Of a stretch of 64,000 nt of DNA, positions 1-64,000 are shown piece after piece; position 1 is the first letter of the stretch, and each line of letters opens with the position of its first letter. The notes under the pieces are model-generated. The model saw nothing but the letters and a program-made list of their open reading frames with translations. It ran no database searches and was not told the origin of the DNA. The stretch comes from Saprospira sp. CCB-QB6 (GTDB lineage: Bacteria; Bacteroidota; Bacteroidia; Chitinophagales; Saprospiraceae), in contig NZ_CP116808.1 in assembly GCF_028464065.1 (NCBI RefSeq), positions 186,001 to 250,000 on the forward strand, read 5' to 3'. The position numbers and the translations under genes were made by a program.

Positions 1-681
1 TATGCCCACAAAATTCCTTTCGTGGTTAAAATTAACCACAATGAATTGATGACCTACCCCAACAAATATGACCAAATCATGTTTGGCTCAATCAAAAATG
101 CTTGGGATATGGGCGCTGTAGCCGTAGGCGCAACCATCTATTTTGGCTCTGAAAATTCTAATCGCCAACTTATTGAAGTAGCAGAGGCCTTTGAATATGC
201 TCATGAACTCGGTATGGCGACCATTCTTTGGTGCTACACCCGCAATTCTGCCTTCAAAAAGGATAAGGATTATCATGTAGCTGCGGACCTTACAGGCCAA
301 GCCAACCATTTGGGCGTAACGATCCAAGCCGATATTATTAAGCAAAAGTTGCCCGAAAACAATGGCGGCTTTAGCGCAGTAGGGTTTGGAAAGACACATC
401 CTAAAATGTACTCGGACCTCAGCAGCGAGCACCCTATCGACCTTTGTCGTTACCAAGTAGCTAACTGCTACATGGGCCGTGTAGGTTTGCTCAACTCGGG
501 TGGAGCTTCTGGTGGAAATGACCTGCAAGATGCTGTAGAAACAGCAGTAATTAACAAACGCGCTGGTGGTTTGGGCCTTATTTTGGGGCGCAAAGCCTTC
601 CAGAAACCTATGAATGAAGGAGTAGAAATTATTTCTGCCGTTCAAGATGTATATGCTTGTAATGAGATTGACCTAGCCTAA
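1..681 (+). CDS. fbaB: Class I fructose-bisphosphate aldolase, 3' part
   Basis: The gene enters from the left edge; the frame is open from base 1, so the GTG at 22 is internal. The protein matches the FbaB/DhnA-type class I aldolase of glycolysis and gluconeogenesis, which cleaves fructose-1,6-bisphosphate to DHAP and glyceraldehyde-3-phosphate through a lysine Schiff base. Diagnostic stretches are [58 protein letters not shown] and the C-terminal [15 protein letters not shown]. About 227 residues are visible, roughly the last two thirds of the family length. A strong terminator follows at 699-729, so the gene ends its transcription unit. Family assignment is firm; the N-terminus is outside the window. 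Confidence 0.93.
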
Positions 682-698
682 GGCCCATGGTCTAAATA

Positions 699-729
699 AA
701 AAGCCAGCCCCCAAAGGGCTGGCTTTTTT
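699..729 (+). terminator. Rho-independent terminator after fbaB
   Basis: A 12-bp perfect stem (aaaagccagccc / gggctggctttt) with loop ccaaa, followed by a T-run, starts 18 bases after the fbaB stop codon. Confidence 0.9.
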
Positions 730-759
730 CTGTTTGCAGAACAGACTTTTGGTCCATAA

Positions 760-928
760 AGGCGGCAAAGCCGCTGTAAAGGAGCGCAGCGACTGGCCTA
801 GCGATGTGCAGCAGTGGCCGAAGGCCAGACCGAGTTTTTGAGCGCAGCTAAAAAACGAAGGGCCGAGCGAGCAGCGAGCCCCAAAGCGTAGCGCAGCAAG
901 GCGAAGCCGCAGCTGAGGCCCCAAAACA
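760..928 (+). repeat. GC-rich interspersed repeat, copy 1
   Basis: Member of the intergenic GC-rich family. Shared blocks are ggcctagcgatgtgcag, ggccgaaggccagaccgag, agggccgagcgagcagcgag and a terminal gaggccccaaaa. It fills the fbaB-trkA gap. A minus-strand open frame here (673-936) is an artefact of the repeat. Confidence 0.85.
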
Positions 929-981
929 GCCCCCAACTTTAAATAGTTATAATAAGCTTAACATTTTATAAAACTTCCTTG

Positions 982-989
982 TACTTTTG
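982..989 (+). promoter_or_regulatory. Candidate -7 box (TAnnTTTG) for trkA
   Basis: The sequence tacttttg matches the Bacteroidota -7 consensus TAnnTTTG, 24 bases before the trkA start. No convincing -33 TTG element is seen at the usual spacing. Confidence 0.4.
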
Positions 990-1013
990 CGGTAGAATAA
1001 AAGTTATCTACAA

Positions 1014-2357
1014 ATGAAAATCATTATTGCTGGAGCTGGAGAAGTGGGTTTCCACTTGGCTCGTCTGCTTGCCGATGAGCAGCAAGATATTACGCTTATA
1101 GACACCAACAAAGATCGATTAGCCTATATCGAGAACCGTTTGGATGTCCTCACCCTCAATGCTAATGCGGCCTCGACCAAGGCGCTGCGGCAGGCTAAAA
1201 TTGAGCGCACAGATATGCTCATTGCCGCCACAGCTTCTGAGACGACCAACATCACAATTGGTTTGATTGGTAAAAAATTGGGAGCTCGGCATAGTATTGT
1301 TCGGGTATCTAACTCTGAATATCTCTCCTGCGGAGAAGGCGATTTTTCTTTATTAGATTTGGGCATTGATGAATTGATTTCACCAGCGGCTTTGGTGACC
1401 CATGAAATTGAGCGCCTTTTGGAGCAATCTGGCGTAACTGATTCAATTGATTTTGGTGATGGTCAACTGAAGGTCGTAGGGGTGCATTTGGTAGAAGAAG
1501 ACGCCCCTATTTTGAATAAAAGCGTAGTGGAAGCGGCTGCGGCTCATGGCAAAAAGCTCATGCCCGTAGCCATCAGAAGAGGCTATAAAACGCTGATTCC
1601 TAGAGGAAACTCGGTTTTTAAGCAAAATGATTTTGCCTATTTTGTTTCCTGTGCCAAGGATTTGCCCGACCTCATGAAATTCACGGGCAAACCTGAGGTA
1701 AATATTCGCAATATCATGATTGTAGGGGGGAGTTTGATTGGACAGCAATCGGCCAAGCTACTCAGTCATAAGTATAATGTAAAGTTGGTAGAGCTCAATC
1801 GAGACAAATGCTATAATTTCGCCGAGCGTTTGCCTGAAACCCTTGTAATTCATGGTGATGCTCGTCAAGTGGATCTGCTCAAAGAAGAGAACATTGATGA
1901 GATGGATGCTTTTATTGCCGTAACGGGCAATTCAGAAACGAACATTATGTCTTGTTTGGTGGCTAAGTCTTTAGGCGTTCGCCAGACCATTGCGCTGGTT
2001 GAAAATATGGATTACATCCACCTTTCTCAGAATATTGGTATTGATACGCTAATCAATAAAAAGCTTTTGGCGGCTTCCAATATCTTTAAGTTTGTCCGCA
2101 AAGGTGAGGTATTAACCATCGGGAACTTGCATGGGGTACAGGCCGAAATTTTGGAATTTGAGGTCAAAGCCAAATCCAAAATCACCCGCTTCCCTATCCG
2201 CAAATTAGGTTTCCCTGAAGGGGCCATTATTGGTGGGGTACTTCGTGGTAGCCAAAGCTACACCCCACTTGGAGATTTTAAAATTGAAGAGGGCGACCGC
2301 GTAGTGGTCTTCACCCTTCCCGATGCCATTCGTAAAGTAGAACGTTTCTTTAAATAG
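1014..2357 (+). CDS. trkA: Trk potassium uptake protein TrkA
   Basis: Cytoplasmic NAD-binding regulatory subunit of the Trk K+ uptake system; family members gate the TrkH channel. The protein has 447 residues and the classical duplicated layout. A first RCK_N Rossmann domain opens at residue 1 with MKIIIAGAGEVGFHLARLL (GxGxxG) and the acidic end of beta-2 at LIDTNKDR, followed by an RCK_C domain. A second Rossmann domain starts near residue 233 with IMIVGGSLIGQQSA, followed by a second RCK_C domain that ends the protein (EEGDRVVVF). trkH follows after 9 bases, so the two are an operon. The start is the first ATG after the upstream repeat. Confidence 0.96.
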   Translation: MKIIIAGAGEVGFHLARLLADEQQDITLIDTNKDRLAYIENRLDVLTLNANAASTKALRQAKIERTDMLIAATASETTNITIGLIGKKLGARHSIVRVSNSEYLSCGEGDFSLLDLGIDELISPAALVTHEIERLLEQSGVTDSIDFGDGQLKVVGVHLVEEDAPILNKSVVEAAAAHGKKLMPVAIRRGYKTLIPRGNSVFKQNDFAYFVSCAKDLPDLMKFTGKPEVNIRNIMIVGGSLIGQQSAKLLSHKYNVKLVELNRDKCYNFAERLPETLVIHGDARQVDLLKEENIDEMDAFIAVTGNSETNIMSCLVAKSLGVRQTIALVENMDYIHLSQNIGIDTLINKKLLAASNIFKFVRKGEVLTIGNLHGVQAEILEFEVKAKSKITRFPIRKLGFPEGAIIGGVLRGSQSYTPLGDFKIEEGDRVVVFTLPDAIRKVERFFK

Positions 2358-2366
2358 CCCCCTAAA

Positions 2367-3869
2367 ATGCCTAAAAGTAGATTTCACCTCAAGGTCATTA
2401 TGAATGTAATGGGCAGTATGCTCTTTTTTAATGGCCTTTTTATGTTAGCTTGTTTACCAATAGCCCTAATCTACCAAGCCGAAGGCGGCGGGATGATGGA
2501 TATGGCTGGTTTTTGGGAGTTTCTAATTCCCGGTTTGGGCTCAATTCTTTTGGGGTTTGGCAGTTGGCTAGGCACCCGCAAGCATTCTGGCAACTTGAGC
2601 AAAAGAGATGGTTATTTAATTGTAAGCTTAGGTTGGCTCCTGATGTCAGTAGTGGGCGCCCTCCCCTATTATCTCTTTGGGGGACAAGAATTTCCCGATT
2701 TTGCCTGCGCCCTTTTTGAATCAGTCTCTGGATTCACCACTACAGGGGCTTCGGTTATCAATGATATTGAGGCTATGCCCCGATCTATTCTCTTCTGGCG
2801 ATCACTAACCCACTGGATTGGGGGAATGGGAATTATCGTACTCACTATTGCCATTTTGCCCCTTTTGGGAATTGGCGGGATGCAGCTTTTTGTGGCCGAG
2901 GCCCCTGGCCCCACTGCCGATAAATTGCACCCTCGAATTACGGAAACCGCCAAGCGGCTTTGGGTCATTTACGTCATGTTGACTGTTGTTGAAACCATTT
3001 TGTTACTTTTCTGTGGCCTAGACCTCTATCATGCCGTTAATCATGCTTTTGCCACCGTATCTACAGGGGGATTTTCTACGCAAAATGCCAGTTTGGCCGC
3101 CTATGGGCCTGCCGTGCATTATGTTGTGATTGTCTTCATGTTTTTGTCGGGGATGAATTTCTCCCTAACCTATTGGGGACTCAAGGGACAGTTACATCGC
3201 ATTTGGCGCAATGAAGAGTTTAGAGCCTATCTATTCTCCGTCCTTATTATTACCGCTATTGCCACTGCTCTCGTCTTTCATTACGACCCTCAAAAGCTAA
3301 ATGTCTCTTTAGAGGAAGCCTTTAGAGATGCGCTCTTCCAAGTGATTGCCGTTATTACCACTACGGGCTTTGTGACCGAGGATTTCACAGCTTGGGGGCC
3401 ATTTCTCAAGGTCGTTTTCTTCCTCATGATGTTTATGGGGGCCTCTGCAGGTTCTACCTCTGGAGGAGTGAAAATTGTTCGGCATATCCTTATCCTGAAG
3501 AACGGTATTTTAGAATTTAAACGTCAACTTCATCCCAATGCCATCTTGCCTTTGCGCTATAACAAAAAGGCCGTAGAGGGAAAAATCGCCTATAATGTAC
3601 TGGCCTTTTTCCTCATTTATATGGCCCTCTATTGCTTTGGCTGCCTCATTATGGCCGCTTGGGGCTTCGATTTTGAAACCGTTTTGGGATCGGTCGCTAC
3701 CTCTTTGGGTAATGTAGGGCCTGGCTTGGGACAGGTTAATCCTGTTTCCAATTTTGCCTTTTTCAATCAAGGACAAAAGTTTTTCCTCTCTTTCTTGATG
3801 CTACTTGGCCGACTAGAGCTCTTTACGGTGCTCATTGTACTCACGCCCTTCTTCTGGAAAAAATACTAG
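2367..3869 (+). CDS. trkH: Trk potassium channel subunit TrkH
   Basis: Integral inner-membrane K+-translocating subunit, partner of the adjacent TrkA. The 500 residues show many hydrophobic segments and the four pore loops of the TrkH/KtrB fold, each with its filter glycine: SGFTTTGASV (about 122-128), VSTGGFST (about 229-236), ITTTGFVT (about 330-336) and TSLGNVGPG (about 444-452). WIGGMGIIVL, typical of TrkH, is also present. An ATG at 2409 is a weaker alternative start. A strong terminator follows 25 bases after the stop, closing the trkA-trkH operon. Confidence 0.96.
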   Translation: MPKSRFHLKVIMNVMGSMLFFNGLFMLACLPIALIYQAEGGGMMDMAGFWEFLIPGLGSILLGFGSWLGTRKHSGNLSKRDGYLIVSLGWLLMSVVGALPYYLFGGQEFPDFACALFESVSGFTTTGASVINDIEAMPRSILFWRSLTHWIGGMGIIVLTIAILPLLGIGGMQLFVAEAPGPTADKLHPRITETAKRLWVIYVMLTVVETILLLFCGLDLYHAVNHAFATVSTGGFSTQNASLAAYGPAVHYVVIVFMFLSGMNFSLTYWGLKGQLHRIWRNEEFRAYLFSVLIITAIATALVFHYDPQKLNVSLEEAFRDALFQVIAVITTTGFVTEDFTAWGPFLKVVFFLMMFMGASAGSTSGGVKIVRHILILKNGILEFKRQLHPNAILPLRYNKKAVEGKIAYNVLAFFLIYMALYCFGCLIMAAWGFDFETVLGSVATSLGNVGPGLGQVNPVSNFAFFNQGQKFFLSFLMLLGRLELFTVLIVLTPFFWKKY

Positions 3870-3893
3870 ATCGTTACTATTGATTCCATCATT

Positions 3894-3925
3894 AAAAGAG
3901 CAGCTTTAAGGCTGCTCTTTTTTTA
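3894..3925 (+). terminator. Rho-independent terminator after trkH
   Basis: An 11-bp perfect stem (aaaagagcagc / gctgctctttt) with loop tttaag and a T-rich tail, 25 bases after the trkH stop. Confidence 0.9.
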
Positions 3926-3970
3926 TTGACTTCGCCCTTGACACAACAATATCATTCTATTATAATATTT

Positions 3971-4130
3971 TGGGGCTGCCCCGCCCTGCGGGCGGGTCGG
4001 GCTGTGTCGCAGCTCGCAGGTCTGCTCGGCCCTTAGGGGCTTTTGCTTCGCTTCAGCCCCTAGGGCTGCGGCTGCGCCGCACCACTATCCATCCCTCAGC
4101 CTGCGGCGGCTTTGCCGCCTGCTAGCCGTG
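3971..4130 (-). repeat. GC-rich interspersed repeat, copy 2
   Basis: Same family as copy 1 in reverse orientation: gggctgccccgccctgcggg, cgcagctcgcaggtctgctc, then ccatccctcagcctgcgg. Its variable slot holds a stem-loop around aggggcttttgcttcgcttcagcccct. Confidence 0.85.
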
Positions 4131-4320
4131 GCTGCAGGTTAAAACCAGCAGCCAATTCAGGAACAACAGAGCCAGCCTTTGACCAGTCCCCAAACTACCC
4201 AGTTGCCGAAGAAAATGGCCAAGAGAAAAAAGACAGTTGAGCGGCCACAACAAGCCCTTTAGTCCGCAGTTCGACGACCAACGGGAGTAACCGCCCGCCG
4301 AAGGCGGGAGGCCTAAAAAA
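4131..4320. repeat. Palindrome plus 'ccctttag' repeat module
   Basis: Begins with the palindrome gctgcaggttaaaaccagc... of the TTTYAA-core family (4131-4152). It then carries a module with gaaaatggccaagagaaaaaag, acaacaagccctttag and cagttcgacgaccaacggga, which recurs near 7593-7641, 29475-29521 and, reversed, 59680-59730. No gene. Confidence 0.7.
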
Positions 4321-4377
4321 ATCAAAACACAGATTTTCTTATTATAATTTTGAAAAGCAAATTACTTTTTTCAGCAA

Positions 4378-4563
4378 CTAGTACCTATCCAATATTTTTT
4401 GAATATCGAGCTCAAAATCAGAGTCAAATTTATATTTTATAATATTTTGGACCTCCTCCCAACTATCACAATGACTATGTCCTCCATCATACAGAAGTAT
4501 TAAGCCAATATTGTGTTCTTGATAATCAATAACTTTGAACTCTCCATGATTGCCAACTATGCC
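4378..4563 (-). pseudogene. C-terminal fragment of an unidentified small protein
   Basis: The minus strand reads about 61 codons of protein-like sequence (VGNHGEFKVIDYQEHN..., LILLYDGGHSHCDSWEE..., ending ILDRY and stop) between an in-frame TAA at 4564-4566 and the stop at 4378-4380. There is no plausible start codon. Its composition matches the small genes of this island, so it looks like the surviving 3' end of a gene whose front is lost or frameshifted. The family is not recognised; an immunity-type protein is possible from context. Confidence 0.45.
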
Positions 4564-4585
4564 TTAAACACAGGATTTTGGGGAG

Positions 4586-5083
4586 CTAAATTAGAGAGCT
4601 AGCGAACACAATTTTTGAAGGGAAATGCTCATCTGAAAAATAAAGATCTATTTCACTTTCCTTTAAGTGGTAATCTATAATATATTCGCCAAACATATAG
4701 ACCTCTGCTATTGTGCAATTAGCAAAATCATCTAATCGAAGAACAGTTGTATCTGTAATTAAAACGGGCCCTAATTGAGTATACAATATGGCTGAAATGT
4801 CGTCTGCTAAATAGCTAAACAGTATTTTTTTTCCACTTAGCATCGAAAAGGCAAATAGTTTTTGGCCAATTGCTATAACATAACTTTCCGTTCTTGCCAG
4901 ATAAATACTATGTTCTTCCTCCTTAAAATAGAGGCGGCTAGTATTCAATCTGAAGCCATAAGTAGTTGGTCCTGCATTCAATATAAAACAACTAGTTTCG
5001 TTAAGAGGACCTTCTTCATCTAGTAAAATATTGTGACTAGCTACTAGCATATCAAATAATGCTAGCTTTACTTTCTTAAGCAT
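4586..5083 (-). CDS. Hypothetical protein, tandem paralogue A
   Basis: 165 residues, family not recognised. The first 80 residues (MLKKVKLALFDMLVASHN... to KLFAFSM) equal those of the next gene at 5094-5591 except for one L/V change. After that the two proteins diverge sharply while staying alignable (QLGPVLITDTTVLRL versus QLGVVLVTRSSIIQL; ANCTIAEV versus ANCSVRVA). No signal peptide or membrane segment is evident, so it is probably cytoplasmic and beta-rich. The two genes are 10 bases apart and co-directional. Tandem copies with one constant and one diversified half, among immunity-like genes, suggest recombination between cassettes. Function unknown. Confidence 0.7.
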   Translation of the reverse strand: MLKKVKLALFDMLVASHNILLDEEGPLNETSCFILNAGPTTYGFRLNTSRLYFKEEEHSIYLARTESYVIAIGQKLFAFSMLSGKKILFSYLADDISAILYTQLGPVLITDTTVLRLDDFANCTIAEVYMFGEYIIDYHLKESEIDLYFSDEHFPSKIVFASSLI

Positions 5084-5093
5084 TATTTATTTT

Positions 5094-5591
5094 TTAAGGA
5101 TAACTTATAGGTAGAAAGAGCTCTACCTTTTCTGAGCGATCAGACAAGGATAATATTATTCTATCTCTTTTTAGCTGGTAACTTAGAATCTCTGTACAAA
5201 GCTGGTGTGCCACTCTAACTGAACAGTTAGCAATATCAGTAAGCTGTATAATACTACTCCTTGTAACTAATACTACTCCTAACTGAACGCTATGTATCGC
5301 CCTAATACGATCTACTAAATTCATCACCAACATAATTGTCCCCTCTTTCATCGAAAAGGCAAATAGTTTTTGACCAATTGCTATAACATAACTTTCCGTT
5401 CTTGCCAGATAAATACTATGTTCTTCCTCCTTAAAATAGACACGGCTAGTATTTAATCTGAAGCCATAAGTAGTTGGTCCTGCATTCAATATAAAACAAC
5501 TAGTTTCGTTAAGAGGGCCTTCTTCATCTAGTAAAATATTATGACTGGCTACTAGCATATCAAATAACGCTAGCTTTACTTTCTTAAGCAT
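5094..5591 (-). CDS. Hypothetical protein, tandem paralogue B
   Basis: 165 residues, paralogue of the gene at 4586-5083 and offset from it by 508 bases. The N-terminal half is near identical at DNA and protein level, and the break falls exactly after KLFAFSM. The C-terminal half (KEGTIMLVMNLVDRIRAIHS... ending FLPISYP) is diverged. Predicted soluble; family unknown. A GC-rich repeat copy lies just upstream (5627-5776), so a promoter is expected within or beyond it. Confidence 0.7.
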   Translation of the reverse strand: MLKKVKLALFDMLVASHNILLDEEGPLNETSCFILNAGPTTYGFRLNTSRVYFKEEEHSIYLARTESYVIAIGQKLFAFSMKEGTIMLVMNLVDRIRAIHSVQLGVVLVTRSSIIQLTDIANCSVRVAHQLCTEILSYQLKRDRIILSLSDRSEKVELFLPISYP

Positions 5592-5626
5592 TACTTATTT
5601 CTTTTAAACTTAGACACCCTTTCCTG

Positions 5627-5776
5627 CGCCTAGAAGGAGCGAAGCGACTGGCCTAGCGATGTGCAGCTGGGCGGCGCAGCCGCAGACCCAGCAAAAAAGC
5701 GAAGCTTTTTTTGCGCAGGGCCGAGCAGACCTGCGAGCTGCGACACGTAGCGCCCGCCACAGGCGGGAGGCCCCAA
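5627..5776 (+). repeat. GC-rich interspersed repeat, copy 3
   Basis: Contains ggagcgaagcgactggccta, gcagggccgagcagacctgc and ggcgggaggccccaaa. The variable slot at 5691-5714 is gcaaaaaagc gaa gctttttttgc, a near-perfect hairpin. Confidence 0.85.
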
Positions 5777-5862
5777 ACTGCAAATCAATATAGATAGAGC
5801 TATTCGAGCAAAGGTGAATCATACTCCTAGTATGAACAAATCCCTAACATGTACTCCATCGA

Positions 5863-6246
5863 CTATAGTTTATCCAAAAATAAATCTAAATTCACTGGGA
5901 TTGGGTAACCATGCTTTGCTGCGTAATTCCTAACAAGAGTTCCCACTAAAAAATCCTCTGCATCAGCAAAATGTAGATATATTTTATCTTTCGTTTTCAA
6001 GTCAACTAAAATAGGGACATTCCCATAACAGGCGTCCTTAGGATCTCTAGTTTCCAAAAATTTAGAACTATTCCATACAAAAATAACTCCCCAAGTTAAG
6101 ATAACAGAAAGTTCATCTACAACAGTAAGTTCTCCTAAAGTAGATTCGCACCTTCGAATTTCCTGTAATACTATTTCTTTAGCTTCTTCATATTCTTTAG
6201 TATCCATATCATTATTTTTCTGTAGTATCCCAAACTTGCCAAGCAT
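5863..6246 (-). CDS. Imm35/YrhB-like immunity-type protein
   Basis: 127 residues. The core, TWGVIFVWNSSKFLETRD then YGNVPILVDLKTKDKIYL, then ADAEDFLVG, fits the Imm35 (YrhB-like) domain, whose members typically read W-x-F-x-Y/W-x-S-K/R-x-L-E-T, then GN-x-P-x-x-VD-x-x-T-G. In that family the proteins are immunity partners of polymorphic toxins or small cytoplasmic proteins of unclear role. The start is uncertain: ATG at 6246 gives MLGKFG, but MDTKEYEEA at 6207 is the more natural N-terminus. No cognate toxin gene is seen in the window. The domain call rests on recalled family pattern, not a search. Confidence 0.65.
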   Translation of the reverse strand: MLGKFGILQKNNDMDTKEYEEAKEIVLQEIRRCESTLGELTVVDELSVILTWGVIFVWNSSKFLETRDPKDACYGNVPILVDLKTKDKIYLHFADAEDFLVGTLVRNYAAKHGYPIPVNLDLFLDKL

Positions 6247-6308
6247 CTACGCCTACCCCCTTGATAAATTCACTTTGTTTGTGCCGATTTTGTCATACAC
6301 ATAGTTTT

Positions 6309-6440
6309 TTTGGGGATCTGCCGCCTTTGGCGGCCGGGCCCTTACAGGGCTCGCAGGTCTGCTCGGCCCTGCGCCAGCAAGCTGGCTGGGTCTGCCGCTG
6401 CGCGGCACCCTTTCAGGCCCCTAGGCCTGCGGCCCTTCGG
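6309..6440 (-). repeat. GC-rich interspersed repeat, copy 4
   Basis: Reads tttttggggatctgccgcct, cgcaggtctgctcggccctg, then the slot hairpin gccagc aa gctggc and ccctttcaggcccctaggcc. It joins directly to the long composite repeat at 6441-6712. Confidence 0.85.
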
Positions 6441-6712
6441 GCCTGTAGGATGGATATATACCTGTGGGTTGAAACCCACAGCCATGCAACAATCCCATTC
6501 TACATCTATAGTGCGGAGAGGATTAAAATCCTCTACCGCTTTGAACAAGGGTTATTTTTTCTTCGGTTGTTTGATTTTGTTTTTTCTCCCTCATAAATTT
6601 TATAGGAACCCTAGGGCCAAGGCCCTAGGCTAGCTAAAAAATCGTCATCCCCTCATTCGAGGAGATTTTCTGTTCCACTAGGCTCCATCAGCAAACAAGG
6701 GCTTTAGCCCGT
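6441..6712. repeat. Composite repeat R1, copy A
   Basis: About 270 bases, nearly identical to 11593-11939 and 29136-29442. It starts gcctgtaggatggatatata, holds the palindromes ctgtgggttgaaacccacag (6462-6481) and agaggattaaaatcctct (6517-6534), then ttttcttcggttgtttgatt, accctagggccaaggcccta and cgtcatcccctcattcgagg. Copy A departs from the others after about 6712. Confidence 0.85.
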
Positions 6713-7666
6713 CAGTTTGCATAGACCCGCAACCATGGGCTTCATCAGCCCATGGAAGAAAAGGCTAGCCAATATAATCTTTAAGCTTGTTTAAACGACC
6801 CTGGGCTGAAGCCCAGGCTTGTAGACTTGAGCGAACTAGCGGACTAAAGTCCTTGTTCGCTTTTCTTGCTTCTAAGGGCTCAAAACTGCCCAGCTGCTAA
6901 AAGACACTTTCTTTTTCTCCCTTTTTCAAAACTCCAAGAAAAAGTTGAGGGACTAATAAATTAGGGCGATGGGGTTGCACAAGCCCAAAATAGGGGTCCT
7001 CTAAGGTATAAATTAGGTCCAAAAACCCCAAAATACACCTTCTAAGCTTTGCTTTCAACTATAGGCACTGCTATTTAGATGTCCAAAACTTACTGGCTAA
7101 GTTTCTTGGCCCAAGAATAGCCGTCTCTGACTGTATTCAGTAGGTCTAAAGCAGCTAAATATCGTTCTACAACTCCTTGAATCCTCTTCTTGACAAGATA
7201 GATACAGTACTAAACTCCAGCCAAGAAGCAGTTTAGTCCTTAGAGGCTATACTTTTACCTTTGGCTCCAGTTTTTTTATCTCTAGCTCCAGTTTTTTTAT
7301 CTGTGACTGAAGTTGAGTATAAAAATGGTCCACTTTATTTACTCTCTTTAGGCAGTAAGCCTACTGAAAGCCTACAGCTTTAATACCGCCCAAATGGAGT
7401 AAACAACTCCAACAAAAGCGTAAAAAACAGCAGTGCAAGCGTACAATAGTCTAATGAAAGACTTCTGCTTATCCTTTCATCGATAGTTCTACAAGTTGGC
7501 TTGACTTGCAGTAGGTTTAGGCAAGACTCCAGACAATCCTAACATTAACTGCCGAAGAAAACAGCCCAAAGAAAAAAGACAGTTGAGCGGCCACAACAAG
7601 CCCTTTAGGGCGCAGTTCGACGACAGAAGGGAGTAACCGCCCGCCGAAGGCAGGAGGCCCCAAAAA
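6713..7666. other. Gene-free stretch with small hairpins
   Basis: No credible coding frame on either strand. The first part holds further inverted repeats (ccatgggcttcatcagcccatgg near 6734, cctgggctgaagcccagg near 6810, ggactaaagtcc near 6841). From about 6960 to 7560 the sequence is AT-balanced and unstructured, apart from a short direct repeat ctccagtttttttatct near 7265-7300. It ends with the 'ccctttag' module (7560-7660). It may be decayed coding DNA; nothing is recognisable. Confidence 0.6.
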
Positions 7667-8449
7667 CTAGTTCATATTCCAATCCATATCACAGATACTT
7701 TCATCCGATAAAATCCACTCCAAGTTTTCGAGATCTGGCTTCATTAGAATACTAAACTTAATCTCTTTTTCCTCCCCATTTTCGTCCATACAGCTACTCT
7801 TCCTGAGCCCCTCAAATACCACATCTAAATACCCATCGCCATTAACATCCTCATTTTTAAAGGCTAAGCTATCATTTAGATACCGCTGGCAGTAGCTATC
7901 TGGGGTCCGTATAAAAACAGGTATACTACAATGTCTAAGGGAGGACCATTTGAGTTTAAGCGTCCCAGAAATAGCATCAAACCCAAGTATAGTATAGTGG
8001 GCTCTTTTACCTCCTTGGTCTATCCCGCTAAATACATAAGTATCTGATGAGGTATTAAGTTTAAGCAGAAAATATTTCTCTAGAGGGATATAAAAGAGCT
8101 TATTTAGCCGCTTAGACCGTAGACAATAATACTTAGTAGGCGCTATGCGAGGCCTTCTTTCTTGCTTCACATTCAACTCATAGAGCTCAACAGCTCCCAT
8201 ATTGGCCAGATCAAACGCTCTTAAAAAACGACTATCTGCTTCCACTTCAGAGATTCCACTCTCTATTTCGATGCTATCTAAAATAGCTGCTATAGAAATA
8301 TTGTTGACCTCCTCTACCATATAGATAATCAGATTTTCTTCTGAAATAGAGCGGTAGGCAAAAGCTTTTTCGCTTGCCTTTTCATCAGGCTGTCTCGACT
8401 GACAAGCCAGGCTGCAGACGAAAACAACAAATAGCCAATATCCTCTCAT
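7667..8449 (-). CDS. Lipoprotein with FG-GAP/EF-like calcium motif
   Basis: 260 residues, exported lipoprotein of unknown function. The N-terminus MRGYWLFVVFVCSLACQS is a short signal peptide with a lipobox-like cysteine at about residue 16. Near residue 210 the stretch NEDVNGDGYLDVVFEG has the D-x-N-x-D-G-x-x-D pattern of FG-GAP/VCBS-type calcium-binding loops. The ATG overlaps the stop of the upstream 58-codon gene (TAATG), indicating translational coupling. It is the last gene of a minus-strand run from about 11.4 kb. Confidence 0.75.
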   Translation of the reverse strand: MRGYWLFVVFVCSLACQSRQPDEKASEKAFAYRSISEENLIIYMVEEVNNISIAAILDSIEIESGISEVEADSRFLRAFDLANMGAVELYELNVKQERRPRIAPTKYYCLRSKRLNKLFYIPLEKYFLLKLNTSSDTYVFSGIDQGGKRAHYTILGFDAISGTLKLKWSSLRHCSIPVFIRTPDSYCQRYLNDSLAFKNEDVNGDGYLDVVFEGLRKSSCMDENGEEKEIKFSILMKPDLENLEWILSDESICDMDWNMN

Positions 8450-8625
8450 TAGCGTCCTTCTTTGTTTTTAATTATTTGCTTTATCCGCAGATGTGTAACC
8501 ACAAAAAATAAAACGGCAATTAGAATCAATAAATCCAAAAATTGATTTAAAAAGTCTAATTGCAAGAATGCAATTATTAGAAAACCTAATGCATCTATTC
8601 TTTCTATTTCCACAGTCCAAAACAT
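8449..8625 (-). CDS. Small membrane protein, 58 residues
   Basis: The frame starts MFWTVEIERIDALGFLIIAF and ends RIKQIIKNKEGR. It contains two closely spaced hydrophobic runs (about 14-31 and 31-45) and a basic tail, as in small inner-membrane proteins. Its TAA overlaps the ATG of the downstream lipoprotein as TAATG, and the frame is open up to the stop of the upstream gene at 8680. The tight packing in a co-directional run and the coupled stop/start favour a real gene. A GTG one codon upstream is an alternative start. Function unknown. Confidence 0.6.
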   Translation of the reverse strand: MFWTVEIERIDALGFLIIAFLQLDFLNQFLDLLILIAVLFFVVTHLRIKQIIKNKEGR

Positions 8626-8679
8626 CACTTTGGGCGTACTTCTAGCTCGACCTCTGGGTACAAACGAGTATCTATCTTC

Positions 8680-9165
8680 CTATAAACTTAGAATAGGGTA
8701 ATAATATCCTTTTAGCCCCTCTAATTTAGCAAAATCCAGAGGTTTCTTTAGACCTGAGGCTCCCCTATCTTCTTCTTGCAGAAATGATAACTTCCCTTCT
8801 GAATTCAGCGTAAAAGCGATTATAGAATGTACCTTTCCCTCTTTCACATATATCATTTTATTCAGAACTGTTGCTAAGTCTCCTCCTGTACTTTTGCTAT
8901 TTGAAAACTCATTACTTATAGTAGAAAGATCAGCATTCGAACTAGTGTACATAACCCTTGGACGGTAATAGTTGCGATCATAATCATCAAAGACAAAATA
9001 GAGCCGTTCCTTGCCCTTGCTTGCCGCTCCTTGCAGAAAACTATTCAATCCATTAGATTTTCTATCATCAACAATCTGAACCGGACCAAAAAAATGGATT
9101 AGACAAAAATAAAGTCCAAAAAATATTAGGCTCCCTGCTATCAATCTCTTTTTCAATATTCTCAT
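8680..9165 (-). CDS. Membrane-anchored hypothetical protein
   Basis: 161 residues from the ATG at 9165 (MRILKKRLIAGSLIFFGLYF), chosen over a TTG at 9204 because it places a basic n-region directly before the hydrophobic segment. One N-terminal membrane anchor or uncleaved signal is followed by a polar domain with no recognised motif (LYFVFDDYDRNYYRPRVMY near residue 55). It lies between two other envelope-protein genes in the same direction. Family unknown. Confidence 0.65.
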   Translation of the reverse strand: MRILKKRLIAGSLIFFGLYFCLIHFFGPVQIVDDRKSNGLNSFLQGAASKGKERLYFVFDDYDRNYYRPRVMYTSSNADLSTISNEFSNSKSTGGDLATVLNKMIYVKEGKVHSIIAFTLNSEGKLSFLQEEDRGASGLKKPLDFAKLEGLKGYYYPILSL

Positions 9166-9200
9166 TTTAGTTAAGCTTTGTTCTAGCTGGGCTAATGGGA

Positions 9201-9827
9201 TCAATCCCCTATTTTGAACAAATATCTGATCAGTTCAATGGTTTTATCAAAATTATCTGTATTCAGTTCTGAGCTATGTATAACAGTCCCATTCGTTATA
9301 ATCAATATTCCAACAAGCTCCCCCCTATTCTTCAATAGATGTGTCTCATGGCCTAAATCACTGTGATTTAGGTTAGATTGAGAATAATAAAATTCGCACT
9401 GGAGAGCAATATCCAAGAAAAAAGAATCAGGTTTCGTAATAGGATATGTTTTTTTGCCAAAGACTTTATTATCCCTGTACGAAATAACATTTACCGAATC
9501 ACCAATGATATAAGCTCTCCTTATGCTTATTCCACCTATATATGCTCTATGAGACATTAAGTCCCATTTCATATTGCGCTCTTGATCAAAATCCGCCCAT
9601 AGTGGATTAGAAATAGTGTCTGTTAAATATTCTGGGAAATGGAACAGCAAAGAGTCATTATTATCTTTACACGAATGCTTTTTAAAATGGTATCTTTCTA
9701 AGTCAACAGCAACTATATCTTTGTTTCTACTACAGGAAAATATAAGGCATAGACAAAAAATCATCATTATTATTTCCAACACAATCTTGCTCAGCATATC
9801 CCCCCATCTCTTGGATAGCTCATTCAT
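9201..9827 (-). CDS. Hypothetical lipoprotein
   Basis: 208 residues from the ATG at 9827, or 198 from a second ATG at 9797. The signal peptide (IVLEIIMMIFCLCLIFSC) ends in a lipobox-like LIFSC. The mature part has no motif I recognise; GELVGILIITNGTVIHSSE near the C-terminus reads as two beta strands. The gene overlaps the upstream LysM-like gene by 8 bases, so the two are co-translated. Function unknown. Confidence 0.65.
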   Translation of the reverse strand: MNELSKRWGDMLSKIVLEIIMMIFCLCLIFSCSRNKDIVAVDLERYHFKKHSCKDNNDSLLFHFPEYLTDTISNPLWADFDQERNMKWDLMSHRAYIGGISIRRAYIIGDSVNVISYRDNKVFGKKTYPITKPDSFFLDIALQCEFYYSQSNLNHSDLGHETHLLKNRGELVGILIITNGTVIHSSELNTDNFDKTIELIRYLFKIGD

Positions 9828-10599
9828 ACTTGCTTACTTTTTCAGGCAAGCAAGGAATTAACAACTTGTCCTTTGGATGTAGTGCTTGCTTATGTTCCCA
9901 TATCGCTTTAAGATCTAAGTCCCGCTGATTTAATGCTCTAAAAACATCTTCATAAAAACTATTATAAATAATAACAACAAGTTCATCCATTTGATATTTC
10001 TTGCATATGCTCTCATAGCTTTCTCCCGAGACCACAGAGTGAATATTGTAGGCTTTGCTACATCCATGTTCTCGAAAAAAATCTTTCCAAAATAACAGTA
10101 TTCGATTTAATTCTGGAATATCAGTGCCTTCAACCTGGCAGCTTTTTTCAAAAATAGTTATTACATATATTTCTCTTTCTCCATTCTCATAAATAGAGAA
10201 CTTAACTTCATATAAAGCCTCACAATTGGCTTCTTTAGTTGTTAAATTTGTTCTATAGACTTCATCTAGCCTAGCTATTTCTTTAGAAGAAAAAGACGAC
10301 AATAAAAATTGATGAAATTCCTTATACCTATTTAATCTTATCAATACTCTTTTTGACAGCCCATCCCAATACTTCAAAAAGTAAATTTCTTCTTTATTAA
10401 ATGTTATATCTTCATAATACCAAGCATCTAAGTTGGCTGGACGAAGAGATATTACAATTGAATCCTGGCCCTTTACCCCTTGAGGATATAAAAACATTGA
10501 TAAACAGACTATCCAAAAAACATCTTTCTTCAAGCCAATCAGCAGACTTGAAAAAGCCTTAAACTGCTTAATATAGCTATACTCACTTATACTCAGCAT
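9820..10599 (-). CDS. Secreted protein with C-terminal LysM-like domain
   Basis: 259 residues. A hydrophobic stretch at about 25-45 (DVFWIVCLSMFLYPQGVKGQ) looks like a signal peptide preceded by a long n-region, so the true start may lie further in. The C-terminal section HSVVSGESYESICKKYQMDE, then LHPKDKLLIPC, follows the LysM pattern (Y-x-V-x-x-G-D/E-x-x-x-x-I-A-x-K-Y ... L-x-P-G-x-x-L-x-I-P), with an insertion between the two halves. LysM domains bind peptidoglycan or chitin. The rest is unrecognised. It sits 10 bases downstream of a membrane-protein gene. Confidence 0.65.
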   Translation of the reverse strand: MLSISEYSYIKQFKAFSSLLIGLKKDVFWIVCLSMFLYPQGVKGQDSIVISLRPANLDAWYYEDITFNKEEIYFLKYWDGLSKRVLIRLNRYKEFHQFLLSSFSSKEIARLDEVYRTNLTTKEANCEALYEVKFSIYENGEREIYVITIFEKSCQVEGTDIPELNRILLFWKDFFREHGCSKAYNIHSVVSGESYESICKKYQMDELVVIIYNSFYEDVFRALNQRDLDLKAIWEHKQALHPKDKLLIPCLPEKVSKYE

Positions 10600-10609
10600 T
10601 TAACTTATA

Positions 10610-10993
10610 TTATTCATTTTTCAAAAAAATGATTATAGCGATAACTATTTGCATCAGAGCAATACTAAACCCATAAACAGGCACAAACCTAATAGTTAAA
10701 CCCATACTCAATAAGTGAGTAAAACCAGCAACCAAAATTAACAACAGAAAACGAAACCTGAGTTTATACACTATAGATAATATAAATATCAAGACCATAG
10801 GGACTTCCAACAAAAGAGTATAGAACGAAAATATAATTCCATCAGGAATATACTTCCCCTGAATTAAATCAACAATATTAACAAAATAAATAAGTAAAAA
10901 CCCGATGTTTATGATGATAAATAACATCGTCAACATTTCATATTTACTTGATTTTGGGGATCTTTCCATTTTATTAAGCTTGTAGCCTCGCAA
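10610..10993 (-). CDS. Four-TM hypothetical membrane protein
   Basis: 127 residues. After a polar N-terminus (MRGYKLNKMERSPKSSKYE) there are four hydrophobic segments: about 22-42, 52-74, 80-96 and 102-123. It is predicted to lie in the inner membrane with no catalytic motif. It is part of the minus-strand run, 10 bases upstream of the LysM-like gene. An internal ATG (MERSPK) is an alternative start. Confidence 0.65.
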   Translation of the reverse strand: MRGYKLNKMERSPKSSKYEMLTMLFIIINIGFLLIYFVNIVDLIQGKYIPDGIIFSFYTLLLEVPMVLIFILSIVYKLRFRFLLLILVAGFTHLLSMGLTIRFVPVYGFSIALMQIVIAIIIFLKNE

Positions 10994-11020
10994 CCAAAAA
11001 ACACTATAGATTTAACTCCA

Positions 11021-11422
11021 CTATGCCAAATCTACTTTACTGAACGTTCGATCTTCTCTAGGAAAAGAACAACCTAGCCCCTCTCCATATGTATAAATAT
11101 AGGAAAGACTCTCCCAAAGATATTCTTCATCGCTATCTTCAGGCATACACAATAAAGCTAATCTATTCCACAGCACCTCTTTCGAGAGATGATCTCTAAA
11201 GTAGTCCGGCTTTGCTAAAAAACGCTCAGGAATAGCCATATAATTTAAGTACTCATCAGGAGTAATCTCATTTCCTAAATACCTTCCGAATACCTCTAAT
11301 GGATCAAAGTTAAATTTTTTAGTAAGCTGTACAGCTTCATCCTTAAATAAATATCTCAACACAATTAAATACAGTTCTAGATTTTGCTTTCCTTCTTTTT
11401 TAGGCCAAGTAACTTTTACCAT
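11021..11422 (-). CDS. Hypothetical soluble protein
   Basis: 133 residues, no signal peptide or membrane segment; mostly helical by composition (NLELYLIVLRYLFKDEAVQL, SDEEYLWESLSYIYTYGEGL). Family not recognised. Size, charge and location at the head of the island resemble immunity-type proteins, but that is context only. A GC-rich repeat lies immediately upstream (from 11455). Confidence 0.6.
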   Translation of the reverse strand: MVKVTWPKKEGKQNLELYLIVLRYLFKDEAVQLTKKFNFDPLEVFGRYLGNEITPDEYLNYMAIPERFLAKPDYFRDHLSKEVLWNRLALLCMPEDSDEEYLWESLSYIYTYGEGLGCSFPREDRTFSKVDLA

Positions 11423-11454
11423 AACTACTTTGGTTTGCTTCTTTAATTTTGAGC

Positions 11455-11600
11455 CGTTTCTTTTGGGGCCTGCCGCCTTTGGCGGCCGGGCTGTGTCAGG
11501 GCTCGCTGTTCGCTCGGCCCTGCGCCGCTTGCAGCGCCTGGGTCTGCGGCTGCGCCGCCCCCTTTTCCATCCCTAGGCCTGCGGCGCTCCGCGCCTGTAG
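11455..11600 (-). repeat. GC-rich interspersed repeat, copy 5
   Basis: Starts ttttggggcctgccgccttt. It contains gggctcgctgttcgctcggc, the slot stem gcgc cgcttgca gcgc, and ccctaggcctgcgg, then runs into composite repeat R1 copy B. Confidence 0.85.
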
Positions 11601-11939
11601 GATGGATATATACCTGTGGGTTGAAACCCACAGCCATGCAACAATCCCATTCTACATCTATAGTGCGGAGAGGATTAAAATCCTCTACCGCTTTGAACAA
11701 GGATTATTTTTTCTTCGGTTGTTTGATTTTGTTTTTGTCTCCCCCATAAATTTCATAGGAACCCTAGGGCCAAGGCCCTAGGCTATCGAAAAAATCGTCA
11801 TCCCCTCATTCGAGGGGATTTTCTGTTCCACTAGGCTACATCAGCAAAGAAGGGCTAAAATGTTTATTTATGGAGGGTTTCAACCCTCCATTGAACACAG
11901 AAATGCATTCGTTAATTGGCTGTAGGTTTCAACCTACAG
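11593..11939. repeat. Composite repeat R1, copy B
   Basis: About 347 bases, the longest R1 copy. It carries four TTTYAA-core palindromes: ctgtgggttgaaacccacag (11614-11633), agaggattaaaatcctct (11669-11686), tggagggtttcaaccctcca (11871-11890) and ctgtaggtttcaacctacag (11920-11939). It matches copy C at 29136-29442 nearly base for base. Confidence 0.85.
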
Positions 11940-12078
11940 TGGCCGAAGGCCAAACGGCCTAGCGATGTGTAGGGGTGGCCGAAGGCCAGAGCAAGCGGGC
12001 GCTGCCCGCGCAGGGCCGAGCGAGCAGCGAGCCCCGAAACGTAGCGCTGCAAGGCGAAGCCACAGCAGAGGCCCCAAA
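11940..12078 (+). repeat. GC-rich interspersed repeat, copy 6
   Basis: Contains ggccgaaggccaaacggcct, the slot hairpin gcgggc gct gcccgc (11995-12009), and a terminal gcagaggccccaaaaaacc. It abuts the stop of the membrane-protein gene at 12087. Confidence 0.85.
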
Positions 12079-12086
12079 AAACCTCC

Positions 12087-12602
12087 CTAGCCCAATAAAA
12101 AGCCCACTAACTGCATCAATAAAACGCCTAAAAAGGCCAAACTCCCCAATTTGCCCCCGACCCCCTTAAAATATGGGGCCGAAAAACCATACAATAAAGC
12201 AGTAAAGCTAGCGGCTGCGATCATACTCAAATAGGGCCAAGAAAGTGGCAGTTGGCTCATACCCAAAAAGCTGCCGCAATAAAGCGCTACGGCCCATTTT
12301 TGCTGAAAAAAATGATCGACCATTGCGCCTAAACAGCCCACTAAAGCAGAGGCCATCACCACAGACATACCCAACTCTTGCTGTAAGGCCAAGGCCCCCA
12401 AGGCCCCAACAATAATCGCCAAACTATCAGCCCAATCTAGACGCCCCAACTCAACTACCCGATGATGACTAAGGTAATAAGCCAAAACTAACAACATCCA
12501 AATAGGCCACAAAAAAAAGGCCTCTTCTCCAATCATAGCCCCCAAAAAGGCCGAATGGCCCAAACCCAAAACCAATAAACTGCCCTTAGTCCAAAACCCC
12601 AT
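12087..12602 (-). CDS. Polytopic hypothetical membrane protein
   Basis: 171 residues, almost wholly hydrophobic with about six predicted membrane segments and no charged catalytic motif. SHHRVVELGRLDWADS is the main polar loop. It overlaps the upstream SDR gene by 17 bases and is third in the xseA-SDR operon, so it is co-translated. Family not recognised; no link to DNA repair is visible. Confidence 0.7.
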   Translation of the reverse strand: MGFWTKGSLLVLGLGHSAFLGAMIGEEAFFLWPIWMLLVLAYYLSHHRVVELGRLDWADSLAIIVGALGALALQQELGMSVVMASALVGCLGAMVDHFFQQKWAVALYCGSFLGMSQLPLSWPYLSMIAAASFTALLYGFSAPYFKGVGGKLGSLAFLGVLLMQLVGFLLG

Positions 12603-13452
12603 ATTCCTCTATTTTGCCCCAATCCATGGAGCGCTCCCAAATTTGTTCGGCCAAAGCCTGATCCTGCGCCAAGGCCGAGGGTTCAACCTCTCCCTTAGGC
12701 GTAAAATATTGCCCCTCAGCGGGCCAGTACTCATCTGAAGTTAATAATTCGAGGATTTGCTCGCCAACCTGCTCTGGCTGTCGCATAAAGCGCCTCAAAC
12801 AGCGATACAAAAAGGCCGTAAAGCCTTTTCCCTCTTGCGAAAAATTAGTATTTACAACACCTGGATGTAAGGCATTAACCCAAAAGCCATCGGCGCCAAA
12901 ACGCTGGGCCAATTGCTGCGTAAAATAGAGGTTGAACAACTTACTCAAGCCATACTGATAAAAACGACCAAAGCGCTTTTCTCCCTGCAAATTGTCTAGT
13001 TCTAGCTTTCGGACCAGTTTGTGGGCCGAAGAAGAAAGATTTAATATTTGCTTGCGCTCTCCAGCTTGAAGCAAACCCATTAGCTGATGCGTGAGCAGAA
13101 AATAGCCCATGTGATTGAGCGCAATATGCTGCTCAAGGCCATCTAAACTCAAGCGGCGCTTAGGAAAAATAGCCCCCGCATTGTTAATCAAGATGTCCAG
13201 TTTGGGATAACTTTCTCTAGCATATTGGCCCAATTTCCGAATAGATTCCTGATCGGATAAATCAGCCAATAAGAGGTCAATTTTTGGGTTTTGACTAGCC
13301 TGGGCAATAGCCCGCATAGCCGCCTCTCCCTTTTCTGGATTTCGGCAAAGTAGGACCAAATGCGCCCCTTCTTTGGCCAAGGCCAAGGCCGCCGCATAAC
13401 CAATGCCCGAACTGGCCCCACTAACTAAGGCAATACTATCCTTCAGTCTCAT
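12586..13452 (-). CDS. Short-chain dehydrogenase/reductase
   Basis: 288 residues, NAD(P)-dependent oxidoreductase of the classical SDR superfamily. The cofactor motif is SGASSGIGYAAALAL (TGxxxGIG type, about 11-18), the structural motif LINNAGAIFP lies near residue 90, and the catalytic YQYGLSK (YxxxK) near residue 167. The sequence resembles retinol-dehydrogenase-like SDRs of the WWOX/RDH type (LDILINNAG, ALNHMGYFLLTH); the substrate is unknown. It overlaps xseA by 17 bases upstream and the membrane-protein gene by 17 bases downstream. Confidence 0.88.
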   Translation of the reverse strand: MRLKDSIALVSGASSGIGYAAALALAKEGAHLVLLCRNPEKGEAAMRAIAQASQNPKIDLLLADLSDQESIRKLGQYARESYPKLDILINNAGAIFPKRRLSLDGLEQHIALNHMGYFLLTHQLMGLLQAGERKQILNLSSSAHKLVRKLELDNLQGEKRFGRFYQYGLSKLFNLYFTQQLAQRFGADGFWVNALHPGVVNTNFSQEGKGFTAFLYRCLRRFMRQPEQVGEQILELLTSDEYWPAEGQYFTPKGEVEPSALAQDQALAEQIWERSMDWGKIEEYGVLD

Positions 13453-14635
13453 CTTCTATTGCTTCTATATTGATGCGAATCCATTTGCTGCCGTCTTTTA
13501 GGGCTAGGCGCAATCGCTGCCCATCCTGCAAATCGGTCCAGCTGTGAATAATTTGGCCCTCTTCATTGCTCAATTGGGCAAAACCTCTTTTCCAAGCTTT
13601 TTCTGGAGATAAGAGCTCCAACTGCTTATCAAAATGCTCTAATTGCTTTTGGGCCAAACGCAAGCGCTCTTGGCTACTCAGCCGCAAACGGCTGTGCAAT
13701 TGCTCTAAACGCAGTTCCTCTCGACGGATATGCCCTTGTACGCTAGCTCGCAGTTCTTGCTGTAAAAGGGCCAGTTGTTGCTCAGCCAAAAATAATTGAT
13801 GGACCAAAAAGTCGGCAACTGCCGTAGGGGTTTTTAAGGCGGTATGAGCCACTAAATCGGCTAGACTCTCGTCAATATCATGGCCAATTCCCGTTAGCAC
13901 AGGCAGGCTGCACTGCGCCAAATCTCGACAAAGCTCATAGTCGTTGAAGCCATAGAGGTCCAGTTTGGCCCCACCTCCACGGATGAGGACCACGCAATCA
14001 AAACGGTCTTCTTGTTCTTCAATTTCTCGAATCTGTTCCCGAATTTCCTTTTGCATTTGCTGGCCCTGCATGGCCGCCTGAAATAATTCGGTCCGAAAAG
14101 CATAGCGCTGACTATTGGCATTGAGCTGTTCCAAAAAGTCTTGCAAACCCGCCGCCTCCTTAGAAGAGATAATGGCAATTCGCTGCGGCAAATGAGGCAG
14201 TTCCAAGCCCTTGTTTAGCTCAATTAAATGCTCTTGTTCTAAGCGCTTGAGGTTATTCAGCCGGCCCAACTCCAACTGGCCAATGCTAAAAGAAGCATCT
14301 AGGTCCAAAATTTCTAAACTAAAGCCATATTGCTCACTAAAATGAGCTTGGACCTTAATGAGGACCTCTTGGCCCTCTCGCATGATGCTCCAAAAGGTAT
14401 CGCCTAGCTTTTTGCTAATCCGATGCCGACTACTGGCATATAGCAGGGCCTTAGCCTTGGCTTTTGGGCGCTGCTCTTCCTGCTCAATCAGATTGAGGTA
14501 ATAAATCGAACGATTCTTTTTCAATTGAGCGATCTCAGCCCGCAACCAAAGCGGCTGAGGCAAGTTTAGGCTGACCAAACGCCGCAAATGCTGCATCAGG
14601 TCAAATAAACCCAGTTGTTGACTTTCTGGAACCAT
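13436..14635 (-). CDS. xseA: Exodeoxyribonuclease VII large subunit
   Basis: Large subunit of exonuclease VII, which degrades single-stranded DNA from both ends in mismatch and recombination repair. From the chosen start (MVPESQQLGLFDLMQHL) the protein has 399 residues. It has an N-terminal OB fold (PLWLRAEIAQLKKNRSIYYL), the catalytic domain with AIISSKEAAGLQDF, CVVLIRGGGAKLDLYGFNDYE and LPVLTGIGHDIDESLADLVA, then a long helical coiled coil and a small beta domain. The open frame continues upstream to 14734 only because a GC-rich repeat reads through, so the ATG at 14635 is preferred. No xseB gene is adjacent. Confidence 0.95.
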   Translation of the reverse strand: MVPESQQLGLFDLMQHLRRLVSLNLPQPLWLRAEIAQLKKNRSIYYLNLIEQEEQRPKAKAKALLYASSRHRISKKLGDTFWSIMREGQEVLIKVQAHFSEQYGFSLEILDLDASFSIGQLELGRLNNLKRLEQEHLIELNKGLELPHLPQRIAIISSKEAAGLQDFLEQLNANSQRYAFRTELFQAAMQGQQMQKEIREQIREIEEQEDRFDCVVLIRGGGAKLDLYGFNDYELCRDLAQCSLPVLTGIGHDIDESLADLVAHTALKTPTAVADFLVHQLFLAEQQLALLQQELRASVQGHIRREELRLEQLHSRLRLSSQERLRLAQKQLEHFDKQLELLSPEKAWKRGFAQLSNEEGQIIHSWTDLQDGQRLRLALKDGSKWIRINIEAIEDETEG

Positions 14636-14660
14636 AGTAATTTGTTTAGCAATTTTGGAC

Positions 14661-14890
14661 CTAGAAGCGGGCGAAGCCCGCTGGCTGAGGGATGGATAAG
14701 GGTGGCCGCAGGCCAGACCGAGCTTTTTGAGCAAAGCGAAAAAAGCGAAGGGCCGAGCGAACAGCGAGCCCTGACACAGCCCGACCCGACCAATAATTCA
14801 TGAGGGTTTTAACCCTCATTTTGTATAAGCTCGCAAAGCGATGCCGCTTTGCGCTGGGTTTCAACCCGGCGGAAGGGGCAGCCCCAAATC
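14661..14890 (+). repeat. GC-rich interspersed repeat, copy 7, with palindromes
   Basis: Reads gcgggcgaagcccgctggct, gtggccgcaggccagaccga, the slot gcttttt...gaaaaaagc, then gggccgagcgaacagcgagc. It continues with the palindrome atgagggttttaaccctcat (14800-14819) and gctgggtttcaacccggc (14853-14870), and ends ggggcagccccaaa. It fills the gap between hmgA and xseA. Confidence 0.85.
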
Positions 14891-14895
14891 CTATC

Positions 14896-16056
14896 CTAAT
14901 CCTCCGTTAACCAACTTTTGTAATAATCGCCCTGCTCAATGGCAAAGGCTTCTTCTGTCATATAAAGTGGGCGGAAAGTATCCACCATTACCGCTAATTC
15001 TAGGGTTTCTTTGGCCCCAATACTCTTTTCGATGGTGCCTGGATGTGGGCCGTGGGGAATCCCCGCCGGATGCAAACTAATCATCCCTCTTTCAACATGT
15101 TTACGGCTCATAAAATCGCCATCCACATAATAAAGCAACTCATCGCTATCAATATTGCTGTGGTTGTAGGGAGCGGGAATTGCCTGCGGATGATAATCGA
15201 ACAAACGAGGCACAAAAGAGCAGATCACAAAACCGCGGCTGCCAAAGGTTTGGTGCACGGGAGGCGGCTGATGAATGCGGCCCGTAATGGGCTCAAAATC
15301 GTGAATCGAAAAGGCGTAGGGATAGCAATATCCGTCCCAACCCACGGCATCAAAAGGATGATTGAGGTAGGTATAGGGATAAATAATGTCCTGTTTTTTG
15401 ATAAAAAACTTGAATTCGCCCTGCTCATCATGGGTTTGCAAATCTTGCGGCTTGCGAATATCTCGCTCGCAGAAAGGCGCATGCTCCGCTAGTTGGCCAA
15501 ACTCATTGCGGTAGCGTTTGGGGGTGCGGATGGGCGAATAAGATTCGACGATGAGCAAGCGATTGTTTTCCTCCTCAAAATCAATCTGATAAGTCGTTCC
15601 ACGCGGAATAATCAGATAATCGCCATAGCCAAAGGGAATTTGCCCATAAAGGGTTTTGAGTACGCCCTTGCCCTCATGCACAAAAATCATTTCGTCGGCA
15701 TCCGCATTCTTAAAAAAGTAATCGGTTAGCGACTGTTGAGGGGCGGCCAAGATCACCTTACAATCTTCATTGGCCAAAATCACCTTGCGACTTTTCAAAT
15801 AATCGGCCTCAGGTTGGACCTCAAAGCCCATCAAACAGCGGGGCTTGAGCTGATTGTCCTTTTTTAGTTTTGGGGCCACCGAATAGGGCTCGCCCAACTG
15901 CTTAATTTGGGTGGGCGGATAAAGGTGGTAAATATTGGAGTAAATATCTGAAAAACCCTCGGTAGAAAAGAGTTCTTCTTGGTACAAACTGCCGTCCTCT
16001 TTGCGAAATTGAGTATGGCGCTTGGGCGGAATTTTTCCGAGTTGGTAATAATGCAT
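14896..16056 (-). CDS. hmgA: Homogentisate 1,2-dioxygenase
   Basis: Cytoplasmic Fe(II) dioxygenase that opens the ring of homogentisate in tyrosine/phenylalanine catabolism. The protein has 386 residues and a cupin-like fold. Family features seen include VHEGKGVLKTLYG, GDYLIIPRGTTYQIDFE, FDAVGWDGYCYPYAFSIHDF, PVHQTFGSRGFVICSFVPRL and the metal-site region ISLHPAGIPHGPHPGTIEKS. Its length fits the shorter bacterial form. It stands alone: no fumarylacetoacetase or 4-hydroxyphenylpyruvate dioxygenase gene is in the window. A secreted-protein gene lies 19 bases upstream in the same direction. Confidence 0.92.
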   Translation of the reverse strand: MHYYQLGKIPPKRHTQFRKEDGSLYQEELFSTEGFSDIYSNIYHLYPPTQIKQLGEPYSVAPKLKKDNQLKPRCLMGFEVQPEADYLKSRKVILANEDCKVILAAPQQSLTDYFFKNADADEMIFVHEGKGVLKTLYGQIPFGYGDYLIIPRGTTYQIDFEEENNRLLIVESYSPIRTPKRYRNEFGQLAEHAPFCERDIRKPQDLQTHDEQGEFKFFIKKQDIIYPYTYLNHPFDAVGWDGYCYPYAFSIHDFEPITGRIHQPPPVHQTFGSRGFVICSFVPRLFDYHPQAIPAPYNHSNIDSDELLYYVDGDFMSRKHVERGMISLHPAGIPHGPHPGTIEKSIGAKETLELAVMVDTFRPLYMTEEAFAIEQGDYYKSWLTED

Positions 16057-16075
16057 AGTTGAGATTTTTATCAGT

Positions 16076-17065
16076 TTATTCTTCTACGGCCACTTTTTCG
16101 AGCAAGCGAACAATATCGTCCAAAGCTTTGGGATAGCTCAAATATTGCTGTTTGGCATCGGGGCCGGCATAAATGGGCAACATCACAATTTTGCGGCCCT
16201 TATGCCCCCGACTAATCGCCAAACTGAGGGTCACCGGCCTAGGCGTTTCCTTGAGGCGATCCATACAATTGGCCGTTTGGCAAGGGTAAATTTGTTCCCA
16301 CTCAAAAAAACCTTTTTTTTCTATATACGCAACCAATTGCTCGAGTTCTGCCAGAGAAATCTGCGATTCCCAAACCCGCAAGCCCTGCTGCTCGTTCTGC
16401 AATTTGCGCTTTACCAAGCCCTCTGAGTTGATTGTCAATTGGTTTTTGCGCACAAAATCGGGTGGGCCATAAAATCCGCCGCCCACCAATTCAATTTCAA
16501 ATTTTGGCGTGGTATCCAAAGGCGAATCTGGGCGAATTTGCCCCTTTTTGCCCGCTTTTGGAATCCGCCGCTTGCCAGGCTCATCTTTGAGGTAGCGATA
16601 AGGATGCGGATCGCTGCCCATAATCGTCCGCTCGACAACCGCCTCTGGATATTGGCCCAAATCATAGCGAAAAAAAGGCGTTTCAGCCTCGGTCGTTCGT
16701 ATAAAATGATACTGATAACGGCCCTCTCCCCCATTCAACTCAAACTCCAAAACCAAATGTTGCGCATTATAATTGGCCACTTTCCAATGCTCGACCTGCG
16801 CAAAATTATAATAGAGTTTGTCAAAAGGAGCCGCCAAGCGCCAACGATCCTTAGTCAAGGCCCCATTTAGGTAGGTTTGCACCGTTTCATCATACTTAAA
16901 CCAGACAAAATGCTGATATTCCTCCTCGGCCCGAAAAAGTACATCCTGACTTTCGGCCTCGCAGGCATAACTAAATTTCCAACGGCTATTATTAAAAGCT
17001 TTTGGCCAAGTTTGAGCCATGATGGAACTGCTCAAAAGCAGCAAAAAAAGGGTGAGTATTTTCAT
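16076..17065 (-). CDS. Secreted hypothetical protein
   Basis: 329 residues with a clear signal peptide (MKILTLFLLLLSSSIMAQ). The N-terminal half resembles a lipocalin-like or META-type beta barrel measuring resistance to a stressor (SRWKFSYACEAE, FVWFKYDETVQTYLNG, DRWRLAAPFDKLYYNF). The C-terminal half (LTINSEGLVKRKLQ, ISLAELEQLVAYIEKKGFFE, LSLAISRGHKGRKIVML) looks like a DUF6438-type domain. Both assignments are impressions from pattern only. It lies 19 bases from hmgA and probably shares its transcript. Confidence 0.7.
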   Translation of the reverse strand: MKILTLFLLLLSSSIMAQTWPKAFNNSRWKFSYACEAESQDVLFRAEEEYQHFVWFKYDETVQTYLNGALTKDRWRLAAPFDKLYYNFAQVEHWKVANYNAQHLVLEFELNGGEGRYQYHFIRTTEAETPFFRYDLGQYPEAVVERTIMGSDPHPYRYLKDEPGKRRIPKAGKKGQIRPDSPLDTTPKFEIELVGGGFYGPPDFVRKNQLTINSEGLVKRKLQNEQQGLRVWESQISLAELEQLVAYIEKKGFFEWEQIYPCQTANCMDRLKETPRPVTLSLAISRGHKGRKIVMLPIYAGPDAKQQYLSYPKALDDIVRLLEKVAVEE

Positions 17066-17115
17066 AATGCGTAGTTTTAATCGGGGCCTTTTTCTGAATG
17101 ACTTTCTGCTGTTTT

Positions 17116-17252
17116 TTTGGGCCTCCTGCCTGCGGCAGGCGCTACGTTTCGCAGCTCGCTATTCGCTCGGCCCTTCGGCGCTTGCAGCGCCTCGGTCTGG
17201 CCTAACGGCCACTGCTGCACATCGCTAGGCCGGTCGTCGCTTCGCTCCTCCC
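17116..17252 (-). repeat. GC-rich interspersed repeat, copy 8
   Basis: Reads tttttttgggcctcctgcct, cgcagctcgctattcgctcg, the slot stem ggcgc ttgca gcgcc, and ggtctggcctaacggccact, ending in ctgcacatcgctaggcc. Confidence 0.85.
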
Positions 17253-17259
17253 CAAGGAC

Positions 17260-18102
17260 CTAAAGCTTGGCCAAAAAGTCGAGGCAAGCCTGCAGCATTT
17301 TTTGGCTATGCAGGGGCAGCTCAGCTCCTTCTGCAAAAGGATGGCGACCGCCAAAAACATGGTCTGCCCCTTCAATAATCTGCAATTCCGCTTTGGGGCA
17401 ATGCTCATCTAAATAATGGGCCGAGGTGAGAGAAACTGCGGGATCTTGGCTGCCATGTACAATTAAATAAGGGCAAGATAAGTCCGCTAATTTTGGTCCA
17501 AGGCGAAAAGCCTCTTCATGGGCCTTAAAGTCTTCATAAAGTTGATAATCGAGGGGCATATTTTGCTTAGTTCGTCCATTTCGGATAAACTGCCGCCCTT
17601 CTTTTTTCCAATAGGCCAAAAGGGCTTGATCTTGCCAGGCATAATCTAGCTCATGTACACTGGCCCAACTAATGAGTGCTTTGGCCCCTCTTTTTAGGGC
17701 CGTTAGGGCAGCAATGGGTCCTCCTCTGCTATGGCCGATGAGAACGGGGGCCGTTTTTTGAATCGGCCAATCACTTTTTTGGACAAAATCGAGTACGGCC
17801 TCAAAATCAAAGCATTCTTTGCTGTAGTTGTTTTGGCCAAAGGCATCAAGGTCCTCAAAATCAATAAGGTTTGGACCTAGGCCATTATGCGAAAAATTAA
17901 ATTTGAGGAAAGCATAGCCCACTTGAGCAAAAGCATCGGCTAAGGCGTTCCAATGCCCCCAATCCTTAAAGCCCTTAAAGCCATGGGCAAAAATAAGCAG
18001 CGGCCAGCCCGCTTGAGGTGGCGCTGCAGCAGGAAATCTAATGTCTAGGGCCAATTGGCGGCCAGCGGCGGCTGGAATCCAAGCCGTTTTCTTCTCTAAC
18101 AT
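17260..18102 (-). CDS. Alpha/beta hydrolase
   Basis: 280 residues, serine hydrolase of the alpha/beta fold resembling dienelactone-hydrolase-like or peptidase S9-like esterases. The oxyanion region is LLIFAHGFKGFKDWGHWN, the nucleophile elbow GHSRGGPIAAL (about 122-127), the acid in LIVHGSQDPAVSL, and the catalytic His in IIEGADHVFGGRHPF. No signal peptide, so cytoplasmic. The substrate cannot be told. Flanked by GC-rich repeats on both sides, it is a single-gene unit. Confidence 0.85.
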   Translation of the reverse strand: MLEKKTAWIPAAAGRQLALDIRFPAAAPPQAGWPLLIFAHGFKGFKDWGHWNALADAFAQVGYAFLKFNFSHNGLGPNLIDFEDLDAFGQNNYSKECFDFEAVLDFVQKSDWPIQKTAPVLIGHSRGGPIAALTALKRGAKALISWASVHELDYAWQDQALLAYWKKEGRQFIRNGRTKQNMPLDYQLYEDFKAHEEAFRLGPKLADLSCPYLIVHGSQDPAVSLTSAHYLDEHCPKAELQIIEGADHVFGGRHPFAEGAELPLHSQKMLQACLDFLAKL

Positions 18103-18175
18103 ATTCTATTTTGTTCTTAAAGTAATTTTATGTGGAGAGTTCATTTTTCAGCTAAAGCATTCAAACACGGCCATT

Positions 18176-18392
18176 TGCAGGCCTTGGCCTGCAGCGGCTG
18201 AGGGATGGAAAAGGGTGGCCGAAGGCCAGACCGAGCCAGCTTGCTGGCGATGGGCCGAGCAGACTTGCGAGCCTGAAACAGCCCGACCCGCCCGATAATT
18301 CATGAGGGTTTCAACCCTCATTTTGTATAGCTTCGCAAAGCGATACCGCTTTGCGCTGGGTTTCAACCCGACGGAAGGGGCAGCCCCAAAAC
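18176..18392 (+). repeat. GC-rich interspersed repeat, copy 9, with palindromes
   Basis: Reads gcagcggctgagggatggaa, ggtggccgaaggccagaccg, the slot hairpin gccagc tt gctggc (18235-18248) and gggccgagcagacttgcgag. It then has atgagggtttcaaccctcat (18302-18321) and gctgggtttcaacccgac, ending ggggcagccccaaa. Layout equals copies 7 and 17. Confidence 0.85.
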
Positions 18393-18468
18393 TTAACTAA
18401 AAATAATGAAATCTTGCTGAAGTCGGGCATTTTCAGGGCAAGCTGTTCCAGTTGCTTAAAGTTCTTTG

Positions 18469-18476
18469 TATTTTTG
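18469..18476 (+). promoter_or_regulatory. Candidate -7 box (TAnnTTTG) for the polyprenyl synthase
   Basis: tatttttg matches TAnnTTTG, 83 bases before the start codon of the downstream gene. A TTG lies upstream at 18452-18454, but the 14-base spacing is shorter than usual. Confidence 0.35.
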
Positions 18477-18559
18477 CAAAAAATGGGGGCTAGGCTCATC
18501 CTTTTAGGCGAGATCTTGTTCCTTTAGAAATGAAATTGTAGACACTTTTATAGCCGCCC

Positions 18560-19540
18560 ATGAAGACCTTGATGAGTTTGAACCAGATAAAAGCCCCGAT
18601 TGCCGAAGAACTGAAGACCTTTGAGGGGGTATTTGAGGAGGAGCTGCGCTCGCAGGTTTCTTTATTAGATACGATTATGCGCTTTGTGGTGAAACGCAAA
18701 GGCAAGCAGGTTCGGCCGCTATTTATCTTTTTATCGGCCAAAATTTGTGGCGAAATTGGGGAGATGAGTTATCATGCCGCCTCTTTGATTGAGATGTTGC
18801 ATACGGCCTCTTTGATCCATGATGATGTGGTGGATGATTCTATGCAGCGCCGTGGATTTTTCTCGCTCAATGCGCTTTGGGGCAATAAAGTGGCGGTATT
18901 GATTGGTGATTATATGTTGGCCAAGGGGCTTTTGCTTTCTTTAAAAAATGAAGCTTACAATTTGCTGCAAATCAGCTCAAATGCCATTAAGGAAATGAGC
19001 GAAGGCGAGCTTTTACAGATTGAAAAAGCGCGTCGTTTGGACATCAAAGAAGAGGTTTATTATGAGATTATCCGCAAGAAAACGGCCTCTTTAATTGCTG
19101 CGGCCTGTGCTTTGGGAGCGGCTTCTGTGGGCGCTACTGAGGAAGAGGTGGAGCGCATGCATTTGTTGGGCGAAAAAATTGGAATTGCCTTTCAGATTCG
19201 CGATGATTTATTTGATTTTGGCGATGGAGATGCGGGCAAACCGCAGGGCAATGATATTCAGGAGAAGAAGATGACCTTGCCTTTGATTCACGCCTTGAAT
19301 ACGACGGATAAAAAGACCAGAAATTATATGGTCAATATTATCAAGAATGAAAACACCAACCCTAAGAAAATACAGGAAGTAACAGATTTTGTCTTGCAAA
19401 GTCCAGGCATTGCCTATACCCGTCAAAAAATGTATGATTATCAGGAGGAGGCTATAGCATTAATAAGAGCGTTTCCCGCATCGGAGGCGAGAGACGCTCT
19501 AGAAGGTTTGGTCCGTTTTGTAACGGAGCGCAAAAAGTAA
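18560..19540 (+). CDS. Long-chain polyprenyl diphosphate synthase
   Basis: 326 residues, trans-isoprenyl diphosphate synthase of the IspB/GerC3 type. Such enzymes condense isopentenyl diphosphate with an allylic diphosphate to build the menaquinone side chain. Both Asp-rich motifs are present: the first in LIHDDVVDDSMQRRG (about residue 88) and the second in FQIRDDLFDFGD (about 215). KGKQVRPLFIFLSAK near the front is the conserved substrate-binding KxxRP block. Chain length cannot be read from the sequence. It stands alone, with repeats upstream and a convergent TM2 gene downstream. Confidence 0.92.
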   Translation: MKTLMSLNQIKAPIAEELKTFEGVFEEELRSQVSLLDTIMRFVVKRKGKQVRPLFIFLSAKICGEIGEMSYHAASLIEMLHTASLIHDDVVDDSMQRRGFFSLNALWGNKVAVLIGDYMLAKGLLLSLKNEAYNLLQISSNAIKEMSEGELLQIEKARRLDIKEEVYYEIIRKKTASLIAAACALGAASVGATEEEVERMHLLGEKIGIAFQIRDDLFDFGDGDAGKPQGNDIQEKKMTLPLIHALNTTDKKTRNYMVNIIKNENTNPKKIQEVTDFVLQSPGIAYTRQKMYDYQEEAIALIRAFPASEARDALEGLVRFVTERKK

Positions 19541-19595
19541 AGGCGGCTTTAGGCAAATGCTTAATAAGTTGCTCTATTTACATGGCTCATTGAGT

Positions 19596-19964
19596 TTAAA
19601 ATACAGCGCCGCCAGTATGCAAACTACCATAAATCTCATCGGCAATTTTGCGGTTGTGTTCCCAAGCCATATTTTTGTGGTTAATCGCATCTACAATATT
19701 CCCCACCATACAAAGACCTCCAGTAAATAAGTAGAGAATACCCATTCCAACTTGTCCCATCATAAAGCGATGAATACCTGAAACCCCTATCAAAAGAGCT
19801 CCTAATGAAAAGGCTAAAACCATAACAGGGTCCAATCTTCGCCCTTTATAGATACGCAAAAAACTTCTACGGTCGGCTTCATCCATATCATGGACAATAC
19901 CCGATAAATATTCTACTTCTGAAAGCTCAGCTTTAGGGAGCAAAACCATAATATCTTTTCTCAT
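19596..19964 (-). CDS. TM2-domain protein
   Basis: 122 residues. The C-terminal half carries a TM2 domain: two membrane segments joined by a short turn (VLAFSLGALLIGVSGIHRFM, then MGILYLFTGGLCMVGNIVDA), with the family's G-x-x-G-x-H-R-F and D-A-I-N-H motifs. The N-terminal 45 residues are acidic and cytoplasmic. TM2 proteins have no settled bacterial function. It converges with the polyprenyl synthase, 55 bases away. Confidence 0.85.
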   Translation of the reverse strand: MRKDIMVLLPKAELSEVEYLSGIVHDMDEADRRSFLRIYKGRRLDPVMVLAFSLGALLIGVSGIHRFMMGQVGMGILYLFTGGLCMVGNIVDAINHKNMAWEHNRKIADEIYGSLHTGGAVF

Positions 19965-20010
19965 GGGAATTTTATTTTAAGTTTTAAATGAATGGTCTAG
20001 AAAGATGCAA

Positions 20011-20493
20011 CTAATTTTCTTCTTTGGCAACAAAGTCCTCTAAAAGTTGTAGCTCTCTTGGGTTGAGTGGGATCCAAACCGAGGTCCAGCGCCCTTCTTC
20101 AAAATACAAGCGGTCATTTTTGCGCCCACTATAGCGATAACCAATCTTCATTTGATCAAAAATTTCGGAATGGCATTCGGGCCCATCACGTTCATAAAGT
20201 TGTTTAAATCCAGGATCACTTTTATCCACATATAGCTTAGGCGCATTGAGCTCAAATAAAAGCTCCCCATTTTCTAACTTCCACTGCCCATCAACTACCG
20301 TAAAATATTTGCCTCCTCCAGGGATTTCATTTTTACTATAGCGCTTAAAAGAGTGGTCTTTTTCCAAAATTAAATAGGAGTCGGTTAATAAACGACTGTG
20401 GGTCCAGCCCCCAATCAAACTTTCCTCCGATTGGGCAAAGTCTGGCCCACAAGAAAATAGCGCTAGGCATAAAATAATCGCTAAATATCGCAT
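20011..20493 (-). CDS. Lipoprotein, lipocalin-like, paralogue 1
   Basis: 160 residues; signal peptide MRYLAIILCLALFSCG with a lipobox cysteine at about 15. The mature protein starts with a GGW/GxW-type lipocalin-like opening (LIGGWTHSRLLTDSYLILEK), followed by beta strands (GGGKYFTVVDGQWKLENGEL). It aligns with the next gene upstream (20494-20991) through GGK-x-V-x-G-x-W-x-L-E-N and a final TSVWIP / SWKPASS region. The genes abut, so they are one operon. Function unknown. Confidence 0.72.
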   Translation of the reverse strand: MRYLAIILCLALFSCGPDFAQSEESLIGGWTHSRLLTDSYLILEKDHSFKRYSKNEIPGGGKYFTVVDGQWKLENGELLFELNAPKLYVDKSDPGFKQLYERDGPECHSEIFDQMKIGYRYSGRKNDRLYFEEGRWTSVWIPLNPRELQLLEDFVAKEEN

Positions 20494-20991
20494 CTAAAGT
20501 TCTGTTTTTTTGCTGTGTGCTCTACGAAATTCTTCCATTTCTTTAATTTCACTACTGCTAGCGGGCTTCCAACTTGCACCATCCAATTGCAGCTTCTCAT
20601 TCTTTTGGCCTGTACAACGAAAACTAATTTCCTGGTCTTCCATCGCCTCCACATTCAACTCTGGCGCAATAAGTTCTATGGCCGCCTCAATCGTTTTTGC
20701 ACTTCCTTCTGTCGCAATCTCAGGCACGCCCTTATACTGAATGCGCAAATCCTCATTCTCTAAGCTCCAAGTTCCACGAGCAACCATCAAAGCTTTGCCA
20801 CCCATCGGAATATTGACCTGAATATAATTGGCTACACTATGGTCGGCCCCAAATTCCATATAGGTTTTAGAAACCAAAGTCACTTGCTTCCATTGCCCCA
20901 CAACTTGCCGCTCGGCATCGGTCAACAAAAGACTACAACTGCTCAACAAAAAGAGCATAACAAAAGAAAAACTGTAGGCTACTACTTTCAT
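20494..20991 (-). CDS. Lipoprotein, lipocalin-like, paralogue 2
   Basis: 165 residues; signal peptide ends LLSSCSLLLTDAE with a lipobox cysteine at about 19. It is a diverged paralogue of the downstream gene: VVGQWKQVTLVSKTYMEFGA, then GGKALMVARGTWSLENEDLR, then FRCTGQKNEKLQLDGASWKP. The stop codon directly abuts the start of paralogue 1. The family resembles the bacterial lipocalin-like DUFs; role unknown. Confidence 0.72.
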   Translation of the reverse strand: MKVVAYSFSFVMLFLLSSCSLLLTDAERQVVGQWKQVTLVSKTYMEFGADHSVANYIQVNIPMGGKALMVARGTWSLENEDLRIQYKGVPEIATEGSAKTIEAAIELIAPELNVEAMEDQEISFRCTGQKNEKLQLDGASWKPASSSEIKEMEEFRRAHSKKTEL

Positions 20992-21008
20992 AAAAGTTTA
21001 TGGTTTAA

Positions 21009-21518
21009 TTATTTATGTTCTTTTAAAAAATCTTCAAGTAAATCAACATTAGCCTGGCTATAAGCTGGTATAACTTGCCGCTCCTCTCCTTCTCCTATCA
21101 CTAAATCCCCCTCCTCTGTAATTTCATAGAACCGCTCAATAGCAAAATCCTTTTCCAAATCCTTCAAAAGACCATCCTGCATTTCATTTATTTTCATCCG
21201 CATAGCAGTATTCTTCAATGCCGAATTAATGGCTATTTCTGGAGGATCTTTTTTGTCGAAGCGCAAAGATAACTTCCCATCAATCAGCTCCCAATTCATC
21301 TTTACCTTCATAAGAAATTCACCCGTAAATAGATTCGAATAAAAAAAGTAAAAGTTTGCCTGATGATTAGGATTGAGCTGTAGGCATAATATAGCGTCAT
21401 CCTTCTCCTCTCCCCAATTGCCCAACAGCTGCTGCTCTTCTCGAGAAGGTTGAAAAAGACAAGTTGCTACAGTAATAGCAAGTAGAACAAATACACTAAT
21501 TTTAACTAGGGTCTTCAT
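21009..21518 (-). CDS. Lipoprotein, lipocalin-like, paralogue 3
   Basis: 169 residues; signal peptide (VFVLLAITVATC) with a cysteine at about 21. The mature part, QQLLGNWGEEKDDAILCLQL, then MKVKMNWELIDGKLSLRF, then ERFYEITEEGDLVIGEGEE, follows the same order of strands as the two downstream paralogues and is more diverged. It lies 17 bases upstream of paralogue 2, first gene of the three-gene unit. The open frame 21515-21871 above it is mainly repeat and is not a gene. Confidence 0.7.
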   Translation of the reverse strand: MKTLVKISVFVLLAITVATCLFQPSREEQQLLGNWGEEKDDAILCLQLNPNHQANFYFFYSNLFTGEFLMKVKMNWELIDGKLSLRFDKKDPPEIAINSALKNTAMRMKINEMQDGLLKDLEKDFAIERFYEITEEGDLVIGEGEERQVIPAYSQANVDLLEDFLKEHK

Positions 21519-21539
21519 ATTTTAAATTTATTGTTTTTT

Positions 21540-21691
21540 GTTTGGGGCTGCCCCGCCCTACGGGCGGGTCGGGCTGTTTCGCAGCTCGCTGTTCGCTCGG
21601 CCCTTCGGCGGCACAGCCGCCTTGGTCTGGCCTTCGGCCACTGCTGTCCATCCCTCAGCCTGCGGCCCTTCGGGCCTGTCCCGCAAAAGGA
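21540..21691 (-). repeat. GC-rich interspersed repeat, copy 10
   Basis: Reads tggggctgccccgccctacg, cgcagctcgctgttcgctcg, the slot hairpin ggcggc aca gccgcc (21607-21621), ggtctggccttcggccactg, and ccatccctcagcctgcgg. Confidence 0.85.
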
Positions 21692-21692
21692 C

Positions 21693-21983
21693 CTAAGCAT
21701 TCCAAGCCAGACGAATGAGCCGATAAATGCGGTGTAGAAGGATAGCAATAGCGGGTAAACCCAAAGGGTGCATTTCCCAAGATTTGGCCAAATTGCCTTG
21801 CAGTGCAAATGCCACCGATCGGCCCAAACCACAGCCCCAACAACTATCAAAACCAATAGCTCGATAAACACAAATGCTAAAATGTTCTATCGCATCAGGC
21901 TGGGCAAATAGGGCCAAATAAATCAGCGCAAATAACCAAACAGCTAATTCAAAATAGCTACGAAAAAGTTTCCGAAGGATCAC
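21693..21983 (-). CDS. DUF2752 membrane protein
   Basis: 96 residues. It matches DUF2752 by SCWGCGLGRSVAFALQG followed by AKSWEMHPLGLPAIAILL, the family's C-x-x-CGL-x-R and HP-L-G signatures between two membrane segments. Inner-membrane, function unknown in the family. Its start overlaps the stop of the esterase gene by 4 bases, so it is co-translated. Confidence 0.85.
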   Translation of the reverse strand: MILRKLFRSYFELAVWLFALIYLALFAQPDAIEHFSICVYRAIGFDSCWGCGLGRSVAFALQGNLAKSWEMHPLGLPAIAILLHRIYRLIRLAWNA

Positions 21984-22465
21984 AATAATCTTAAAATTTC
22001 TTTAACGCCCTGCTGAAAAAAAGGCAGGGGCGTCCGATGTCCATGCTCGCCCCAAAGGTAATGCAACTGCTCCTTTTGAGGCCAATTGGCCGCCAAAAAG
22101 GCCTGGCTGCTACTGGGCGCTATCAATTGGTCATTTTGGCCAAAGGCCAACAGCAATAAAGGCGTTTTTTCTCCGCTCTGATCGGCCTTTACCTTTACAG
22201 ATCGCACGCCTAAAGCGGGATTAAACAACAAAGCGGGAAGATCTAACAAACGAGCCAGATGATACGCAAAATAACCGCCCATACTGCTCCCAACTAAGAG
22301 GTCTATCTCTTGCTCTAGCACTGCTTTTTGAGTCATTTCAAATAAAAAGGGCTGGCTTTTATATGGCATGGGCGGCGCCCAAACCTCATGGCCCTCTGCT
22401 TGGAGCCAGTTGGGTTTGGGGCCGCCCACCTTAGATTCTAGCCCATGGAAATAGGCAATTTTCAT
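21980..22465 (-). CDS. YqiA-like esterase (UPF0227-type alpha/beta hydrolase)
   Basis: 161 residues from the ATG at 22465 (MKIAYFHGLESKVGGPKPNW), chosen because the first six residues of the longer frame overlap the upstream gene. The nucleophile elbow is LLVGSSMGGYFAYHLARLL, and the terminal His is probably in WGEHGHRTPL. Small single-domain hydrolases of this type are cytoplasmic esterases of unclear substrate. It lies 4 bases downstream of the tonB-like gene, at the end of the TonB cluster. Confidence 0.82.
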   Translation of the reverse strand: MKIAYFHGLESKVGGPKPNWLQAEGHEVWAPPMPYKSQPFLFEMTQKAVLEQEIDLLVGSSMGGYFAYHLARLLDLPALLFNPALGVRSVKVKADQSGEKTPLLLLAFGQNDQLIAPSSSQAFLAANWPQKEQLHYLWGEHGHRTPLPFFQQGVKEILRLL

Positions 22466-22469
22466 CTGC

Positions 22470-23315
22470 TTATTTTTGGACAATGCTCATGGTAATTACG
22501 CCCTTGGCTTTAAAGCCCTTATCTGAAGGATCGTATTTTCTTTTGAGCGCACATTTTTCTAATAGATCAATTTCTACCGCCTTGGTAAACTGCGCATTTT
22601 GAGGAAAATCCTTTACGCTAGCCATTTTGGCCTCAATAACATTCCCATCAGGATCTACCAAGATTTCAATATAAGCAGTACGGTTGCCCGACTCAAACTG
22701 AGAGAGTTGGTTGGCGCTCAATTCACAATTACAGGCGCTTAGGCAATTTCGGCCTGCGCCCAATTCGCCTGTACCTTCGCCTTCTTTTCCTTTTCCAATT
22801 CCACCTAGGTCATCTTTTTTTCCTGCGGGAGTTCCCTGCTGGCCGGGGCCTGTTTTATTTCCATTTCCAGCACCTGGAAAGCTGGGCGTATAAGTATTTG
22901 AAGAGCTTGATGAAGAGGAAGAAGAATTATTGGTATTGGTGTTTTCGCTAGGCGTATTTTGGGGTGGTGTGGGTGTGGGTTCCGTTTTCACAGCCTCCGA
23001 CTCCATATTATCATCCGTTTGGACCTCCTCAATTTCTTGGGTAGTTGGCGTGGGATTATTCTCTTCTTGTGGTTGTGGGTCTGTTGTGGGCGTAGGATTT
23101 TCAGAAGCGCTGCCCCCAGCAATTTGAACATTACCAAAAGAGGCTTCTAGTCCCCCCGCCTCCTTGAGTGGATATTCATAGCTAAAGAACCGCCAAAAAA
23201 TAAGCGTGAGCAGGAGAATCAAAAAGACCAGAGCCCCAATGCGGGCAATATTTCGATCTTTGCTTTGGCTCAGATGATCTGCACCGGGTTGAAATTCCAT
23301 TTCTTGAGTAGACAT
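22470..23315 (-). CDS. tonB: TonB-like energy transducer
   Basis: 281 residues. One N-terminal membrane anchor (IGALVFLILLLTLIFWRFF, about 27-45) is followed by a long Pro/Thr/Ser-rich, acidic periplasmic linker (about 75-165, including a poly-Ser run). A C-terminal TonB_C-like domain contains NRTAYIEILVDPDGNVIEAK. Such proteins carry proton-motive energy from ExbB/ExbD to outer-membrane receptors. It is the last component of the exbB-exbD-exbD-orf-tonB run, with a GC-rich repeat interposed at 23370-23503. A gliding or Tol-like role is also possible. Confidence 0.82.
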   Translation of the reverse strand: MSTQEMEFQPGADHLSQSKDRNIARIGALVFLILLLTLIFWRFFSYEYPLKEAGGLEASFGNVQIAGGSASENPTPTTDPQPQEENNPTPTTQEIEEVQTDDNMESEAVKTEPTPTPPQNTPSENTNTNNSSSSSSSSSNTYTPSFPGAGNGNKTGPGQQGTPAGKKDDLGGIGKGKEGEGTGELGAGRNCLSACNCELSANQLSQFESGNRTAYIEILVDPDGNVIEAKMASVKDFPQNAQFTKAVEIDLLEKCALKRKYDPSDKGFKAKGVITMSIVQK

Positions 23316-23369
23316 AAGGCTATATTTTCTAACTAAAATAAGAGAGGTTTGGGCCTAGTTCCGCATTTT

Positions 23370-23503
23370 GCAGGCCCGATAGGGCCGCAGGCCTAGCGAT
23401 GTGCAGCAGTGGCCGAAGGCCAGACCGAAGCCTGAAAGGCTGAAGGGCCGAGCGAATAGCGAGCTGCGAAACGTAGCGCCTGCCGCAGGCAGGAGGCCCC
23501 AAA
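23370..23503 (+). repeat. GC-rich interspersed repeat, copy 11
   Basis: Reads cgatagggccgcaggcctag, ggccgaaggccagaccgaag, the slot hairpin agcct gaa aggct (23429-23441), and gggccgagcgaatagcgagc, ending caggcaggaggccccaaaa. It interrupts the TonB cluster between two genes. Confidence 0.85.
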
Positions 23504-23534
23504 ACAACATACTATATATAGGCCAGTAAAAAAT

Positions 23535-23915
23535 TTAGTTCCTCGGCAGAGTATAGAGTTGCAAATCGGCTTGTTCGAAGGCGTTGGCCACCTGAATGAG
23601 GGGGGCTATTTCTTGGGCAGTTGCTTTGGGGGGCAAATAAAAGTGAATTTGCATATTGGGGTTAAGATCTTGGTAGCGCTCGACCTTTTGTCGAAGTTTG
23701 GGGGCAAAGCCCTCAAAATCTACGGTATCTCCTTGGACCCAATAGCGGCCCTGCGGCAGGCATTCGACTCTGAGAATGGTCGTTTTGTAGCTTTGCAGCA
23801 GGGCTTGAGTAAAGAGATAGAAGAATAGCCCCATTCCTAAGATGACCAAAATGAGCAAATAGATGCGCCAGGAAGACAATTTTTGCGGAGCAAGGTTTTG
23901 TCGGAATCTGGACAT
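23535..23915 (-). CDS. Membrane-anchored protein in the ExbD cluster
   Basis: 126 residues with one membrane segment (WRIYLLILVILGMGLFFYLF, about 16-36) and a periplasmic domain. The end, PPKATAQEIAPLIQVANAFE then DLQLYTL, resembles the last helix and strand of ExbD periplasmic domains, so it may be a divergent ExbD-like subunit. The TM lacks the conserved Asp of true ExbD. It lies 4 bases after exbD2 and is clearly in that operon. Confidence 0.65.
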   Translation of the reverse strand: MSRFRQNLAPQKLSSWRIYLLILVILGMGLFFYLFTQALLQSYKTTILRVECLPQGRYWVQGDTVDFEGFAPKLRQKVERYQDLNPNMQIHFYLPPKATAQEIAPLIQVANAFEQADLQLYTLPRN

Positions 23916-23919
23916 AGGG

Positions 23920-24327
23920 CTATAATCGAGTGGCCAAAATCATTTTGACGCCCACATCATTGAGGGCATCAACTACCGAAACTAGGGTTTGGGCATCGAC
24001 CTTGGGATGTACATCTAGGATGACGGTCACATCGCCAGCGGCTCGGCCATCGGCAAGGACATATTGGCCAATTTTGGCTTTGAGGGCGGGGATATCCACC
24101 TTCAGTTGATTAAATCGAATTTCCTTCGTTTCATTGACCACAATAATTGCGGGTTTATTGGAGGAAATTGGTTTGGAACGGCTGGAGTTGGGCAACTTGA
24201 GGTTGATTGCCGTCGGGTTGACCAAAGAAGAGGTCAACATGAAGAAGATCAACAACAAGAAGATAATATCGGTCAGCGAGGACATATTAAACTCGGCCGA
24301 AACCTCTGTACGTTTTTTCAGTCCCAT
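23920..24327 (-). CDS. exbD: ExbD/TolR biopolymer transport protein 2
   Basis: 135 residues. The N-terminal membrane segment SSLTDIIFLLLIFFML carries the conserved proton-path Asp (about residue 20), and the periplasmic domain ends GDVTVILDVHPKVDAQTLVS. ExbD works with ExbB as the proton channel that energises TonB. The N-terminus is almost identical to the upstream exbD1 (S-AEFNMSSLTDIIFLLLIF), so the two arose by duplication. Spacing is 23 bases from exbD1 and 4 bases to the next gene. Confidence 0.92.
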   Translation of the reverse strand: MGLKKRTEVSAEFNMSSLTDIIFLLLIFFMLTSSLVNPTAINLKLPNSSRSKPISSNKPAIIVVNETKEIRFNQLKVDIPALKAKIGQYVLADGRAAGDVTVILDVHPKVDAQTLVSVVDALNDVGVKMILATRL

Positions 24328-24350
24328 AATAAATTGGAGCTTTTGAGGCC

Positions 24351-24770
24351 TTAAGGATCGGTGGCCAAGATGAGGCGAGCCTTATGTTTGTTGCTCAACG
24401 CCATAATTTCGACGATGGTGCTGGTGGGCTCGTTTTTGTCTAGATTGAGGACAATAGTCACCTCGGTTTTGATTCCTTTTTGACGATTCTTTTCTCTTTC
24501 CTCGATAATCCGAAGTTCCATTCGGCGGTCCAAGTTTTCTTTAGTGACCAGCTCTGACTCAAGAAAATACTCGCCTTCGGGAGTAACCGAAAGGGCAATA
24601 TTTTGAGGAGAGGGCGTGGTACTGCTAGAGGTTGGGCGATCGAGGTTTTTGAGATTGGGGCTCGTCAGGCTAGAAGTAAGCATAAAAAAGATGAGCAGCA
24701 GAAAGATGATATCGGTTAGTGAAGACATATTGAATTCGGCCGATACCGAGCTGCGTTTACTGAGTCCCAT
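24351..24770 (-). CDS. exbD: ExbD/TolR biopolymer transport protein 1
   Basis: 139 residues. It has the same N-terminal membrane segment with the conserved Asp (SSLTDIIFLLLIFFMLTSSL), then a Ser/Thr/Pro-rich linker and the ExbD periplasmic fold (EVTIVLNLDKNEPTSTIVEI). It follows exbB by 25 bases. The paired exbD genes suggest a heteromeric ExbD, as is common in Bacteroidota gliding and TonB clusters. Confidence 0.92.
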   Translation of the reverse strand: MGLSKRSSVSAEFNMSSLTDIIFLLLIFFMLTSSLTSPNLKNLDRPTSSSTTPSPQNIALSVTPEGEYFLESELVTKENLDRRMELRIIEEREKNRQKGIKTEVTIVLNLDKNEPTSTIVEIMALSNKHKARLILATDP

Positions 24771-24795
24771 AAGCTAAAAGGTTTTGCTCAGGGGC

Positions 24796-25494
24796 CTAGG
24801 CGGGCTCCTGAAGCAGGTCCATAAATTCAACGGTGGCGGCTTCCATCTTAAAGATGACGCGTCCCATGCTTGCGATCAGTGAGTTATAGCCGATAAAGGC
24901 GATAATTCCGACAAAAAGACCAAAAGCTGTAGTAATTAGGGCTTGGTAAATACCGCCTGCGAGGGCTTCTGTACTTACATCTCCGCCAGCCATATTCATA
25001 AAAGAGAGGATCATCCCGGTTACGGTACCAAAAAAGCCAATCATGGGAGCGGCACCAGAAATAGTAGCCAAGGTAGAGAGGCGTTTTTCGAGCTGGAAGA
25101 TTTCTAGGTTACCTACATTTTCTACAGCGGCATTGATATCCTCTAGGGGTTTACCGATGCGTTGTAGGCCTTTGGCCACCAAACGAGCTACGGGTGTATT
25201 GGTTTGACGGCAAAGTGCTAGGGCTGATTCTACGTCTCCAGTTTGAACGAAGCCGCGAATTTGGGCCATAAAGTTTTCGTCTAGATCGCCAGCGCGCTTA
25301 ATGGTGAGGTAGCGCTCGATTAGAATATAAACGGCCATAACGGCTAAAAGAAGCAGAATTACTGCAATGACAACCCCGATAGGGCCACCCGAAAAAATGA
25401 CCTCAATAAGGGAAAAGCTTACCTCTTCTGGAACTACTTCGCCTGTGTCGGCTACATTAGTAGTAGGGTCTTGAAACAGAAAGAATGGAAACAT
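24796..25494 (-). CDS. exbB: ExbB/TolQ/MotA proton channel protein
   Basis: 232 residues with three membrane segments: about 33-58 (IGVVIAVILLLLAVMAVYIL), 145-165 and 180-205. The MotA/TolQ/ExbB signature reads STLATISGAAPMIGFFGTVTGMI, then GIYQALITTAFGLFVGIIAFIG. It forms the stator channel with the two ExbD proteins encoded next. First gene of the operon. No TAnnTTTG box is obvious upstream. Confidence 0.93.
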   Translation of the reverse strand: MFPFFLFQDPTTNVADTGEVVPEEVSFSLIEVIFSGGPIGVVIAVILLLLAVMAVYILIERYLTIKRAGDLDENFMAQIRGFVQTGDVESALALCRQTNTPVARLVAKGLQRIGKPLEDINAAVENVGNLEIFQLEKRLSTLATISGAAPMIGFFGTVTGMILSFMNMAGGDVSTEALAGGIYQALITTAFGLFVGIIAFIGYNSLIASMGRVIFKMEAATVEFMDLLQEPA

Positions 25495-25730
25495 AATCTG
25501 CCAGTAGATTTAGGGTTAAAAATCGATATGATGGGCTAGGAAACTAGCAATTTTAGCAATAATAAATAATATTTCGACAAGAAAAAGGCTTTGAAGGTTT
25601 AATTTCTATTTAAAGGCCTTTAAACTGCTGGATTCTATTTTTTACGTCTGCCAAGGCCTGAAGCGCCCTGATAGACCTGACTTTTAGCCTCTTCTTAAAA
25701 GAAAACTGTCCTTTAGCTATTTAGTGGATA

Positions 25731-26036
25731 AAAAATAGCTTGCTGAACCTTGGGATAGCACATATCTGCGCAGAAAATAGCCCACTGAACCTTAGGATGG
25801 CACATATCTGCGTAAAAAATAGCCTTCTGAACCTTAGGATGGCACATATCTACCCAAAAAATAGCCCACTAAACCTTAGGATGGCACATATCTACCCAAA
25901 AAATAGCCTCCTGAACCTTAGGATAGCACATATCTACGCAAAAAATAGCCCACTAAACCTTAGGATAGCACATATCTGCCCAAAAAATAGCCCACTAAAC
26001 CTTAGGATAGCACATATCTGCCCAAAAAATAGCCGA
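25731..26036. repeat. 42-bp tandem repeat, seven units
   Basis: Units of the form ctgaaccttaggatggcaca, tatctgcgtaaaaaatagcc plus two bases repeat head to tail with a few substitutions and no spacers. The 42-base period keeps one plus-strand frame open (25740-26060, TTG start), which would read as LNLRMAHIYPKNSP repeats. I see no start signal and treat it as a minisatellite between exbB and the receptor gene. A repetitive peptide cannot be excluded. Confidence 0.85.
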
Positions 26037-26190
26037 AAAGAGATCAACTTAGAAGGCTAAGTTAGTCTAGAATGGCTTACCTACAAAACCTTAACAATTA
26101 CCTCTATCTATTAACGGCGTCTTAATAAAATCTATATGCTTCTTCATAAAGAGCTAAACTCCAGCTAAAGTAGGGCTAAGACTAGAAGCG

Positions 26191-26198
26191 TAGCTTTG
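26191..26198 (+). promoter_or_regulatory. Candidate -7 box (TAnnTTTG) for the TonB-dependent receptor
   Basis: tagctttg fits TAnnTTTG, 30 bases before the preferred ATG at 26229. No clear -33 element. Confidence 0.4.
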
Positions 26199-26228
26199 CA
26201 GCAGATTTTTCACCAAATATTATCTTTC

Positions 26229-28889
26229 ATGAGACATCTTTATGTATTGCTTTTGAGCCTTTGGGCTAGCCTATCTTTTGGACAAGGCGAAGTGACTGGC
26301 CTACTTGTCGACCTTAATACGGAGCAGCCGCTTATTTCGGCTTCTGTCTTTGTAAAAGGAACGGCCAAGGGAACCGTAACTGATTTTGACGGCTATTTTC
26401 GCCTTAGTGGCTTGAGTGAAGGACCAAAGATTTTGGTCTTTTCTTATTTGGGCTATGAGACTATGGAAAAAGAAGTGGAAATTAAGGCTGGGGCACCTTT
26501 AGAACTAGGCAGAATTGAGCTTACCCCCTCAGCAGTTGGTGTAGACGAGGTAAATGTAATTGCTTCTGTGGCCATTGACCGTAAAACGCCTGTTGCGGTT
26601 TCTTCTGTCAATGCAGATTATATTGAAGATAAGCTGGGTAACCAAGAGTTTCCAGAAATTTTGCGCAACACCCCCTCTATTTATGCGACAAAATCTGGTG
26701 GAGGCTGGGGAGATTCTCGCATCAATGTTCGTGGATTTGATCAGCGCAATACGGCTGTACTCATCAATGGAATCCCCGTTAATGATATGGAAAATGGCTG
26801 GGTCTATTGGTCAAACTGGGCCGGCCTGAGCGAAGTAACCCGCCAAATGCAAGTGCAGCGCGGTTTGGGCGCCTCTCGTTTGGCTATTTCTTCTGTAGGG
26901 GGAACCATCAATATTATTACGAGAACGACAGATCAGAAAAAAGGCGGTAGCTTTACCTCTATGCTTGGTAATGATGGCTATTTCCGCAATGCGCTTACGC
27001 TGTCTACTGGGCGTTTGAAAGGCGGTTGGGCCGTTACGGTTTCTGGCGCCTATACACAAGGAAATGGATATATTGATGGAACTAGCTTTTTGGGCGGTTC
27101 TTACTTTGCTTCGATTGCCAAAGAATTTGGCGAAAAGCACCAACTCGTTTTCACGGCTATTGGCGCAGCTCAAAGCCATGGTCAACGCAGCTTCCGCGAA
27201 AGCCTGGCTACTTACGACTCTATCCGCGATTATCGCTATAACTCAGACTGGGGCTACCTAGACGGCAAAGAATACAATATGCGCCGCAACTTTTACCATA
27301 AACCCCAAATGGCGCTCAATCACTATTGGACTATCAACGAGAAGCTCTTCCTCTCTACTTCTGCCTACTATTCGGTGGGCCGCGGCGGTGGAACTGGCGA
27401 CCGTGGAAGCATTGGCGGCCGCGCAAGCTGGGGCTACCGAGATGATCAAGGCCTCATCCGCATGGATGATATTGTAGCTTGGAACCAAGGAACTGATAAT
27501 ATCAACGGCTTTCCTAGCAGCGGAAAATATCAGGTGGCTGGGCTAGGATCTGTGGCTGGAGAAAATGATGGCCTAATTCGCCGTACCTCTGTCAACTCAC
27601 ACAACTGGGCAGGCCTACTCTCTAACCTAACCTATACAATCAATGAGAACTTTACGGCCTCTGGAGGAATTGACCTACGCTACTACAAAGGTATCCACTA
27701 CCGCGAAATCAATGACCTCTTAGGCAATGATTATTGGTTAGATTCTAGAGATATTAATGCGCAATCAGATGCTGTTGACCTCAATGGAGATGGCCAAATT
27801 GACAGCAAAGAAACAGGGGCCTTGAAAAAAGAAGGCGACAAAATCCAATACTATAATGATGGTATTGTTGGCTGGCAAGGCGTTTTTGGCCAAGTAGAAT
27901 ATGACAACCAAAACGGACTTACGGCCTTTTTCTCTGGCGCACTCTCCAATACCTCTTATAAAAGAGTAGATTACTTCCAATACGAAGAAGGCAATCAAGA
28001 AAGCGATAGCTACAATTTCCTTGGCTATACGGCCAAAGGTGGCGCCAACTACAATATCAACGAACAACATAATGTCTTTGCCAATATTGGCTACTTCTCT
28101 AGAGCTCCTATTTTTGATGTGGTTTTCCCCAACTACAACAATGACGCTAATGAAGAAGCCAAAAATGAAAAAACCTTTGGCGCTGAAATTGGCTACGGTC
28201 TCCGCCTCCAAAAAGTAATGGCCAATGTCAATCTATACCACACTCGCTGGATGGACAAGTCCTTTATCCGCGGCTACCAAGATAGCCAAGGCGATAATTT
28301 CACCGCTAACCTCACTGGCCTCAATGCCGTTCACCAAGGCATCGAGATTGATGGTAGCGCTCGCCTAGCCAAAGACCTCAACCTTACTTTTATGGCCTCT
28401 TTTGGTGACTGGCAATGGACCAATAATGTAGATGCCCTCATCAGCGATGATAACAATGTTGTTATTGACACCGCTTTTGTCTATGCTAAAGGTCTCAAAG
28501 TTGGCGATGCCGCCCAAACGACTATGAGCCTCGGTCTAGACTACAAACTCCCCTTTGGCCTACAACTAGACGCCAACTATTATTATGCGGCCAACCTCTA
28601 CGCCAACTTCGATCCTATCGACTATAACAGCGCAGCAGCAGAAGGCCGTCAAGCCCTTAAATTGCCTAGCTATGGCCTAGTTAACGGGGGACTCAGCTAC
28701 CGCTTTGCCTTCAATAAAGTAGCGCTAAAGCTTCGCGCCAATGTTAATAATATCCTAGATACTAAATATGTAGCTGAAGCCGACAATTACTATAGCGCCA
28801 ACCTTAGCAACGAACAATTGCTCAATGCCGCTACCGGTTTCTATGGCTTTGGCCGTACTTGGAATGTCTCTTTGAAACTAGAGTTCTAA
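26229..28889 (+). CDS. TonB-dependent outer-membrane receptor
   Basis: 886 residues from the ATG at 26229, chosen because MRHLYVLLLSLWASLSFGQG is a proper signal peptide; the ATG at 26196 adds 11 residues that spoil it. A CarboxypepD_reg-like domain follows (about 20-105, GTVTDFDGYFRLSGLSEG), then a plug domain (TPVAVSSVNADYIEDKLGNQ; INVRGFDQRNTAVLINGIPV; GLGASRLAISSVGGTINIIT), then a barrel ending in F (WNVSLKLEF). An EF-hand-like loop DLNGDGQIDSKE lies near residue 520 in an extracellular-type stretch. The substrate is unknown. The divergent TonB cluster upstream would energise it. Confidence 0.93.
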   Translation: MRHLYVLLLSLWASLSFGQGEVTGLLVDLNTEQPLISASVFVKGTAKGTVTDFDGYFRLSGLSEGPKILVFSYLGYETMEKEVEIKAGAPLELGRIELTPSAVGVDEVNVIASVAIDRKTPVAVSSVNADYIEDKLGNQEFPEILRNTPSIYATKSGGGWGDSRINVRGFDQRNTAVLINGIPVNDMENGWVYWSNWAGLSEVTRQMQVQRGLGASRLAISSVGGTINIITRTTDQKKGGSFTSMLGNDGYFRNALTLSTGRLKGGWAVTVSGAYTQGNGYIDGTSFLGGSYFASIAKEFGEKHQLVFTAIGAAQSHGQRSFRESLATYDSIRDYRYNSDWGYLDGKEYNMRRNFYHKPQMALNHYWTINEKLFLSTSAYYSVGRGGGTGDRGSIGGRASWGYRDDQGLIRMDDIVAWNQGTDNINGFPSSGKYQVAGLGSVAGENDGLIRRTSVNSHNWAGLLSNLTYTINENFTASGGIDLRYYKGIHYREINDLLGNDYWLDSRDINAQSDAVDLNGDGQIDSKETGALKKEGDKIQYYNDGIVGWQGVFGQVEYDNQNGLTAFFSGALSNTSYKRVDYFQYEEGNQESDSYNFLGYTAKGGANYNINEQHNVFANIGYFSRAPIFDVVFPNYNNDANEEAKNEKTFGAEIGYGLRLQKVMANVNLYHTRWMDKSFIRGYQDSQGDNFTANLTGLNAVHQGIEIDGSARLAKDLNLTFMASFGDWQWTNNVDALISDDNNVVIDTAFVYAKGLKVGDAAQTTMSLGLDYKLPFGLQLDANYYYAANLYANFDPIDYNSAAAEGRQALKLPSYGLVNGGLSYRFAFNKVALKLRANVNNILDTKYVAEADNYYSANLSNEQLLNAATGFYGFGRTWNVSLKLEF

Positions 28890-28918
28890 GCCACATCCAT
28901 ACTTAGTTTTCAAACTTT

Positions 28919-28954
28919 TAGCCCTAGTAGTTTTAACTACTGGGGCTTTTTTTT
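28919..28954 (+). terminator. Terminator after the TonB-dependent receptor
   Basis: Stem agccctagtag / ctactggggct with loop ttttaa, followed by eight T, 30 bases after the stop. The loop repeats the TTTYAA core of the palindrome family. Confidence 0.85.
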
Positions 28955-29116
28955 GGGGCCTGCCGCCTTCGGCGGCCGGGCCCTTACAGGGCTCGCAGGT
29001 CTGCTCGGCCCTGCGCCAGCAAGCTGGCTGGGTCTGCCGCTGCGCGGCCCCCTTGCAGGCCCCTAGGCCAAGTCGCTTCGCTCCTTTGCGGCGGCTTCGC
29101 CGCCTGTTAGCCGTGG
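28954..29116 (-). repeat. GC-rich interspersed repeat, copy 12
   Basis: Reads tttggggcctgccgccttcg, cgcaggtctgctcggccctg, the slot hairpin gccagc aa gctggc and gcaggcccctaggcc. Its slot equals that of copy 4. Confidence 0.85.
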
Positions 29117-29442
29117 CTGCAGGTTAAAACCAGCAGCCATACAACAACCCCATTCTACATCTATAGTGCGGAGAGGATTAAAATCCTCTACCGCTTTGAA
29201 CAAGGATTATTTTTTCTTCGGTTGTTTGATTTTGCTTTTGTCTCCCCCATAAATTTCATAGGAACCCTAGGGCCAAGGCCCTAGGCTATCGAAAAAATCG
29301 TCATCCCCTCATTCGAGGGGATTTCCTGTTCCACTAGACTCCATCAGCAAAGAAGGGCTAAAATGTTTATTTATGGAGGGTTTCAACCCTCCATTGAACA
29401 CAAAAATGCATTCGTTAATTGGCTGTAGGTTTCAACCTACAG
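29117..29442. repeat. Composite repeat R1, copy C
   Basis: Starts with a gctgcaggttaaaaccagc-type palindrome (29117-29137). It then matches R1 copy B: agaggattaaaatcctct (29172-29189), the ccctagggccaaggcc block, tggagggtttcaaccctcca (29374-29393) and ctgtaggtttcaacctacag (29423-29442). Confidence 0.85.
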
Positions 29443-29637
29443 GCCCATATAGCAGGCCCCTAGGGCCGCAGGCCACAACAAGCCCTTTAGGGCGCAGTTC
29501 GACGACCAACGGGAGTAACCGATGTGCAGGGGGTGGCCGTAGGCCAGACCAAGGCGGCAAAGCCGCCGCAGGGCCGAGCGAACAGCGAGCCCCGAAACGT
29601 AGCGCCGCAAGGCGAAGCCGCAGCGGAGGCCCCAAAA
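29443..29637 (+). repeat. GC-rich interspersed repeat, copy 13
   Basis: Contains the 'ccctttag' module (29475-29521), gatgtgcagggggtggccgt, the slot hairpin ggcggc aaa gccgcc (29553-29567), and gggccgagcgaacagcgagc, ending gcggaggccccaaaa. Confidence 0.85.
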
Positions 29638-29703
29638 ATTTATCCCAATAAGCTATTTTTCTACTAGTTAGTGCTTGCTACAAAAAACTATAGCGAAAAA
29701 CGA

Positions 29704-30084
29704 CTAATCTTCACTCCAAATTTGATTTAGCTCATCTAATGTCTTTACTCCATGAGTAAACCGAACTTTTAAGTCTGAAAATGAAAATTTTAATTCAGGA
29801 CAGGCACAACGAGGCAGCATAATAAGAGTAATGGTCACTTCTATCCTTTCAGTCGAAGGAATAGGTTTGAAATCAACATCACTAATCTCACAGTCATCCC
29901 ATTCCTCAATTTCATCTACACTAATATTTTTAACTTTAGAAAACTGAATGACTAATTTTGGTCTATCACAGCAAGACTCTACTTCAACTTCGATCCATTT
30001 ATTCCTAAAATCAATCGTAAAATTTGAAAAAACAGCATCGTGAAATTCTACATCTCGTAAGTCTTCTACAGTTACATTTTCCAT
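29704..30084 (-). CDS. Hypothetical protein, immunity-like pattern
   Basis: 126 residues, soluble, acidic. FHDAVFSNFTIDFRNKWIEV resembles the H-D-A-x-x-x-x-x-x-x-D-F start shared by several small immunity-type families (Imm50/YxiG-like), but I cannot assign a family. It has two cysteine pairs (ESCCDRPK and PRCACPEL). First gene of a second accessory island of small minus-strand genes between repeats. Function unknown. Confidence 0.6.
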   Translation of the reverse strand: MENVTVEDLRDVEFHDAVFSNFTIDFRNKWIEVEVESCCDRPKLVIQFSKVKNISVDEIEEWDDCEISDVDFKPIPSTERIEVTITLIMLPRCACPELKFSFSDLKVRFTHGVKTLDELNQIWSED

Positions 30085-30154
30085 AGTTTTTAAAAATTTA
30101 TTACTTAAATAAGTAGTTATATAATCCCACTGTCCCCCAGCCTTACCACATCCC

Positions 30155-30275
30155 CTAAAAACCAGCTAATTACAAAAAACCTTGCGAATTAGGCATAAAA
30201 AAAGGGACAAGCCCTTTAGGGCGTCTTTGATGACCGAAGGGAATAACCGTAGCGCCCGCCGAAGGCGGGAGGCCC
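30155..30275. repeat. IS903-like end remnant and 'ccctttag' module
   Basis: Bases 30155-30215 (aaaaccagctaattacaaaa, ccttgcgaattaggcataaa, gggacaagccc) nearly equal the subterminal region of the IS copies (58447-58508) but lack the terminal inverted repeat. They run into gccctttagggcgtctttga and ggcgggaggcccc. A more worn version lies near 30826-30916. Confidence 0.65.
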
Positions 30276-30324
30276 CAACTGCAAATCAATTTAGATAGGG
30301 CTACTAGTACAAATGAACGTCTAT

Positions 30325-30753
30325 TTACCTAAATATATAAAAAGCATGACGCGATAATTTTGTCTTGCAACTTGGACAAGGTTTTTCACTTTTTGGAATT
30401 TCATAATTCTTTGCTCCTATATAAGCATCCAGGACAGAAGGATTTCCTATCAAACCCTCCCAACCGCAATGAGAGCATGAGATATTTTCAAGATAAATTC
30501 GCTGAAGTTTTCCATTGACCTCAACTAGATTATATGGCCCCCATCTATTTCCCAATTTACCAAACGCAAAATATAAGTTTAGAATGCTGCCGTATTCTAT
30601 TATTTTACTCACAAAAATTCGCCGCAATAGAGGATTAAACTCGTCTAAATAAAATTCTGAGTTCTCTACCACTTGTGCTAAAAAAGTTTTTTTTATAATA
30701 AAAAGCTCCTGATTATCAACTTCTTTTATCTCTAAATATTCTAAAGGAATCAT
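30325..30753 (-). CDS. Zinc-ribbon hypothetical protein
   Basis: 142 residues. The C-terminal part holds two CxxC pairs (ISCSHCGWEGLIG near residue 90 and KPCPSCKTKLSRHAF near 127), which would bind one zinc ion. The N-terminal 80 residues are unrecognised (FLAQVVENSEFYLDEFNPLL, YGSILNLYFAFGKLGNRWGP). No signal peptide. It resembles small immunity or adaptor proteins by size and context only. Confidence 0.65.
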   Translation of the reverse strand: MIPLEYLEIKEVDNQELFIIKKTFLAQVVENSEFYLDEFNPLLRRIFVSKIIEYGSILNLYFAFGKLGNRWGPYNLVEVNGKLQRIYLENISCSHCGWEGLIGNPSVLDAYIGAKNYEIPKSEKPCPSCKTKLSRHAFYIFR

Positions 30754-30964
30754 ATATTAGGTTTTATGGATTTATTATTTTAGCTTTTATTCCACTCGGT
30801 CTTACTACACAAACAACTTCATATAAAGTCAGTTAATTACAAAAAAATCAGATTAGGCACACAAGCCCTTTAGGGCGTATTTGATGACATTCTAGCGCCC
30901 GCCGAAGGCGGGAGGCCTACTTCCTTTCTAAATAAATGTTTTGAATAATTCTTCTCCTTGGGGG

Positions 30965-32054
30965 GGCCTTGTTGTATAAATCGTAACTTACTGATTAGTA
31001 ACAACTTCCAACTTGACAGCATTAAGCTCATTTAAAATTTGAATACGCATCAGGACTTCTTGCTTCTGCATTTTAAAGCTGAGCGAAGAGAGCCGTTCAG
31101 AGAAAAAGTGCTTGAGTCGCATCATTGCAGTTTCGCTTAAATTTCGACGATGATAGCCTAAATCTTGTTTCCAAGCAGTAGCTCCCAACTCCCAGATATA
31201 TAAAATATCATCATTGCGATAACTGTCAACCAGCTCTCCATCTTTTCCTTTTTTTAGGCGAGCATTTTTACGTGGGGGAATAAACGGTACCGCTCCAGCC
31301 TTACAAATTGCTTCCCGACATTTTATTTGGTCATAGGCGCCATCTGCATAAACTTGGCGGATATTCAAGGATTTCATTTTTTTCATCATTTTGGGGAGTT
31401 GAGAAGCATCGGTTTTTCGCTCTGTGGTAATCTCTACAGATAATATTTCTCCTGTTTTATCATCCACTGCTAAATGTACTTTAATCCAGCTAGAGCGCTG
31501 CTTTTCCAAGTATTTTTTTCTTAACCATTCTCCCTGTCCTTTTGTTTTTAGTCCTGTACTATCTATTGCTACCGATCTTTCTTTAGTCCTCTTTTTAGAC
31601 TTAATATTCAGTTTTAGTTTCTTGACTCTACGATATATTTGAGTAAAAGATATGGGCTTAGCATCCAAATTATATTTGGAAATAACGCATTTTAGAATAC
31701 CTTCTAATTGTCGATATCCAAAAGAAAAAAGCACTTTTAAACGGAATAAATAGCGAATAAATTCATCAGAAATTGTTTTAGGTCTGCCGCGTTTTGAAGG
31801 CTTAGCTATGAGGTTTTTGCTTGCCAAAGGCGGGAACCAAACATTAAAAAGAAACTTACCTTGGGCCGTATAAAATCTGTTGGTTAGTGCGTAATTCTGT
31901 ATGTTTTTTTTAGATTTGTCATGGGACAGCTCGAGGTTTTATTGTTCGTCGAAAAAACTTAAATCTACGGGGCTTGTCCCTTTTTTTATGCCTAATTCGC
32001 AAGGTTTTTTGTAATTAGCTGGTTTTTAATTTATTAGATTTATGCAACAAGGCC
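30965..32054 (-). mobile_element. IS903-like insertion sequence (IS5 family), copy 1
   Basis: 1090 bases bounded by 18-bp terminal inverted repeats (ggccttgttgtataaatc at 30965-30982 and gatttatgcaacaaggcc at 32037-32054, one mismatch). It is flanked by a 9-bp target duplication, ccttggggg, at 30956-30964 and 32055-32063. The repeats closely resemble the published IS903 end, and a 9-bp duplication is typical of that IS5 subgroup. It carries one transposase gene. Copy 2 lies at 58423-59511. The insertion cut the 3' end of the gene now ending at 32040. Confidence 0.93.
30988..31827 (-). CDS. IS5-family DDE transposase
   Basis: 279 residues from a TTG at 31827. The frame stays open further upstream and encodes family-like sequence (ALTNRFYTAQGKFLFNVWF) with no ATG. 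An ATG at 31922 starts MTNLKK in the other frame and meets a run of eight A, where a -1 slip would join the frames. The DDE core is visible: VAIDSTGLKTKGQGEW, the second Asp in VYADGAYDQIK, and the late Glu region in LGYHRRNLSETAMMRLKHFF. The catalytic frame is intact, so this copy may be active. Confidence 0.9.
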   Translation of the reverse strand: MASKNLIAKPSKRGRPKTISDEFIRYLFRLKVLFSFGYRQLEGILKCVISKYNLDAKPISFTQIYRRVKKLKLNIKSKKRTKERSVAIDSTGLKTKGQGEWLRKKYLEKQRSSWIKVHLAVDDKTGEILSVEITTERKTDASQLPKMMKKMKSLNIRQVYADGAYDQIKCREAICKAGAVPFIPPRKNARLKKGKDGELVDSYRNDDILYIWELGATAWKQDLGYHRRNLSETAMMRLKHFFSERLSSLSFKMQKQEVLMRIQILNELNAVKLEVVTNQ

Positions 32055-32453
32055 CCTTGGGGGATGATACCAACAAAAATAATCTTTATAATTATCCTTT
32101 TCCACCCTTATTATAATATAATTAGTATAATCTATACTCACAGAATAATACCCACGATGATCTGTTTTCAAATAAAAAGTATCTGCGCCCTGATAGGAAT
32201 CATAATTTTGAGTACCTCTATCTGACATAAATCGGTCACTATAAATGACTACAGCGGTATTAGTCAAGCGCTGATTTGTGTTTTCATCCATAACAATCCC
32301 CTCGACTTTCACATTTCTTTGATCCACATTAGAAATAATAGCCAATACTACATAGGCAACAAAAAGCGCCACTGCCAAGCAGGAAAATAGCAGGCTGTAT
32401 AAGAACCAACGAATAAATTTGAGGATCTTTTTTTTCTTGGCTGCTGGACTCAT
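32040..32453 (-). pseudogene. CarboxypepD_reg-like membrane protein, 3' end cut by IS
   Basis: The ATG at 32453 (MSPAAKKKKILKFIRW) matches the paralogue at 32991-33425 and is preferred over 32525. A membrane segment (about 15-40) is followed by a small beta domain (VKVEGIVMDENTNQRLTNTA, TDHRGYYSVSIDYTNYII) of the CarboxypepD-regulatory type. The IS adds GLVA and a stop after HPPR. Removing the IS and one target copy restores PPRRRIIQNIYLERK and a stop at 30917, which matches the end of the paralogue. The product is therefore truncated by about 13 residues and may still fold. Confidence 0.85.
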
Positions 32454-32589
32454 AGGGTTTCTTTGCATTTCAATAGGGGTAATGCCGCAAGCTAAAGAAT
32501 TTGTTGCAGCTATCCGCTTTGCCAAAATAGATTTTTTAATCGCAATAAAGCCAAAGTGGGCAACTAGCTGACTGCAAAATATCTTAATC

Positions 32590-32946
32590 CTAAAGCGCCC
32601 CCAAAAGTAAATAGCTACTTACAGAAGACTCCTCATCCCAAGAGTTTACAGTTTTCATTTCTACCAACTGCTTAGGCAATTGGTTATCTGTTTCTAAAAC
32701 AGCTATTGTTTTCCATCCTTGAGGGATCAAATCAGACTCTTTCCCAAATTGTTGAGTGACAAACCTAAGAAATAATGATACCTCAATAGATTCTTGCCCA
32801 ATAATCATATACTTAAATTCATGACCTACTAGAACATCTTCTTCTGAATAACTTAGGAACAAAGCTATTTCGTTAGCCTGCAGTGACAACCCTAAATTGC
32901 GTCTTACTGTAGCTGATACAACTCCTTTTATAGCAATTCTAGACAT
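32590..32946 (-). CDS. Hypothetical protein
   Basis: 118 residues, no signal peptide or membrane segment; family not recognised (MSRIAIKGVVSATVRRNLGL; FLSYSEEDVLVGHEFKYMII; SLFLRFVTQQFGKESDLIPQ). It lies between the two CarboxypepD_reg-like paralogues and shares their direction, so all three are probably one transcript. Function unknown. Confidence 0.6.
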   Translation of the reverse strand: MSRIAIKGVVSATVRRNLGLSLQANEIALFLSYSEEDVLVGHEFKYMIIGQESIEVSLFLRFVTQQFGKESDLIPQGWKTIAVLETDNQLPKQLVEMKTVNSWDEESSVSSYLLLGAL

Positions 32947-32990
32947 TTAGATAGCTTTTTTTAGGGCTACTATTTCATATAAAAAGCAAG

Positions 32991-33425
32991 CTACTTCCTT
33001 TCTAAATAAATATTTTGAATAATTCTTTTTCTCAGAGGAGGATAATATACTTTTCTTCTATACTTCTCTCCTCCTACCCTTATGGTAACAGCACAACTAT
33101 AATCTATACTCACGGAATAATACCCACGATGATCTGTTTGTAAATATAATGTATCAAAGCCCTGACAAGAATCATAATTTTGAGTGCCTCTATCTGACAT
33201 AAATCGCTCACTATAAATAATTACAGAGGTATTAGCCAAGCGCTGATTTGTGTTTTCATCCATAACAATCCCCTCGACTTTCACATTTCTTTGATCCACA
33301 TTAGAAATAATAGCCAATACTACATAGGCAACAAAAAGCGCCACTGCCAAGCAGGAAAATAGCAGGCTGTATAAGAAGCAGCGAATAAATTTGATGATCT
33401 TTTTTTTCTTGGCTAGTGGACTCAT
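32991..33425 (-). CDS. Membrane protein with CarboxypepD_reg-like domain
   Basis: 144 residues, intact paralogue of the IS-interrupted gene. An N-terminal basic stretch (MSPLAKKKKIIKFIRC) and one membrane segment are followed by a periplasmic domain with VEGIVMDENTNQRLANTSVI and TDHRGYYSVSIDYS, the pattern of carboxypeptidase-regulatory/CnaB-like sandwich domains. Residues 15-70 are almost identical in both paralogues while the last 40 differ, as with the pair at 4586-5591. Function unknown. Confidence 0.72.
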   Translation of the reverse strand: MSPLAKKKKIIKFIRCFLYSLLFSCLAVALFVAYVVLAIISNVDQRNVKVEGIVMDENTNQRLANTSVIIYSERFMSDRGTQNYDSCQGFDTLYLQTDHRGYYSVSIDYSCAVTIRVGGEKYRRKVYYPPLRKRIIQNIYLERK

Positions 33426-33446
33426 GGGTTTCTTTGCGAAATGGCT

Positions 33447-33863
33447 TTACTTACTTTTATCAACCGCATGCTGATATCCCAAAGCCACATTCATTAAAAA
33501 TAGTGCTGGCAATAAATAATACCCTAAGAGCTCAATAGCCTCCCATAGGTCTTTTCCCATAAAAAAATAGGAAATTCCAGCTGCGGCAACTACTGAAAAC
33601 AATAAAATTATCCCATTTATTGAGAGGACAGTCAATTTGCGCTGCCATAATAATAAAATAGCGACTATTGGAATATAAGCAAAGAGGGCGGCCACTACGC
33701 CAAATACCAAAAAGTAGTACAAAACGGTCTGCCATTCCAAATCAAAATTGCTTTCTCGGCAAAAGCATAAGGTATACATTAAACTACTAATACCCCAAGC
33801 TAAAAAGCTAATTAGCGAGATCGGCGGCCTACTCAACATAGTTGCTATTTCTAAAAGTCCCAA
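33447..33863 (-). CDS. Four-TM hypothetical membrane protein
   Basis: 138 residues with four hydrophobic segments (about 13-33, 45-70, 75-97 and 108-128). No motif recognised. It lies 21 bases upstream of the CarboxypepD_reg-like gene in the same direction. The gap to the acidic-protein gene above is only 18 bases. Confidence 0.65.
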   Translation of the reverse strand: MGLLEIATMLSRPPISLISFLAWGISSLMYTLCFCRESNFDLEWQTVLYYFLVFGVVAALFAYIPIVAILLLWQRKLTVLSINGIILLFSVVAAAGISYFFMGKDLWEAIELLGYYLLPALFLMNVALGYQHAVDKSK

Positions 33864-33881
33864 TCAATAAAAAAGAGAGCA

Positions 33882-34736
33882 CTACAAATTCGGCAAACGC
33901 TTCCGAATCTGCTCAATAAATTCTTCATTTTCATGGGCAGCAGAGTCAGCGGATACATCATCTGCAAAGTCTTCATCATCTTTGTCGGTCAGGCCCAATT
34001 CTTTGAAGATGAGGCCCGCATTATAAGACTCTTTGCTATCTGCCGAGTGGAAGTTGCGCAATAGCTGTTGGGCCACTAACTCTTTGCGATACTCGAGATT
34101 TTGGTCAATTTCATAGGCCAAATCGAGTTTAGGATCTTCTTTTGAACTTTGTCCCTTGGCAAAAATGGCCGCAAAATCTCTACTGCGATGCATATTAGAG
34201 CCCAAAAAGTCTTTGCTTTGGGCATTCATCTGTAGTTGTAGTTCTTCCTTGCGCAATCGCCGATCGACCAAAATACTATCTTCTGGCAAGCCCAAATCTT
34301 CGGCCTCCAAGGGGTCTTCATCCATAGTAGGGTCTCGGCCCTCTTCGGGGACGGGGGCCAAGCGACCTTTGGCCGTGGTTTTTCGACTTTCCCGTTCCTC
34401 CGCCAAGGCTTCCGTTAAATGCAAGGGATCTTCTTGAATATCCTCCATCTCCTCCGCCAAATCTTCCGTTAAATCGCCCTCCTCTTCTAGCTCATCCTCC
34501 TCTCCTTCTAACTCTATTTCTAGTGGTTCTTCTTCTTCGGCTTCTACATCAGTTGTTGGCTCCTCTTCGGCTTCTTCTGTAGGCAAAAGTTGTTGCTCTA
34601 ATTTAGCCATAGCTCGATTGACAGAAACAAGTTCATCTTCTTCCATCAAGCCTTTTTGACTTTCTTGATTAACAGGGCTGAGCTGCTCTTCTTCCTCTTC
34701 CTCCTGATATATTTTGCTAAATTTCTTCTTATACAT
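33882..34736 (-). CDS. Glu-rich acidic hypothetical protein
   Basis: 284 residues. After MYKKKFSKIYQ the protein holds several poly-Glu runs and is extremely acidic over residues 10-125, probably disordered. The C-terminal half is more ordered (RRLRKEELQLQMNAQSKDFL, LAYEIDQNLEYRKELVAQQL, GLIFKELGLTDKDDEDFADD). No membrane segment or known domain. A GC-rich repeat lies upstream. Possibly a scaffold or nucleic-acid mimic, but that is a guess. Confidence 0.65.
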   Translation of the reverse strand: MYKKKFSKIYQEEEEEEQLSPVNQESQKGLMEEDELVSVNRAMAKLEQQLLPTEEAEEEPTTDVEAEEEEPLEIELEGEEDELEEEGDLTEDLAEEMEDIQEDPLHLTEALAEERESRKTTAKGRLAPVPEEGRDPTMDEDPLEAEDLGLPEDSILVDRRLRKEELQLQMNAQSKDFLGSNMHRSRDFAAIFAKGQSSKEDPKLDLAYEIDQNLEYRKELVAQQLLRNFHSADSKESYNAGLIFKELGLTDKDDEDFADDVSADSAAHENEEFIEQIRKRLPNL

Positions 34737-34861
34737 CTTGGGCCTACTTTAAATGATTAGTTGATCTAAACTACAGTTTTTAGCTCAATTCCCCAACTTT
34801 GTTTTAGGCTTTGCCAGCAACCTAATACTTAATTTAATAAAGTGGTTATCCTTAGTTATCC

Positions 34862-35018
34862 GAGCTTGCGCAGAGCCGCCCCAATTGGCTGAGGGGCTGG
34901 AGCAGGGCCGCCGAAGGCGGCAGACCAAGGAGCCAAAGGCGACGCAGGGCCGAGCAGACCTGCGAGCTGCGCAATGGCCCGACCCAAGGCCAAAGGCCGC
35001 AGGGGCAGCCCCAAAAAA
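34862..35018 (+). repeat. GC-rich interspersed repeat, copy 14
   Basis: Reads ggctgaggggctggagcagg, gccgaaggcggcagacc, an eroded slot (ggagcc aaa ggcgac), gcagggccgagcagacctgc and ggccgcaggggcagccccaa. It fills the gap between two divergent genes. Confidence 0.8.
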
Positions 35019-35091
35019 TCCTCTTACTGAACTGTTAAAAATTCTTTGCTAAAGGGCAAAATAGGCCTAACTTAGGGCAAACTAACAGAAC

Positions 35092-35745
35092 ATGCGATCT
35101 TTTATACTTTCTTTGGCCCTGCTTCTGGCTTTGGGGCAAACGGCTTGGGCGCAATGGCCCGATGAGCGAGACAGCAAGGCGAGTTTTGATAATTCGGCGG
35201 CTGGTTTATTGAGTTTTGGCGTGGCGGGACAAACTGCTAGCTTGCTGCATCAGGAGGATTATCAGGCGCCAATGGGCGTTGGGGCTAATTTCCGCTTGCA
35301 GTTCCACAACCGAATTAACACAGAATGGGCGCTGCATTATATGCAGGCGGATTTTGGCGAAGATGTTTTTCGCAAAGACATTTTTGTTTCGGCCAATGTC
35401 CTTTTTTACCCTTTTCCGGGCAATGAAGATTTTGAGGAAAGCTGGCGGCCATTTATCTCTTTGGGCGGCAGCATGAATTATGGCGCCTTAGAGGCTAATG
35501 CCACACCTACAAATCAGGTAGACCGCTGGAACCCCGCGCTGGCCTTGGGTTTGGGGACGCATCTCAACCTAACCCCCAAATTTGACCTTAGTATTTCGAC
35601 CCAATATATGCTGGAATTTGGCGAGGAATTGAGTCGACAAACAAGCAATGGCCGCTTATTGCTCCTCAGTTTACCCAGCGATCGGGTCGAACAACGCTTT
35701 CTTTTTAGCCTCAGCCTTAACTATAAAATTGCAGACCTATGGTAA
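35092..35745 (+). CDS. Outer-membrane beta-barrel protein 1
   Basis: 217 residues with a signal peptide (MRSFILSLALLLALGQTAWA). The mature part alternates hydrophobic strands typical of a small barrel (VGANFRLQFHNRINTEWALH, NPALALGLGTHLNLTPKFDL) and ends RFLFSLSLNYKIADLW with an aromatic residue, the usual barrel end. It overlaps the next barrel gene by 7 bases. Family not identified; OmpA/PorT-like small barrels are the nearest type. Confidence 0.75.
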   Translation: MRSFILSLALLLALGQTAWAQWPDERDSKASFDNSAAGLLSFGVAGQTASLLHQEDYQAPMGVGANFRLQFHNRINTEWALHYMQADFGEDVFRKDIFVSANVLFYPFPGNEDFEESWRPFISLGGSMNYGALEANATPTNQVDRWNPALALGLGTHLNLTPKFDLSISTQYMLEFGEELSRQTSNGRLLLLSLPSDRVEQRFLFSLSLNYKIADLW

Positions 35746-36380
35746 GCCGAATATTTTTTGCGTTGGCCCTGCTTCTTTTTGGCCAAACGAGCTTTGCTCA
35801 ATACGATCAATTGGAGGATTATGAAAAAGATGCCCCCTTTGCCTCTACGGAAGGCCTGCTCAAGCTAAATTTTGCTTTTGCTTCGGGTTTTATGCCCAAT
35901 CAAATTATCTATAATCATTATTTGCAGGGCAGTCTGGCCTATTTTCCAGAAAAAAAAGTGGCCCTAAGGGCCGATTTCTCAATGCTCTTGTCTAGCCCCA
36001 GCCAAGGAAGCATTCTAAAAAACAATACAGGCATTTATTTGGGCGGTTTTTGGCATTTTGTCGACAAACCCATTTGGGACCCTTATGTTGGCCTGCAAGC
36101 CGGGCTGCATATTAGCCAAACAACCTATGAAAAGCCTGGCTTTATCTACCCTCAATATGGTGAGTTTCAGGTTTCGCCTGCCGTTCAATTTCAGACCGGT
36201 GTCAATTTTTACATCAGCAAACATTTGCACTTATCGGCTGGCGCTCAAGCTATTGTAGCAGAGCAAAAAGGCGGAAAAGTCCCCGATGATTATTCCCTTA
36301 CCGAATTTCGAGCGCATTTGGGCCTTGGCCTTCAATTTGGGTTGATTGATCTGGAGAAGAAGAAGAATAAAGTGTTTTAG
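35739..36380 (+). CDS. Outer-membrane beta-barrel protein 2
   Basis: 213 residues; signal peptide MVSRIFFALALLLFGQTSFA. Strand pattern and length resemble the upstream barrel (VALRADFSMLLSSPSQGSIL, WDPYVGLQAGLHISQTTYEK, LRAHLGLGLQFG-type end). It overlaps the upstream gene by 7 bases, so the two are co-translated and may form a pair. Role unknown. Confidence 0.75.
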   Translation: MVSRIFFALALLLFGQTSFAQYDQLEDYEKDAPFASTEGLLKLNFAFASGFMPNQIIYNHYLQGSLAYFPEKKVALRADFSMLLSSPSQGSILKNNTGIYLGGFWHFVDKPIWDPYVGLQAGLHISQTTYEKPGFIYPQYGEFQVSPAVQFQTGVNFYISKHLHLSAGAQAIVAEQKGGKVPDDYSLTEFRAHLGLGLQFGLIDLEKKKNKVF

Positions 36381-36389
36381 TTTTTCTTT

Positions 36390-36520
36390 TGGGGCCCGCG
36401 GCCGGCTAGGCTGCGCCTAGGTCGGCCGCCGCTATGCTGCGCCGCTCGCAGGTCTGCTCGGCCCTGCGTCGCTTTGCTCCTTGGTCTGGCGCTTCGCGCC
36501 ACGGCTGCGCAGCGCTGGGC
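36390..36520 (-). repeat. GC-rich interspersed repeat, copy 15
   Basis: Reads ttttggggcccgcggccggc, cgctcgcaggtctgctcggc, cctgcgtcgctttgctcctt and ggtctggcgcttcgcgccac. The extra ggctaggctgcgcctaggtc hairpin at its start is shared with copy 21. Confidence 0.8.
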
Positions 36521-36521
36521 C

Positions 36522-36563
36522 ATAAAAGCCCGCTGGAAGTCTTTTCCAGCGGGCTTTTATTTT
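36522..36563. terminator. Terminator after the barrel genes
   Basis: A 15-bp perfect stem (aaaagcccgctggaa / ttccagcgggctttt) with loop gtctt and flanking A- and T-runs. It could serve both strands. Confidence 0.85.
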
Positions 36564-36636
36564 GGACCAAAAAAAAGCGCTATGCCCGCAGATTCGGGAT
36601 AGAGCTCCTTCTTGGATATTTAAGCGAGATTTTCGC

Positions 36637-37056
36637 CTAACGGCTAGCCGAAATCGTTTGGCTATCGTTAATTTTTAGGCCTTTGGGCAAATAAACTACA
36701 AATTTGATTTGTTCTTCACAAACTTCCCCAGCTTTCATCAGGGTAGATAGTTCTTTGGCCCAAGCTAATTTAATTTCTTGGCAAGCTGCATTGTAGTCCG
36801 CAGTCAATTTATAACGTCCTTTTTGGACCAAAAAGCTCAAAAGCTGCTCATCAATTTCTGTTACAGAAAGCTCTCCTTCAATAAAAATCGAAGGCCCTTC
36901 AGTTTCCCGTACTTCAACAGGGAAATTGCCCAAGTCAATAGCTACGGTAGTAGCGGCTTGTACAGCAAAAGACTGATAGAGTTTTTTTTGGCTTTGCGCC
37001 TTGAGCTGAGCAAAAGAAATAAAGCAAAAAACAACAAATAATAGTCTGTAAATCAT
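36637..37056 (-). CDS. Secreted hypothetical protein, paralogue 1
   Basis: 139 residues from the ATG at 37056 (MIYRLLFVVFCFISFAQLKA), which gives a clean signal peptide; 37074 is an alternative. The mature part (AVQAATTVAIDLGNFPVEVR, FIEGELSVTEI, CEEQIKFVVYLPKGLKIND) aligns with the gene at 37156-37587. Both resemble the N-terminal strands of DUF4097-type adhesin domains. Function unknown. Confidence 0.68.
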   Translation of the reverse strand: MIYRLLFVVFCFISFAQLKAQSQKKLYQSFAVQAATTVAIDLGNFPVEVRETEGPSIFIEGELSVTEIDEQLLSFLVQKGRYKLTADYNAACQEIKLAWAKELSTLMKAGEVCEEQIKFVVYLPKGLKINDSQTISASR

Positions 37057-37155
37057 AGAATTAAGAGCTTGCATTAGTACTTAGGTATTTTACGTAGTTC
37101 AAAAGCGGTTACAAAGGTAAGGCTTGCTTTTCAAATACACAAATCTTATTTAAAC

Positions 37156-37587
37156 TTATTCTGTAGAAAGATCCTGAATAGTACTATTGTTAGCAAATTT
37201 AACGGTTTCGGGTACATAGAAAATGTAGGAAAGGGTTTCCATGCACTCCTTTCCCTTTACCATGAGTACATTATTGGTCTTTTTAGAGGATATTGTCAGT
37301 TCATTGGTCGCCAAATCAATTTCTTTGACCAAGTTGTATCGCCCCTGATTAACAATAAAATCGAGGAGACGTGGGCTCGGCACAGCAATCTCTATTTTCG
37401 TTTCAATCATTAGCCGATGGCCTTGAGAAGGCTTCACTTCCACCTTGGCTCCTACTACATTGATATTGATTGTCTGTGCCCCATCCAAAGTCATACTCTG
37501 ATGAATGATTTTACTAGCCTGGGCCTGTAGCCTACAACTAGCGAAAAGACAAAAAACGATCATTAGTTTATAAAATATTCGCTTCAT
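37156..37587 (-). CDS. Secreted hypothetical protein, paralogue 2
   Basis: 143 residues; signal peptide MKRIFYKLMIVFCLFASCRL then QAQA, a signal peptidase I site, though a lipobox-like ASC is also present. The mature part, DGAQTININVVGAKVEVKPS, RLLDFIVNQGRYNLVKEIDL, CMETLSYIFYVPETVKF, parallels paralogue 1 strand by strand. The two genes are 99 bases apart, same direction. Resembles DUF4097-type beta-helix starts. Confidence 0.68.
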   Translation of the reverse strand: MKRIFYKLMIVFCLFASCRLQAQASKIIHQSMTLDGAQTININVVGAKVEVKPSQGHRLMIETKIEIAVPSPRLLDFIVNQGRYNLVKEIDLATNELTISSKKTNNVLMVKGKECMETLSYIFYVPETVKFANNSTIQDLSTE

Positions 37588-37842
37588 CAGGGTTGAAATA
37601 CCTTTTTAAATAACAAGAGAATGTTATATTGGAGATGGATGCCAAGCATAAAGCCATGAGCTAGATAGACTCGGTCTTTAGCAGTTGAAAAGAAAAAATT
37701 GTGACAGTCTTTAAACTGTTCGTTTTCGCTTGGCCTATCAAAAACCAAGCCTAGTAAAAACAACTAACACTCAAATAAATAAAAAATTATTTTCTTGAGC
37801 ACAGCATCCAAAATTATACAAAAAAGACAGGATTTTCAATTT

Positions 37843-38544
37843 ATGTGGAATAAAAAAGACTATGCTATAGAGCTAAGAGGACTTCTTCTTGAACAAAATC
37901 AACAATTATTGCTTGGTCCTCTAAACTGGCAAATCCCCTTGGGTAGCTTCAATATCTTGTACGGGCCTCTGAGTAGTGCCAAATCTTTGCTTTTGGCCTT
38001 TTTACATGGACAGCTTAGCGCAACCAAAGGCGAAGGCCGCATTCTAGACTTTGACCTTTATCAATTAGACGACTTGCAACGCTCTGCATTAAGAAGACGC
38101 ATTGCGCTTTTATCGCTCAAACAGCCACTTTTGCCCCAACAAAAAATGCAAGAACAGCTTGATTTATTGCTTTTAGCTACAGACTGGAGTAGCAAAAGCC
38201 AACGGCAACACCGCATAGATCAATTACTCCATTTTTTTCAGCTAGAAAATCAACGCTTTAATGCATTAGGCCAATTACAGCCCTTAGAGCGCTTACTTTT
38301 TCGCCTGATGCGTGCTTTACTCAATCATCCACAGGTCCTTTTACTTGATGAGCCCACAGCAGAACTTAATCAAAAAGATGCTCAAGCCTTTTTTAGACTA
38401 GTCCAAGCTTATGCAAGTAGTCAAGACTGTACCGTTATTTACAGTACGCACCGACGCCCTCCGGAAACAAAGCTCGCTTTTGAGTTATATTACTGTCAAG
38501 CTGGAAAAATTGAAAAACGCATAGAACTCCCCCCAAACTATTAA
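37843..38544 (+). CDS. ABC-type ATP-binding protein, degenerate Walker A
   Basis: 233 residues from the ATG at 37843; a TTG at 37795 would add 16. The fold is that of an ABC ATPase of the FtsE/LolD size: Walker B VLLLDEPTAELN and switch His in VIYSTHRRPP are normal. The Walker A reads YGPLSSAKSLLLAF, with Ala instead of the last Gly of GxxxxGKS, and the LSGGQ signature is replaced by LGQLQPLERLLF. Activity may be weak or lost. It may be the diverged FtsE of this group. A terminator follows; no permease is adjacent. Confidence 0.78.
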   Translation: MWNKKDYAIELRGLLLEQNQQLLLGPLNWQIPLGSFNILYGPLSSAKSLLLAFLHGQLSATKGEGRILDFDLYQLDDLQRSALRRRIALLSLKQPLLPQQKMQEQLDLLLLATDWSSKSQRQHRIDQLLHFFQLENQRFNALGQLQPLERLLFRLMRALLNHPQVLLLDEPTAELNQKDAQAFFRLVQAYASSQDCTVIYSTHRRPPETKLAFELYYCQAGKIEKRIELPPNY

Positions 38545-38552
38545 GCTTAAAG

Positions 38553-38597
38553 AGAAACGACTAGCCAGCAGTTTTGCCAGCTAGTCGTTTTCATTTT
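38553..38597 (+). terminator. Terminator after the ABC ATPase gene
   Basis: Stem aaacgactagc / gctagtcgttt, then ttcatttt. It starts 9 bases after the stop. Confidence 0.8.
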
Positions 38598-38708
38598 GCA
38601 GTCTTGGATTTGTAGCAGCAAATCCCCATTTTCATGATTGTTAGGTGGTCATCTTATTGGACATCCAGCAATTAGACGTCTATAAAAGGGCCAAGGTTGC
38701 TTTCCGCT

Positions 38709-40310
38709 CTAAAACTTTTTTCCCAAACCTAGGTAAAAGCCCCAGCTATGTGCATAAGACTGCTGATTTTGCAGAGGATCTTCCAATAAAGAAGTCAAGC
38801 CCCATCTGGTTTGCAAACCATATTGCAACTCCCAACTATCCTTAAATTTATGTCGTTGCCCCAAACGCAGAGCAATACCCCACTCCCATTGCTTATAATC
38901 AAATAAAAAATTGCCTGAAGACTGTATACTACGACTGCTTTCAAATTGTACCATTTTTCCAGCATACCCCCCTAACTCAACAAAAGCTTGAAGCTTGTCT
39001 CCCCAAAGTCGATAAAGCGATTGCTCTAGCCCTAACTCTAAACTCATATAGTTTAAGTGTATGTCCTGCTTTCCCAACAAGCCCTTATAACTGTAATCAT
39101 AGGTTTTTACTAGGTTTTTACTCCACCAAAAGCTAGCCGTCAACTGCTGTTCTCTGCTCAGCGCATAACGATAGTCTAAGGCCCAGTTGAAACTAGGAGT
39201 AGTTAAACTATGCCCATTTTCGGGATGATCCGCAGCCAATAACAATGTCAAATGCTGATATTCAACCTTTTTTTGCTGAAAATCATTGGTCAATAACTGC
39301 TGCTCTAAGCTCGAACGCAAACCTATATAATGCTTTCGCTCTGGCCGTTTAAGAGTTATAGGCGCCTTAGGCCCAACTTCTTCTTGCAACTCTTCCTCTA
39401 AAGCAATTGCCTCAGGCAAAAGCGCTGGCAAATATAAGGGACTAGCCAACTCCTCTTGGCTCGCCAATGCAGAAGAAGTGACTTTTAAGTTATCCGCTCC
39501 CCCATTCAATGGCGCTCTCTTTAATTGCCCATCAATAACAGCCGACTCTTTCTGAGTATTCGCCAAAATATTGGCCTTTTTATCTGGAGCCTCCTCTCCT
39601 AGTTCCTGAGCAGCTGGCCACAAAGTGTTTGTTGGTGGCCATTGCCCCGCAGCGGTAGCCTTCATTTTAGGCCCATTTTTTTTAGCTCGATCTTGCTCTT
39701 TTTCCTTTAAGCCCGAAGCATTTTTATGCTGCTGGCTTTTTCCTGCCCCCAACAAAGGCGTCCCCTCCTCTTTCTTTTGAGAAGAGCTGCCTGCTTCAGC
39801 CCGATAAGTCGTTTTTTGGACCAAAGGCGCCTTGTTTTCTGGCCAAAAACCTTCACTAATTTCTGGTCCATAAGCTTTGCAAAATAATAGCAGTAAAGCC
39901 GCCCAACTCAAACGCCAGCTCCAAACACGGAAGCGATAACGAAATGCCAATTGGTCCAGTGGCCGCTGCAATTTCGTCCAAACCTGCTCCAACTCTAATT
40001 GCTGATCAATAGCCGACCAAAGCTCCGATGGTGCCTTAGGCGATTCTTTCTGCGCATAAGCCTCCCGTATTTTTTGATCCATTAAACTATCGTCATCCAC
40101 AACTAAATCTGCAGAAATAGCCGACCATAAACCCGATGGAGCCTTAGTTTTTTGTCCCGACAATTTGTCTTTTAACTGCTCGTCTAATGCCAAATCATCA
40201 AGCTCCGCAGCCAAATTATCCCAAAGATGACTAGGCGCATAAACCCGCAATTCCTCTGGCAAGGCCCGCAAACGCTGCCCCAAAAGGTCTTTCTCTTCTT
40301 CTCTATACAT
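38709..40310 (-). CDS. Putative anti-sigma factor with C-terminal barrel domain
   Basis: 533 residues. The N-terminal cytoplasmic part holds three repeats of an APSxLWxxLxxxL motif (VYAPSHLWDNLAAEL, KAPSGLWSAISADL, KAPSELWSAIDQQL). A single membrane segment follows near 130-150 (SWRLSWAALLLLFCKAYG), then a Ser/Lys-rich linker, then about 200 residues with barrel-like strands (FNWALDYRYALSREQQLTAS) ending YAHSWGFYLGLGKKF. Its start overlaps the ECF sigma gene by 8 bases, the usual sigma/anti-sigma arrangement. Anti-sigma function is inferred from this linkage; a fused outer-membrane-type domain would be odd for an inner-membrane protein. Confidence 0.7.
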   Translation of the reverse strand: MYREEEKDLLGQRLRALPEELRVYAPSHLWDNLAAELDDLALDEQLKDKLSGQKTKAPSGLWSAISADLVVDDDSLMDQKIREAYAQKESPKAPSELWSAIDQQLELEQVWTKLQRPLDQLAFRYRFRVWSWRLSWAALLLLFCKAYGPEISEGFWPENKAPLVQKTTYRAEAGSSSQKKEEGTPLLGAGKSQQHKNASGLKEKEQDRAKKNGPKMKATAAGQWPPTNTLWPAAQELGEEAPDKKANILANTQKESAVIDGQLKRAPLNGGADNLKVTSSALASQEELASPLYLPALLPEAIALEEELQEEVGPKAPITLKRPERKHYIGLRSSLEQQLLTNDFQQKKVEYQHLTLLLAADHPENGHSLTTPSFNWALDYRYALSREQQLTASFWWSKNLVKTYDYSYKGLLGKQDIHLNYMSLELGLEQSLYRLWGDKLQAFVELGGYAGKMVQFESSRSIQSSGNFLFDYKQWEWGIALRLGQRHKFKDSWELQYGLQTRWGLTSLLEDPLQNQQSYAHSWGFYLGLGKKF

Positions 40311-40860
40311 CTCCCTGAAGTTTGACCAACAAATCTTTTAATAGGCTGCGTGCCCGACTCAATTGCGATTTTGAAGTCCCCTCCGAAATCTGCATCTGCT
40401 CCGCAATTTCTTTATGTGCATAGCCTTCTATCGCATACAATTTGAGTACCATGCCCGCCTTTCTCGGCAACTGATTCAATAACTCCAAAAGCTCCGCAGC
40501 ATTTATTCTCGATAAAATATCATCTACCTTTAACTCTTGCTGCTGCTGATAGTTTTCAGAATGCACCTTTTCTCGCTTGCGCTTCCGATAATGGTCCAAA
40601 GCCGTATTTACCAATATCCGACGCATCCAAGACTTTAAAGCCGCCTGAAACTTAAAGCGCTCCAAATTCTTAAAGATCTTTATAAAACTCTCCTGCAAAA
40701 CATCCGCAGCATCTTGGTCCGATTTGCAATAAATTAAGGCTACGGCATACAAATCATCGGCATAACGACGATAAAGCGCCTCCTGATAGCGCCGCTTATG
40801 CTTAATACATTGGGCAACCAATTCCTCATCGGTCAAATGTGAAAATTCATCTTTTGGCAT
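40303..40860 (-). CDS. ECF-type RNA polymerase sigma factor
   Basis: 185 residues from the ATG at 40860 (MPKDEFSHLTDEELVAQCIK). Longer upstream reading to 41217 is through a GC-rich repeat and is rejected. Sigma region 2 is YRRYADDLYAVALIYCKSDQ then DVLQESFIKIFKNLERF, with SWMRRILVNTALDHYRKRKR. Region 4 is LLNQLPRKAGMVLKLYAIEG then HKEIAEQMQISEGTSKSQLS, a helix-turn-helix for the -35 element. It is co-translated with the putative anti-sigma gene. Confidence 0.93.
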   Translation of the reverse strand: MPKDEFSHLTDEELVAQCIKHKRRYQEALYRRYADDLYAVALIYCKSDQDAADVLQESFIKIFKNLERFKFQAALKSWMRRILVNTALDHYRKRKREKVHSENYQQQQELKVDDILSRINAAELLELLNQLPRKAGMVLKLYAIEGYAHKEIAEQMQISEGTSKSQLSRARSLLKDLLVKLQGDV

Positions 40861-40906
40861 GGCGTTCTGGGGGATTTGATTAGTCAATAATTCAATGCTG
40901 CTGTTT

Positions 40907-41040
40907 TGGGGCCTCCCGCCTAGGGCGGGCGCTACGTTGCGCAGCTCGCTGTTCGCTCGGCCCTGCAGCCCTGCGGGCTTTGGTCTGCCGCCTTCGGGCC
41001 ACTGCTGCACATCGCTAGGCCAGGCGGGCTGCGCCCGCTT
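40907..41040 (-). repeat. GC-rich interspersed repeat, copy 16
   Basis: Reads ttttggggcctcccgcctag, cgcagctcgctgttcgctcg, the slot hairpin agccc tgc gggct (40967-40979), and ggtctgccgccttcgggcca, ending ctgcacatcgctaggcc. Confidence 0.85.
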
Positions 41041-41103
41041 GGGGACCGTCTTTGCTAGGACGAAAAAACAGCCCCCAAGGTTGGATTTTCCTTTTTTGCG
41101 TTC

Positions 41104-41334
41104 TACAGGCCCAAAGGGCCGCAGGCTGAGGGATGAACAGTGGTGGCGCGAAGCGCCAGACCCAGTTTTTTGAGCGTAGCGAAAAAAACGCAGGGCCGAG
41201 CAGACCTGCGAGCCCACGAACAGCCCGACCCGCCCGATAATTCATGAGGGTTTTAACCCTCATTTTGCATAAGTTCGCAAAGCGGTATCGCTTTGCGCTG
41301 GCTTTCAACCCAACGGGCGGGGCAGCCCCAAAAA
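41104..41334 (+). repeat. GC-rich interspersed repeat, copy 17, with palindromes
   Basis: Reads aggcccaaagggccgcaggc, the slot gttttttgagcgtagcgaaa, gcagggccgagcagacctgc, then atgagggttttaaccctcat (41244-41263) and a worn gctggctttcaacccaac, ending ggggcagccccaaaa. Confidence 0.85.
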
Positions 41335-42591
41335 TTAAACTGTTAGAATTTGTAGAAAGCCTGCAGCCATACCCAAAATGCTCCCCACCAAGAGGAGTTT
41401 CCATTCATCTTGTTGGAAAACGGGCCGAAGAAAATCGACAAATTCCTCTGGGGGCAGGCTACTCATCTTGTCGCTAAGTGTATGCTCAATATCTAGCGCT
41501 TGCTGAGCATAATCAAAAATCAGATGGATGTGCTCGGGCACCTCGGCCACCAAACGGCGGCAAGCAATTTCCTTGATGCGATCATAACTATCGCTGCCCG
41601 AAGTGATGCGAATGAGTGCGCTAGAAAAACCCGCAGTTTGGTCAAAACTCTCATTCACGTGCTGTTCAATAATATGAAGCAGGCGGTCAGAGGCATCGCC
41701 CTCGAACATAGCCCGAAAAATATTGGGCATGGTAATAATTTCGTTGGCCACGATATTTGCATATTCTTTGGCCACTTCTTTTTGGCGCAAAATAAATAGG
41801 CCCTGAATTTTCCAGCCAAAAAGTTTGTATGCTTTGGCGGGCTTAAAAATCATGTTGAGGGCCAAGACATTGGTCAGATAGCCGACGACTAGGCCGCCCA
41901 AGGGAAGTTGCCACCAAGCCCCAAAGGGAATCCAGATCAGCATTTGGGCAATACCGAACAAAAAGCCAAAATAAAGGCCTGAGTATTCAATAAACTTAAA
42001 TTCCTTATCGCCTACATCCAAAAACATGCGATTCATCAACTCCTTATTATTGCTCAGGTGGTTGATTGTCATTTGTTTGAGGTTAAAGATTTCGGTAATA
42101 TTATCCTTAACCTCTTGCATAATTTCCTCTGTAACTTTTGGAATTTCTCTAGCGGCCCGTTCAAAAACGGCTGCTTTTTGTTTTTCGGGCAAAAGTTTCC
42201 AGAGTGGAAGTTCTTCGCGCATCGCCTCATTGATAATCTCTCTGGTGAGATCGAGCATGCGGGGTTCCATCTCCTTGGCGATCACTCTGGGGTTGATGCG
42301 GTCGAATTGTTCTTCCACATCAATGAGTTTATCCGTAATCATATCTACGGAAGTATCGGCCATGCTGACTCCTTTAGATGGAATAATACCTTGCCAGCCC
42401 AGAATAGGATGGCCGTTTTTGGTCGTCCAGCCCACAAATTCTAGGGGATAAAAGGTCATTTTGAGGGCCAATTTATTGGTTCCCCAGCCCACCACAGCAG
42501 AAATGACAGGGATGAGTAGTGCCCAAAAGCTAAATCGGTCGACATAAAAGACCTGAAAAAAATCGAGGATAATGTTTAGGTATTCCATCAT
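41335..42591 (-). CDS. DUF445 membrane protein
   Basis: 418 residues. It matches DUF445 by ISAVVGWGTNKLALKMTFYP near the start, GWQGIIPSKGVSMADTSVDM, and the second half GGLVVGYLTNVLALNMIFKP with IQGLFILRQKEVAKEYANIV. This is a duplicated pattern of a membrane segment followed by the TN-x-L-A-L-x-M-x-F-x-P motif. Inner-membrane protein; family role unsettled. A last membrane segment lies at the C-terminus. Single gene with repeats downstream. Confidence 0.85.
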   Translation of the reverse strand: MMEYLNIILDFFQVFYVDRFSFWALLIPVISAVVGWGTNKLALKMTFYPLEFVGWTTKNGHPILGWQGIIPSKGVSMADTSVDMITDKLIDVEEQFDRINPRVIAKEMEPRMLDLTREIINEAMREELPLWKLLPEKQKAAVFERAAREIPKVTEEIMQEVKDNITEIFNLKQMTINHLSNNKELMNRMFLDVGDKEFKFIEYSGLYFGFLFGIAQMLIWIPFGAWWQLPLGGLVVGYLTNVLALNMIFKPAKAYKLFGWKIQGLFILRQKEVAKEYANIVANEIITMPNIFRAMFEGDASDRLLHIIEQHVNESFDQTAGFSSALIRITSGSDSYDRIKEIACRRLVAEVPEHIHLIFDYAQQALDIEHTLSDKMSSLPPEEFVDFLRPVFQQDEWKLLLVGSILGMAAGFLQILTV

Positions 42592-42660
42592 AAGGCCCTA
42601 AAATTAAGGCATCTCTCCTAAAGTTGGATTTTTTTGAGGCTTTTATTTTTAGTCTGGCCC

Positions 42661-42695
42661 AAAAAAAAGACCGCAGTTTTTGCGGTCTTTTTTTA
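42661..42695 (-). terminator. Terminator after the flippase-like gene
   Basis: Stem aaaaagaccgca / tgcggtcttttt with loop gttttt, just past the stop at 42700 on the minus strand. A- and T-runs flank it. Confidence 0.88.
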
Positions 42696-42699
42696 AAAC

Positions 42700-43902
42700 T
42701 TATTCTGCTGCTTGAGCGGCTTCGGCTTCTTGTTTATTTCGGTTGATGAGTTTGCGAATCCAGTTGGGGACCACAATCATTCCGATGAAAAGGTAGAGAT
42801 AATAAGTAAAGAATCGCCAGAAAATGGTCATGACTAAAAGTAATGTCCCTCCAGCGGGTAGATAATCAGAATGAAAATTCTCGAAAGAGGATTCTGCTGC
42901 GCCAGCGCCGCCAGGCGTAGGAACGATGGCCATAATCACATACATGGCAATTTGTCGGCCCACAATAAATACCTGTTGGACAAAAAGCGAGAAATCTTGT
43001 TGGTCAATCAGTACGCTGCTGTAGTGTGCTTGTACGGCGGGATCTGTAGAATTGGCGATAAAGGCCATAATCAAACAGTTGAGGACCATAAAGCGAGAGG
43101 CCCAAGCGCCAGCCGTTGCTCCGAAAGCCTTGAGGTGAAACTGCCATTTTTGGCGACGAAGTTCGCCAGAAGCGAGTTGCATATCTTGGCCCATTTTATC
43201 GGCACTTTCTTTAAAGCGGCGCAAAAGAGGGAGGCTAGTAATAGCCATTAGTACGCGATGTACGGCTTTGGCATTGATAAACACTCCGTAGAAAAAGAGG
43301 CTCCCATAAACAGACATAAATAAATAGGCCCCAAAAAAGCCCGCTCCAAAATATTGATTAATCATTTCGGAAAAGCTAGTTGTGCCTGGCAAAATGATTA
43401 GAAAACCAAAAACAGAAAAGAGCAGCAACAGTGAAGAAAGGTAGAAAAAGGTATCTAATACAATTGTGTAAAAGATAATCATAGTGGTTCTACCTGGAGA
43501 AATTTTTTCTTGAGAGAGTGCGACTAAGGCTACGGCAGAGCCCCCCACAGAGGTGGGGGTAACGGCAGAGCTAAACTCCCAGACAAAAATCATTTCAAAG
43601 CATTTTCTCCAGCTAAAAAAGCCTTGCGTAATGGTCCTCAGTCGAAACATATAGGCAAAGTGGCGAAGCAGCACAAAGAAAAAAGCCCCAGCGATCCAGT
43701 AGAGCGTTTTGGGGTTCCATGAAATTTTTTGGAAATCTTCTAGGCTAAAATCTTGAATAAAAAGATATACGATAACGATAAGGCCAGCAGCCACGGCAAT
43801 AGCAATACGGCCGGGGCTGATTGATTTAAGGGCTTCATCTTGTTTATCTTTGGGTGTAGATTGTTCTTCTGTAGAAGAAGGTTGCACAGACATGCTTAGC
43901 AA
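42700..43902 (-). CDS. Lysylphosphatidylglycerol synthase TM-region/flippase-like protein
   Basis: 400 residues with about eight membrane segments. Family features of the UPF0104/YbhN group: FVWEFSSAVTPTSVGGSAVA near residue 110 and the late MAIVPTPGGAGAAESSFENF. Members flip or process membrane lipids, or accompany polysaccharide synthesis; this one lacks the catalytic domain of MprF. MSVQPSS at 43893 is an alternative start. It lies 45 bases downstream of scpA's stop side, transcribed the same way. Confidence 0.85.
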   Translation of the reverse strand: MLSMSVQPSSTEEQSTPKDKQDEALKSISPGRIAIAVAAGLIVIVYLFIQDFSLEDFQKISWNPKTLYWIAGAFFFVLLRHFAYMFRLRTITQGFFSWRKCFEMIFVWEFSSAVTPTSVGGSAVALVALSQEKISPGRTTMIIFYTIVLDTFFYLSSLLLLFSVFGFLIILPGTTSFSEMINQYFGAGFFGAYLFMSVYGSLFFYGVFINAKAVHRVLMAITSLPLLRRFKESADKMGQDMQLASGELRRQKWQFHLKAFGATAGAWASRFMVLNCLIMAFIANSTDPAVQAHYSSVLIDQQDFSLFVQQVFIVGRQIAMYVIMAIVPTPGGAGAAESSFENFHSDYLPAGGTLLLVMTIFWRFFTYYLYLFIGMIVVPNWIRKLINRNKQEAEAAQAAE

Positions 43903-43947
43903 ACTTTAAGATGAACTCCGTAAAAGAGTTCCGATGATTAAATGAGC

Positions 43948-44691
43948 TTAATCCTCCTCGGCCCAAGCCATACAAAAATCATTGTATTGCTCAGAGAGGC
44001 TTAAGATGTTGATTTTTTCTTGTTGGAGGAGTTCAAGTAGGGCCAAAAAGGTAAAAATGGCTTGCATTTGTCCATCGAGTGGCAAAAAGAGGTCCTCAAA
44101 GCTAGCGCGTTCTAATTTTTCCAATTGCCGTTTGAGGTAGTGTCTTTGTCCTTCAATGGTGTAGGGATAATGAACGATTTTATGCACGGGGCGATTTTCT
44201 CGTTCTTGTAATTTTTCTAAAAGTTGCTCATAGGTTTTGAGTAAGCGAAAAAGATTTAGATTTTCCAGTTCGGCATCAGCTAGGGCTTGGTTAGCCACAG
44301 TTTGTAGCTCTAAAACCAAATTTCCACGAGCTTGTTGTTCCTGCCGTTTAACTTCTTGCTCTCGAAGGAGGGCAAAAATTTCTTTGTAGCTTTTATAGGC
44401 GAGTAGACGTTCGACCAATTCTTGTCGGGGGTCGATTTCTTCTCCTTCTTCATTTAATTCTTTGCGGGGCAAAAGCATTTTGGCCTTAATGCGCATCAGG
44501 CTAGCGGCCACCAAGATAAACTCGCTAGCTAAGTCTATGTTCATCCGTTCTAGCTCATGCGTATAGACCAAAAAATCTTTGGTAATCGAAGAGATCGGGA
44601 TGTCGTAAATATCGAGCTCATCGCGCTCGATAAAAAATAGCAAGAGGTCAAAGGGCCCCTCGAATTGTGGAAGCTTGATGGTATAAGTCAC
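43948..44691 (-). CDS. scpA: Segregation and condensation protein A
   Basis: Kleisin subunit that bridges the two heads of SMC in chromosome condensation and segregation. From the GTG at 44691 the protein starts MTYTIKLPQFEGPFDLLLFF, the conserved family N-terminus, and has 247 residues; the longer frame to 44745 adds an unlikely leader. The N-terminal SMC-neck part continues ERDELDIYDIPISSITKDFL and LASEFILVAASLMRIKAKML, with the winged-helix at the C-terminus (FTFLALLELLQQEKINIL). No scpB nearby. uppS lies divergently 126 bases away. Confidence 0.93.
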   Translation of the reverse strand: MTYTIKLPQFEGPFDLLLFFIERDELDIYDIPISSITKDFLVYTHELERMNIDLASEFILVAASLMRIKAKMLLPRKELNEEGEEIDPRQELVERLLAYKSYKEIFALLREQEVKRQEQQARGNLVLELQTVANQALADAELENLNLFRLLKTYEQLLEKLQERENRPVHKIVHYPYTIEGQRHYLKRQLEKLERASFEDLFLPLDGQMQAIFTFLALLELLQQEKINILSLSEQYNDFCMAWAEED

Positions 44692-44712
44692 GTAGAAAAA
44701 GAAAGTTTTTCC

Positions 44713-44720
44713 TATTTTTG
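44713..44720 (+). promoter_or_regulatory. Candidate -7 box (TAnnTTTG) for uppS
   Basis: tatttttg matches TAnnTTTG, 96 bases upstream of the uppS start, in the scpA-uppS divergent gap. Confidence 0.3.
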
Positions 44721-44816
44721 CGCAGGCTAAATTTGCAGGGGGCAAAAGTAATAAAAAAGGCCCGCATCACTGTTTAAACTGCTATTAAGTTGCAGAAAAG
44801 CCAAAAAACTTCCGTT

Positions 44817-45596
44817 ATGACTGACAAAATATCGCCAGAAGCGGCCAGCGCCTTGGCCCAAATTGACAAAAGCCGTTTGCCCAAGCATATTGCTATTATT
44901 ATGGATGGAAATGGCCGTTGGGCCGAAAAGCAGGGAAAAGCCCGTGTTTTTGGCCATCAAAATGGCGTAGAGGCCGTTCGAGCGACTACCGAAACAGCGG
45001 CCCAACTGGGCATCGAGTTTTTGACGCTCTATGCTTTTTCTACTGAAAACTGGAACCGCCCCAAAGAAGAAGTAGCTGCACTCATGACCCTTTTGGTCCA
45101 AACGATTAAGGGAGAGTTGCCCACTTTGCAAAAAAATAAAATTCGCTTGCAGGCGATTGGCGATTTGGAGAGTTTACCGCAAGCTACCCGCGACGAACTA
45201 CAAGAAGCCATTGATGCTACGGCCCAAAATGATCGAATGACTTTGATTTTGGCCCTTAGCTATAGTGCTAAATGGGAAATTGTAGAGGCCGTAAAACGCA
45301 TTGCGTCTAAAGCACAAAGCGGAGAATTGGCCCTAAATGATATTGATGAAAAAGTAGTGGCCAATGCGCTGAGTACAAGCGGCCTACCCGATCCAGAATT
45401 ACTCATTAGAACAAGTGGCGAAAGCCGAATTAGCAACTTTTTGCTTTGGCAAATTGCTTATGCTGAATTATATTTTACACCTGTATTTTGGCCTGACTTC
45501 CGAGAGAAAGAACTCTATGCCGCCATTGCCGATTTTCAGTCTAGACAAAGACGATTTGGCAAAACTGCCGCTCAAATTTTATCTGAAGAAGAATAA
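44817..45596 (+). CDS. uppS: Undecaprenyl diphosphate synthase (isoprenyl transferase)
   Basis: 259 residues from the ATG at 44817. Cytoplasmic cis-prenyltransferase that makes the C55 lipid carrier of peptidoglycan synthesis from farnesyl and isopentenyl diphosphate. Signature blocks: HIAIIMDGNGRWAEKQGKAR (catalytic Asp in MDGNGRWA, about 27-33), GHQNGVEAVRATTETAAQLG, FLTLYAFSTENWNRPKEEV, ALSYSAKWEIVEAVKRIA, PDPELLIRTSGESRISNFLL. All canonical residues appear present. A TTG at 44790 would add 9 residues. Confidence 0.96.
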   Translation: MTDKISPEAASALAQIDKSRLPKHIAIIMDGNGRWAEKQGKARVFGHQNGVEAVRATTETAAQLGIEFLTLYAFSTENWNRPKEEVAALMTLLVQTIKGELPTLQKNKIRLQAIGDLESLPQATRDELQEAIDATAQNDRMTLILALSYSAKWEIVEAVKRIASKAQSGELALNDIDEKVVANALSTSGLPDPELLIRTSGESRISNFLLWQIAYAELYFTPVFWPDFREKELYAAIADFQSRQRRFGKTAAQILSEEE

Positions 45597-45770
45597 GGCC
45601 AGAAAAGCGGCCCCATTGGCCCTTTGGGCCAAAATGGCTTAGGGATGGATAGTGGTGGCCGAAGGCCAGACCGAGCAAAAATGCGCAGCATTTTTTGCGA
45701 AGGGCCGAGCGAACAGCGAGCCACGACACAGCCCGACCCAAGGCCGAAGGCCGCAGGGGAAGCCCCAAAA
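45597..45770 (+). repeat. GC-rich interspersed repeat, copy 18
   Basis: Reads attggccctttgggccaaaa, gatggatagtggtggccgaa, the slot hairpin gcaaaaatgc gca gcattttttgc (45675-45698), and gggccgagcgaacagcgagc, ending ggccgcaggggaagccccaa. It separates uppS and rimM. Confidence 0.85.
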
Positions 45771-45806
45771 AAACACCCTTGTTGTTAAATATCCTTAAAA
45801 TCAAAA

Positions 45807-46322
45807 ATGTCAGCAGGATTTGTAGAATTGGGCAAAACGCTCAAACCACACCATATTAAAGGCGCCATCAAAGCGCAGCTAGAAGAGGGCTATGTCCCTA
45901 GTTTAGAGGCCGCTGCGGCTGTTTTTATTGAGCATCAAGGCCAAAAAATTCCTTTCTTTTTGGAGGAATTGGAAGCTGGAAAAACTTGGATTATCAAGTT
46001 AGAGGGCATTGATGATCGCAATCAGGCTGAACAATGGAGCCGAAAAACGCTTTACCTCAGAGAAAAAGACCTTTTGGAAGGTGCTGCTCCGATTTCGGGC
46101 CTCGCTTTCGACTTTTTGATTGGGTTTCATCTCATTGATGAGGATTTGGGTGATTTGGGCGAAATTATCGACCTTTTAGAACTGCCTCAGCAAGAAATGG
46201 CCATCTTAAATATTGAAGAAAAAGAGGTGCTTATCCCCCTTCACGAGGATCTGATTGTAGAAATTTTGGAAGCGGAAAAGCAAATTATCATGCAACTTCC
46301 AGAAGGATTATTGGACCTTTAA
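45807..46322 (+). CDS. rimM: Ribosome maturation factor RimM
   Basis: 171 residues. Assists maturation of the 30S subunit (16S head domain, with S19). The N-terminal domain opens FVELGKTLKPHHIKGAIKAQ, the family's G-x-x-x-x-x-H-G/I-x-x-G-x-x-x start. KLEGIDDRNQAEQWSRKTLY marks its end. A PRC-barrel domain follows (GFHLIDEDLGDLGEIIDLLE, EVLIPLHEDLIVEIL). The next gene starts 11 bases later. rpsP and trmD are not adjacent here. Confidence 0.9.
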   Translation: MSAGFVELGKTLKPHHIKGAIKAQLEEGYVPSLEAAAAVFIEHQGQKIPFFLEELEAGKTWIIKLEGIDDRNQAEQWSRKTLYLREKDLLEGAAPISGLAFDFLIGFHLIDEDLGDLGEIIDLLELPQQEMAILNIEEKEVLIPLHEDLIVEILEAEKQIIMQLPEGLLDL

Positions 46323-46333
46323 AACAATGACTC

Positions 46334-46939
46334 ATGGCTTACGATTTGGCCAAAAAAATAAGCGCTGCAAAAAAATATTCTGATTATTTGCCTTGGATTG
46401 AAGCCGCTTTGACGCAAAATAAAACTTCGGGCGATAATCATTCTGAATTTTATCTGCACTTTACCAAAATGAATGTGCAGCGCATGAAACGTTTGGAAAA
46501 AACGACAACAATTTGGCCCGAATTAATTGAATTGGCTAAAAATAGTCAGAAAAAATTGCTCTTTTTGGTCTTAACTGAAGCTTGGTGCGGAGATGCTGCC
46601 CAAAATTTGCCGCCCATTTATAAATTGGTGCGAGAACAGCCCAATTGGCAAATGAAAACGCTTTGGCGCGACGAGCATTTGGATTTGATGGAGGATTATA
46701 AAACGGAAGGCGGCATTGCCATTCCCAAAGTTCTCTTAATTGATGCCGACACCCTAGATGTTTTGGGAAATTGGGGCCCGCGGCCCGAAGCCGCCCAACA
46801 AAAAGTTCGCGATTATAAGGCTTTGGAAGAAAAACCGCCTTATGAAGACTTTGCCAAAGAAATGCAACTTTGGTATGCCAAAGATAAAACGCAAAGTTTG
46901 CAGAAAGAACTTCTCGATTGGTTGAGCAATCTAGTCTAA
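46334..46939 (+). CDS. Thioredoxin-family protein without CxxC
   Basis: 201 residues, cytoplasmic. A thioredoxin-like fold is shown by LLFLVLTEAWCGDAAQNLPP and by GIAIPKVLLIDADTLDVLG (cis-Pro in IPK). The usual CxxC is WCGDA, with only the first cysteine kept. This matches a known Bacteroidota family of 'thioredoxin family proteins' in which LTEAWCGD is typical. Redox role uncertain. It follows rimM by 11 bases, and a strong terminator follows. Confidence 0.85.
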   Translation: MAYDLAKKISAAKKYSDYLPWIEAALTQNKTSGDNHSEFYLHFTKMNVQRMKRLEKTTTIWPELIELAKNSQKKLLFLVLTEAWCGDAAQNLPPIYKLVREQPNWQMKTLWRDEHLDLMEDYKTEGGIAIPKVLLIDADTLDVLGNWGPRPEAAQQKVRDYKALEEKPPYEDFAKEMQLWYAKDKTQSLQKELLDWLSNLV

Positions 46940-46960
46940 ACCCTTTTCGCCCCTGCTTTT

Positions 46961-47006
46961 AACAAAGAGCGCAAAAACGAATTGTTTTTGCGCTCTTTGT
47001 ATTTTT
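46961..47006. terminator. Bidirectional terminator between convergent genes
   Basis: A 17-bp perfect stem (acaaagagcgcaaaaac / gtttttgcgctctttgt) with loop gaatt between the convergent thioredoxin-like and DUF3124 genes. Confidence 0.9.
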
Positions 47007-47520
47007 AATCAATTTGCTCGGCTTGGGTCCGAAAAGACAACCCTTGTTGGCCTGAAGTAGAAATCATAATGGCTTCAAAAATTGGTTTTGGCCCAGCTTC
47101 CTGCGCCCATTTTATGATAAAACTAGCGCCAGTACCGCCTTCTTTATCTTTTTCATTCAAAACTAAAGAAAGTGTTTGCAAAGGGCGCAAAAAAATGGGT
47201 TGCTCTAAATATTTCCGCAATAATTCGCCCTCTCCATTATAATAATGGAGCTGAGAAATATACAAACTATCTTTGGGCGAGCGATTGCGCAAACTCAACG
47301 TAACCGTCAATTGATGCTGACGCCCTTCATGCAGTGAAAAAACAGCGGGATAAACAGAAAGATAACTCTTTTTCTCCTCCCCTTTTATAGGCTCCAATAA
47401 TTGTTGAGCCGCCGTTTGCTCTTCCCAAATGGGCCGCTTTACATCAGAAGCTGTTTCAGGCAAAACGGGCTGGCAAGCCGATAAAATAACTAGCAAAAAA
47501 AATAAAGGAATCCATTTCAT
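47005..47520 (-). CDS. DUF3124 lipoprotein
   Basis: 171 residues; signal peptide MKWIPLFFLLVILSACQP with lipobox LSAC. The mature domain fits DUF3124: SVYPAVFSLHEGRQHQLTVT, LSLRNRSPKDSLYI, YYNGEGELLRKYL, a G-G-T-G-A-S-F-I-I-K-W block, and the closing PIFEAIMISTSGQQGLSFRT. Envelope protein of unknown function. Confidence 0.82.
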   Translation of the reverse strand: MKWIPLFFLLVILSACQPVLPETASDVKRPIWEEQTAAQQLLEPIKGEEKKSYLSVYPAVFSLHEGRQHQLTVTLSLRNRSPKDSLYISQLHYYNGEGELLRKYLEQPIFLRPLQTLSLVLNEKDKEGGTGASFIIKWAQEAGPKPIFEAIMISTSGQQGLSFRTQAEQID

Positions 47521-47602
47521 AGCGCTTTTTTTGGGAAGATACTACTTTTTCATTTTTCTTCTTTATTTAGGCTTATATGTATCTATTTCACCCCTTGACT
47601 AA

Positions 47603-48193
47603 TTAGCTCTTTCCCAAAAACTGCTTGGGCAGTTGCTGTTTACTGGCCTCTTCAGCTATTTCTCCAATTCTTTTTGCTCTAGTTTCTGCTCGTTTGGCAA
47701 GAGCAATCCAGCTTAGTATATGCTTTCGCTTAGATTTACTCAAGCTTAAAAAATAGGCTTTTGAATGGGGCTGCTGTCCAAATTCTTTTTCTAGGTCTTC
47801 TGGTATAAGCAATTGCTCTGCACTGTCTAATAGGGTCCAAGATCCATTTTGCTTGGCGATTTCTATACAAGCTAGGCCAGCCTCTTTCATTAAATTTTGC
47901 GCTATCAAATAGATAACTTTGTCTTTATTAACTTTAGACCAGGTACTATTGGGTTTTCGTCTAGAAAAAAATTGCTGATAACTAGCGGCATCGATGCTTT
48001 GTTTCTTGCTATCTATCCAACCAAAACAAAGTGCTTCCTCAACAGCATCAGTCCAACTGATGGAGTCGATGCCCGTCTTTTTTTTATAAAAGATTAGCCA
48101 TACAGATTCTTGACTATCATGATTTTCTTCTAACCATTTTCGCCAATCACTACGGCTTTTCGGGTAAAATGTCTCTTGATTTTTATTGGGCAT
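47603..48193 (-). CDS. YdeI/OmpD-associated family protein
   Basis: 196 residues. Typical start FYPKSRSDWRKWLEENHDSQ followed by ESVWLIFYKKKTGIDSISWT and DAVEEALCFGWIDSKKQSID. The middle RKPNSTWSKVNKDKVIYLIA and the end SWIALAKRAETRAKRIGEIA are also family marks. The family is annotated as bacteriocin-protection or OmpD-associated, with poor experimental support. Cytoplasmic. Confidence 0.88.
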   Translation of the reverse strand: MPNKNQETFYPKSRSDWRKWLEENHDSQESVWLIFYKKKTGIDSISWTDAVEEALCFGWIDSKKQSIDAASYQQFFSRRKPNSTWSKVNKDKVIYLIAQNLMKEAGLACIEIAKQNGSWTLLDSAEQLLIPEDLEKEFGQQPHSKAYFLSLSKSKRKHILSWIALAKRAETRAKRIGEIAEEASKQQLPKQFLGKS

Positions 48194-48263
48194 TCTTATC
48201 AGCTTTTTTTTATAGCTTGCTCCTAATATATAGAAAATAGACTAATGGAGTCTCTAGGATTTT

Positions 48264-48432
48264 CTTTTTTTGGGCTGCCCCTGCGGCCTACGGCCTTGGG
48301 TCGGGCTATGTCGTGGCTCGCTATTACTTGCTTCGCTGCGTCGGCTCCCGTTGGTCGGGTCGCTCGGCCCTGCGCAAAAAAACAAGTTTTTTGCTTGGTC
48401 TGCGGCTGCGCCGCACCACTTTCCATCCCTCA
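48264..48432 (-). repeat. GC-rich interspersed repeat, copy 19
   Basis: Reads tttgggctgcccctgcggcc, ttacttgcttcgctgcgtcg, gctcccgttggtcgggtcgc, the slot gcaaaaaaacaagttttttgc, then ccactttccatccctcagcc. The ttacttgcttcgctgcgtcg segment recurs only in copy 20, on the other side of the CRISPR locus. Confidence 0.82.
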
Positions 48433-48679
48433 GCCGCTCATCCATTTTTTTTCTTGGGGCTTTTTTCTCCGGCCTTTTGAGGGTATTGTTTTTTCCTACT
48501 ATTTCTAGCCCCATAGATTAAAAACCCACAGCAAAAAAGAAAGCTATTCTACATCAAAAAAAATGAGCCGAAGGTTAAAACCATCGGCCCATAAAAAATG
48601 GACTAAAAATCATTGCCTGCCTAAGAACAAACTCCTAGGCTAAGTTTTTTTGTCAGCTCGCTAAAGAGGGCCTCTTTTT
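48433..48679 (+). repeat. 247-bp direct repeat, left copy
   Basis: By eye identical to 59909-60155 with a constant offset of 11,476 bases. It begins gccgctcatccatttttttt, holds ggttaaaaccatcggccc and gcctgcctaagaacaaactc, and ends cgctaaagagggcctcttttt. With the right copy it encloses the csm operon and IS copy 2. Confidence 0.9.
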
Positions 48680-48703
48680 TATTCAGGCATTCATTTTTAG
48701 GAC

Positions 48704-48741
48704 AAAAAAACGGCAGAAAAATCTGGATGATTTTTCTGCCG
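48704..48741 (-). terminator. Terminator of the csm operon
   Basis: A 13-bp perfect stem (cggcagaaaaatc / gatttttctgccg) with loop tggat and, on the minus strand, a T-run of seven. It lies 61 bases after the last gene of the operon. The same hairpin stem occurs at 62327-62357. Confidence 0.9.
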
Positions 48742-48801
48742 TGGGTATTTGAAAGGGGTTATTTAAAAAGGCCCTTTTTTATTCTTCAAAAAAGCCGTAG
48801 C

Positions 48802-49263
48802 CTACTGCGGTTTTGGTTTGAGCCCTAACTCTTTTGCAATATGTTCGCATAGAGGTTTAAATGCATCTATAAATCCCTCTTTATCTATATTTTTCACATA
48901 AAACTTAGCCGCTTCTTCTTTTCCCTCATCACTTACTTTTGCTGTATATATAATCTTAGCTGCTTTTATATCTGTCCAATTTAAATTCCCCAGTTGCTCT
49001 TCTACAAAATCTTTTTTTGTTGTTTTACAGAACTCTATGGTTTTATCTATAGTCTTAATATTATATCCATTACCATCAAAGCATTTCTCAAATCCCCACT
49101 CAGCATCTTCATTATATTCTACTAAACCTTTGCCTATTATAAACATCCAAACGTCTAGAGGATAAAACTCTTCTAATGCAATTGAGCACTGTGGTGTAAT
49201 TTTCTTTATTGTAGAAACAATAGACTCTGAAGAAGAATATTCTTTTATGTAAATAAGCTTCAC
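48802..49263 (-). CDS. Small partner protein of the OLD-like ATPase
   Basis: 153 residues from a GTG that overlaps the stop of the ATPase gene (GTGA), so the two are translationally coupled. No recognised domain. Visible features: IALEEFYPLDVWMFIIGKGL, a cysteine-containing middle, TIEFCKTTKKDFVEEQLGNL and a helical Lys-rich end (CEHIAKELGLKPKPQ). Predicted soluble. It is the last gene of the type III-A operon, before a strong terminator. Possibly an inhibitor, partner or nuclease subunit for the ATPase, as in other two-gene OLD-type defence modules; that is inference. Confidence 0.7.
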   Translation of the reverse strand: MKLIYIKEYSSSESIVSTIKKITPQCSIALEEFYPLDVWMFIIGKGLVEYNEDAEWGFEKCFDGNGYNIKTIDKTIEFCKTTKKDFVEEQLGNLNWTDIKAAKIIYTAKVSDEGKEEAAKFYVKNIDKEGFIDAFKPLCEHIAKELGLKPKPQ

Positions 49264-51893
49264 CTTATAATTATTACGCTTTGGCTTTTTTTTCTCATAT
49301 ATTTTTTTTGCTTAATAGTTTCTTCCTCATAATCAATTAACCCGACCGCTTTGCTCTTTCTAGTAGAGTATTCCCACTGTAATAGCTGATTTAGCACCTT
49401 AGAAGAACCTTTTGAATCTATAACATTTATACATTCATCATCATACCCTAACTTTTTAAATACAGCTTTTAACACTTGTTGATCTGTAGGCCCCTCTACA
49501 AATAAAGTGGGCTTATCAATACCACCAATCTTATTCATAGCTCTTATCCATGCACTCAGTTCTTTTTTCTTCTCTAATTCTTTCAGTAAATATGTAGATT
49601 GGTTATAGAAACTTTCAGGAAGCTCCTTTTCTAAACCTCCATCCTTAAAAACACGTATAGAGTCTGTTTTTCCCTGATCAATACTATGAATAATTACATC
49701 TTTATGATTCAGTAGTGCCTTTGTTTCACTGTCATCAATGACCATTACCCGCAGCTTATGTATAAAATACTCTGAATGTGTCTCCACTAAAAATTGTACT
49801 CCATGTTTGATAGCATCAACCATAAAGTCCACTAATTTGGCTTGAAGGTCAGGATGTAAATGAATTCCAGGCTCTTCGATGATCAGCATTCCTTTTTTTT
49901 CAGAAAAAGCATAAATAGCGGTCTGTATTATAAGGGGAACCAATTGAGTATGCCCAAAACCTCTATCGGCTAAGTTGAGGGCTTCTTCTGGTTTTGCGGG
50001 GTTGCCAATTAAGGCTCGAACATTTTTCTCTTGAATAGGTGCTACAAAAAATTGTTCTTCATCCCTTGTTAGGCCAAAGTTTTTTGCCCACTTTTGGATA
50101 AATTCATTTTTTTCATTTTCCTTATTATTTCTACCAGAAGACGATTTATTTTTATCTTTCGTTTCCCTATTTCTACCCGAGGACAATTTATTCTGAATCT
50201 GTAGCAATTGAGCTAATGCTTGGTTGATATGATAGTTTTCTGATTCATCTGCCCTATATATATATTGTTGGTAACCTCTTCGCGAAGAGATATAGCTAAG
50301 ATTAAATTCTTGATAAAAAGAGTTAATGACTTGAATTCCTTTAGTTTCTAAGTTTAAATATAAATCTGTCTTAGCATTTTCATCTACTGCAAGGTCTTCA
50401 CTCAACAATATATCGTTGAGTAAAAGCTCGCTATTGAATACTTCCTCTGTCTTTAACTCATCTAAACTTGCTTTGGAAAGATTTCTAACAGGCCCCTCAT
50501 ACTTTTCAAATAAAAGTTCTGACAAATAAATTTCTCCCGATATTATTTTGTCAATCTGTTCTGTCCAATATGTTTTAGTTTCAAGGCGATCACCAATAGA
50601 CTCTTCCAAGTCTGGAACGCCTAACTGCTTAACATTTTCTTTTAAATGCTTCTTGATTTTTGTTATAACAAAATTATGTATATCGGACCGAAGACTAGAT
50701 TCCGTTGTTCGTATTTTTTCTACCTTGATAAAATTATGAATAGCCTCAGTCATTCTACTTTTTTCTAAGAAAAGCTCTTTTTCGACTGCCTTATATTCAA
50801 TCTCTCTTCTATCACATTCAGCCCTATCTTCTACAGTTAATTCTCTAATAGCTTCATGTTGTATCGAATTTTCTTCTTGTTCCTTCTTTTTATCTAAATC
50901 GTCCTTTTCTTCTTTTAACTCATCTAGCCTTTTCCGTAGTTTCAGAAAAGTGGCTTCATCTTCGATTGGTAGGTTTTCTATTTCTGTTTCTATTACTCTA
51001 ATCAGCTGATTTATTTCTGTTTTCTCTAGCTCAAATTCATTTACTTCTTCAAGTTCGGCTAAAGCCTTTTGTTCTTTTTCCTGAATTCTTCCTATTAGCT
51101 CTTCAAGCTCCTGATCTAGTTGCTTAGCTTTTTCTCTAAGTTTTTCAATATTCTCTGCCAGCTCGATAAGGTTACCCCCCGCTCTTTTCGTGTAGTCTTC
51201 AATTCTTCCATCTTCAGCTATTATTTCAGCTGAAATTTTAGGGATTAAGGAGAGGTACTTATCTTCTAATTCTATTTGTTGCCGCTCTATAATATTATTT
51301 CTTGCCTCTAGAGATAACTGATCCCATATCTTATAAAGGAATAACGCTATTTTAAAATCAGGTAAGCTTAGTATTTCATTCAATATGAATTTGTAGTTAA
51401 CATAAAGTTCTGACTTTTCTGGACTTACATTTTTTTGGCCCTGAAGAAGAATATCAAAATTTTCATCATTTCGACTAACGGCCAAAAAAAACTCATTGAG
51501 CACTCCAACCTTCCCATCAGCAAAAGCAGCTTCTCGTTGATTTTTTTCATAGCTAAGTTTTAATTGAATAGCTTTTATAGCCTGTTCTGGGTCAGGCTCT
51601 TTTTCTATATCTATATTTTTCAATAAGATTTCAAACCCAATACTACAATCTTTGTCACAGTCTCGATTACGAACAGATTCAAAGCCTCCCAAACCATCAA
51701 CCCCTTCACCAAAAGCAAGTTTACTCCACTGATGTCGATTCAAACTATTTTCTAATAAAAGCAAAGCCTTAGAAACAGTGCTTTTACCCGAGCTATTTCC
51801 TCCAATCAGTAGGTTCAGTTTTTTAAAGTCAAATTCAGCTTCTTTATAGAGTCTAAAGTTTTTGAGTTTTAATTTTTGCAGTTGATAAGCCAT
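49260..51893 (-). CDS. OLD-like AAA ATPase with TOPRIM domain
   Basis: 877 residues. An SMC/RecF-type ATPase split by a coiled coil. The Walker A is LLIGGNSSGKSTVSKALLLL (31-39). A long Glu/Lys-rich coiled coil spans about 225-400. The C-terminal half holds a signature-like NLADRGFGHTQLVPLI and the Walker B MLIIEEPGIHLHPDLQAKLV (about 668-680), with His in FLVETHSEYFIHKLR. The end (about 795-877) is TOPRIM-like: PTLFVEGPTDQQVLKAVFKK and VGLIDYEEE. OLD/GajA-type proteins are nucleases in phage defence. It is transcribed with csm genes, 41 bases after csm5, so it may be a CRISPR accessory. Confidence 0.85.
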   Translation of the reverse strand: MAYQLQKLKLKNFRLYKEAEFDFKKLNLLIGGNSSGKSTVSKALLLLENSLNRHQWSKLAFGEGVDGLGGFESVRNRDCDKDCSIGFEILLKNIDIEKEPDPEQAIKAIQLKLSYEKNQREAAFADGKVGVLNEFFLAVSRNDENFDILLQGQKNVSPEKSELYVNYKFILNEILSLPDFKIALFLYKIWDQLSLEARNNIIERQQIELEDKYLSLIPKISAEIIAEDGRIEDYTKRAGGNLIELAENIEKLREKAKQLDQELEELIGRIQEKEQKALAELEEVNEFELEKTEINQLIRVIETEIENLPIEDEATFLKLRKRLDELKEEKDDLDKKKEQEENSIQHEAIRELTVEDRAECDRREIEYKAVEKELFLEKSRMTEAIHNFIKVEKIRTTESSLRSDIHNFVITKIKKHLKENVKQLGVPDLEESIGDRLETKTYWTEQIDKIISGEIYLSELLFEKYEGPVRNLSKASLDELKTEEVFNSELLLNDILLSEDLAVDENAKTDLYLNLETKGIQVINSFYQEFNLSYISSRRGYQQYIYRADESENYHINQALAQLLQIQNKLSSGRNRETKDKNKSSSGRNNKENEKNEFIQKWAKNFGLTRDEEQFFVAPIQEKNVRALIGNPAKPEEALNLADRGFGHTQLVPLIIQTAIYAFSEKKGMLIIEEPGIHLHPDLQAKLVDFMVDAIKHGVQFLVETHSEYFIHKLRVMVIDDSETKALLNHKDVIIHSIDQGKTDSIRVFKDGGLEKELPESFYNQSTYLLKELEKKKELSAWIRAMNKIGGIDKPTLFVEGPTDQQVLKAVFKKLGYDDECINVIDSKGSSKVLNQLLQWEYSTRKSKAVGLIDYEEETIKQKKYMRKKSQSVIIIR

Positions 51894-51934
51894 AGGTCTT
51901 TGAATCTAATTAAAAGTAATTAGGATTGTGGTAT

Positions 51935-53155
51935 TTATCTTTTCAATTCCCAATTGAGCTCTAAAAAGCCTGTAGGAATTCCATTTTCATTTAATTTTCT
52001 AGTTTTAGGGAAGAGTAATTCATCAGGATATCGACCTCTACGAGAATTCCGCTTAACAGCTAACCAATCTCTTTGAGAAAGCACCTCTTCATCATTTTTG
52101 GTATAAGCTGCCGCCCAGCCGCCTGTCATACTTTCCCAACCTGCGCCAGCTCCCACTCTAAGAATACAACTGCTGGCTTGTTGATCAATTAAATCTAAAA
52201 GCGTTTGTTCTATTTTTTCTAATGCTGGCATATAGTCGCCAATAGGAAGAGGATTTCCCTCCGCATCCCAAAAGTCCAATTCATTCTGAACCAAGCGCAA
52301 TGTATGTTTATTGATCAGTAGACATAAGGCCTGATGATCTTGTAGCAACCTTATTTTAGAGGCCTTCATAATAGGAGTCCGCATGTTTTGAATTGCCTTG
52401 ACCAAAGAACTGGGAATGCGAATTTCCACACGGGCTCTTGAAGCTGTAGGTACTACCTCCCAAAATGAAGACTGACGAAACTTTTCGCCCCATTTATCTC
52501 GATATAAGTTGATAATTCGACTTTTAATGACTGTCGTATTCGTTTTAAACATTGCATCTCCTACTTGTAAAAGTCTCAAGAGATCATTGTTAGGATCTTT
52601 GCCAAATATCTTTTCTTGAAGTTGGCGGTCAGACATTCGTCCACGACGATTCTTAAGCAGACCTCCATTATTAAAAAGATCTACCTCTTCATTAAGAATA
52701 GCTGTCGCAAAAAGCGCTGTACGTAGGCTTCCTTTTAAAGACGATCCCGGTAATGCCGGAAAAAGCTGACCAAAATGAAGCAAATGCAACTGTTCTTTTA
52801 ACTCATTTCTCGATGGCCGATAATCTAAATCCCGAATATTATCGGGCAAATCAATTTGTCGGCTACAAATACGGCTCGAATTAAAAACATCTCGTTGCTT
52901 TAAGAACTGGCTTAAAGCACCTGCCCCTTGATCAATAACATTGACCAAATCATTTACCTCGGCAAGACGATAAATACCTAGCGCCTCCGCTAACTTATTC
53001 AAATCAACCAGCCCTAATTTTTGCTCTTGAGGAAAATGTATATAATCAAAAGGAGGTTTCAAAAACTGGCCGTTGCCAATATGTAGTGGACTTAAACAGC
53101 GAATTTGCAATTCATAAACCTTATTCTTTGCGGCTTGATAGCGATCATTGTTCAT
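51935..53155 (-). CDS. csm5: Type III-A RAMP protein Csm5
   Basis: 406 residues from the ATG at 53155, which overlaps the csm4 stop as TAATG. The frame runs on to 53212 but the coupled start is preferred. Csm5 caps the crRNA 3' side of the Csm complex backbone. Features: YELQIRCLSPLHIGNG near the N-terminus, the RAMP signature FPALPGSSLKGSLRTALFAT near residue 140, and a Gly-rich LRVGAGAGWESMTGGW near the end, all typical of Csm5. LNWELKR closes the protein. Confidence 0.92.
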   Translation of the reverse strand: MNNDRYQAAKNKVYELQIRCLSPLHIGNGQFLKPPFDYIHFPQEQKLGLVDLNKLAEALGIYRLAEVNDLVNVIDQGAGALSQFLKQRDVFNSSRICSRQIDLPDNIRDLDYRPSRNELKEQLHLLHFGQLFPALPGSSLKGSLRTALFATAILNEEVDLFNNGGLLKNRRGRMSDRQLQEKIFGKDPNNDLLRLLQVGDAMFKTNTTVIKSRIINLYRDKWGEKFRQSSFWEVVPTASRARVEIRIPSSLVKAIQNMRTPIMKASKIRLLQDHQALCLLINKHTLRLVQNELDFWDAEGNPLPIGDYMPALEKIEQTLLDLIDQQASSCILRVGAGAGWESMTGGWAAAYTKNDEEVLSQRDWLAVKRNSRRGRYPDELLFPKTRKLNENGIPTGFLELNWELKR

Positions 53156-54255
53156 TAGGCTTCTGTTTTTGATAAAAAAATAGGTAGCATAATAGGATTG
53201 GTCGCTCGCCAAACAGGATGAAAAACCTTTGTTTCTTTAGGATTTAAATTATGTACTTGTCCCTGAGGTTCAAACTCAGTTTGCAAACAAGCAGCTGTTT
53301 CAAAAACATATAATCCTGCTTTCCGAAAACCCGAAGCATTATTTTCTGCTTCGCAATCCGTTACTATAGAGATATAGCCTCTTAATTTACCTAGCTGATA
53401 ATAACTATCCTTTAACTCAATTTGATTTAGCTCTTCTTTTGAGGGAGAATAAGTACCCAAGCTAATATAATGTTGACTTTTCTTTTCTGATTTTTTAATA
53501 TTCATTCTTTGCGCCTCTATCTCTGCTTCAAAGTGACCATGCCCTGTGCTTCTGTCAGTACCAATTCCTTGATCCGCTAACAAACGAAAAGCAGCTTTCA
53601 CCTTTTTCAAACTGTCTTCATTTTCTGTTTGTAAAATAAAAAATAGCCCCGCTTCTTCCTCAAAAAAGATCTTATCCATGCTGTAAGGAGTAGCCTGAAC
53701 TCCCTGCTCTAAATGCACATGATCTACGATATCCGTTTTCTGAACTTTAAGGCCTTTATTCTCTGCCTTTAATTCCTCTAACTTTTCCCATACTGCCAAA
53801 GTACATTTAGACTTAGAGTATAATAGCTTATAATCAGCAGTTAATGCTAAATCATTTAAGTTTTCACCTTTTAACAAAGCAAAAAAGCAGCCTTCTTCCA
53901 AAAAGCTTATTTTCTTCAGTTCTTTTTCTGTAAGCCCTAATGAGTCCTTTAATTCATCTAGCTTGAAGGGCAACTCATAGGGAAAAGAAGCTGGTTTAGG
54001 ATAAAGCCTAATTTTAGTTCCCTCCTTTTTATCCTCCCAAAAAGGAAAGGCTGAGCTTAGACGAAAACTATTCATAAAAGCCAGACCTGTCGCAGGATCA
54101 GCCAACTCATCAAAAAGTTGTAGTGCAGCAGCAAAGAGCGCAGACTGTATGCGATCAGAACTTAAATCTTTTTCTGAACGGTCATAGCGATTGGGAATTC
54201 CTCTAGAAAGGTGTAAACCGCCCTTAAAATTTTTCAAATAAAATCGGTAGTACAT
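53155..54255 (-). CDS. csm4: Type III-A RAMP protein Csm4
   Basis: 366 residues. Csm4 (Cas5-like) binds the crRNA 5' tag and contacts Cas10. The start MYYRFYLKNFKGGLHLSRGI, with SEKDLSSDRIQSALFAAALQ, follows the family pattern of a ferredoxin-like RAMP fold followed by S-D-x-L-x-S-A. A second Gly-rich region near residue 230 (LADQGIGTDRSTGHGHFEAE) is the G-x-G-x-x-x-x-x-G-x-G loop. It is 49 bases after csm3 and overlaps csm5 by TAATG. Confidence 0.92.
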   Translation of the reverse strand: MYYRFYLKNFKGGLHLSRGIPNRYDRSEKDLSSDRIQSALFAAALQLFDELADPATGLAFMNSFRLSSAFPFWEDKKEGTKIRLYPKPASFPYELPFKLDELKDSLGLTEKELKKISFLEEGCFFALLKGENLNDLALTADYKLLYSKSKCTLAVWEKLEELKAENKGLKVQKTDIVDHVHLEQGVQATPYSMDKIFFEEEAGLFFILQTENEDSLKKVKAAFRLLADQGIGTDRSTGHGHFEAEIEAQRMNIKKSEKKSQHYISLGTYSPSKEELNQIELKDSYYQLGKLRGYISIVTDCEAENNASGFRKAGLYVFETAACLQTEFEPQGQVHNLNPKETKVFHPVWRATNPIMLPIFLSKTEA

Positions 54256-54304
54256 AGAAGTAGTGATCTATCAGTTGAAAGAATATTAAACTAAAATGCT
54301 AAGA

Positions 54305-55054
54305 CTAGACTAACTGCTTAAGTACAGCATATTTACTCTTAAAGGCAGTAAGTTGGTTTACAGGCTCTCCTTCTTCTCCCAAGTAAAATTTTACTGATCG
54401 CTTAGTAATACTCTGCAGCTGAATTTTAATCTGGCCACTTCCTCTTGAACCATGCCCTCCTAAATAATCATCTTGCAATAAAGCCATGGCAGCAAATAGG
54501 TTAGAAAGTAGTTCGTGTTCATGTACACTACTAATTTCATCTCCTTCATGAATATTAAGCACCATTTCAAAATTGAACTTGGCTCCAGCAGGAACTCGTT
54601 CTAGTTGTCTTGGCATAGCCGCAGAAGTGATCCGGTCAATCACTACCTCTGTTTTAATTTCAGCAAATAAAGCTTCAGTTTGGTCAAGCTCATCAATAGA
54701 ATCTTCATCCAAGTAAGCATCCCGAACTAATACACGGGAAGGAATTTGACTCCTTTCACCATTTGCATTTCCAAATAGCTTTACTGAAATATCTGCAGAA
54801 TTTTCGGATGGTCCATTTTCCACCTTTCCCATTCGCTTTGTTCCAATTTGTCCCATCGCTAATTCGAGTAAAGAACGCAACTTCCCCTTTAATGAGCTTC
54901 CTGGAATATAAGGCTGATTGTTAACTGGGTGGCGAACAACTGAATTGTCAACCCCTCCAATAGAAAGGCTATTATTCGTCCCTCCAATATGTAATCCTGT
55001 TAGCAAAATAATGCTACCTTTTAAAATCTGCTTTTCTTTAATTTTATATGTCAT
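54305..55054 (-). CDS. csm3: Type III-A RAMP protein Csm3 (target RNA nuclease)
   Basis: 249 residues. Csm3 (Cas7-like) forms the backbone that cuts target RNA every six bases. The catalytic Asp is present at residue 36 in GGVDNSVVRHPVNNQPYIPG, followed by the RAMP signature SSLKGKLRSLLELAMG. VEVVIDRITSAA-type thumb residues (TEVVIDRITSAAMPRQLERV) and the Gly-rich YLGGHGSRGSGQIKI end are as expected. RNA-cleaving activity is therefore likely intact. Lies 44 bases after csm2. Confidence 0.95.
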   Translation of the reverse strand: MTYKIKEKQILKGSIILLTGLHIGGTNNSLSIGGVDNSVVRHPVNNQPYIPGSSLKGKLRSLLELAMGQIGTKRMGKVENGPSENSADISVKLFGNANGERSQIPSRVLVRDAYLDEDSIDELDQTEALFAEIKTEVVIDRITSAAMPRQLERVPAGAKFNFEMVLNIHEGDEISSVHEHELLSNLFAAMALLQDDYLGGHGSRGSGQIKIQLQSITKRSVKFYLGEEGEPVNQLTAFKSKYAVLKQLV

Positions 55055-55098
55055 GATTATTTGTATTAAAAGTGATCCACAATTTTAGCTTAGAAAGC

Positions 55099-55572
55099 TT
55101 AATCTCTTCCTCCACTTGCTTTATGAAATGCCAAAACAGCTTCAAACAAATCGCAAAAACGCCAAAATGCATCTTTAAACAATTTCCCTTTAAGCTCTCC
55201 ATTATGCTCCCCACACTCAGCTACTGCTGTATACATTTTGTCAAACTCCTTCTGAAAAAGTTCAATTCCTCTTCCGCCTCCTCGTCGAGCCGCATAAGCC
55301 ACCTTAGGGCTGAGTAATAGAAAAGACCTATATGCCTTATCCATTTTTAGATCAACCTTTAATTTATGTTCTTCAGTAGTAGACTCTGTTAAAGAAATTC
55401 CCTTCATTGTGGCCTGAATACGTTTCACTTCAGAGTACACATTCCGAATTTGAGAGGTTGTCATATAATTTTTAGCTAAAGCAGCACCTAGTTTTTGTGC
55501 ATATTTAATCCCCAAACTATTTAGTTTAACCTTGATCCATTCCGGCTTAAAATCTGCCTTAAAATCATCCAT
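55099..55572 (-). CDS. csm2: Type III-A small subunit Csm2
   Basis: 157 residues, all-helical small subunit of the Csm complex that lines the target RNA path. Family blocks: KNYMTTSQIRNVYSEVKRIQ and SFLLLSPKVAYAARRGGGRG, then ELFQKEFDKMYTAVAEC and KDAFWRFCDLFEAVLAFHKA. These match the usual Csm2 T-T-S-Q-I-R and L-L-x-P-K-x-A-Y-A motifs. It starts 9 bases after the cas10 stop. Its presence makes the locus subtype III-A (or close to it) rather than III-B. Confidence 0.92.
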   Translation of the reverse strand: MDDFKADFKPEWIKVKLNSLGIKYAQKLGAALAKNYMTTSQIRNVYSEVKRIQATMKGISLTESTTEEHKLKVDLKMDKAYRSFLLLSPKVAYAARRGGGRGIELFQKEFDKMYTAVAECGEHNGELKGKLFKDAFWRFCDLFEAVLAFHKASGGRD

Positions 55573-55581
55573 AACAAATAT

Positions 55582-58326
55582 TTATTTATTGGTTCTTTTC
55601 AATTTTTTTGCATCCTTTGCTCGAGTTTCAAACTCTGCCCAACGAGCAGCAATATTCAATAACTCTAGAAAATGATAATGAGACTTATGCTCAAAACTAT
55701 CATCTCTATTTACTCCAGTATATCTATTCGTAAAGATTCCTGCCTTAATTTTTTCTAGTGCTTTTTTAGATTCCAAAAGTTCCTCTTGATAGTCTACTAT
55801 ATCTAGTCCAGAAGACACAATTTGATCTCCATAGCTTTCTCTGAGCAACTTTTCATAATTCTGAAATAAACTTTTACTCAAACGGCCTAAATCATAGGCA
55901 GCCATCCATATCCAACGAGGAGAGTTTTTTTCTACATTATATCCCTTCATCATTTTATAGTAGCTCTGAATCCGGCCTAAGATACTTCTAGGTAGTCCCC
56001 CTCTTTGTTTAGCCAGCTTATCTTCCTTGACCTTCTTTAAATCATTAAAGAGATGATGTACCAACTTAAACTCTGTATCCCAATGCAAAGCATGGTCTAA
56101 AAATGCAATACTATTTTTCTTTCGAAGAGCTTCCTTCCCATCTTCCTCAAACTTATGTTTTTTAGCCTGCTCTTCTAATTTCCCAGCAATTTCAGCAGCC
56201 TTTAAAATGGGAAACTTTTCTCGCACAATAGCCAGTCCTCCAGATAAAGTCAAGCGATCTTTTTCTGTCAATGAGCAACCAAAGCGTTCAAAATCTTCCT
56301 TAATTTCCATGGCCATCTTTATTAAGATGTTCCAACGCCCCACAATAAAGAGATCATCACCACCAGCATAAATAATTTGACTGTACTCACTGATTTTATT
56401 CTCCGGCTCTTCAACTGTTTTTTCATCTTCCCAAATGCGATTCAACCAGCCCTTAAAAAACCAATCTAATTGATGTGAAACAGCACTATAATAAGCCAAA
56501 CTTAAATGGGGCCGTACCAATTTATTCTTAGAGTCGATATAGGGAATATGTTCTTGAAAGGTTGCGCCCAAACCATCTACATCCATACGCAAAACGCCTA
56601 AGCGGGTAAACAAACCTTCCTCTAATTTTTCTCTATTCTTAAGTTGCTCTTTCTGTTGCTCTGGAGATAGGTTGCTCGCTAATTCTTCAAAAGTTTTTGG
56701 CCGAATAGATTCATCCTCCATTTTTGCAATGGAATTCCCCCCATAAACGGTAATAAAATCTACTGTTTTAAGTGCTTTCCCGATAGATGAACTACTTTTT
56801 TCATCTACTTTTTTCAAGGCCCAAATAGTTTGCACCTTATTTCTGTCTAATTTTTTCCAAAGCTCATCTCCCATTGTAATGAATACATCTACCACAGCTA
56901 AACCGTATTCTCTAGCATGGCGCAAAGGCTGAAGATGTGCAGAAGACTCGCGAGGAGAATACTTAGCTATTCCTCCAGCTGTTTTCTTTGCAAATAAAAC
57001 TTCATCCAACTCCTCTATTTTTTCATCCACAGAAAAAACTAAATACTTAGCTTCTCGTAGTCTTCGGCCCGCAATAATTTGCATGGCGCTATCTTCAGAC
57101 AAGAAACTAACGCCCTTGGCCTCAAAGGTCTCTAATTTGCTCTCAAGTTTTTGTTTTGCCGCTATAAAATAATTGGGCTCTATAGTTTCAGTTTTATCTT
57201 CTGTTGTATCCCAAAACCAAATCTTCCGCTCATTCGCTGAAATCATATCCCCAGTCATGGCATCATGCCGTTGAGCAGAGATCTCTTCCTCTATTGGATC
57301 AAAAAAATGAGCCGTATTTTTTATATGAAAAGCAAGTTGCCGCTTTTTTGCTCGACCAATTTTTTCTTGAAAAAGCGTTTCTATAGCCTGAGTTAAGCCT
57401 TCCGGTTTTGACTGGTTCAAATCGGATTCCACTACTGGCTGATAAGCCATTATCACAGATAGTTTTTCAGCATACTGCTTAAATAAAGCTTTTTGCAAAC
57501 GTTGAATAAAACTTCCCTCTCCTTCAAGATCTAAGGTAGCTTGCAACTTTTTTGTATGTGGGAGCAAAAGAAAGAAGTTTCCTCCAGAAGCATAAATTAC
57601 CTGCCCATCTACAAGTTCTAGTTCCTTCATCAGTAGCTGCAAAACAACATCCCCCAACAGCTGAATATAAAAACTGCGACCTTTTAGGTTTTTAGAGGCA
57701 TTCTTACTAGCTATTCCATAAATATAATTTTGGATACCTGAAATATCCGCTCGAACTAATGCAAAGGCTTTTTCCTCCCGTTTTTCTTCTTGCTCCAATT
57801 GACAAAGGCTATACACAACAGCAGCACGCAAACGATTGAAGTCAAAAAAAGAAACATCAGCATGAGCCTGACTCACTGAAGGCAAGCGAGAAGCATAGTG
57901 CTCTAATAAGGTATGCAGTTTTATGCTATACCTTTTCAAGTCCTTAAGCCCAGTAGTAGGCAGCTCATTCACATCCCTTTTAAAGGCCTTCCATAATTCC
58001 GCTTTTGCCACTTCTGCATCTTTTATTTCCGACTTTTTCAAAGGAAAACCCTTTTCATCTAATTCTTGTACAGAAGGAAAAATACCATAAGCTCTTTTTT
58101 TCTCTGGATTTTTCAAGCCTTCCATTGGAGACATCAAAACTTCATGCTTTGCATGAACATCTGCTCCAGCAGCAGCCAGTTTACTCGCTCTAGCTAAAAA
58201 TTGCTGATAAAGTTCCTCCTGTCCTTCTACATATTCAGCCCGTTTCGCTTCCATTCCTGGAATATCTTCTAAAAGCGCTGCTATATATAACTTATATGCC
58301 TGCTCTTTGCTCATTTGATGCTCCAT
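55582..58326 (-). CDS. cas10: Cas10/Csm1, cyclase intact, HD motif degenerate
   Basis: 914 residues from the ATG at 58326; MSKEQ at 58314 is an alternative. Large subunit of the type III-A effector. The Palm polymerase/cyclase motif is intact: IIYAGGDDLFIV, with GGDD at 655-658, so cyclic oligoadenylate synthesis is possible. A first Palm-like domain (LVRADISGIQNYIYGIASKN, about 190-210) and the helical C-terminal D4 domain are present. The N-terminal HD nuclease is not intact: the usual LLHDIGK reads ALLEDIPG, and the later S-L-x-D-H segment reads SFFDFNR. DNase activity is probably absent. First gene of the operon. Confidence 0.94.
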   Translation of the reverse strand: MEHQMSKEQAYKLYIAALLEDIPGMEAKRAEYVEGQEELYQQFLARASKLAAAGADVHAKHEVLMSPMEGLKNPEKKRAYGIFPSVQELDEKGFPLKKSEIKDAEVAKAELWKAFKRDVNELPTTGLKDLKRYSIKLHTLLEHYASRLPSVSQAHADVSFFDFNRLRAAVVYSLCQLEQEEKREEKAFALVRADISGIQNYIYGIASKNASKNLKGRSFYIQLLGDVVLQLLMKELELVDGQVIYASGGNFFLLLPHTKKLQATLDLEGEGSFIQRLQKALFKQYAEKLSVIMAYQPVVESDLNQSKPEGLTQAIETLFQEKIGRAKKRQLAFHIKNTAHFFDPIEEEISAQRHDAMTGDMISANERKIWFWDTTEDKTETIEPNYFIAAKQKLESKLETFEAKGVSFLSEDSAMQIIAGRRLREAKYLVFSVDEKIEELDEVLFAKKTAGGIAKYSPRESSAHLQPLRHAREYGLAVVDVFITMGDELWKKLDRNKVQTIWALKKVDEKSSSSIGKALKTVDFITVYGGNSIAKMEDESIRPKTFEELASNLSPEQQKEQLKNREKLEEGLFTRLGVLRMDVDGLGATFQEHIPYIDSKNKLVRPHLSLAYYSAVSHQLDWFFKGWLNRIWEDEKTVEEPENKISEYSQIIYAGGDDLFIVGRWNILIKMAMEIKEDFERFGCSLTEKDRLTLSGGLAIVREKFPILKAAEIAGKLEEQAKKHKFEEDGKEALRKKNSIAFLDHALHWDTEFKLVHHLFNDLKKVKEDKLAKQRGGLPRSILGRIQSYYKMMKGYNVEKNSPRWIWMAAYDLGRLSKSLFQNYEKLLRESYGDQIVSSGLDIVDYQEELLESKKALEKIKAGIFTNRYTGVNRDDSFEHKSHYHFLELLNIAARWAEFETRAKDAKKLKRTNK

Positions 58327-58352
58327 TATTTTTTCTAGTATATAAACAAAAG

Positions 58353-58389
58353 AGACCTACAGCAATCCATTTAAAATTGCTGTAGGTCT
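58353..58389. promoter_or_regulatory. Perfect inverted repeat just upstream of cas10
   Basis: Two 14-base arms (agacctacagcaat, 58353-58366; attgctgtaggtct, 58376-58389) with a 9-base loop lie 27 bases before the cas10 ATG. On the minus strand the hairpin is followed by tcttttgttt, so it could be an attenuator or insulator between the IS and the operon, or an operator. It is a single unit, not a CRISPR repeat. Confidence 0.6.
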
Positions 58390-58422
58390 ATAAGTCTTTA
58401 TTTTTAATATAGGCTCTCCACC

Positions 58423-59511
58423 GGCCTTGTTGCATAAATCTAACAAATTAAAAACCAGTTAATTACAAAAAACCTTGCGAATTAGGCATAAAAAAAGGGA
58501 CAAGCCCCGTAGATTTAAGTTTTTTCGACGAACAATAAAACCTCGAGCTGTCCCATGACAAATCTAAAAAAAACATACAGAATTACGCACTAACCAACAG
58601 ATTTTATACGGCCCAAGGTAAGTTTCTTTTTAATGTTTGGTTCCCACCTTTGGCAAGCAAAAACCTCATAGCTAAGCCTTCAAAACGCGGCAGACCTAAA
58701 ACAATTTCTGATGAATTTATTCGCTATTTATTCCGTTTAAAAGTGCTTTTTTCTTTTGGATATCGACAATTAGAAGGCATTCTAAAATGCGTTATTTACA
58801 AATATAATTTGGATACTAAACCCATATCTTTTACTCAAATATATCGTAGAATCAAGCAACTAAAGCTGAATATTAAGTCTAAAAAGAGGGCTAAAGAAAG
58901 ATCGGTAGCAATAGATAGTACAGGACTAAAAACAAAAGGACAGGGAGAATGGTTAAGAAAAAATACTTGGAAAAGCAGCGCTCTAGCTGGATTAAAGTAC
59001 ATTTAGCAGTGGATGATAAAACAGGAGAAATATTATCTGTAGAGATTACCACAGAGCGAAAAACCGATGCTTCTCAACTCCCCAAAATGATGAAAAAAAT
59101 GAAATCCTTGAATATCCGCCAAGTTTATGCAGATGGCGCCTATGACCAAATAAAATGTCGGGAAGCAATTTGTAAGGCTGGAGCGGTACCGTTTATTCCC
59201 CCACGTAAAAATGCTCGCCTAAAAAAAGGAAAAGATGGAGAGCTGGTTGACAGTTATCGCAATGATGATATTTTATATATCTGGGAGTTGGGAGCTACTG
59301 CTTGGAAACAAGATTTAGGCTATCATCGTCGAAATTTAAGCGAAACTGCAATGATGCGACTCAAGCACTTTTTCTCTGAACGGCTCTCTTCGCTCAGCTT
59401 TAAAATGCAGAAGCAAGAAGTCCTGATGCGTATTCAAATTTTAAATGAGCTTAATGCTACCAAGTTGGAAATTGCTGCTAATCAGTAAATTACGATTTAT
59501 GCAACAAGGCC
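58423..59511 (+). mobile_element. IS903-like insertion sequence (IS5 family), copy 2
   Basis: 1089 bases with perfect 18-bp terminal inverted repeats (ggccttgttgcataaatc at 58423-58440; gatttatgcaacaaggcc at 59494-59511). It has a 9-bp target duplication ctctccacc at 58414-58422 and 59512-59520. Nearly identical to copy 1. Intact ends and duplication point to a recent insertion, directly upstream of the cas10 operon and pointing away from it. Confidence 0.93.
58650..59488 (+). pseudogene. Frameshifted IS5-family transposase
   Basis: Same transposase as in copy 1, with a few amino-acid changes (ISKYNLDAK to IYKYNLDTK, RTKERS to RAKERS). A run of seven A in copy 1 is six here (58958-58963), which breaks the frame after KGQGEWLRK. 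The second half continues in another frame as KYLEKQRSSWIKVHLAVDDK. The gene cannot make full-length transposase unless the polymerase slips. A sequencing error in the A-run is the alternative. Confidence 0.85.
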
Positions 59512-59908
59512 CTCTCCACCACGATTTATTTGTTTTGTCTTTAGGTTCTCCCAAATTAGCTTTCAAAAATAAAAAAAGCAAGTTTTGCCTTTCTTTTTCA
59601 CAAAAAAGGAACTAGCTGTCCAGCCTATCTAGAATATTTTATTTTTTCTGTTTTTTTATAGGCCTCGCTACGCTCGTCGGCGGTTACTCCCTTTGGTCGT
59701 CGAACTGCGCCCTAAAGGGCTTGTTGTCGTTTCGCAGCTCGCTGTTACTTGCTTCGCTGCGTCGGCTCCCGTTGGTCGGGTCACTCGGCTCTGCCCTTCG
59801 GCCAGCCTTTGATAAAAATTTTAAGCTAGTTATGGAGGGGAAAAATAACGATGAATAGCTGGAAATTAAATCAAAGGATAGAAGTGACAGGGCTTTTATT
59901 TGGCCTTT
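59512..59908 (-). repeat. Gene-free stretch with GC-rich repeat copy 20
   Basis: Bases 59665-59812 hold the repeat: ggcggttactccctttggtc, ccctaaagggcttgttgtcg, ttacttgcttcgctgcgtcg, gctcccgttggtcgggtcac, then cggccagcctttg. The first two blocks are the 'ccctttag' module reversed. 59520-59660 and 59815-59908 show no gene and no structure I recognise. Confidence 0.75.
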
Positions 59909-60155
59909 GCCGCTCATCCATTTTTTTTCTTGGGGCTTTTTTCTCCGGCCTTTTGAGGGTATTGTTTTTTCCTACTATTTCTAGCCCCATAGATTAAAAA
60001 CCCACAGCAAAAAAGAAAGCTATTCTACATCAAAAAAAATGAGCCGAAGGTTAAAACCATCGGCCCATAAAAAATGGACTAAAAATCATTGCCTGCCTAA
60101 GAACAAACTCCTAGGCTAAGTTTTTTTGTCAGCTCGCTAAAGAGGGCCTCTTTTT
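59909..60155 (+). repeat. 247-bp direct repeat, right copy
   Basis: Same orientation and, by eye, same sequence as 48433-48679. It lies 397 bases beyond IS copy 2. Inside is the palindrome-like gccgaaggttaaaaccatcg, a worn member of the TTTYAA family. Confidence 0.9.
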
Positions 60156-60270
60156 ATTTTAAAAAATAAAATTCTCTGTTTTTTTATCCCAATTGCTAAT
60201 TGAAAGCCGCTAATTGAAAAGGGGGATTTAAGGGCCGAAGAAAAAAGCCCAGAGAAAAAACTAAAGCTGT

Positions 60271-60417
60271 GCAGGCCCAGCGCTGCGCAGGGGTGGCCGA
60301 AGGCCAGACCGAGTTTTTTGAGCGTAGCGAAAAAAAAACGAAGGGCCGAACAGACCTGTGAGCCCCGCAGCATAGCGGCGGCCAAACTAGGCAAAGCCTA
60401 GTTTGGCCGCGGGCCCC
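60271..60417 (+). repeat. GC-rich interspersed repeat, copy 21
   Basis: Reads gcaggcccagcgctgcgcag, gggtggccgaaggccagacc, the slot gttttttgagcgtagcgaaa, gggccgaacagacctgtgag and a closing ggccaaactaggcaaagcct hairpin with cgcgggccccaaa. A stretch before it (60180-60230) shares the ccaattgctaattgaaagcc block with the 458-bp array. Confidence 0.82.
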
Positions 60418-60465
60418 AAAAAAATAATTTTCTGGAAACAGTAAGCTTTTTTGCTCTATTTTATT

Positions 60466-61308
60466 TTAGGCAAACAATTCCTTCAAGCCTTCTGCATGGC
60501 TGCTAGGCGCTTTGCCCAAAATTGTAGTTAAATCGCTGGGAGTATCTACAATGAACTGGCCGGCTTCCATATCTTGGCAAAAACCTAACAACATTTGTTG
60601 TACTGGCTCGGGCAAGCCCATTTTATTGAGCTGTGCCAAATAATCGGCTTCAGTGAGTGAAACAAAAGGAACATCCAATTGCTTGGCAATTTCTGCAAAG
60701 CTTAGGGCTTCGGGATGATGTAATTCATAATATTTTTTCTCTAGCTTATCGGCTAAAAGTAGTTTGGCTGCAACCTGTGCCAATTCACTACGCAAAACAA
60801 AAGGCACCGCTCCCGATTTGATGGGCAGATAAACACCTTGAGGTTGAGGGCCCAAAAAGAAATCTTTGAGTACATCCAAATAAAGTGTGTTACGCAAACT
60901 AGCCGCCGACTCAAAATTGGCCGCCATAATGTGTTTTTCCGTTTCAAAGTGATCGCTCATCATCCCTTTTAGGGCTGCATCTTCAACTGATTTCATGCTT
61001 ACGCCAGTATAAAGTACGCGTTTCACGCCTGCATCCTTAGCTGCATCCACAAAATTTTTGTGTTGCTCTAGACGATTGGGATCTCCACCAGAGATGAGCA
61101 TAAGTGTATCAACGCCCTGCATCGCTTGAGCAATAGCGGCTTTATTATTATAATCCCCAACGGCAAGCTCTACACCCAAATCCTTTAGGAATGCTGCTTT
61201 TTCTTCGTTGCGTACATAAGCGCGAATTTCTTTGGCCGCAATACTTTTGAGTAGTTCGCGAATAATTCCCTGCCCCAATTGGCCTGTTGCTCCATTAACT
61301 AAGATCAT
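60466..61308 (-). CDS. NmrA-type NAD(P)-binding oxidoreductase
   Basis: 280 residues, atypical SDR resembling quinone oxidoreductase 2 (QorB/YtfG) and NmrA-like proteins. The cofactor motif is ILVNGATGQLGQGIIRELLK (GxxGxxG), with AYVRNEEKAAFLKDLGVELA, AMQGVDTLMLISGG and AGVKRVLYTG. There is no Tyr-x-x-x-Lys catalytic pair. The divergent HxlR gene with a large operator between them suggests that an HxlR redox or quinone sensor controls it, as with YodB/QorR systems. Substrate not certain. Confidence 0.88.
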   Translation of the reverse strand: MILVNGATGQLGQGIIRELLKSIAAKEIRAYVRNEEKAAFLKDLGVELAVGDYNNKAAIAQAMQGVDTLMLISGGDPNRLEQHKNFVDAAKDAGVKRVLYTGVSMKSVEDAALKGMMSDHFETEKHIMAANFESAASLRNTLYLDVLKDFFLGPQPQGVYLPIKSGAVPFVLRSELAQVAAKLLLADKLEKKYYELHHPEALSFAEIAKQLDVPFVSLTEADYLAQLNKMGLPEPVQQMLLGFCQDMEAGQFIVDTPSDLTTILGKAPSSHAEGLKELFA

Positions 61309-61386
61309 GTTCTTATGAAATTTATTTTGAATAGAAATTTTGTCTTTGACAAATCTACTGTAAATTTACTTCTCTTTATATAGTAC

Positions 61387-61418
61387 TATACTATTGTATA
61401 GCGCTATACAATAGTATA
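61387..61418. promoter_or_regulatory. 32-bp perfect palindrome, probable HxlR operator
   Basis: Half-site tatactattgtatagc is mirrored exactly about 61402/61403, in the 130-base gap between the divergent NmrA-type and HxlR-type genes and 20 bases before the latter's ATG. Overlapping ctatac boxes give smaller dyads. A dimeric winged-helix regulator would fit. Confidence 0.8.
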
Positions 61419-61438
61419 CCACACAAAAATGCACGCTA

Positions 61439-61795
61439 ATGAACGAGGATTATTTTAATGGAATAAAATGCCCTAAAAAATATGTTTTGGCGCTAAATGA
61501 CAGCCTAAATGTAGTGACGGGCAAATGGAAACTGGCGATTGTGAGTTGTCTTTTTTTTGAGGCCAAGCGTTTTTCTGGCATTCAAGAGATGTTGCCTCAA
61601 ATTAGCCCTCGAATGTTGTCTAAAGAACTTAAAGAGTTAGAGCTCAATGGTATTTTGGTTCGTAAAGTTTATAATCAAACGCCTGTATTGATTCAATATG
61701 AACTCACGAGTTCGGGCCATGCGCTCAAAAAAGTCTTGGACCAGATGGTCGACTGGGGATTATCGCATCGCGAAAAACAAATGGTTAAAGCCTAA
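61439..61795 (+). CDS. HxlR-family transcriptional regulator
   Basis: 118 residues, winged helix-turn-helix of the HxlR (DUF24) family. CPKKYVLALNDSLNVVTGKW is the classical opening with the conserved N-terminal Cys, the redox sensor in several members. The recognition helix lies in RFSGIQEMLPQISPRMLSKE, followed by LKELELNGILVRKVYNQTPV and YELTSSGHAL, the family's Y-x-L-T-x-x-G wing. Probably represses itself and the divergent oxidoreductase gene through the palindrome at 61387-61418. An ATG at 61430 is out of frame. Confidence 0.92.
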   Translation: MNEDYFNGIKCPKKYVLALNDSLNVVTGKWKLAIVSCLFFEAKRFSGIQEMLPQISPRMLSKELKELELNGILVRKVYNQTPVLIQYELTSSGHALKKVLDQMVDWGLSHREKQMVKA

Positions 61796-61797
61796 AC

Positions 61798-62256
61798 TTA
61801 GGCCGCCTGTCCAAAAATTATTGGATGGGCTTTTTTGTTTTGCATCAGCTTCAATCCTTGTAAAAGCAACTGATAATAGAGGGCAATAAAGCGGTTGAGC
61901 AAAGTCAAAGGGGTTTGCAAAGGCCATAAATTTTGCGAACTGCTCTGCGATTTCTCCTTTTTCACTTCTTTCTGCGGCAAATCTTTTTGCGATTGCCCCT
62001 GTAACAAACCCAAGCTAATGAGTTGCTCATAAATTTGCGTCAGCTCTTGCAGCTCCGTATAAATTTGCTCGGGCTGGCCCAAAGCCCGAAAAATGAGAAG
62101 GAACTCTCCAAACAAAAATTTTCTGCGGGCAATAAATTCTTCCAAACCCGCCGCACGCAAGCGTTTGCGCAAGGTTGGATAAGAAATGTCGTAAAATGCC
62201 TTGAGCATTTTTTTGCTCAGTTTATAATCTTGAAGTTTTTGCTGGAGATTCATCAT
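61798..62256 (-). CDS. Hypothetical protein
   Basis: 152 residues, mostly helical and soluble. The N-terminus (LQDYKLSKKMLKAFYDISYP, TLRKRLRAAGLEEFIARRKF) could be a small helix-turn-helix, with a Gln/Ser/Lys-rich linker at about 80-105 and a helical end. Family not recognised. It converges on the HxlR gene with stops 2 bases apart, and lies at the edge of the tandem array. Confidence 0.6.
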   Translation of the reverse strand: MMNLQQKLQDYKLSKKMLKAFYDISYPTLRKRLRAAGLEEFIARRKFLFGEFLLIFRALGQPEQIYTELQELTQIYEQLISLGLLQGQSQKDLPQKEVKKEKSQSSSQNLWPLQTPLTLLNRFIALYYQLLLQGLKLMQNKKAHPIIFGQAA

Positions 62257-62320
62257 GGGGCTGTATTTTTTTGTTGTTTTTAAAGTTAAGTTTATTTTTT
62301 GGGGATTGCAAGCGTAAGTA

Positions 62321-62357
62321 AAAAAGCGGCAGAAAAATCATCCAGATTTTTCTGCCG
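62321..62357 (-). terminator. Minus-strand terminator-like hairpin
   Basis: Stem cggcagaaaaatc / gatttttctgccg with loop atcca and a short T-run on the minus strand. It carries the same stem as the csm-operon terminator. It would stop transcripts leaving the ABC gene and array before 62256. Confidence 0.7.
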
Positions 62358-63588
62358 TTTGCTAATTGAAAGCTGCTATTTGAAAGGGGGATTTTTATCC
62401 CTCATAAATTTCATAAGAACCCTAGGGCCTTGGCTAAAAAAATTGCCCTCCCCTCATTCGAGGTTTTTTTTTAGACCTTGTTGTTTGGCGCTTGTTTTTT
62501 GTCTTTTTACAGACCTGTGGGTTAAAACCCACAGCAAAAAAGAAAGCTATTCTACATCCAATAAAATGAGCCGATGGTTGAAACCATCGGCCCATAAAAA
62601 ATCTTGATTGTAGCTGAGGATTTTAATCCTCGGCTACTTTTTTTTATCCTGTTTTGTACTCTTGCTGTAGGTTTTAACCTACAGGTCCAATTATTTTTTT
62701 CAGCCTAAAAATTATTTCTCACATTTAAGCCAGCTTTTTTCCCAAGAGAAATTTTTGTCCTTGTTTTTTATGGAGGTTTTCAAGCCTCCATTTTTAAAGC
62801 CATGCCTTTTTGTTGTATGGCTGTAGGTTTCAACCTACAGCCCACAGCAGTTTTTCGCCGAAGAAAAATTCCATGGTTTTTTGATCCAATTGCTAATTGA
62901 AAGCCGCTATTTGAAAGGGGGATTTTTTTTTGGACCTTGTTGTTTGACGCTTGTTTTTTTGTCTTTTTACAGACCTGTGGGTTAAAACCCACAGCAAAAA
63001 AAACTATTCTACATCAATAAAAATGGGCCGATGGTTAAAACCATCGGCCCATAAAAAATCTTGATTATAGCTGAGGATTTTAATCCTCGGCTACTTTTTT
63101 TATCCTGTTTTGTACTCTTGCTGTAGGTTTTAACCTACAGGTCCAATTATTTTTTTCAGCCTAAAAATTATTTCTCACATTTAAGCCAGCTTTTTTCCCA
63201 AGAGAAATTTTTGTCCTTGTTTTTTATGGAGGTTTTCAAGCCTCCATTTTTAAAGCCATGCCTTTTTGTTGCCTGGCTGCAGGTTTCACCCTACAACCCA
63301 CAGCAGTTTTTCGCCGAAGAAAAAATTCATTGTTTTTTTGCCCAAATTGCTATTTGAAAGCCGCTATTTGAAAGGGAGATTTTTTTTTGGACCTTGTTGT
63401 TTGACGCTTGTTTTTTGTCTTTTTACAGACCTGTGGGTTAAAACCCACAGCAAAAAAAACTATTCTACATCAAAAAAAATGAGCCGATGGTTGAAACCAT
63501 CGGCCCATAAAAAATCTTGATCGTAGCTGAGGATTTTAATCCTCGGCTACTTTTTTTTATCCTGTTTTGTACTCTTGCTGTAGGTTTT
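62358..63588. repeat. 458-bp tandem array, about 2.6 units, rich in palindromes
   Basis: Units start near 62475, 62934 and 63391 (accttgttgtttg...), periods 459 and 457. Each full unit holds six palindromes in order: ctgtgggttaaaacccacag, gccgatggttgaaaccatcg, gctgaggattttaatcctcg, ctgtaggttttaacctacag, tggaggttttcaagcctcca and ctgtaggtttcaacctacag. The third unit stops in its fourth palindrome, where the ABC gene ends. The front (62399-62470) is a worn piece of R1. No coding sense is visible. Confidence 0.88.
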
Positions 63589-64000
63589 ACAAGCGAATGC
63601 GTTGATTGTACTTCAAAAAATAATCATCACCCAAACTGGCAATCAAAAGACTGGCCTTTTCTTCTTCGCAACGGCGCTGAATCAATTCACAAGCAAGACG
63701 AATATTTTCTTGGTCCAAATGCGCAAAGGGTTCATCCATCAATAAAAGCGAAAAGGGTTGACTGAGCGCACGAATGATCGCAATGCGTTGTTTTTGGCCA
63801 TAAGACAACAATTCTGTAGGCCGATCCCAATGCTCCATCATATCTAAAGCTTCGGCAGCAGCTTTGAGTTGGTCCAAATTCATGGCGGGATTTAATTCTT
63901 GTTTGAGCATTAAATTTTCAGCCATGCTGAGCTGAGGAAACAAACGCAAATCTTGAAAAATAATCGCCAATTCGTTTTGCCGCAAAATAGCCCAATCTTC
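63587..64000 (-). CDS. ABC transporter ATP-binding protein, 3' part
   Basis: About 138 residues visible; the frame is open to the window edge, so the Walker A lies outside. LAIIFQDLRLFPQLSMAENL is the Q-loop region, LLSYGQKQRIAIIRALSQPF the signature (SYGQ in place of SGGQ), LLLMDEPFAHLDQENIRLAC the Walker B and D-loop, and LLIASLGDDYFLKY the switch region, where the usual His is not seen. Size and pattern fit a LolD/FtsE/MacB-type exporter ATPase. Its stop lies within the last palindrome of the tandem array. Confidence 0.85.
   Translation of the reverse strand, partial: EDWAILRQNELAIIFQDLRLFPQLSMAENLMLKQELNPAMNLDQLKAAAEALDMMEHWDRPTELLSYGQKQRIAIIRALSQPFSLLLMDEPFAHLDQENIRLACELIQRRCEEEKASLLIASLGDDYFLKYNQRIRL

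What the first reader, a model, noticed from the sequence alone, without database searches (positions are those of the whole stretch)
760..60417. GC-rich intergenic repeat with a hypervariable but always self-complementary stem slot
About 21 copies, one per 3 kb, nearly all between genes and in both orientations. Between the constant ccagaccgag and gcagggccgagc blocks sits a slot whose sequence changes while pairing is kept: gccagc/gctggc (18235), gcgggc/gcccgc (11995), ggcggc/gccgcc (21607, 29553), agcct/aggct (23429), gcaaaaatgc/gcattttttgc (45675), agccc/gggct (40967), aaaaaagc/gctttttt (5691). Such covariation points to selection on a folded RNA or ssDNA, or to a mechanism that rewrites both arms together.
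Basis: seen in the sequence. Interest (0 to 1): 0.78.

Follow-up and report, generated by a model that had tools for sequence, protein, structure and literature searches.

The report
Shape-shifting DNA hairpins between bacterial genes
The predatory marine bacterium Saprospira carries about a thousand copies of a folded, DNA-like element between its genes; copies stay in place but keep exchanging hairpins with one another while the fold is preserved, which is unusual and makes the evolution of folded DNA testable.

Summary
The window (genus Saprospira) holds 20 clear copies of an element about 119 nt long. A strict pattern finds 1,057 in this genome and 961-1,008 in three other S. grandis-group genomes, none in two further genomes of the genus, and one or two matches in 2 of 34 genomes outside it. 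The slot is one of several covarying stems: long-range helices P1, P3 and P2, and hairpins A, B, C (the slot) and D.

Sites and orientations are nearly fixed, contents are not. Between two strains with 95.7% identical flanks, 41 of 74 comparable copies differ in at least one stem module. Copies with different slots match a paralogue better than their orthologue in 51 of 70 tests. Of 21 changes in P2, 20 keep pairing.

The folded form looks more like single-stranded DNA than RNA: G.T is 0.2% of slot pairs (1.0% over distinct arm pairs) against 4.0% in terminator-like hairpins, and loops are GNA rather than TNC, 685 to 8. No shared RAYT, integron integrase or Rfam family explains it. Best reading: a DNA-hairpin repeat family kept at fixed sites and rewritten stem by stem through ectopic exchange. 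Function is inferred.

The parts
811..882 (+). element copy, 64-position core (P2-B-C-J-P2)
   Evidence: CM R1, 59.4 bits
4009..4085 (-). element copy, core
   Evidence: CM R1, 36.3 bits
5663..5741 (+). element copy, core; A/T-rich slot module
   Evidence: CM R1, 32.9 bits
6346..6411 (-). element copy, core; adjoins a composite block also seen at 11.5 and 29 kb
   Evidence: CM R1, 52.0 bits; composite block
11498..11562 (-). element copy, core; left arm of an inverted pair around a block of about 400 nt
   Evidence: CM R1, 54.6 bits
11972..12035 (+). element copy, core; right arm of that inverted pair
   Evidence: CM R1, 78.6 bits
14699..14772 (+). element copy, core; slot with T-run, GAGC, AAA loop and tandem G.A
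   Evidence: CM R1, 68.1 bits
17151..17215 (-). element copy, core
   Evidence: CM R1, 78.6 bits
18212..18275 (+). element copy, core; gccagc/gctggc slot
   Evidence: CM R1, 56.5 bits
21581..21644 (-). element copy, core; ggcggc/gccgcc slot
   Evidence: CM R1, 88.7 bits
23406..23467 (+). element copy, core; exemplar for the fold
   Evidence: CM R1, 71.6 bits
28988..29053 (-). element copy, core
   Evidence: CM R1, 44.7 bits
29530..29593 (+). element copy, core; ggcggc/gccgcc slot; no canonical P1 5' arm
   Evidence: CM R1, 90.2 bits
34902..34970 (+). element copy, core
   Evidence: CM R1, 40.5 bits
36441..36505 (-). element copy, core
   Evidence: CM R1, 42.0 bits
40941..41005 (-). element copy, core; agccc/gggct slot
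   Evidence: CM R1, 54.4 bits
41140..41217 (+). element copy, core
   Evidence: CM R1, 38.0 bits
45652..45724 (+). element copy, core; gcaaaaatgc/gcattttttgc slot
   Evidence: CM R1, 71.4 bits
48341..48419 (-). element copy, core, with an enlarged J domain
   Evidence: CM R1, 27.7 bits, E 2.6e-4; sequence
60290..60366 (+). element copy, core
   Evidence: CM R1, 54.9 bits
23390..23394 (+). exemplar: P1 5' arm GGCCT, pairs with AGGCC at 23494-23498
   Evidence: DNA fold; letters checked; P1 pairing 329 of 351 copies vs 117 shuffled
23494..23498 (+). exemplar: P1 3' arm; followed by CC and an A-run
23406..23409 (+). exemplar: P2 5' arm GCAG, pairs with CTGC at 23464-23467 in the covariation register (the energy fold uses a neighbouring register)
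   Evidence: P2 pairing 348 of 369 copies vs 156.8 shuffled
23464..23467 (+). exemplar: P2 3' arm CTGC
23410..23422 (+). exemplar: hairpin B, TGGCC-GAA-GGCCA
   Evidence: DNA fold; loops
   Evidence: DNA fold
23479..23493 (+). exemplar: hairpin D, CCTGCC-GCA-GGCAGG
   Evidence: DNA fold; loops

Best explanation
A lineage-specific family of about 1,000 intergenic elements per genome, median 119 nt from P1 to P1 and often with a further hairpin upstream. One strand (the strand as written) can fold, most likely as single-stranded DNA, into a cloverleaf-like shape: a closing stem P1-P3-P2, hairpins B, C and J inside it and hairpin D on its 3' side. SHOWN: the fold is conserved while its stems vary in matched pairs; among sites that could be compared, positions and orientations are almost fixed between genomes whose flanks differ by 4-15%; stem contents turn over within that time, often as single modules (C, B or J) or as the P2 domain with its interior, and usually with a longer exact match to another copy in the same genome than to the orthologue. 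INFERRED: replacement occurs by ectopic exchange between copies (gene conversion or replication template switching), with conserved linkers (GACC, GGGCCGAGC, GCGAG) as short homologies and hairpins as stall or exchange points. INFERRED: exchanges that leave a stem mispaired are mostly removed by weak purifying selection on the fold, acting on DNA. GUESSED: the fold is a platform for a structure-specific DNA-binding protein or a topological feature of intergenic DNA, comparable in role to BIMEs.
For: Fold: P1 pairs in 329 of 351 parsed copies vs 117 shuffled, four pair types; P3 types are linked, e.g. AGGGATG with AGCCCG in 104 of 106. P2 pairs in 348 of 369 vs 156.8 +/- 7.6. Slot outer pairs: 302 of 344 vs 24.9. 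On 25 equal-length cores, 44 two-sided and 1 one-sided changes, score 0.228 vs 0.079 shuffled. Exchange: 41 of 74 G002/G005 pairs differ in at least one module at 95.7% flank identity (5' C arm 29, B 23, P2 20, P1 3); against the window genome at 85% flank identity, 32 of 37 C arms differ. In 31 of 78 G002/G005 pairs both C arms differ: by one base in 4, two in 9, three or more in 18. Slot-different copies: longest exact match to a paralogue exceeds that to the orthologue in 51 of 70; medians 50.5 and 31 nt; for unswapped copies 40 and 86. Constraint: 20 of 21 P2 changes keep pairing, null 0.49, p 7e-6; in 19 of the 21 the 5' zone changed too. 32 of 35 differing slots have both stems free of mismatches other than G.A. 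DNA: slot G.T 5 and A.C 1 of 2,628 pairs vs 95 and 22 of 2,372 in 240 terminator-like hairpins; over 66 distinct arm pairs G.T is 5 of 513, p 2.5e-4. GNA loops in A 152/234, B 273/371, C 157/371, D 103/232, TNC 3, 1, 1, 3; perfect hairpins outside elements GNA 4 of 545. GNA/GNNA loops with G-C pairs are known hyperstable DNA mini-hairpins (PMC4686876, passages).
Against: Energy folding is unimpressive: DNA z-scores -2.19, -1.75, -0.61, -0.55 for four window copies, of which only the first two reach the covariation fold; RNA z-scores of the same copies are similar or better (-2.09, -1.97, -0.91, -1.69). The few mismatches show G.T over A.C at 5:1, a ratio like that of the terminator-like hairpins (95:22), and the G.T deficit shrinks to 1.0% vs 4.0% over distinct arm pairs. 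P2 pairing after change is 10 of 14 and 11 of 15 in the older comparisons, not clearly above the null. A slight sense bias (131:93, p 0.013 pooled, not independent; 52:36, p 0.11 in the window genome) is what an RNA role would predict. Homogenisation by exchange could by itself keep stems perfect. No enzyme, transcript, ssDNA source or fitness effect was shown.
Confidence: 0.57

Rival explanations
1. Structured RNA: the copies are selected as folded RNA inside untranslated regions (mRNA stability, attenuation or a dispersed ncRNA), and stems covary by compensatory evolution plus exchange.
For: Strong covariation on one strand; slight sense bias 131:93; G.T over A.C at 5:1; RNA z-scores as good as DNA ones; locus 106 shows a P2 change on both sides with B and C arms unchanged.
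Against: G.T is 0.2% of slot pairs, 1.0% over distinct arm pairs, against 4.0% in terminator-like hairpins of the same stretches. Loops are GNA triloops and GNYA, with GNRA in 2 and UNCG in 0 of 1,208 classified loops, whereas rRNA loops are enriched in GNRA, UNCG and CUUG (PMC8794818, passages). Both orientations occur in every gene context, including 72 divergent copies. No Rfam family reaches its gathering score in the window.
Confidence: 0.22
2. No selection: ectopic gene conversion and hairpin-templated repair alone homogenise the copies and make their arms perfect.
For: Module replacement with better matches to other copies; template switching is argued to create and maintain hairpins (PMC8794818, passages); P2 pairing after change in the older comparisons is near the null (10 of 14, 11 of 15).
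Against: Between the closest strains 20 of 21 P2 changes keep pairing against 49% expected. G.A mismatches persist (185 in slot stems, 154 of them in 5'-GA-3' tandems) instead of being corrected. Loops keep G-N-A with a free middle base on one strand (685 GNA, 8 TNC), not the inverted loops expected of local template switching.
Confidence: 0.16
3. A REP/BIME-like family moved by a Y1 (RAYT) transposase.
For: High-copy intergenic palindromes; three Y1 genes in this genome.
Against: No Y1 gene is common to the four repeat-bearing genomes: the only one in G002 is 54% identical to its nearest and about 30% or less to the rest. Y1 genes also occur in genomes without the repeat. Of 87 collinear G002/G005 intervals, 86 hold an element or its frame and none is a clean empty site.
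Confidence: 0.05

Closest known systems
REP/BIME/REPIN elements with RAYT (TnpA-REP) transposases
   Same: High-copy intergenic palindromic elements, both orientations; for REP a folded single strand is the enzyme's substrate (PMC8266576, passages)
   Different: About 119 nt with several long-range stems rather than 20-40 bp palindromes; interior stems vary but pair; no shared Y1 transposase; sites nearly static while contents are exchanged
Double-hairpin or repetitive hairpin elements of mitochondrial DNA (Allomyces DHE, sponge RHE) and yeast GC clusters
   Same: GC-rich intergenic hairpin repeats, lineage-specific, linked to recombination
   Different: In sponge RHE stems are conserved and loops vary (PMC2800124, passages); here stems vary in pairs while G..A of the loop is kept; one to three hairpins there, a nested multi-stem fold here
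Integron attC sites
   Same: Recognition by folded single-strand structure rather than sequence (recalled); strand-specific fold
   Different: No integron integrase above cut-off; no cassette arrays seen; both orientations
BOX elements of Streptococcus pneumoniae (recalled)
   Same: Modular dispersed intergenic repeats able to fold
   Different: Different host; stem-wise exchange at fixed loci is not known to me for BOX; not compared here

Membership tests
REP/BIME with RAYT | short (20-40 bp) palindrome | tested here: not met
   P1-to-P1 length median 119 nt, range 106-201, n 334, with several stems; the 20-40 bp size is from the abstract of PMC3733652 in the listing
REP/BIME with RAYT | a cognate Y1 transposase conserved with the repeat | tested here: not met
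   no Y1 common to the four repeat-bearing genomes
REP/BIME with RAYT | high-copy, extragenic, both orientations | tested here: met
IS200/IS605-derived miniature element | recent mobility: empty sites between close relatives | tested here: not met
   no clean empty site in 87 G002/G005 intervals (of 121 copies); one composite insertion in G001 beside an assembly gap
Integron attC array | integron integrase IntI in the genome | tested here: not met
   TIGR02249: 0 of 6 genomes over the curated cut-off; sub-threshold matches also occur in all 14 control genomes
Known structured RNA family (Rfam 15) | match above the family's gathering score | tested here: not met
   12 matches at E<=1 in the window, all below gathering score
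Structured ncRNA in general | covarying stems | tested here: met
Structured ncRNA in general | G.U pairs and RNA-type loops in the stems | tested here: not met
   G.T is rare, not absent
Structured ncRNA in general | transcription as a discrete RNA | not testable with these tools
   no RNA-seq available
Retron msr-msd | sequence upstream of the retron RT resembles the repeat | tested here: not met
   by eye only: the long hairpin 5' of the type XIII RT in L227 is unlike the element

The most novel reading that the evidence does not exclude
The unit of exchange is the closed stem itself: an enzyme or replication process acting on the extruded, folded DNA strand cuts or switches at the base of stems, so that hairpins and nested domains are traded between about a thousand fixed genomic sites as intact parts, and pairing is preserved by the mechanism rather than by selection. 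This would be a stem-wise recombination system not yet described.
Probability: 0.2. Interest if true: 0.92.

Novelty: new variant of a known kind. Interest (0 to 1): 0.76.

Why it matters
High-copy palindromic repeats are common in bacteria, but their maintenance and turnover are poorly understood. Here each genome offers about a thousand natural replicates at nearly fixed sites, with module replacement fast enough to see between strains of one species. It separates position (static), fold (conserved) and sequence (changing), so one can ask directly whether pairing is kept by selection or by the exchange process. It also warns that strong covariation in a dispersed repeat need not mean structured RNA: pair types and loop types here lean towards DNA.

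Tried and rejected
A first, looser catalogue (254, 254 and 266 hits per 400 kb) contained many false slots and was replaced by the strict one (129, 121 and 122 copies); later counts use the strict set, so copies with altered anchors or replaced interiors are under-counted. The first P2 tests used a wide zone or a rigid register and were replaced, and one search was recounted. The first gene-context table put 73 copies inside ORFs because GC-rich elements lengthen ORFs; one search masks elements. MAFFT on 66 full copies misaligned the slot and P1, so pair counting used 25 of 37 cores of one design (slot 16 nt, perfect 5-bp hairpin B, so B could not break). The covariance model scores at most 150 candidates per genome, so copy numbers rest on the pattern.

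Considered and rejected: RAYT partner; integron integrase; retron as the source (RTs also occur in G003 and G004, and only the G000 RT was classified). The two same-genus genomes without copies were only sampled (136.5 kb of G004, 58.4 kb of G003); G004 has a different short palindrome. The synteny probe P0001 found no match in G003 or G004. Terminator role: the element is followed by an A-run, not a T-run. Assembly error as the cause of swaps is not excluded by reads; flanks stay collinear and module differences appear in every strain pair compared.

Results against the reading: energy z-scores, G.T:A.C ratio and older P2 counts as told in the Against line; P2 locus 12 is one-armed and mispaired, and locus 9 pairs with both 3' arms without any change of its 5' zone; one of eight unmatched intervals (109) holds no element; one site in the window genome has lost the element's interior; 34 of 121 G002 copies and 87 of 129 G000 copies had no collinear interval in the stretches held (against G005 and G002 respectively) and were not compared. 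In one search, of 21 G001 copies 17 had an interval in at least one genome; identical slots were 4 of 15 (G002), 3 of 16 (G005) and 0 of 14 (G000), with 1, 2 and 5 intervals lacking a canonical core.

On recount I lowered the best explanation from 0.60 to 0.57 and raised the RNA and no-selection rivals slightly, because the P2 argument rests on the closest pair only and the G.T deficit is smaller over distinct arms.

Literature searches for prior description. I saw no description of this repeat in those listings; the two earlier S. grandis genome papers (PMC3368406, PMC3387799) are not held, so prior mention there is not excluded.


Full report
OBSERVATION. The window is bases 186,001-250,000 of contig 1 of a 4.24-Mb Saprospira genome. 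A covariance model of the 64-position core finds 20 copies in the window at E<0.001, on both strands, and five weaker matches up to E 1. With the pattern CAGACCNAG-N(6-36)-RGGGCCGA the whole genome has 1,057 matches (517 forward, 540 reverse; reversed-pattern control 0). Of 40 genomes searched as relatives, the window's own included, three others have about 1,000: G001 1,008 (contig length as S. grandis DSM 2844), G002 987 (as strain Lewin) and G005 961 (as strain WHT). Two other genomes of the genus, 63% and 90% complete, have none. Of the 34 genomes outside the genus two hold matches (G011 one, G014 two), not followed up. With the core model, scored on at most 150 candidates per genome, 0 of 9 other genomes matched (G003, G004 and G006-G012).

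ANATOMY. I catalogued 372 copies with strict anchors in 400 kb of each of G000 (129), G002 (121) and G005 (122). Reading along the strand as written: an optional hairpin A; P1 5' arm (GGCCT, GGCTG, GGCCC or GGCTT); P3 5' arm; P2 5' arm; hairpin B; GACC; the slot hairpin C; GGGCC; a small hairpin J (CGAGC...GCGAG); P2 3' arm; P3 3' arm; hairpin D; P1 3' arm; CC and an A-run. P1-to-P1 length has median 119 nt (range 106-201, n 334); the P2 arms are a median 59 nt apart. A P1 5' arm was parsed in 351 of 372 copies; its partner is present in 329 of them against 117.2 +/- 8.1 after shuffling, with four pair types. P3 arms are linked by type (AGGGATG with AGCCCG in 104 of 106; AGGGGCC with GGGCCCG in 22 of 23; in type 2, T-A 62, C-G 24, G-C 4, others 13 of 103). 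P2 arms are complementary in 348 of 369 against 156.8 +/- 7.6. The slot has 60 distinct 5' arms among 371 stems. On 25 equal-length cores, 44 cells carry changes on both sides and 1 on one side, covariation score 0.228 against 0.079 shuffled; the count of further pair types (10) is not above shuffles (152 of 500 reach it). Unconstrained DNA folding of 23390-23507 and 45636-45770 yields this fold up to register shifts; two other copies do not reach it.

POSITION NEARLY STATIC, CONTENT NOT. Using 700-nt flanks outside the element, 87 of 121 G002 copies have a collinear interval in G005 (mean flank identity 95.7%); the other 34 were not compared. Of the 87, 78 hold one copy in the same orientation, one holds only an opposite one, and eight fail the strict anchors. 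Seven of those eight still hold the element or its outer frame, four with the interior replaced by another hairpin module; one (109) does not. Of 74 comparable pairs, 33 are unchanged in the five modules scored and 41 differ in at least one: 5' C arm 29, B 23, P2 20, P1 3. At 85% flank identity (G000 against G002; 42 of 129 copies collinear), 32 of 37 C arms differ. Changes range from point changes to full replacement: both C arms differ in 31 of 78 G002/G005 pairs, by one base in 4, two in 9, three or more in 18. Patterns include C alone (5), B alone (3), J alone (3) and P2 with B and C (13 with P1 unchanged). In 35 pairs with different slots, the longest exact match is to another copy in the same 400 kb rather than to the orthologue in 51 of 70 tests (medians 50.5 and 31 nt). 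The best of some 120 copies has an advantage over one orthologue, but unswapped copies under the same test show the reverse (40 and 86). This is the mark of ectopic exchange, with about an eighth of possible donors examined.

CONSTRAINT ON THE FOLD. I simulated exchange of real P2 arms with tract ends at random among seven linkers: 49% of events that change the 3' arm would leave P2 paired. Between G002 and G005, 20 of 21 are paired in both (p 7e-6), and in 19 of the 21 the 5' zone changed too; locus 9 has an unchanged 5' zone that can pair with either 3' arm, and locus 12 is mispaired. In the older comparisons pairing is kept in 10 of 14 (G000/G002) and 11 of 15 (G000/G005), p 0.08 and 0.05. 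Of 35 loci with different slots, 32 have both stems free of mismatches other than G.A. In locus 106 the P2 arms changed together (ACTGG/CCAGT against GTGG/CCAC) while the B and C arms between them did not. Selection on the fold is the simplest reading; a mechanism that trades closed stems is the bolder one.

DNA RATHER THAN RNA. In the slots, 2,628 anchored pairs include 5 G.T and 1 A.C; 240 terminator-like hairpins outside the elements of the same stretches have 95 G.T and 22 A.C of 2,372 (Fisher p 4e-25). Counting each distinct slot once gives G.T 5 of 1,118 (p 3e-11), each distinct arm pair once 5 of 513 (1.0%, p 2.5e-4). G.A pairs (185) are 154 times in 5'-GA-3' tandems. Loops are GNA triloops in A 152 of 234, B 273 of 371, C 157 of 371 and D 103 of 232, and GNYA in a further 56, against TNC in 8; perfect hairpins of 7 or more pairs outside elements have GNA in 4 of 545. 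Terminator-like loops are mostly four bases long (161 of 240). GNA and GNNA loops with G-C pairs are described as extraordinarily stable in DNA (PMC4686876, passages), whereas rRNA loops are enriched in GNRA, UNCG and CUUG (PMC8794818, passages). Because G.A pairs and GNA loops would be T.C and TNC on the other strand, the signal is strand-specific: a single strand, not a symmetric cruciform. Against this, RNA folding energies are as good as DNA ones relative to shuffles.

CONTEXT. With elements masked, gene pairs holding an element are 65 of 152 convergent, 190 of 616 co-directional and 66 of 150 divergent; 298 of 423 gaps of 200 bases or more hold one. Co-directional copies are 131 sense and 93 antisense (p 0.013 pooled, 0.11 in the window genome alone). 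Gene calls are simple ORF picks. There is no orientation bias along the genome (517:540). This does not look like a gene-specific regulator.

PARTNERS. Three Y1 genes in G000 differ from one another; no Y1 gene is common to the four repeat-bearing genomes, and Y1 genes also occur in genomes without the repeat. No integron integrase passes its cut-off in six genomes. Reverse transcriptases: one match each in G000, G002 and G005, two in G001, and also one in G003 and two in G004. The G000 protein is a type XIII retron RT by PADLOC (E 1.5e-188), and a long hairpin unlike the element lies upstream. I did not classify the RTs of the other genomes.

KNOWN KINDS. It resembles the large class of bacterial interspersed palindromic elements and mitochondrial hairpin elements, but fails defining tests for REP/RAYT, attC and Rfam families. 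In sponge RHE the stems are conserved and loops vary (PMC2800124, passages), the opposite of the pattern here. I know of no described repeat with this combination of nearly fixed sites, nested long-range stems and stem-wise replacement; the searches behind that statement were made, in an open-access library that lacks both earlier S. grandis genome papers. The WHT genome announcement, read whole (PMC10508125), does not mention repeats.

LIMITS. Counts come from 400 kb of each of three genomes, and orthologues are not independent. Assembly error at repeats was not excluded with reads. The number of exchange events, their direction and their rate were not modelled on a tree. No experiment shows a fold, a transcript or a function.

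Noticed in passing
window 6309-6900, 11461-12080, 28951-29640: Composite blocks: inverted element copies flank a block of about 400 nt (at least at 11.5 and 29 kb) with further variable palindromes. A related composite sits in G001 between duplicated 46-nt element ends, beside a 100-N assembly gap, and is absent from that site in G005 and G000.
   Followed up: partly
window 11908-11942, 29411-29445, about 14795-14815, 62326-63416: A second family of hairpins around GGTTTYAACC whose arms also vary in pairs; related modules replace the interior of the main element in some G005 loci.
   Followed up: partly
L227 (G000 contig 1, about 975.5 kb): Type XIII retron RT with a long perfect hairpin upstream, flanked on both sides by copies of the element.
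   Followed up: partly
L207-L213 (G004): A same-genus genome without the element has a different abundant short palindrome, CCGATAGCTATCGG, with arm variants such as CCGAAAGCTTTCGG among its top 12-mers.
   Followed up: no
window 30964-32079 and 58398-59512: Two inverted copies of about 1.1 kb, 96-99% identical, with ORFs; probably an insertion sequence.
   Followed up: no
window 25688-26076: Tandem array with a 42-nt period, overlapping an ORF of 106 codons.
   Followed up: no
G000 contig 1, about 65.7 kb: At one orthologous site the window genome has lost the element's interior, leaving the P1 frame and a hairpin.
   Followed up: partly
L157-L176 (G002): Overlapping 12-mers repeated about 41 times per 100 kb suggest a large CRISPR array in strain Lewin.
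   Followed up: no
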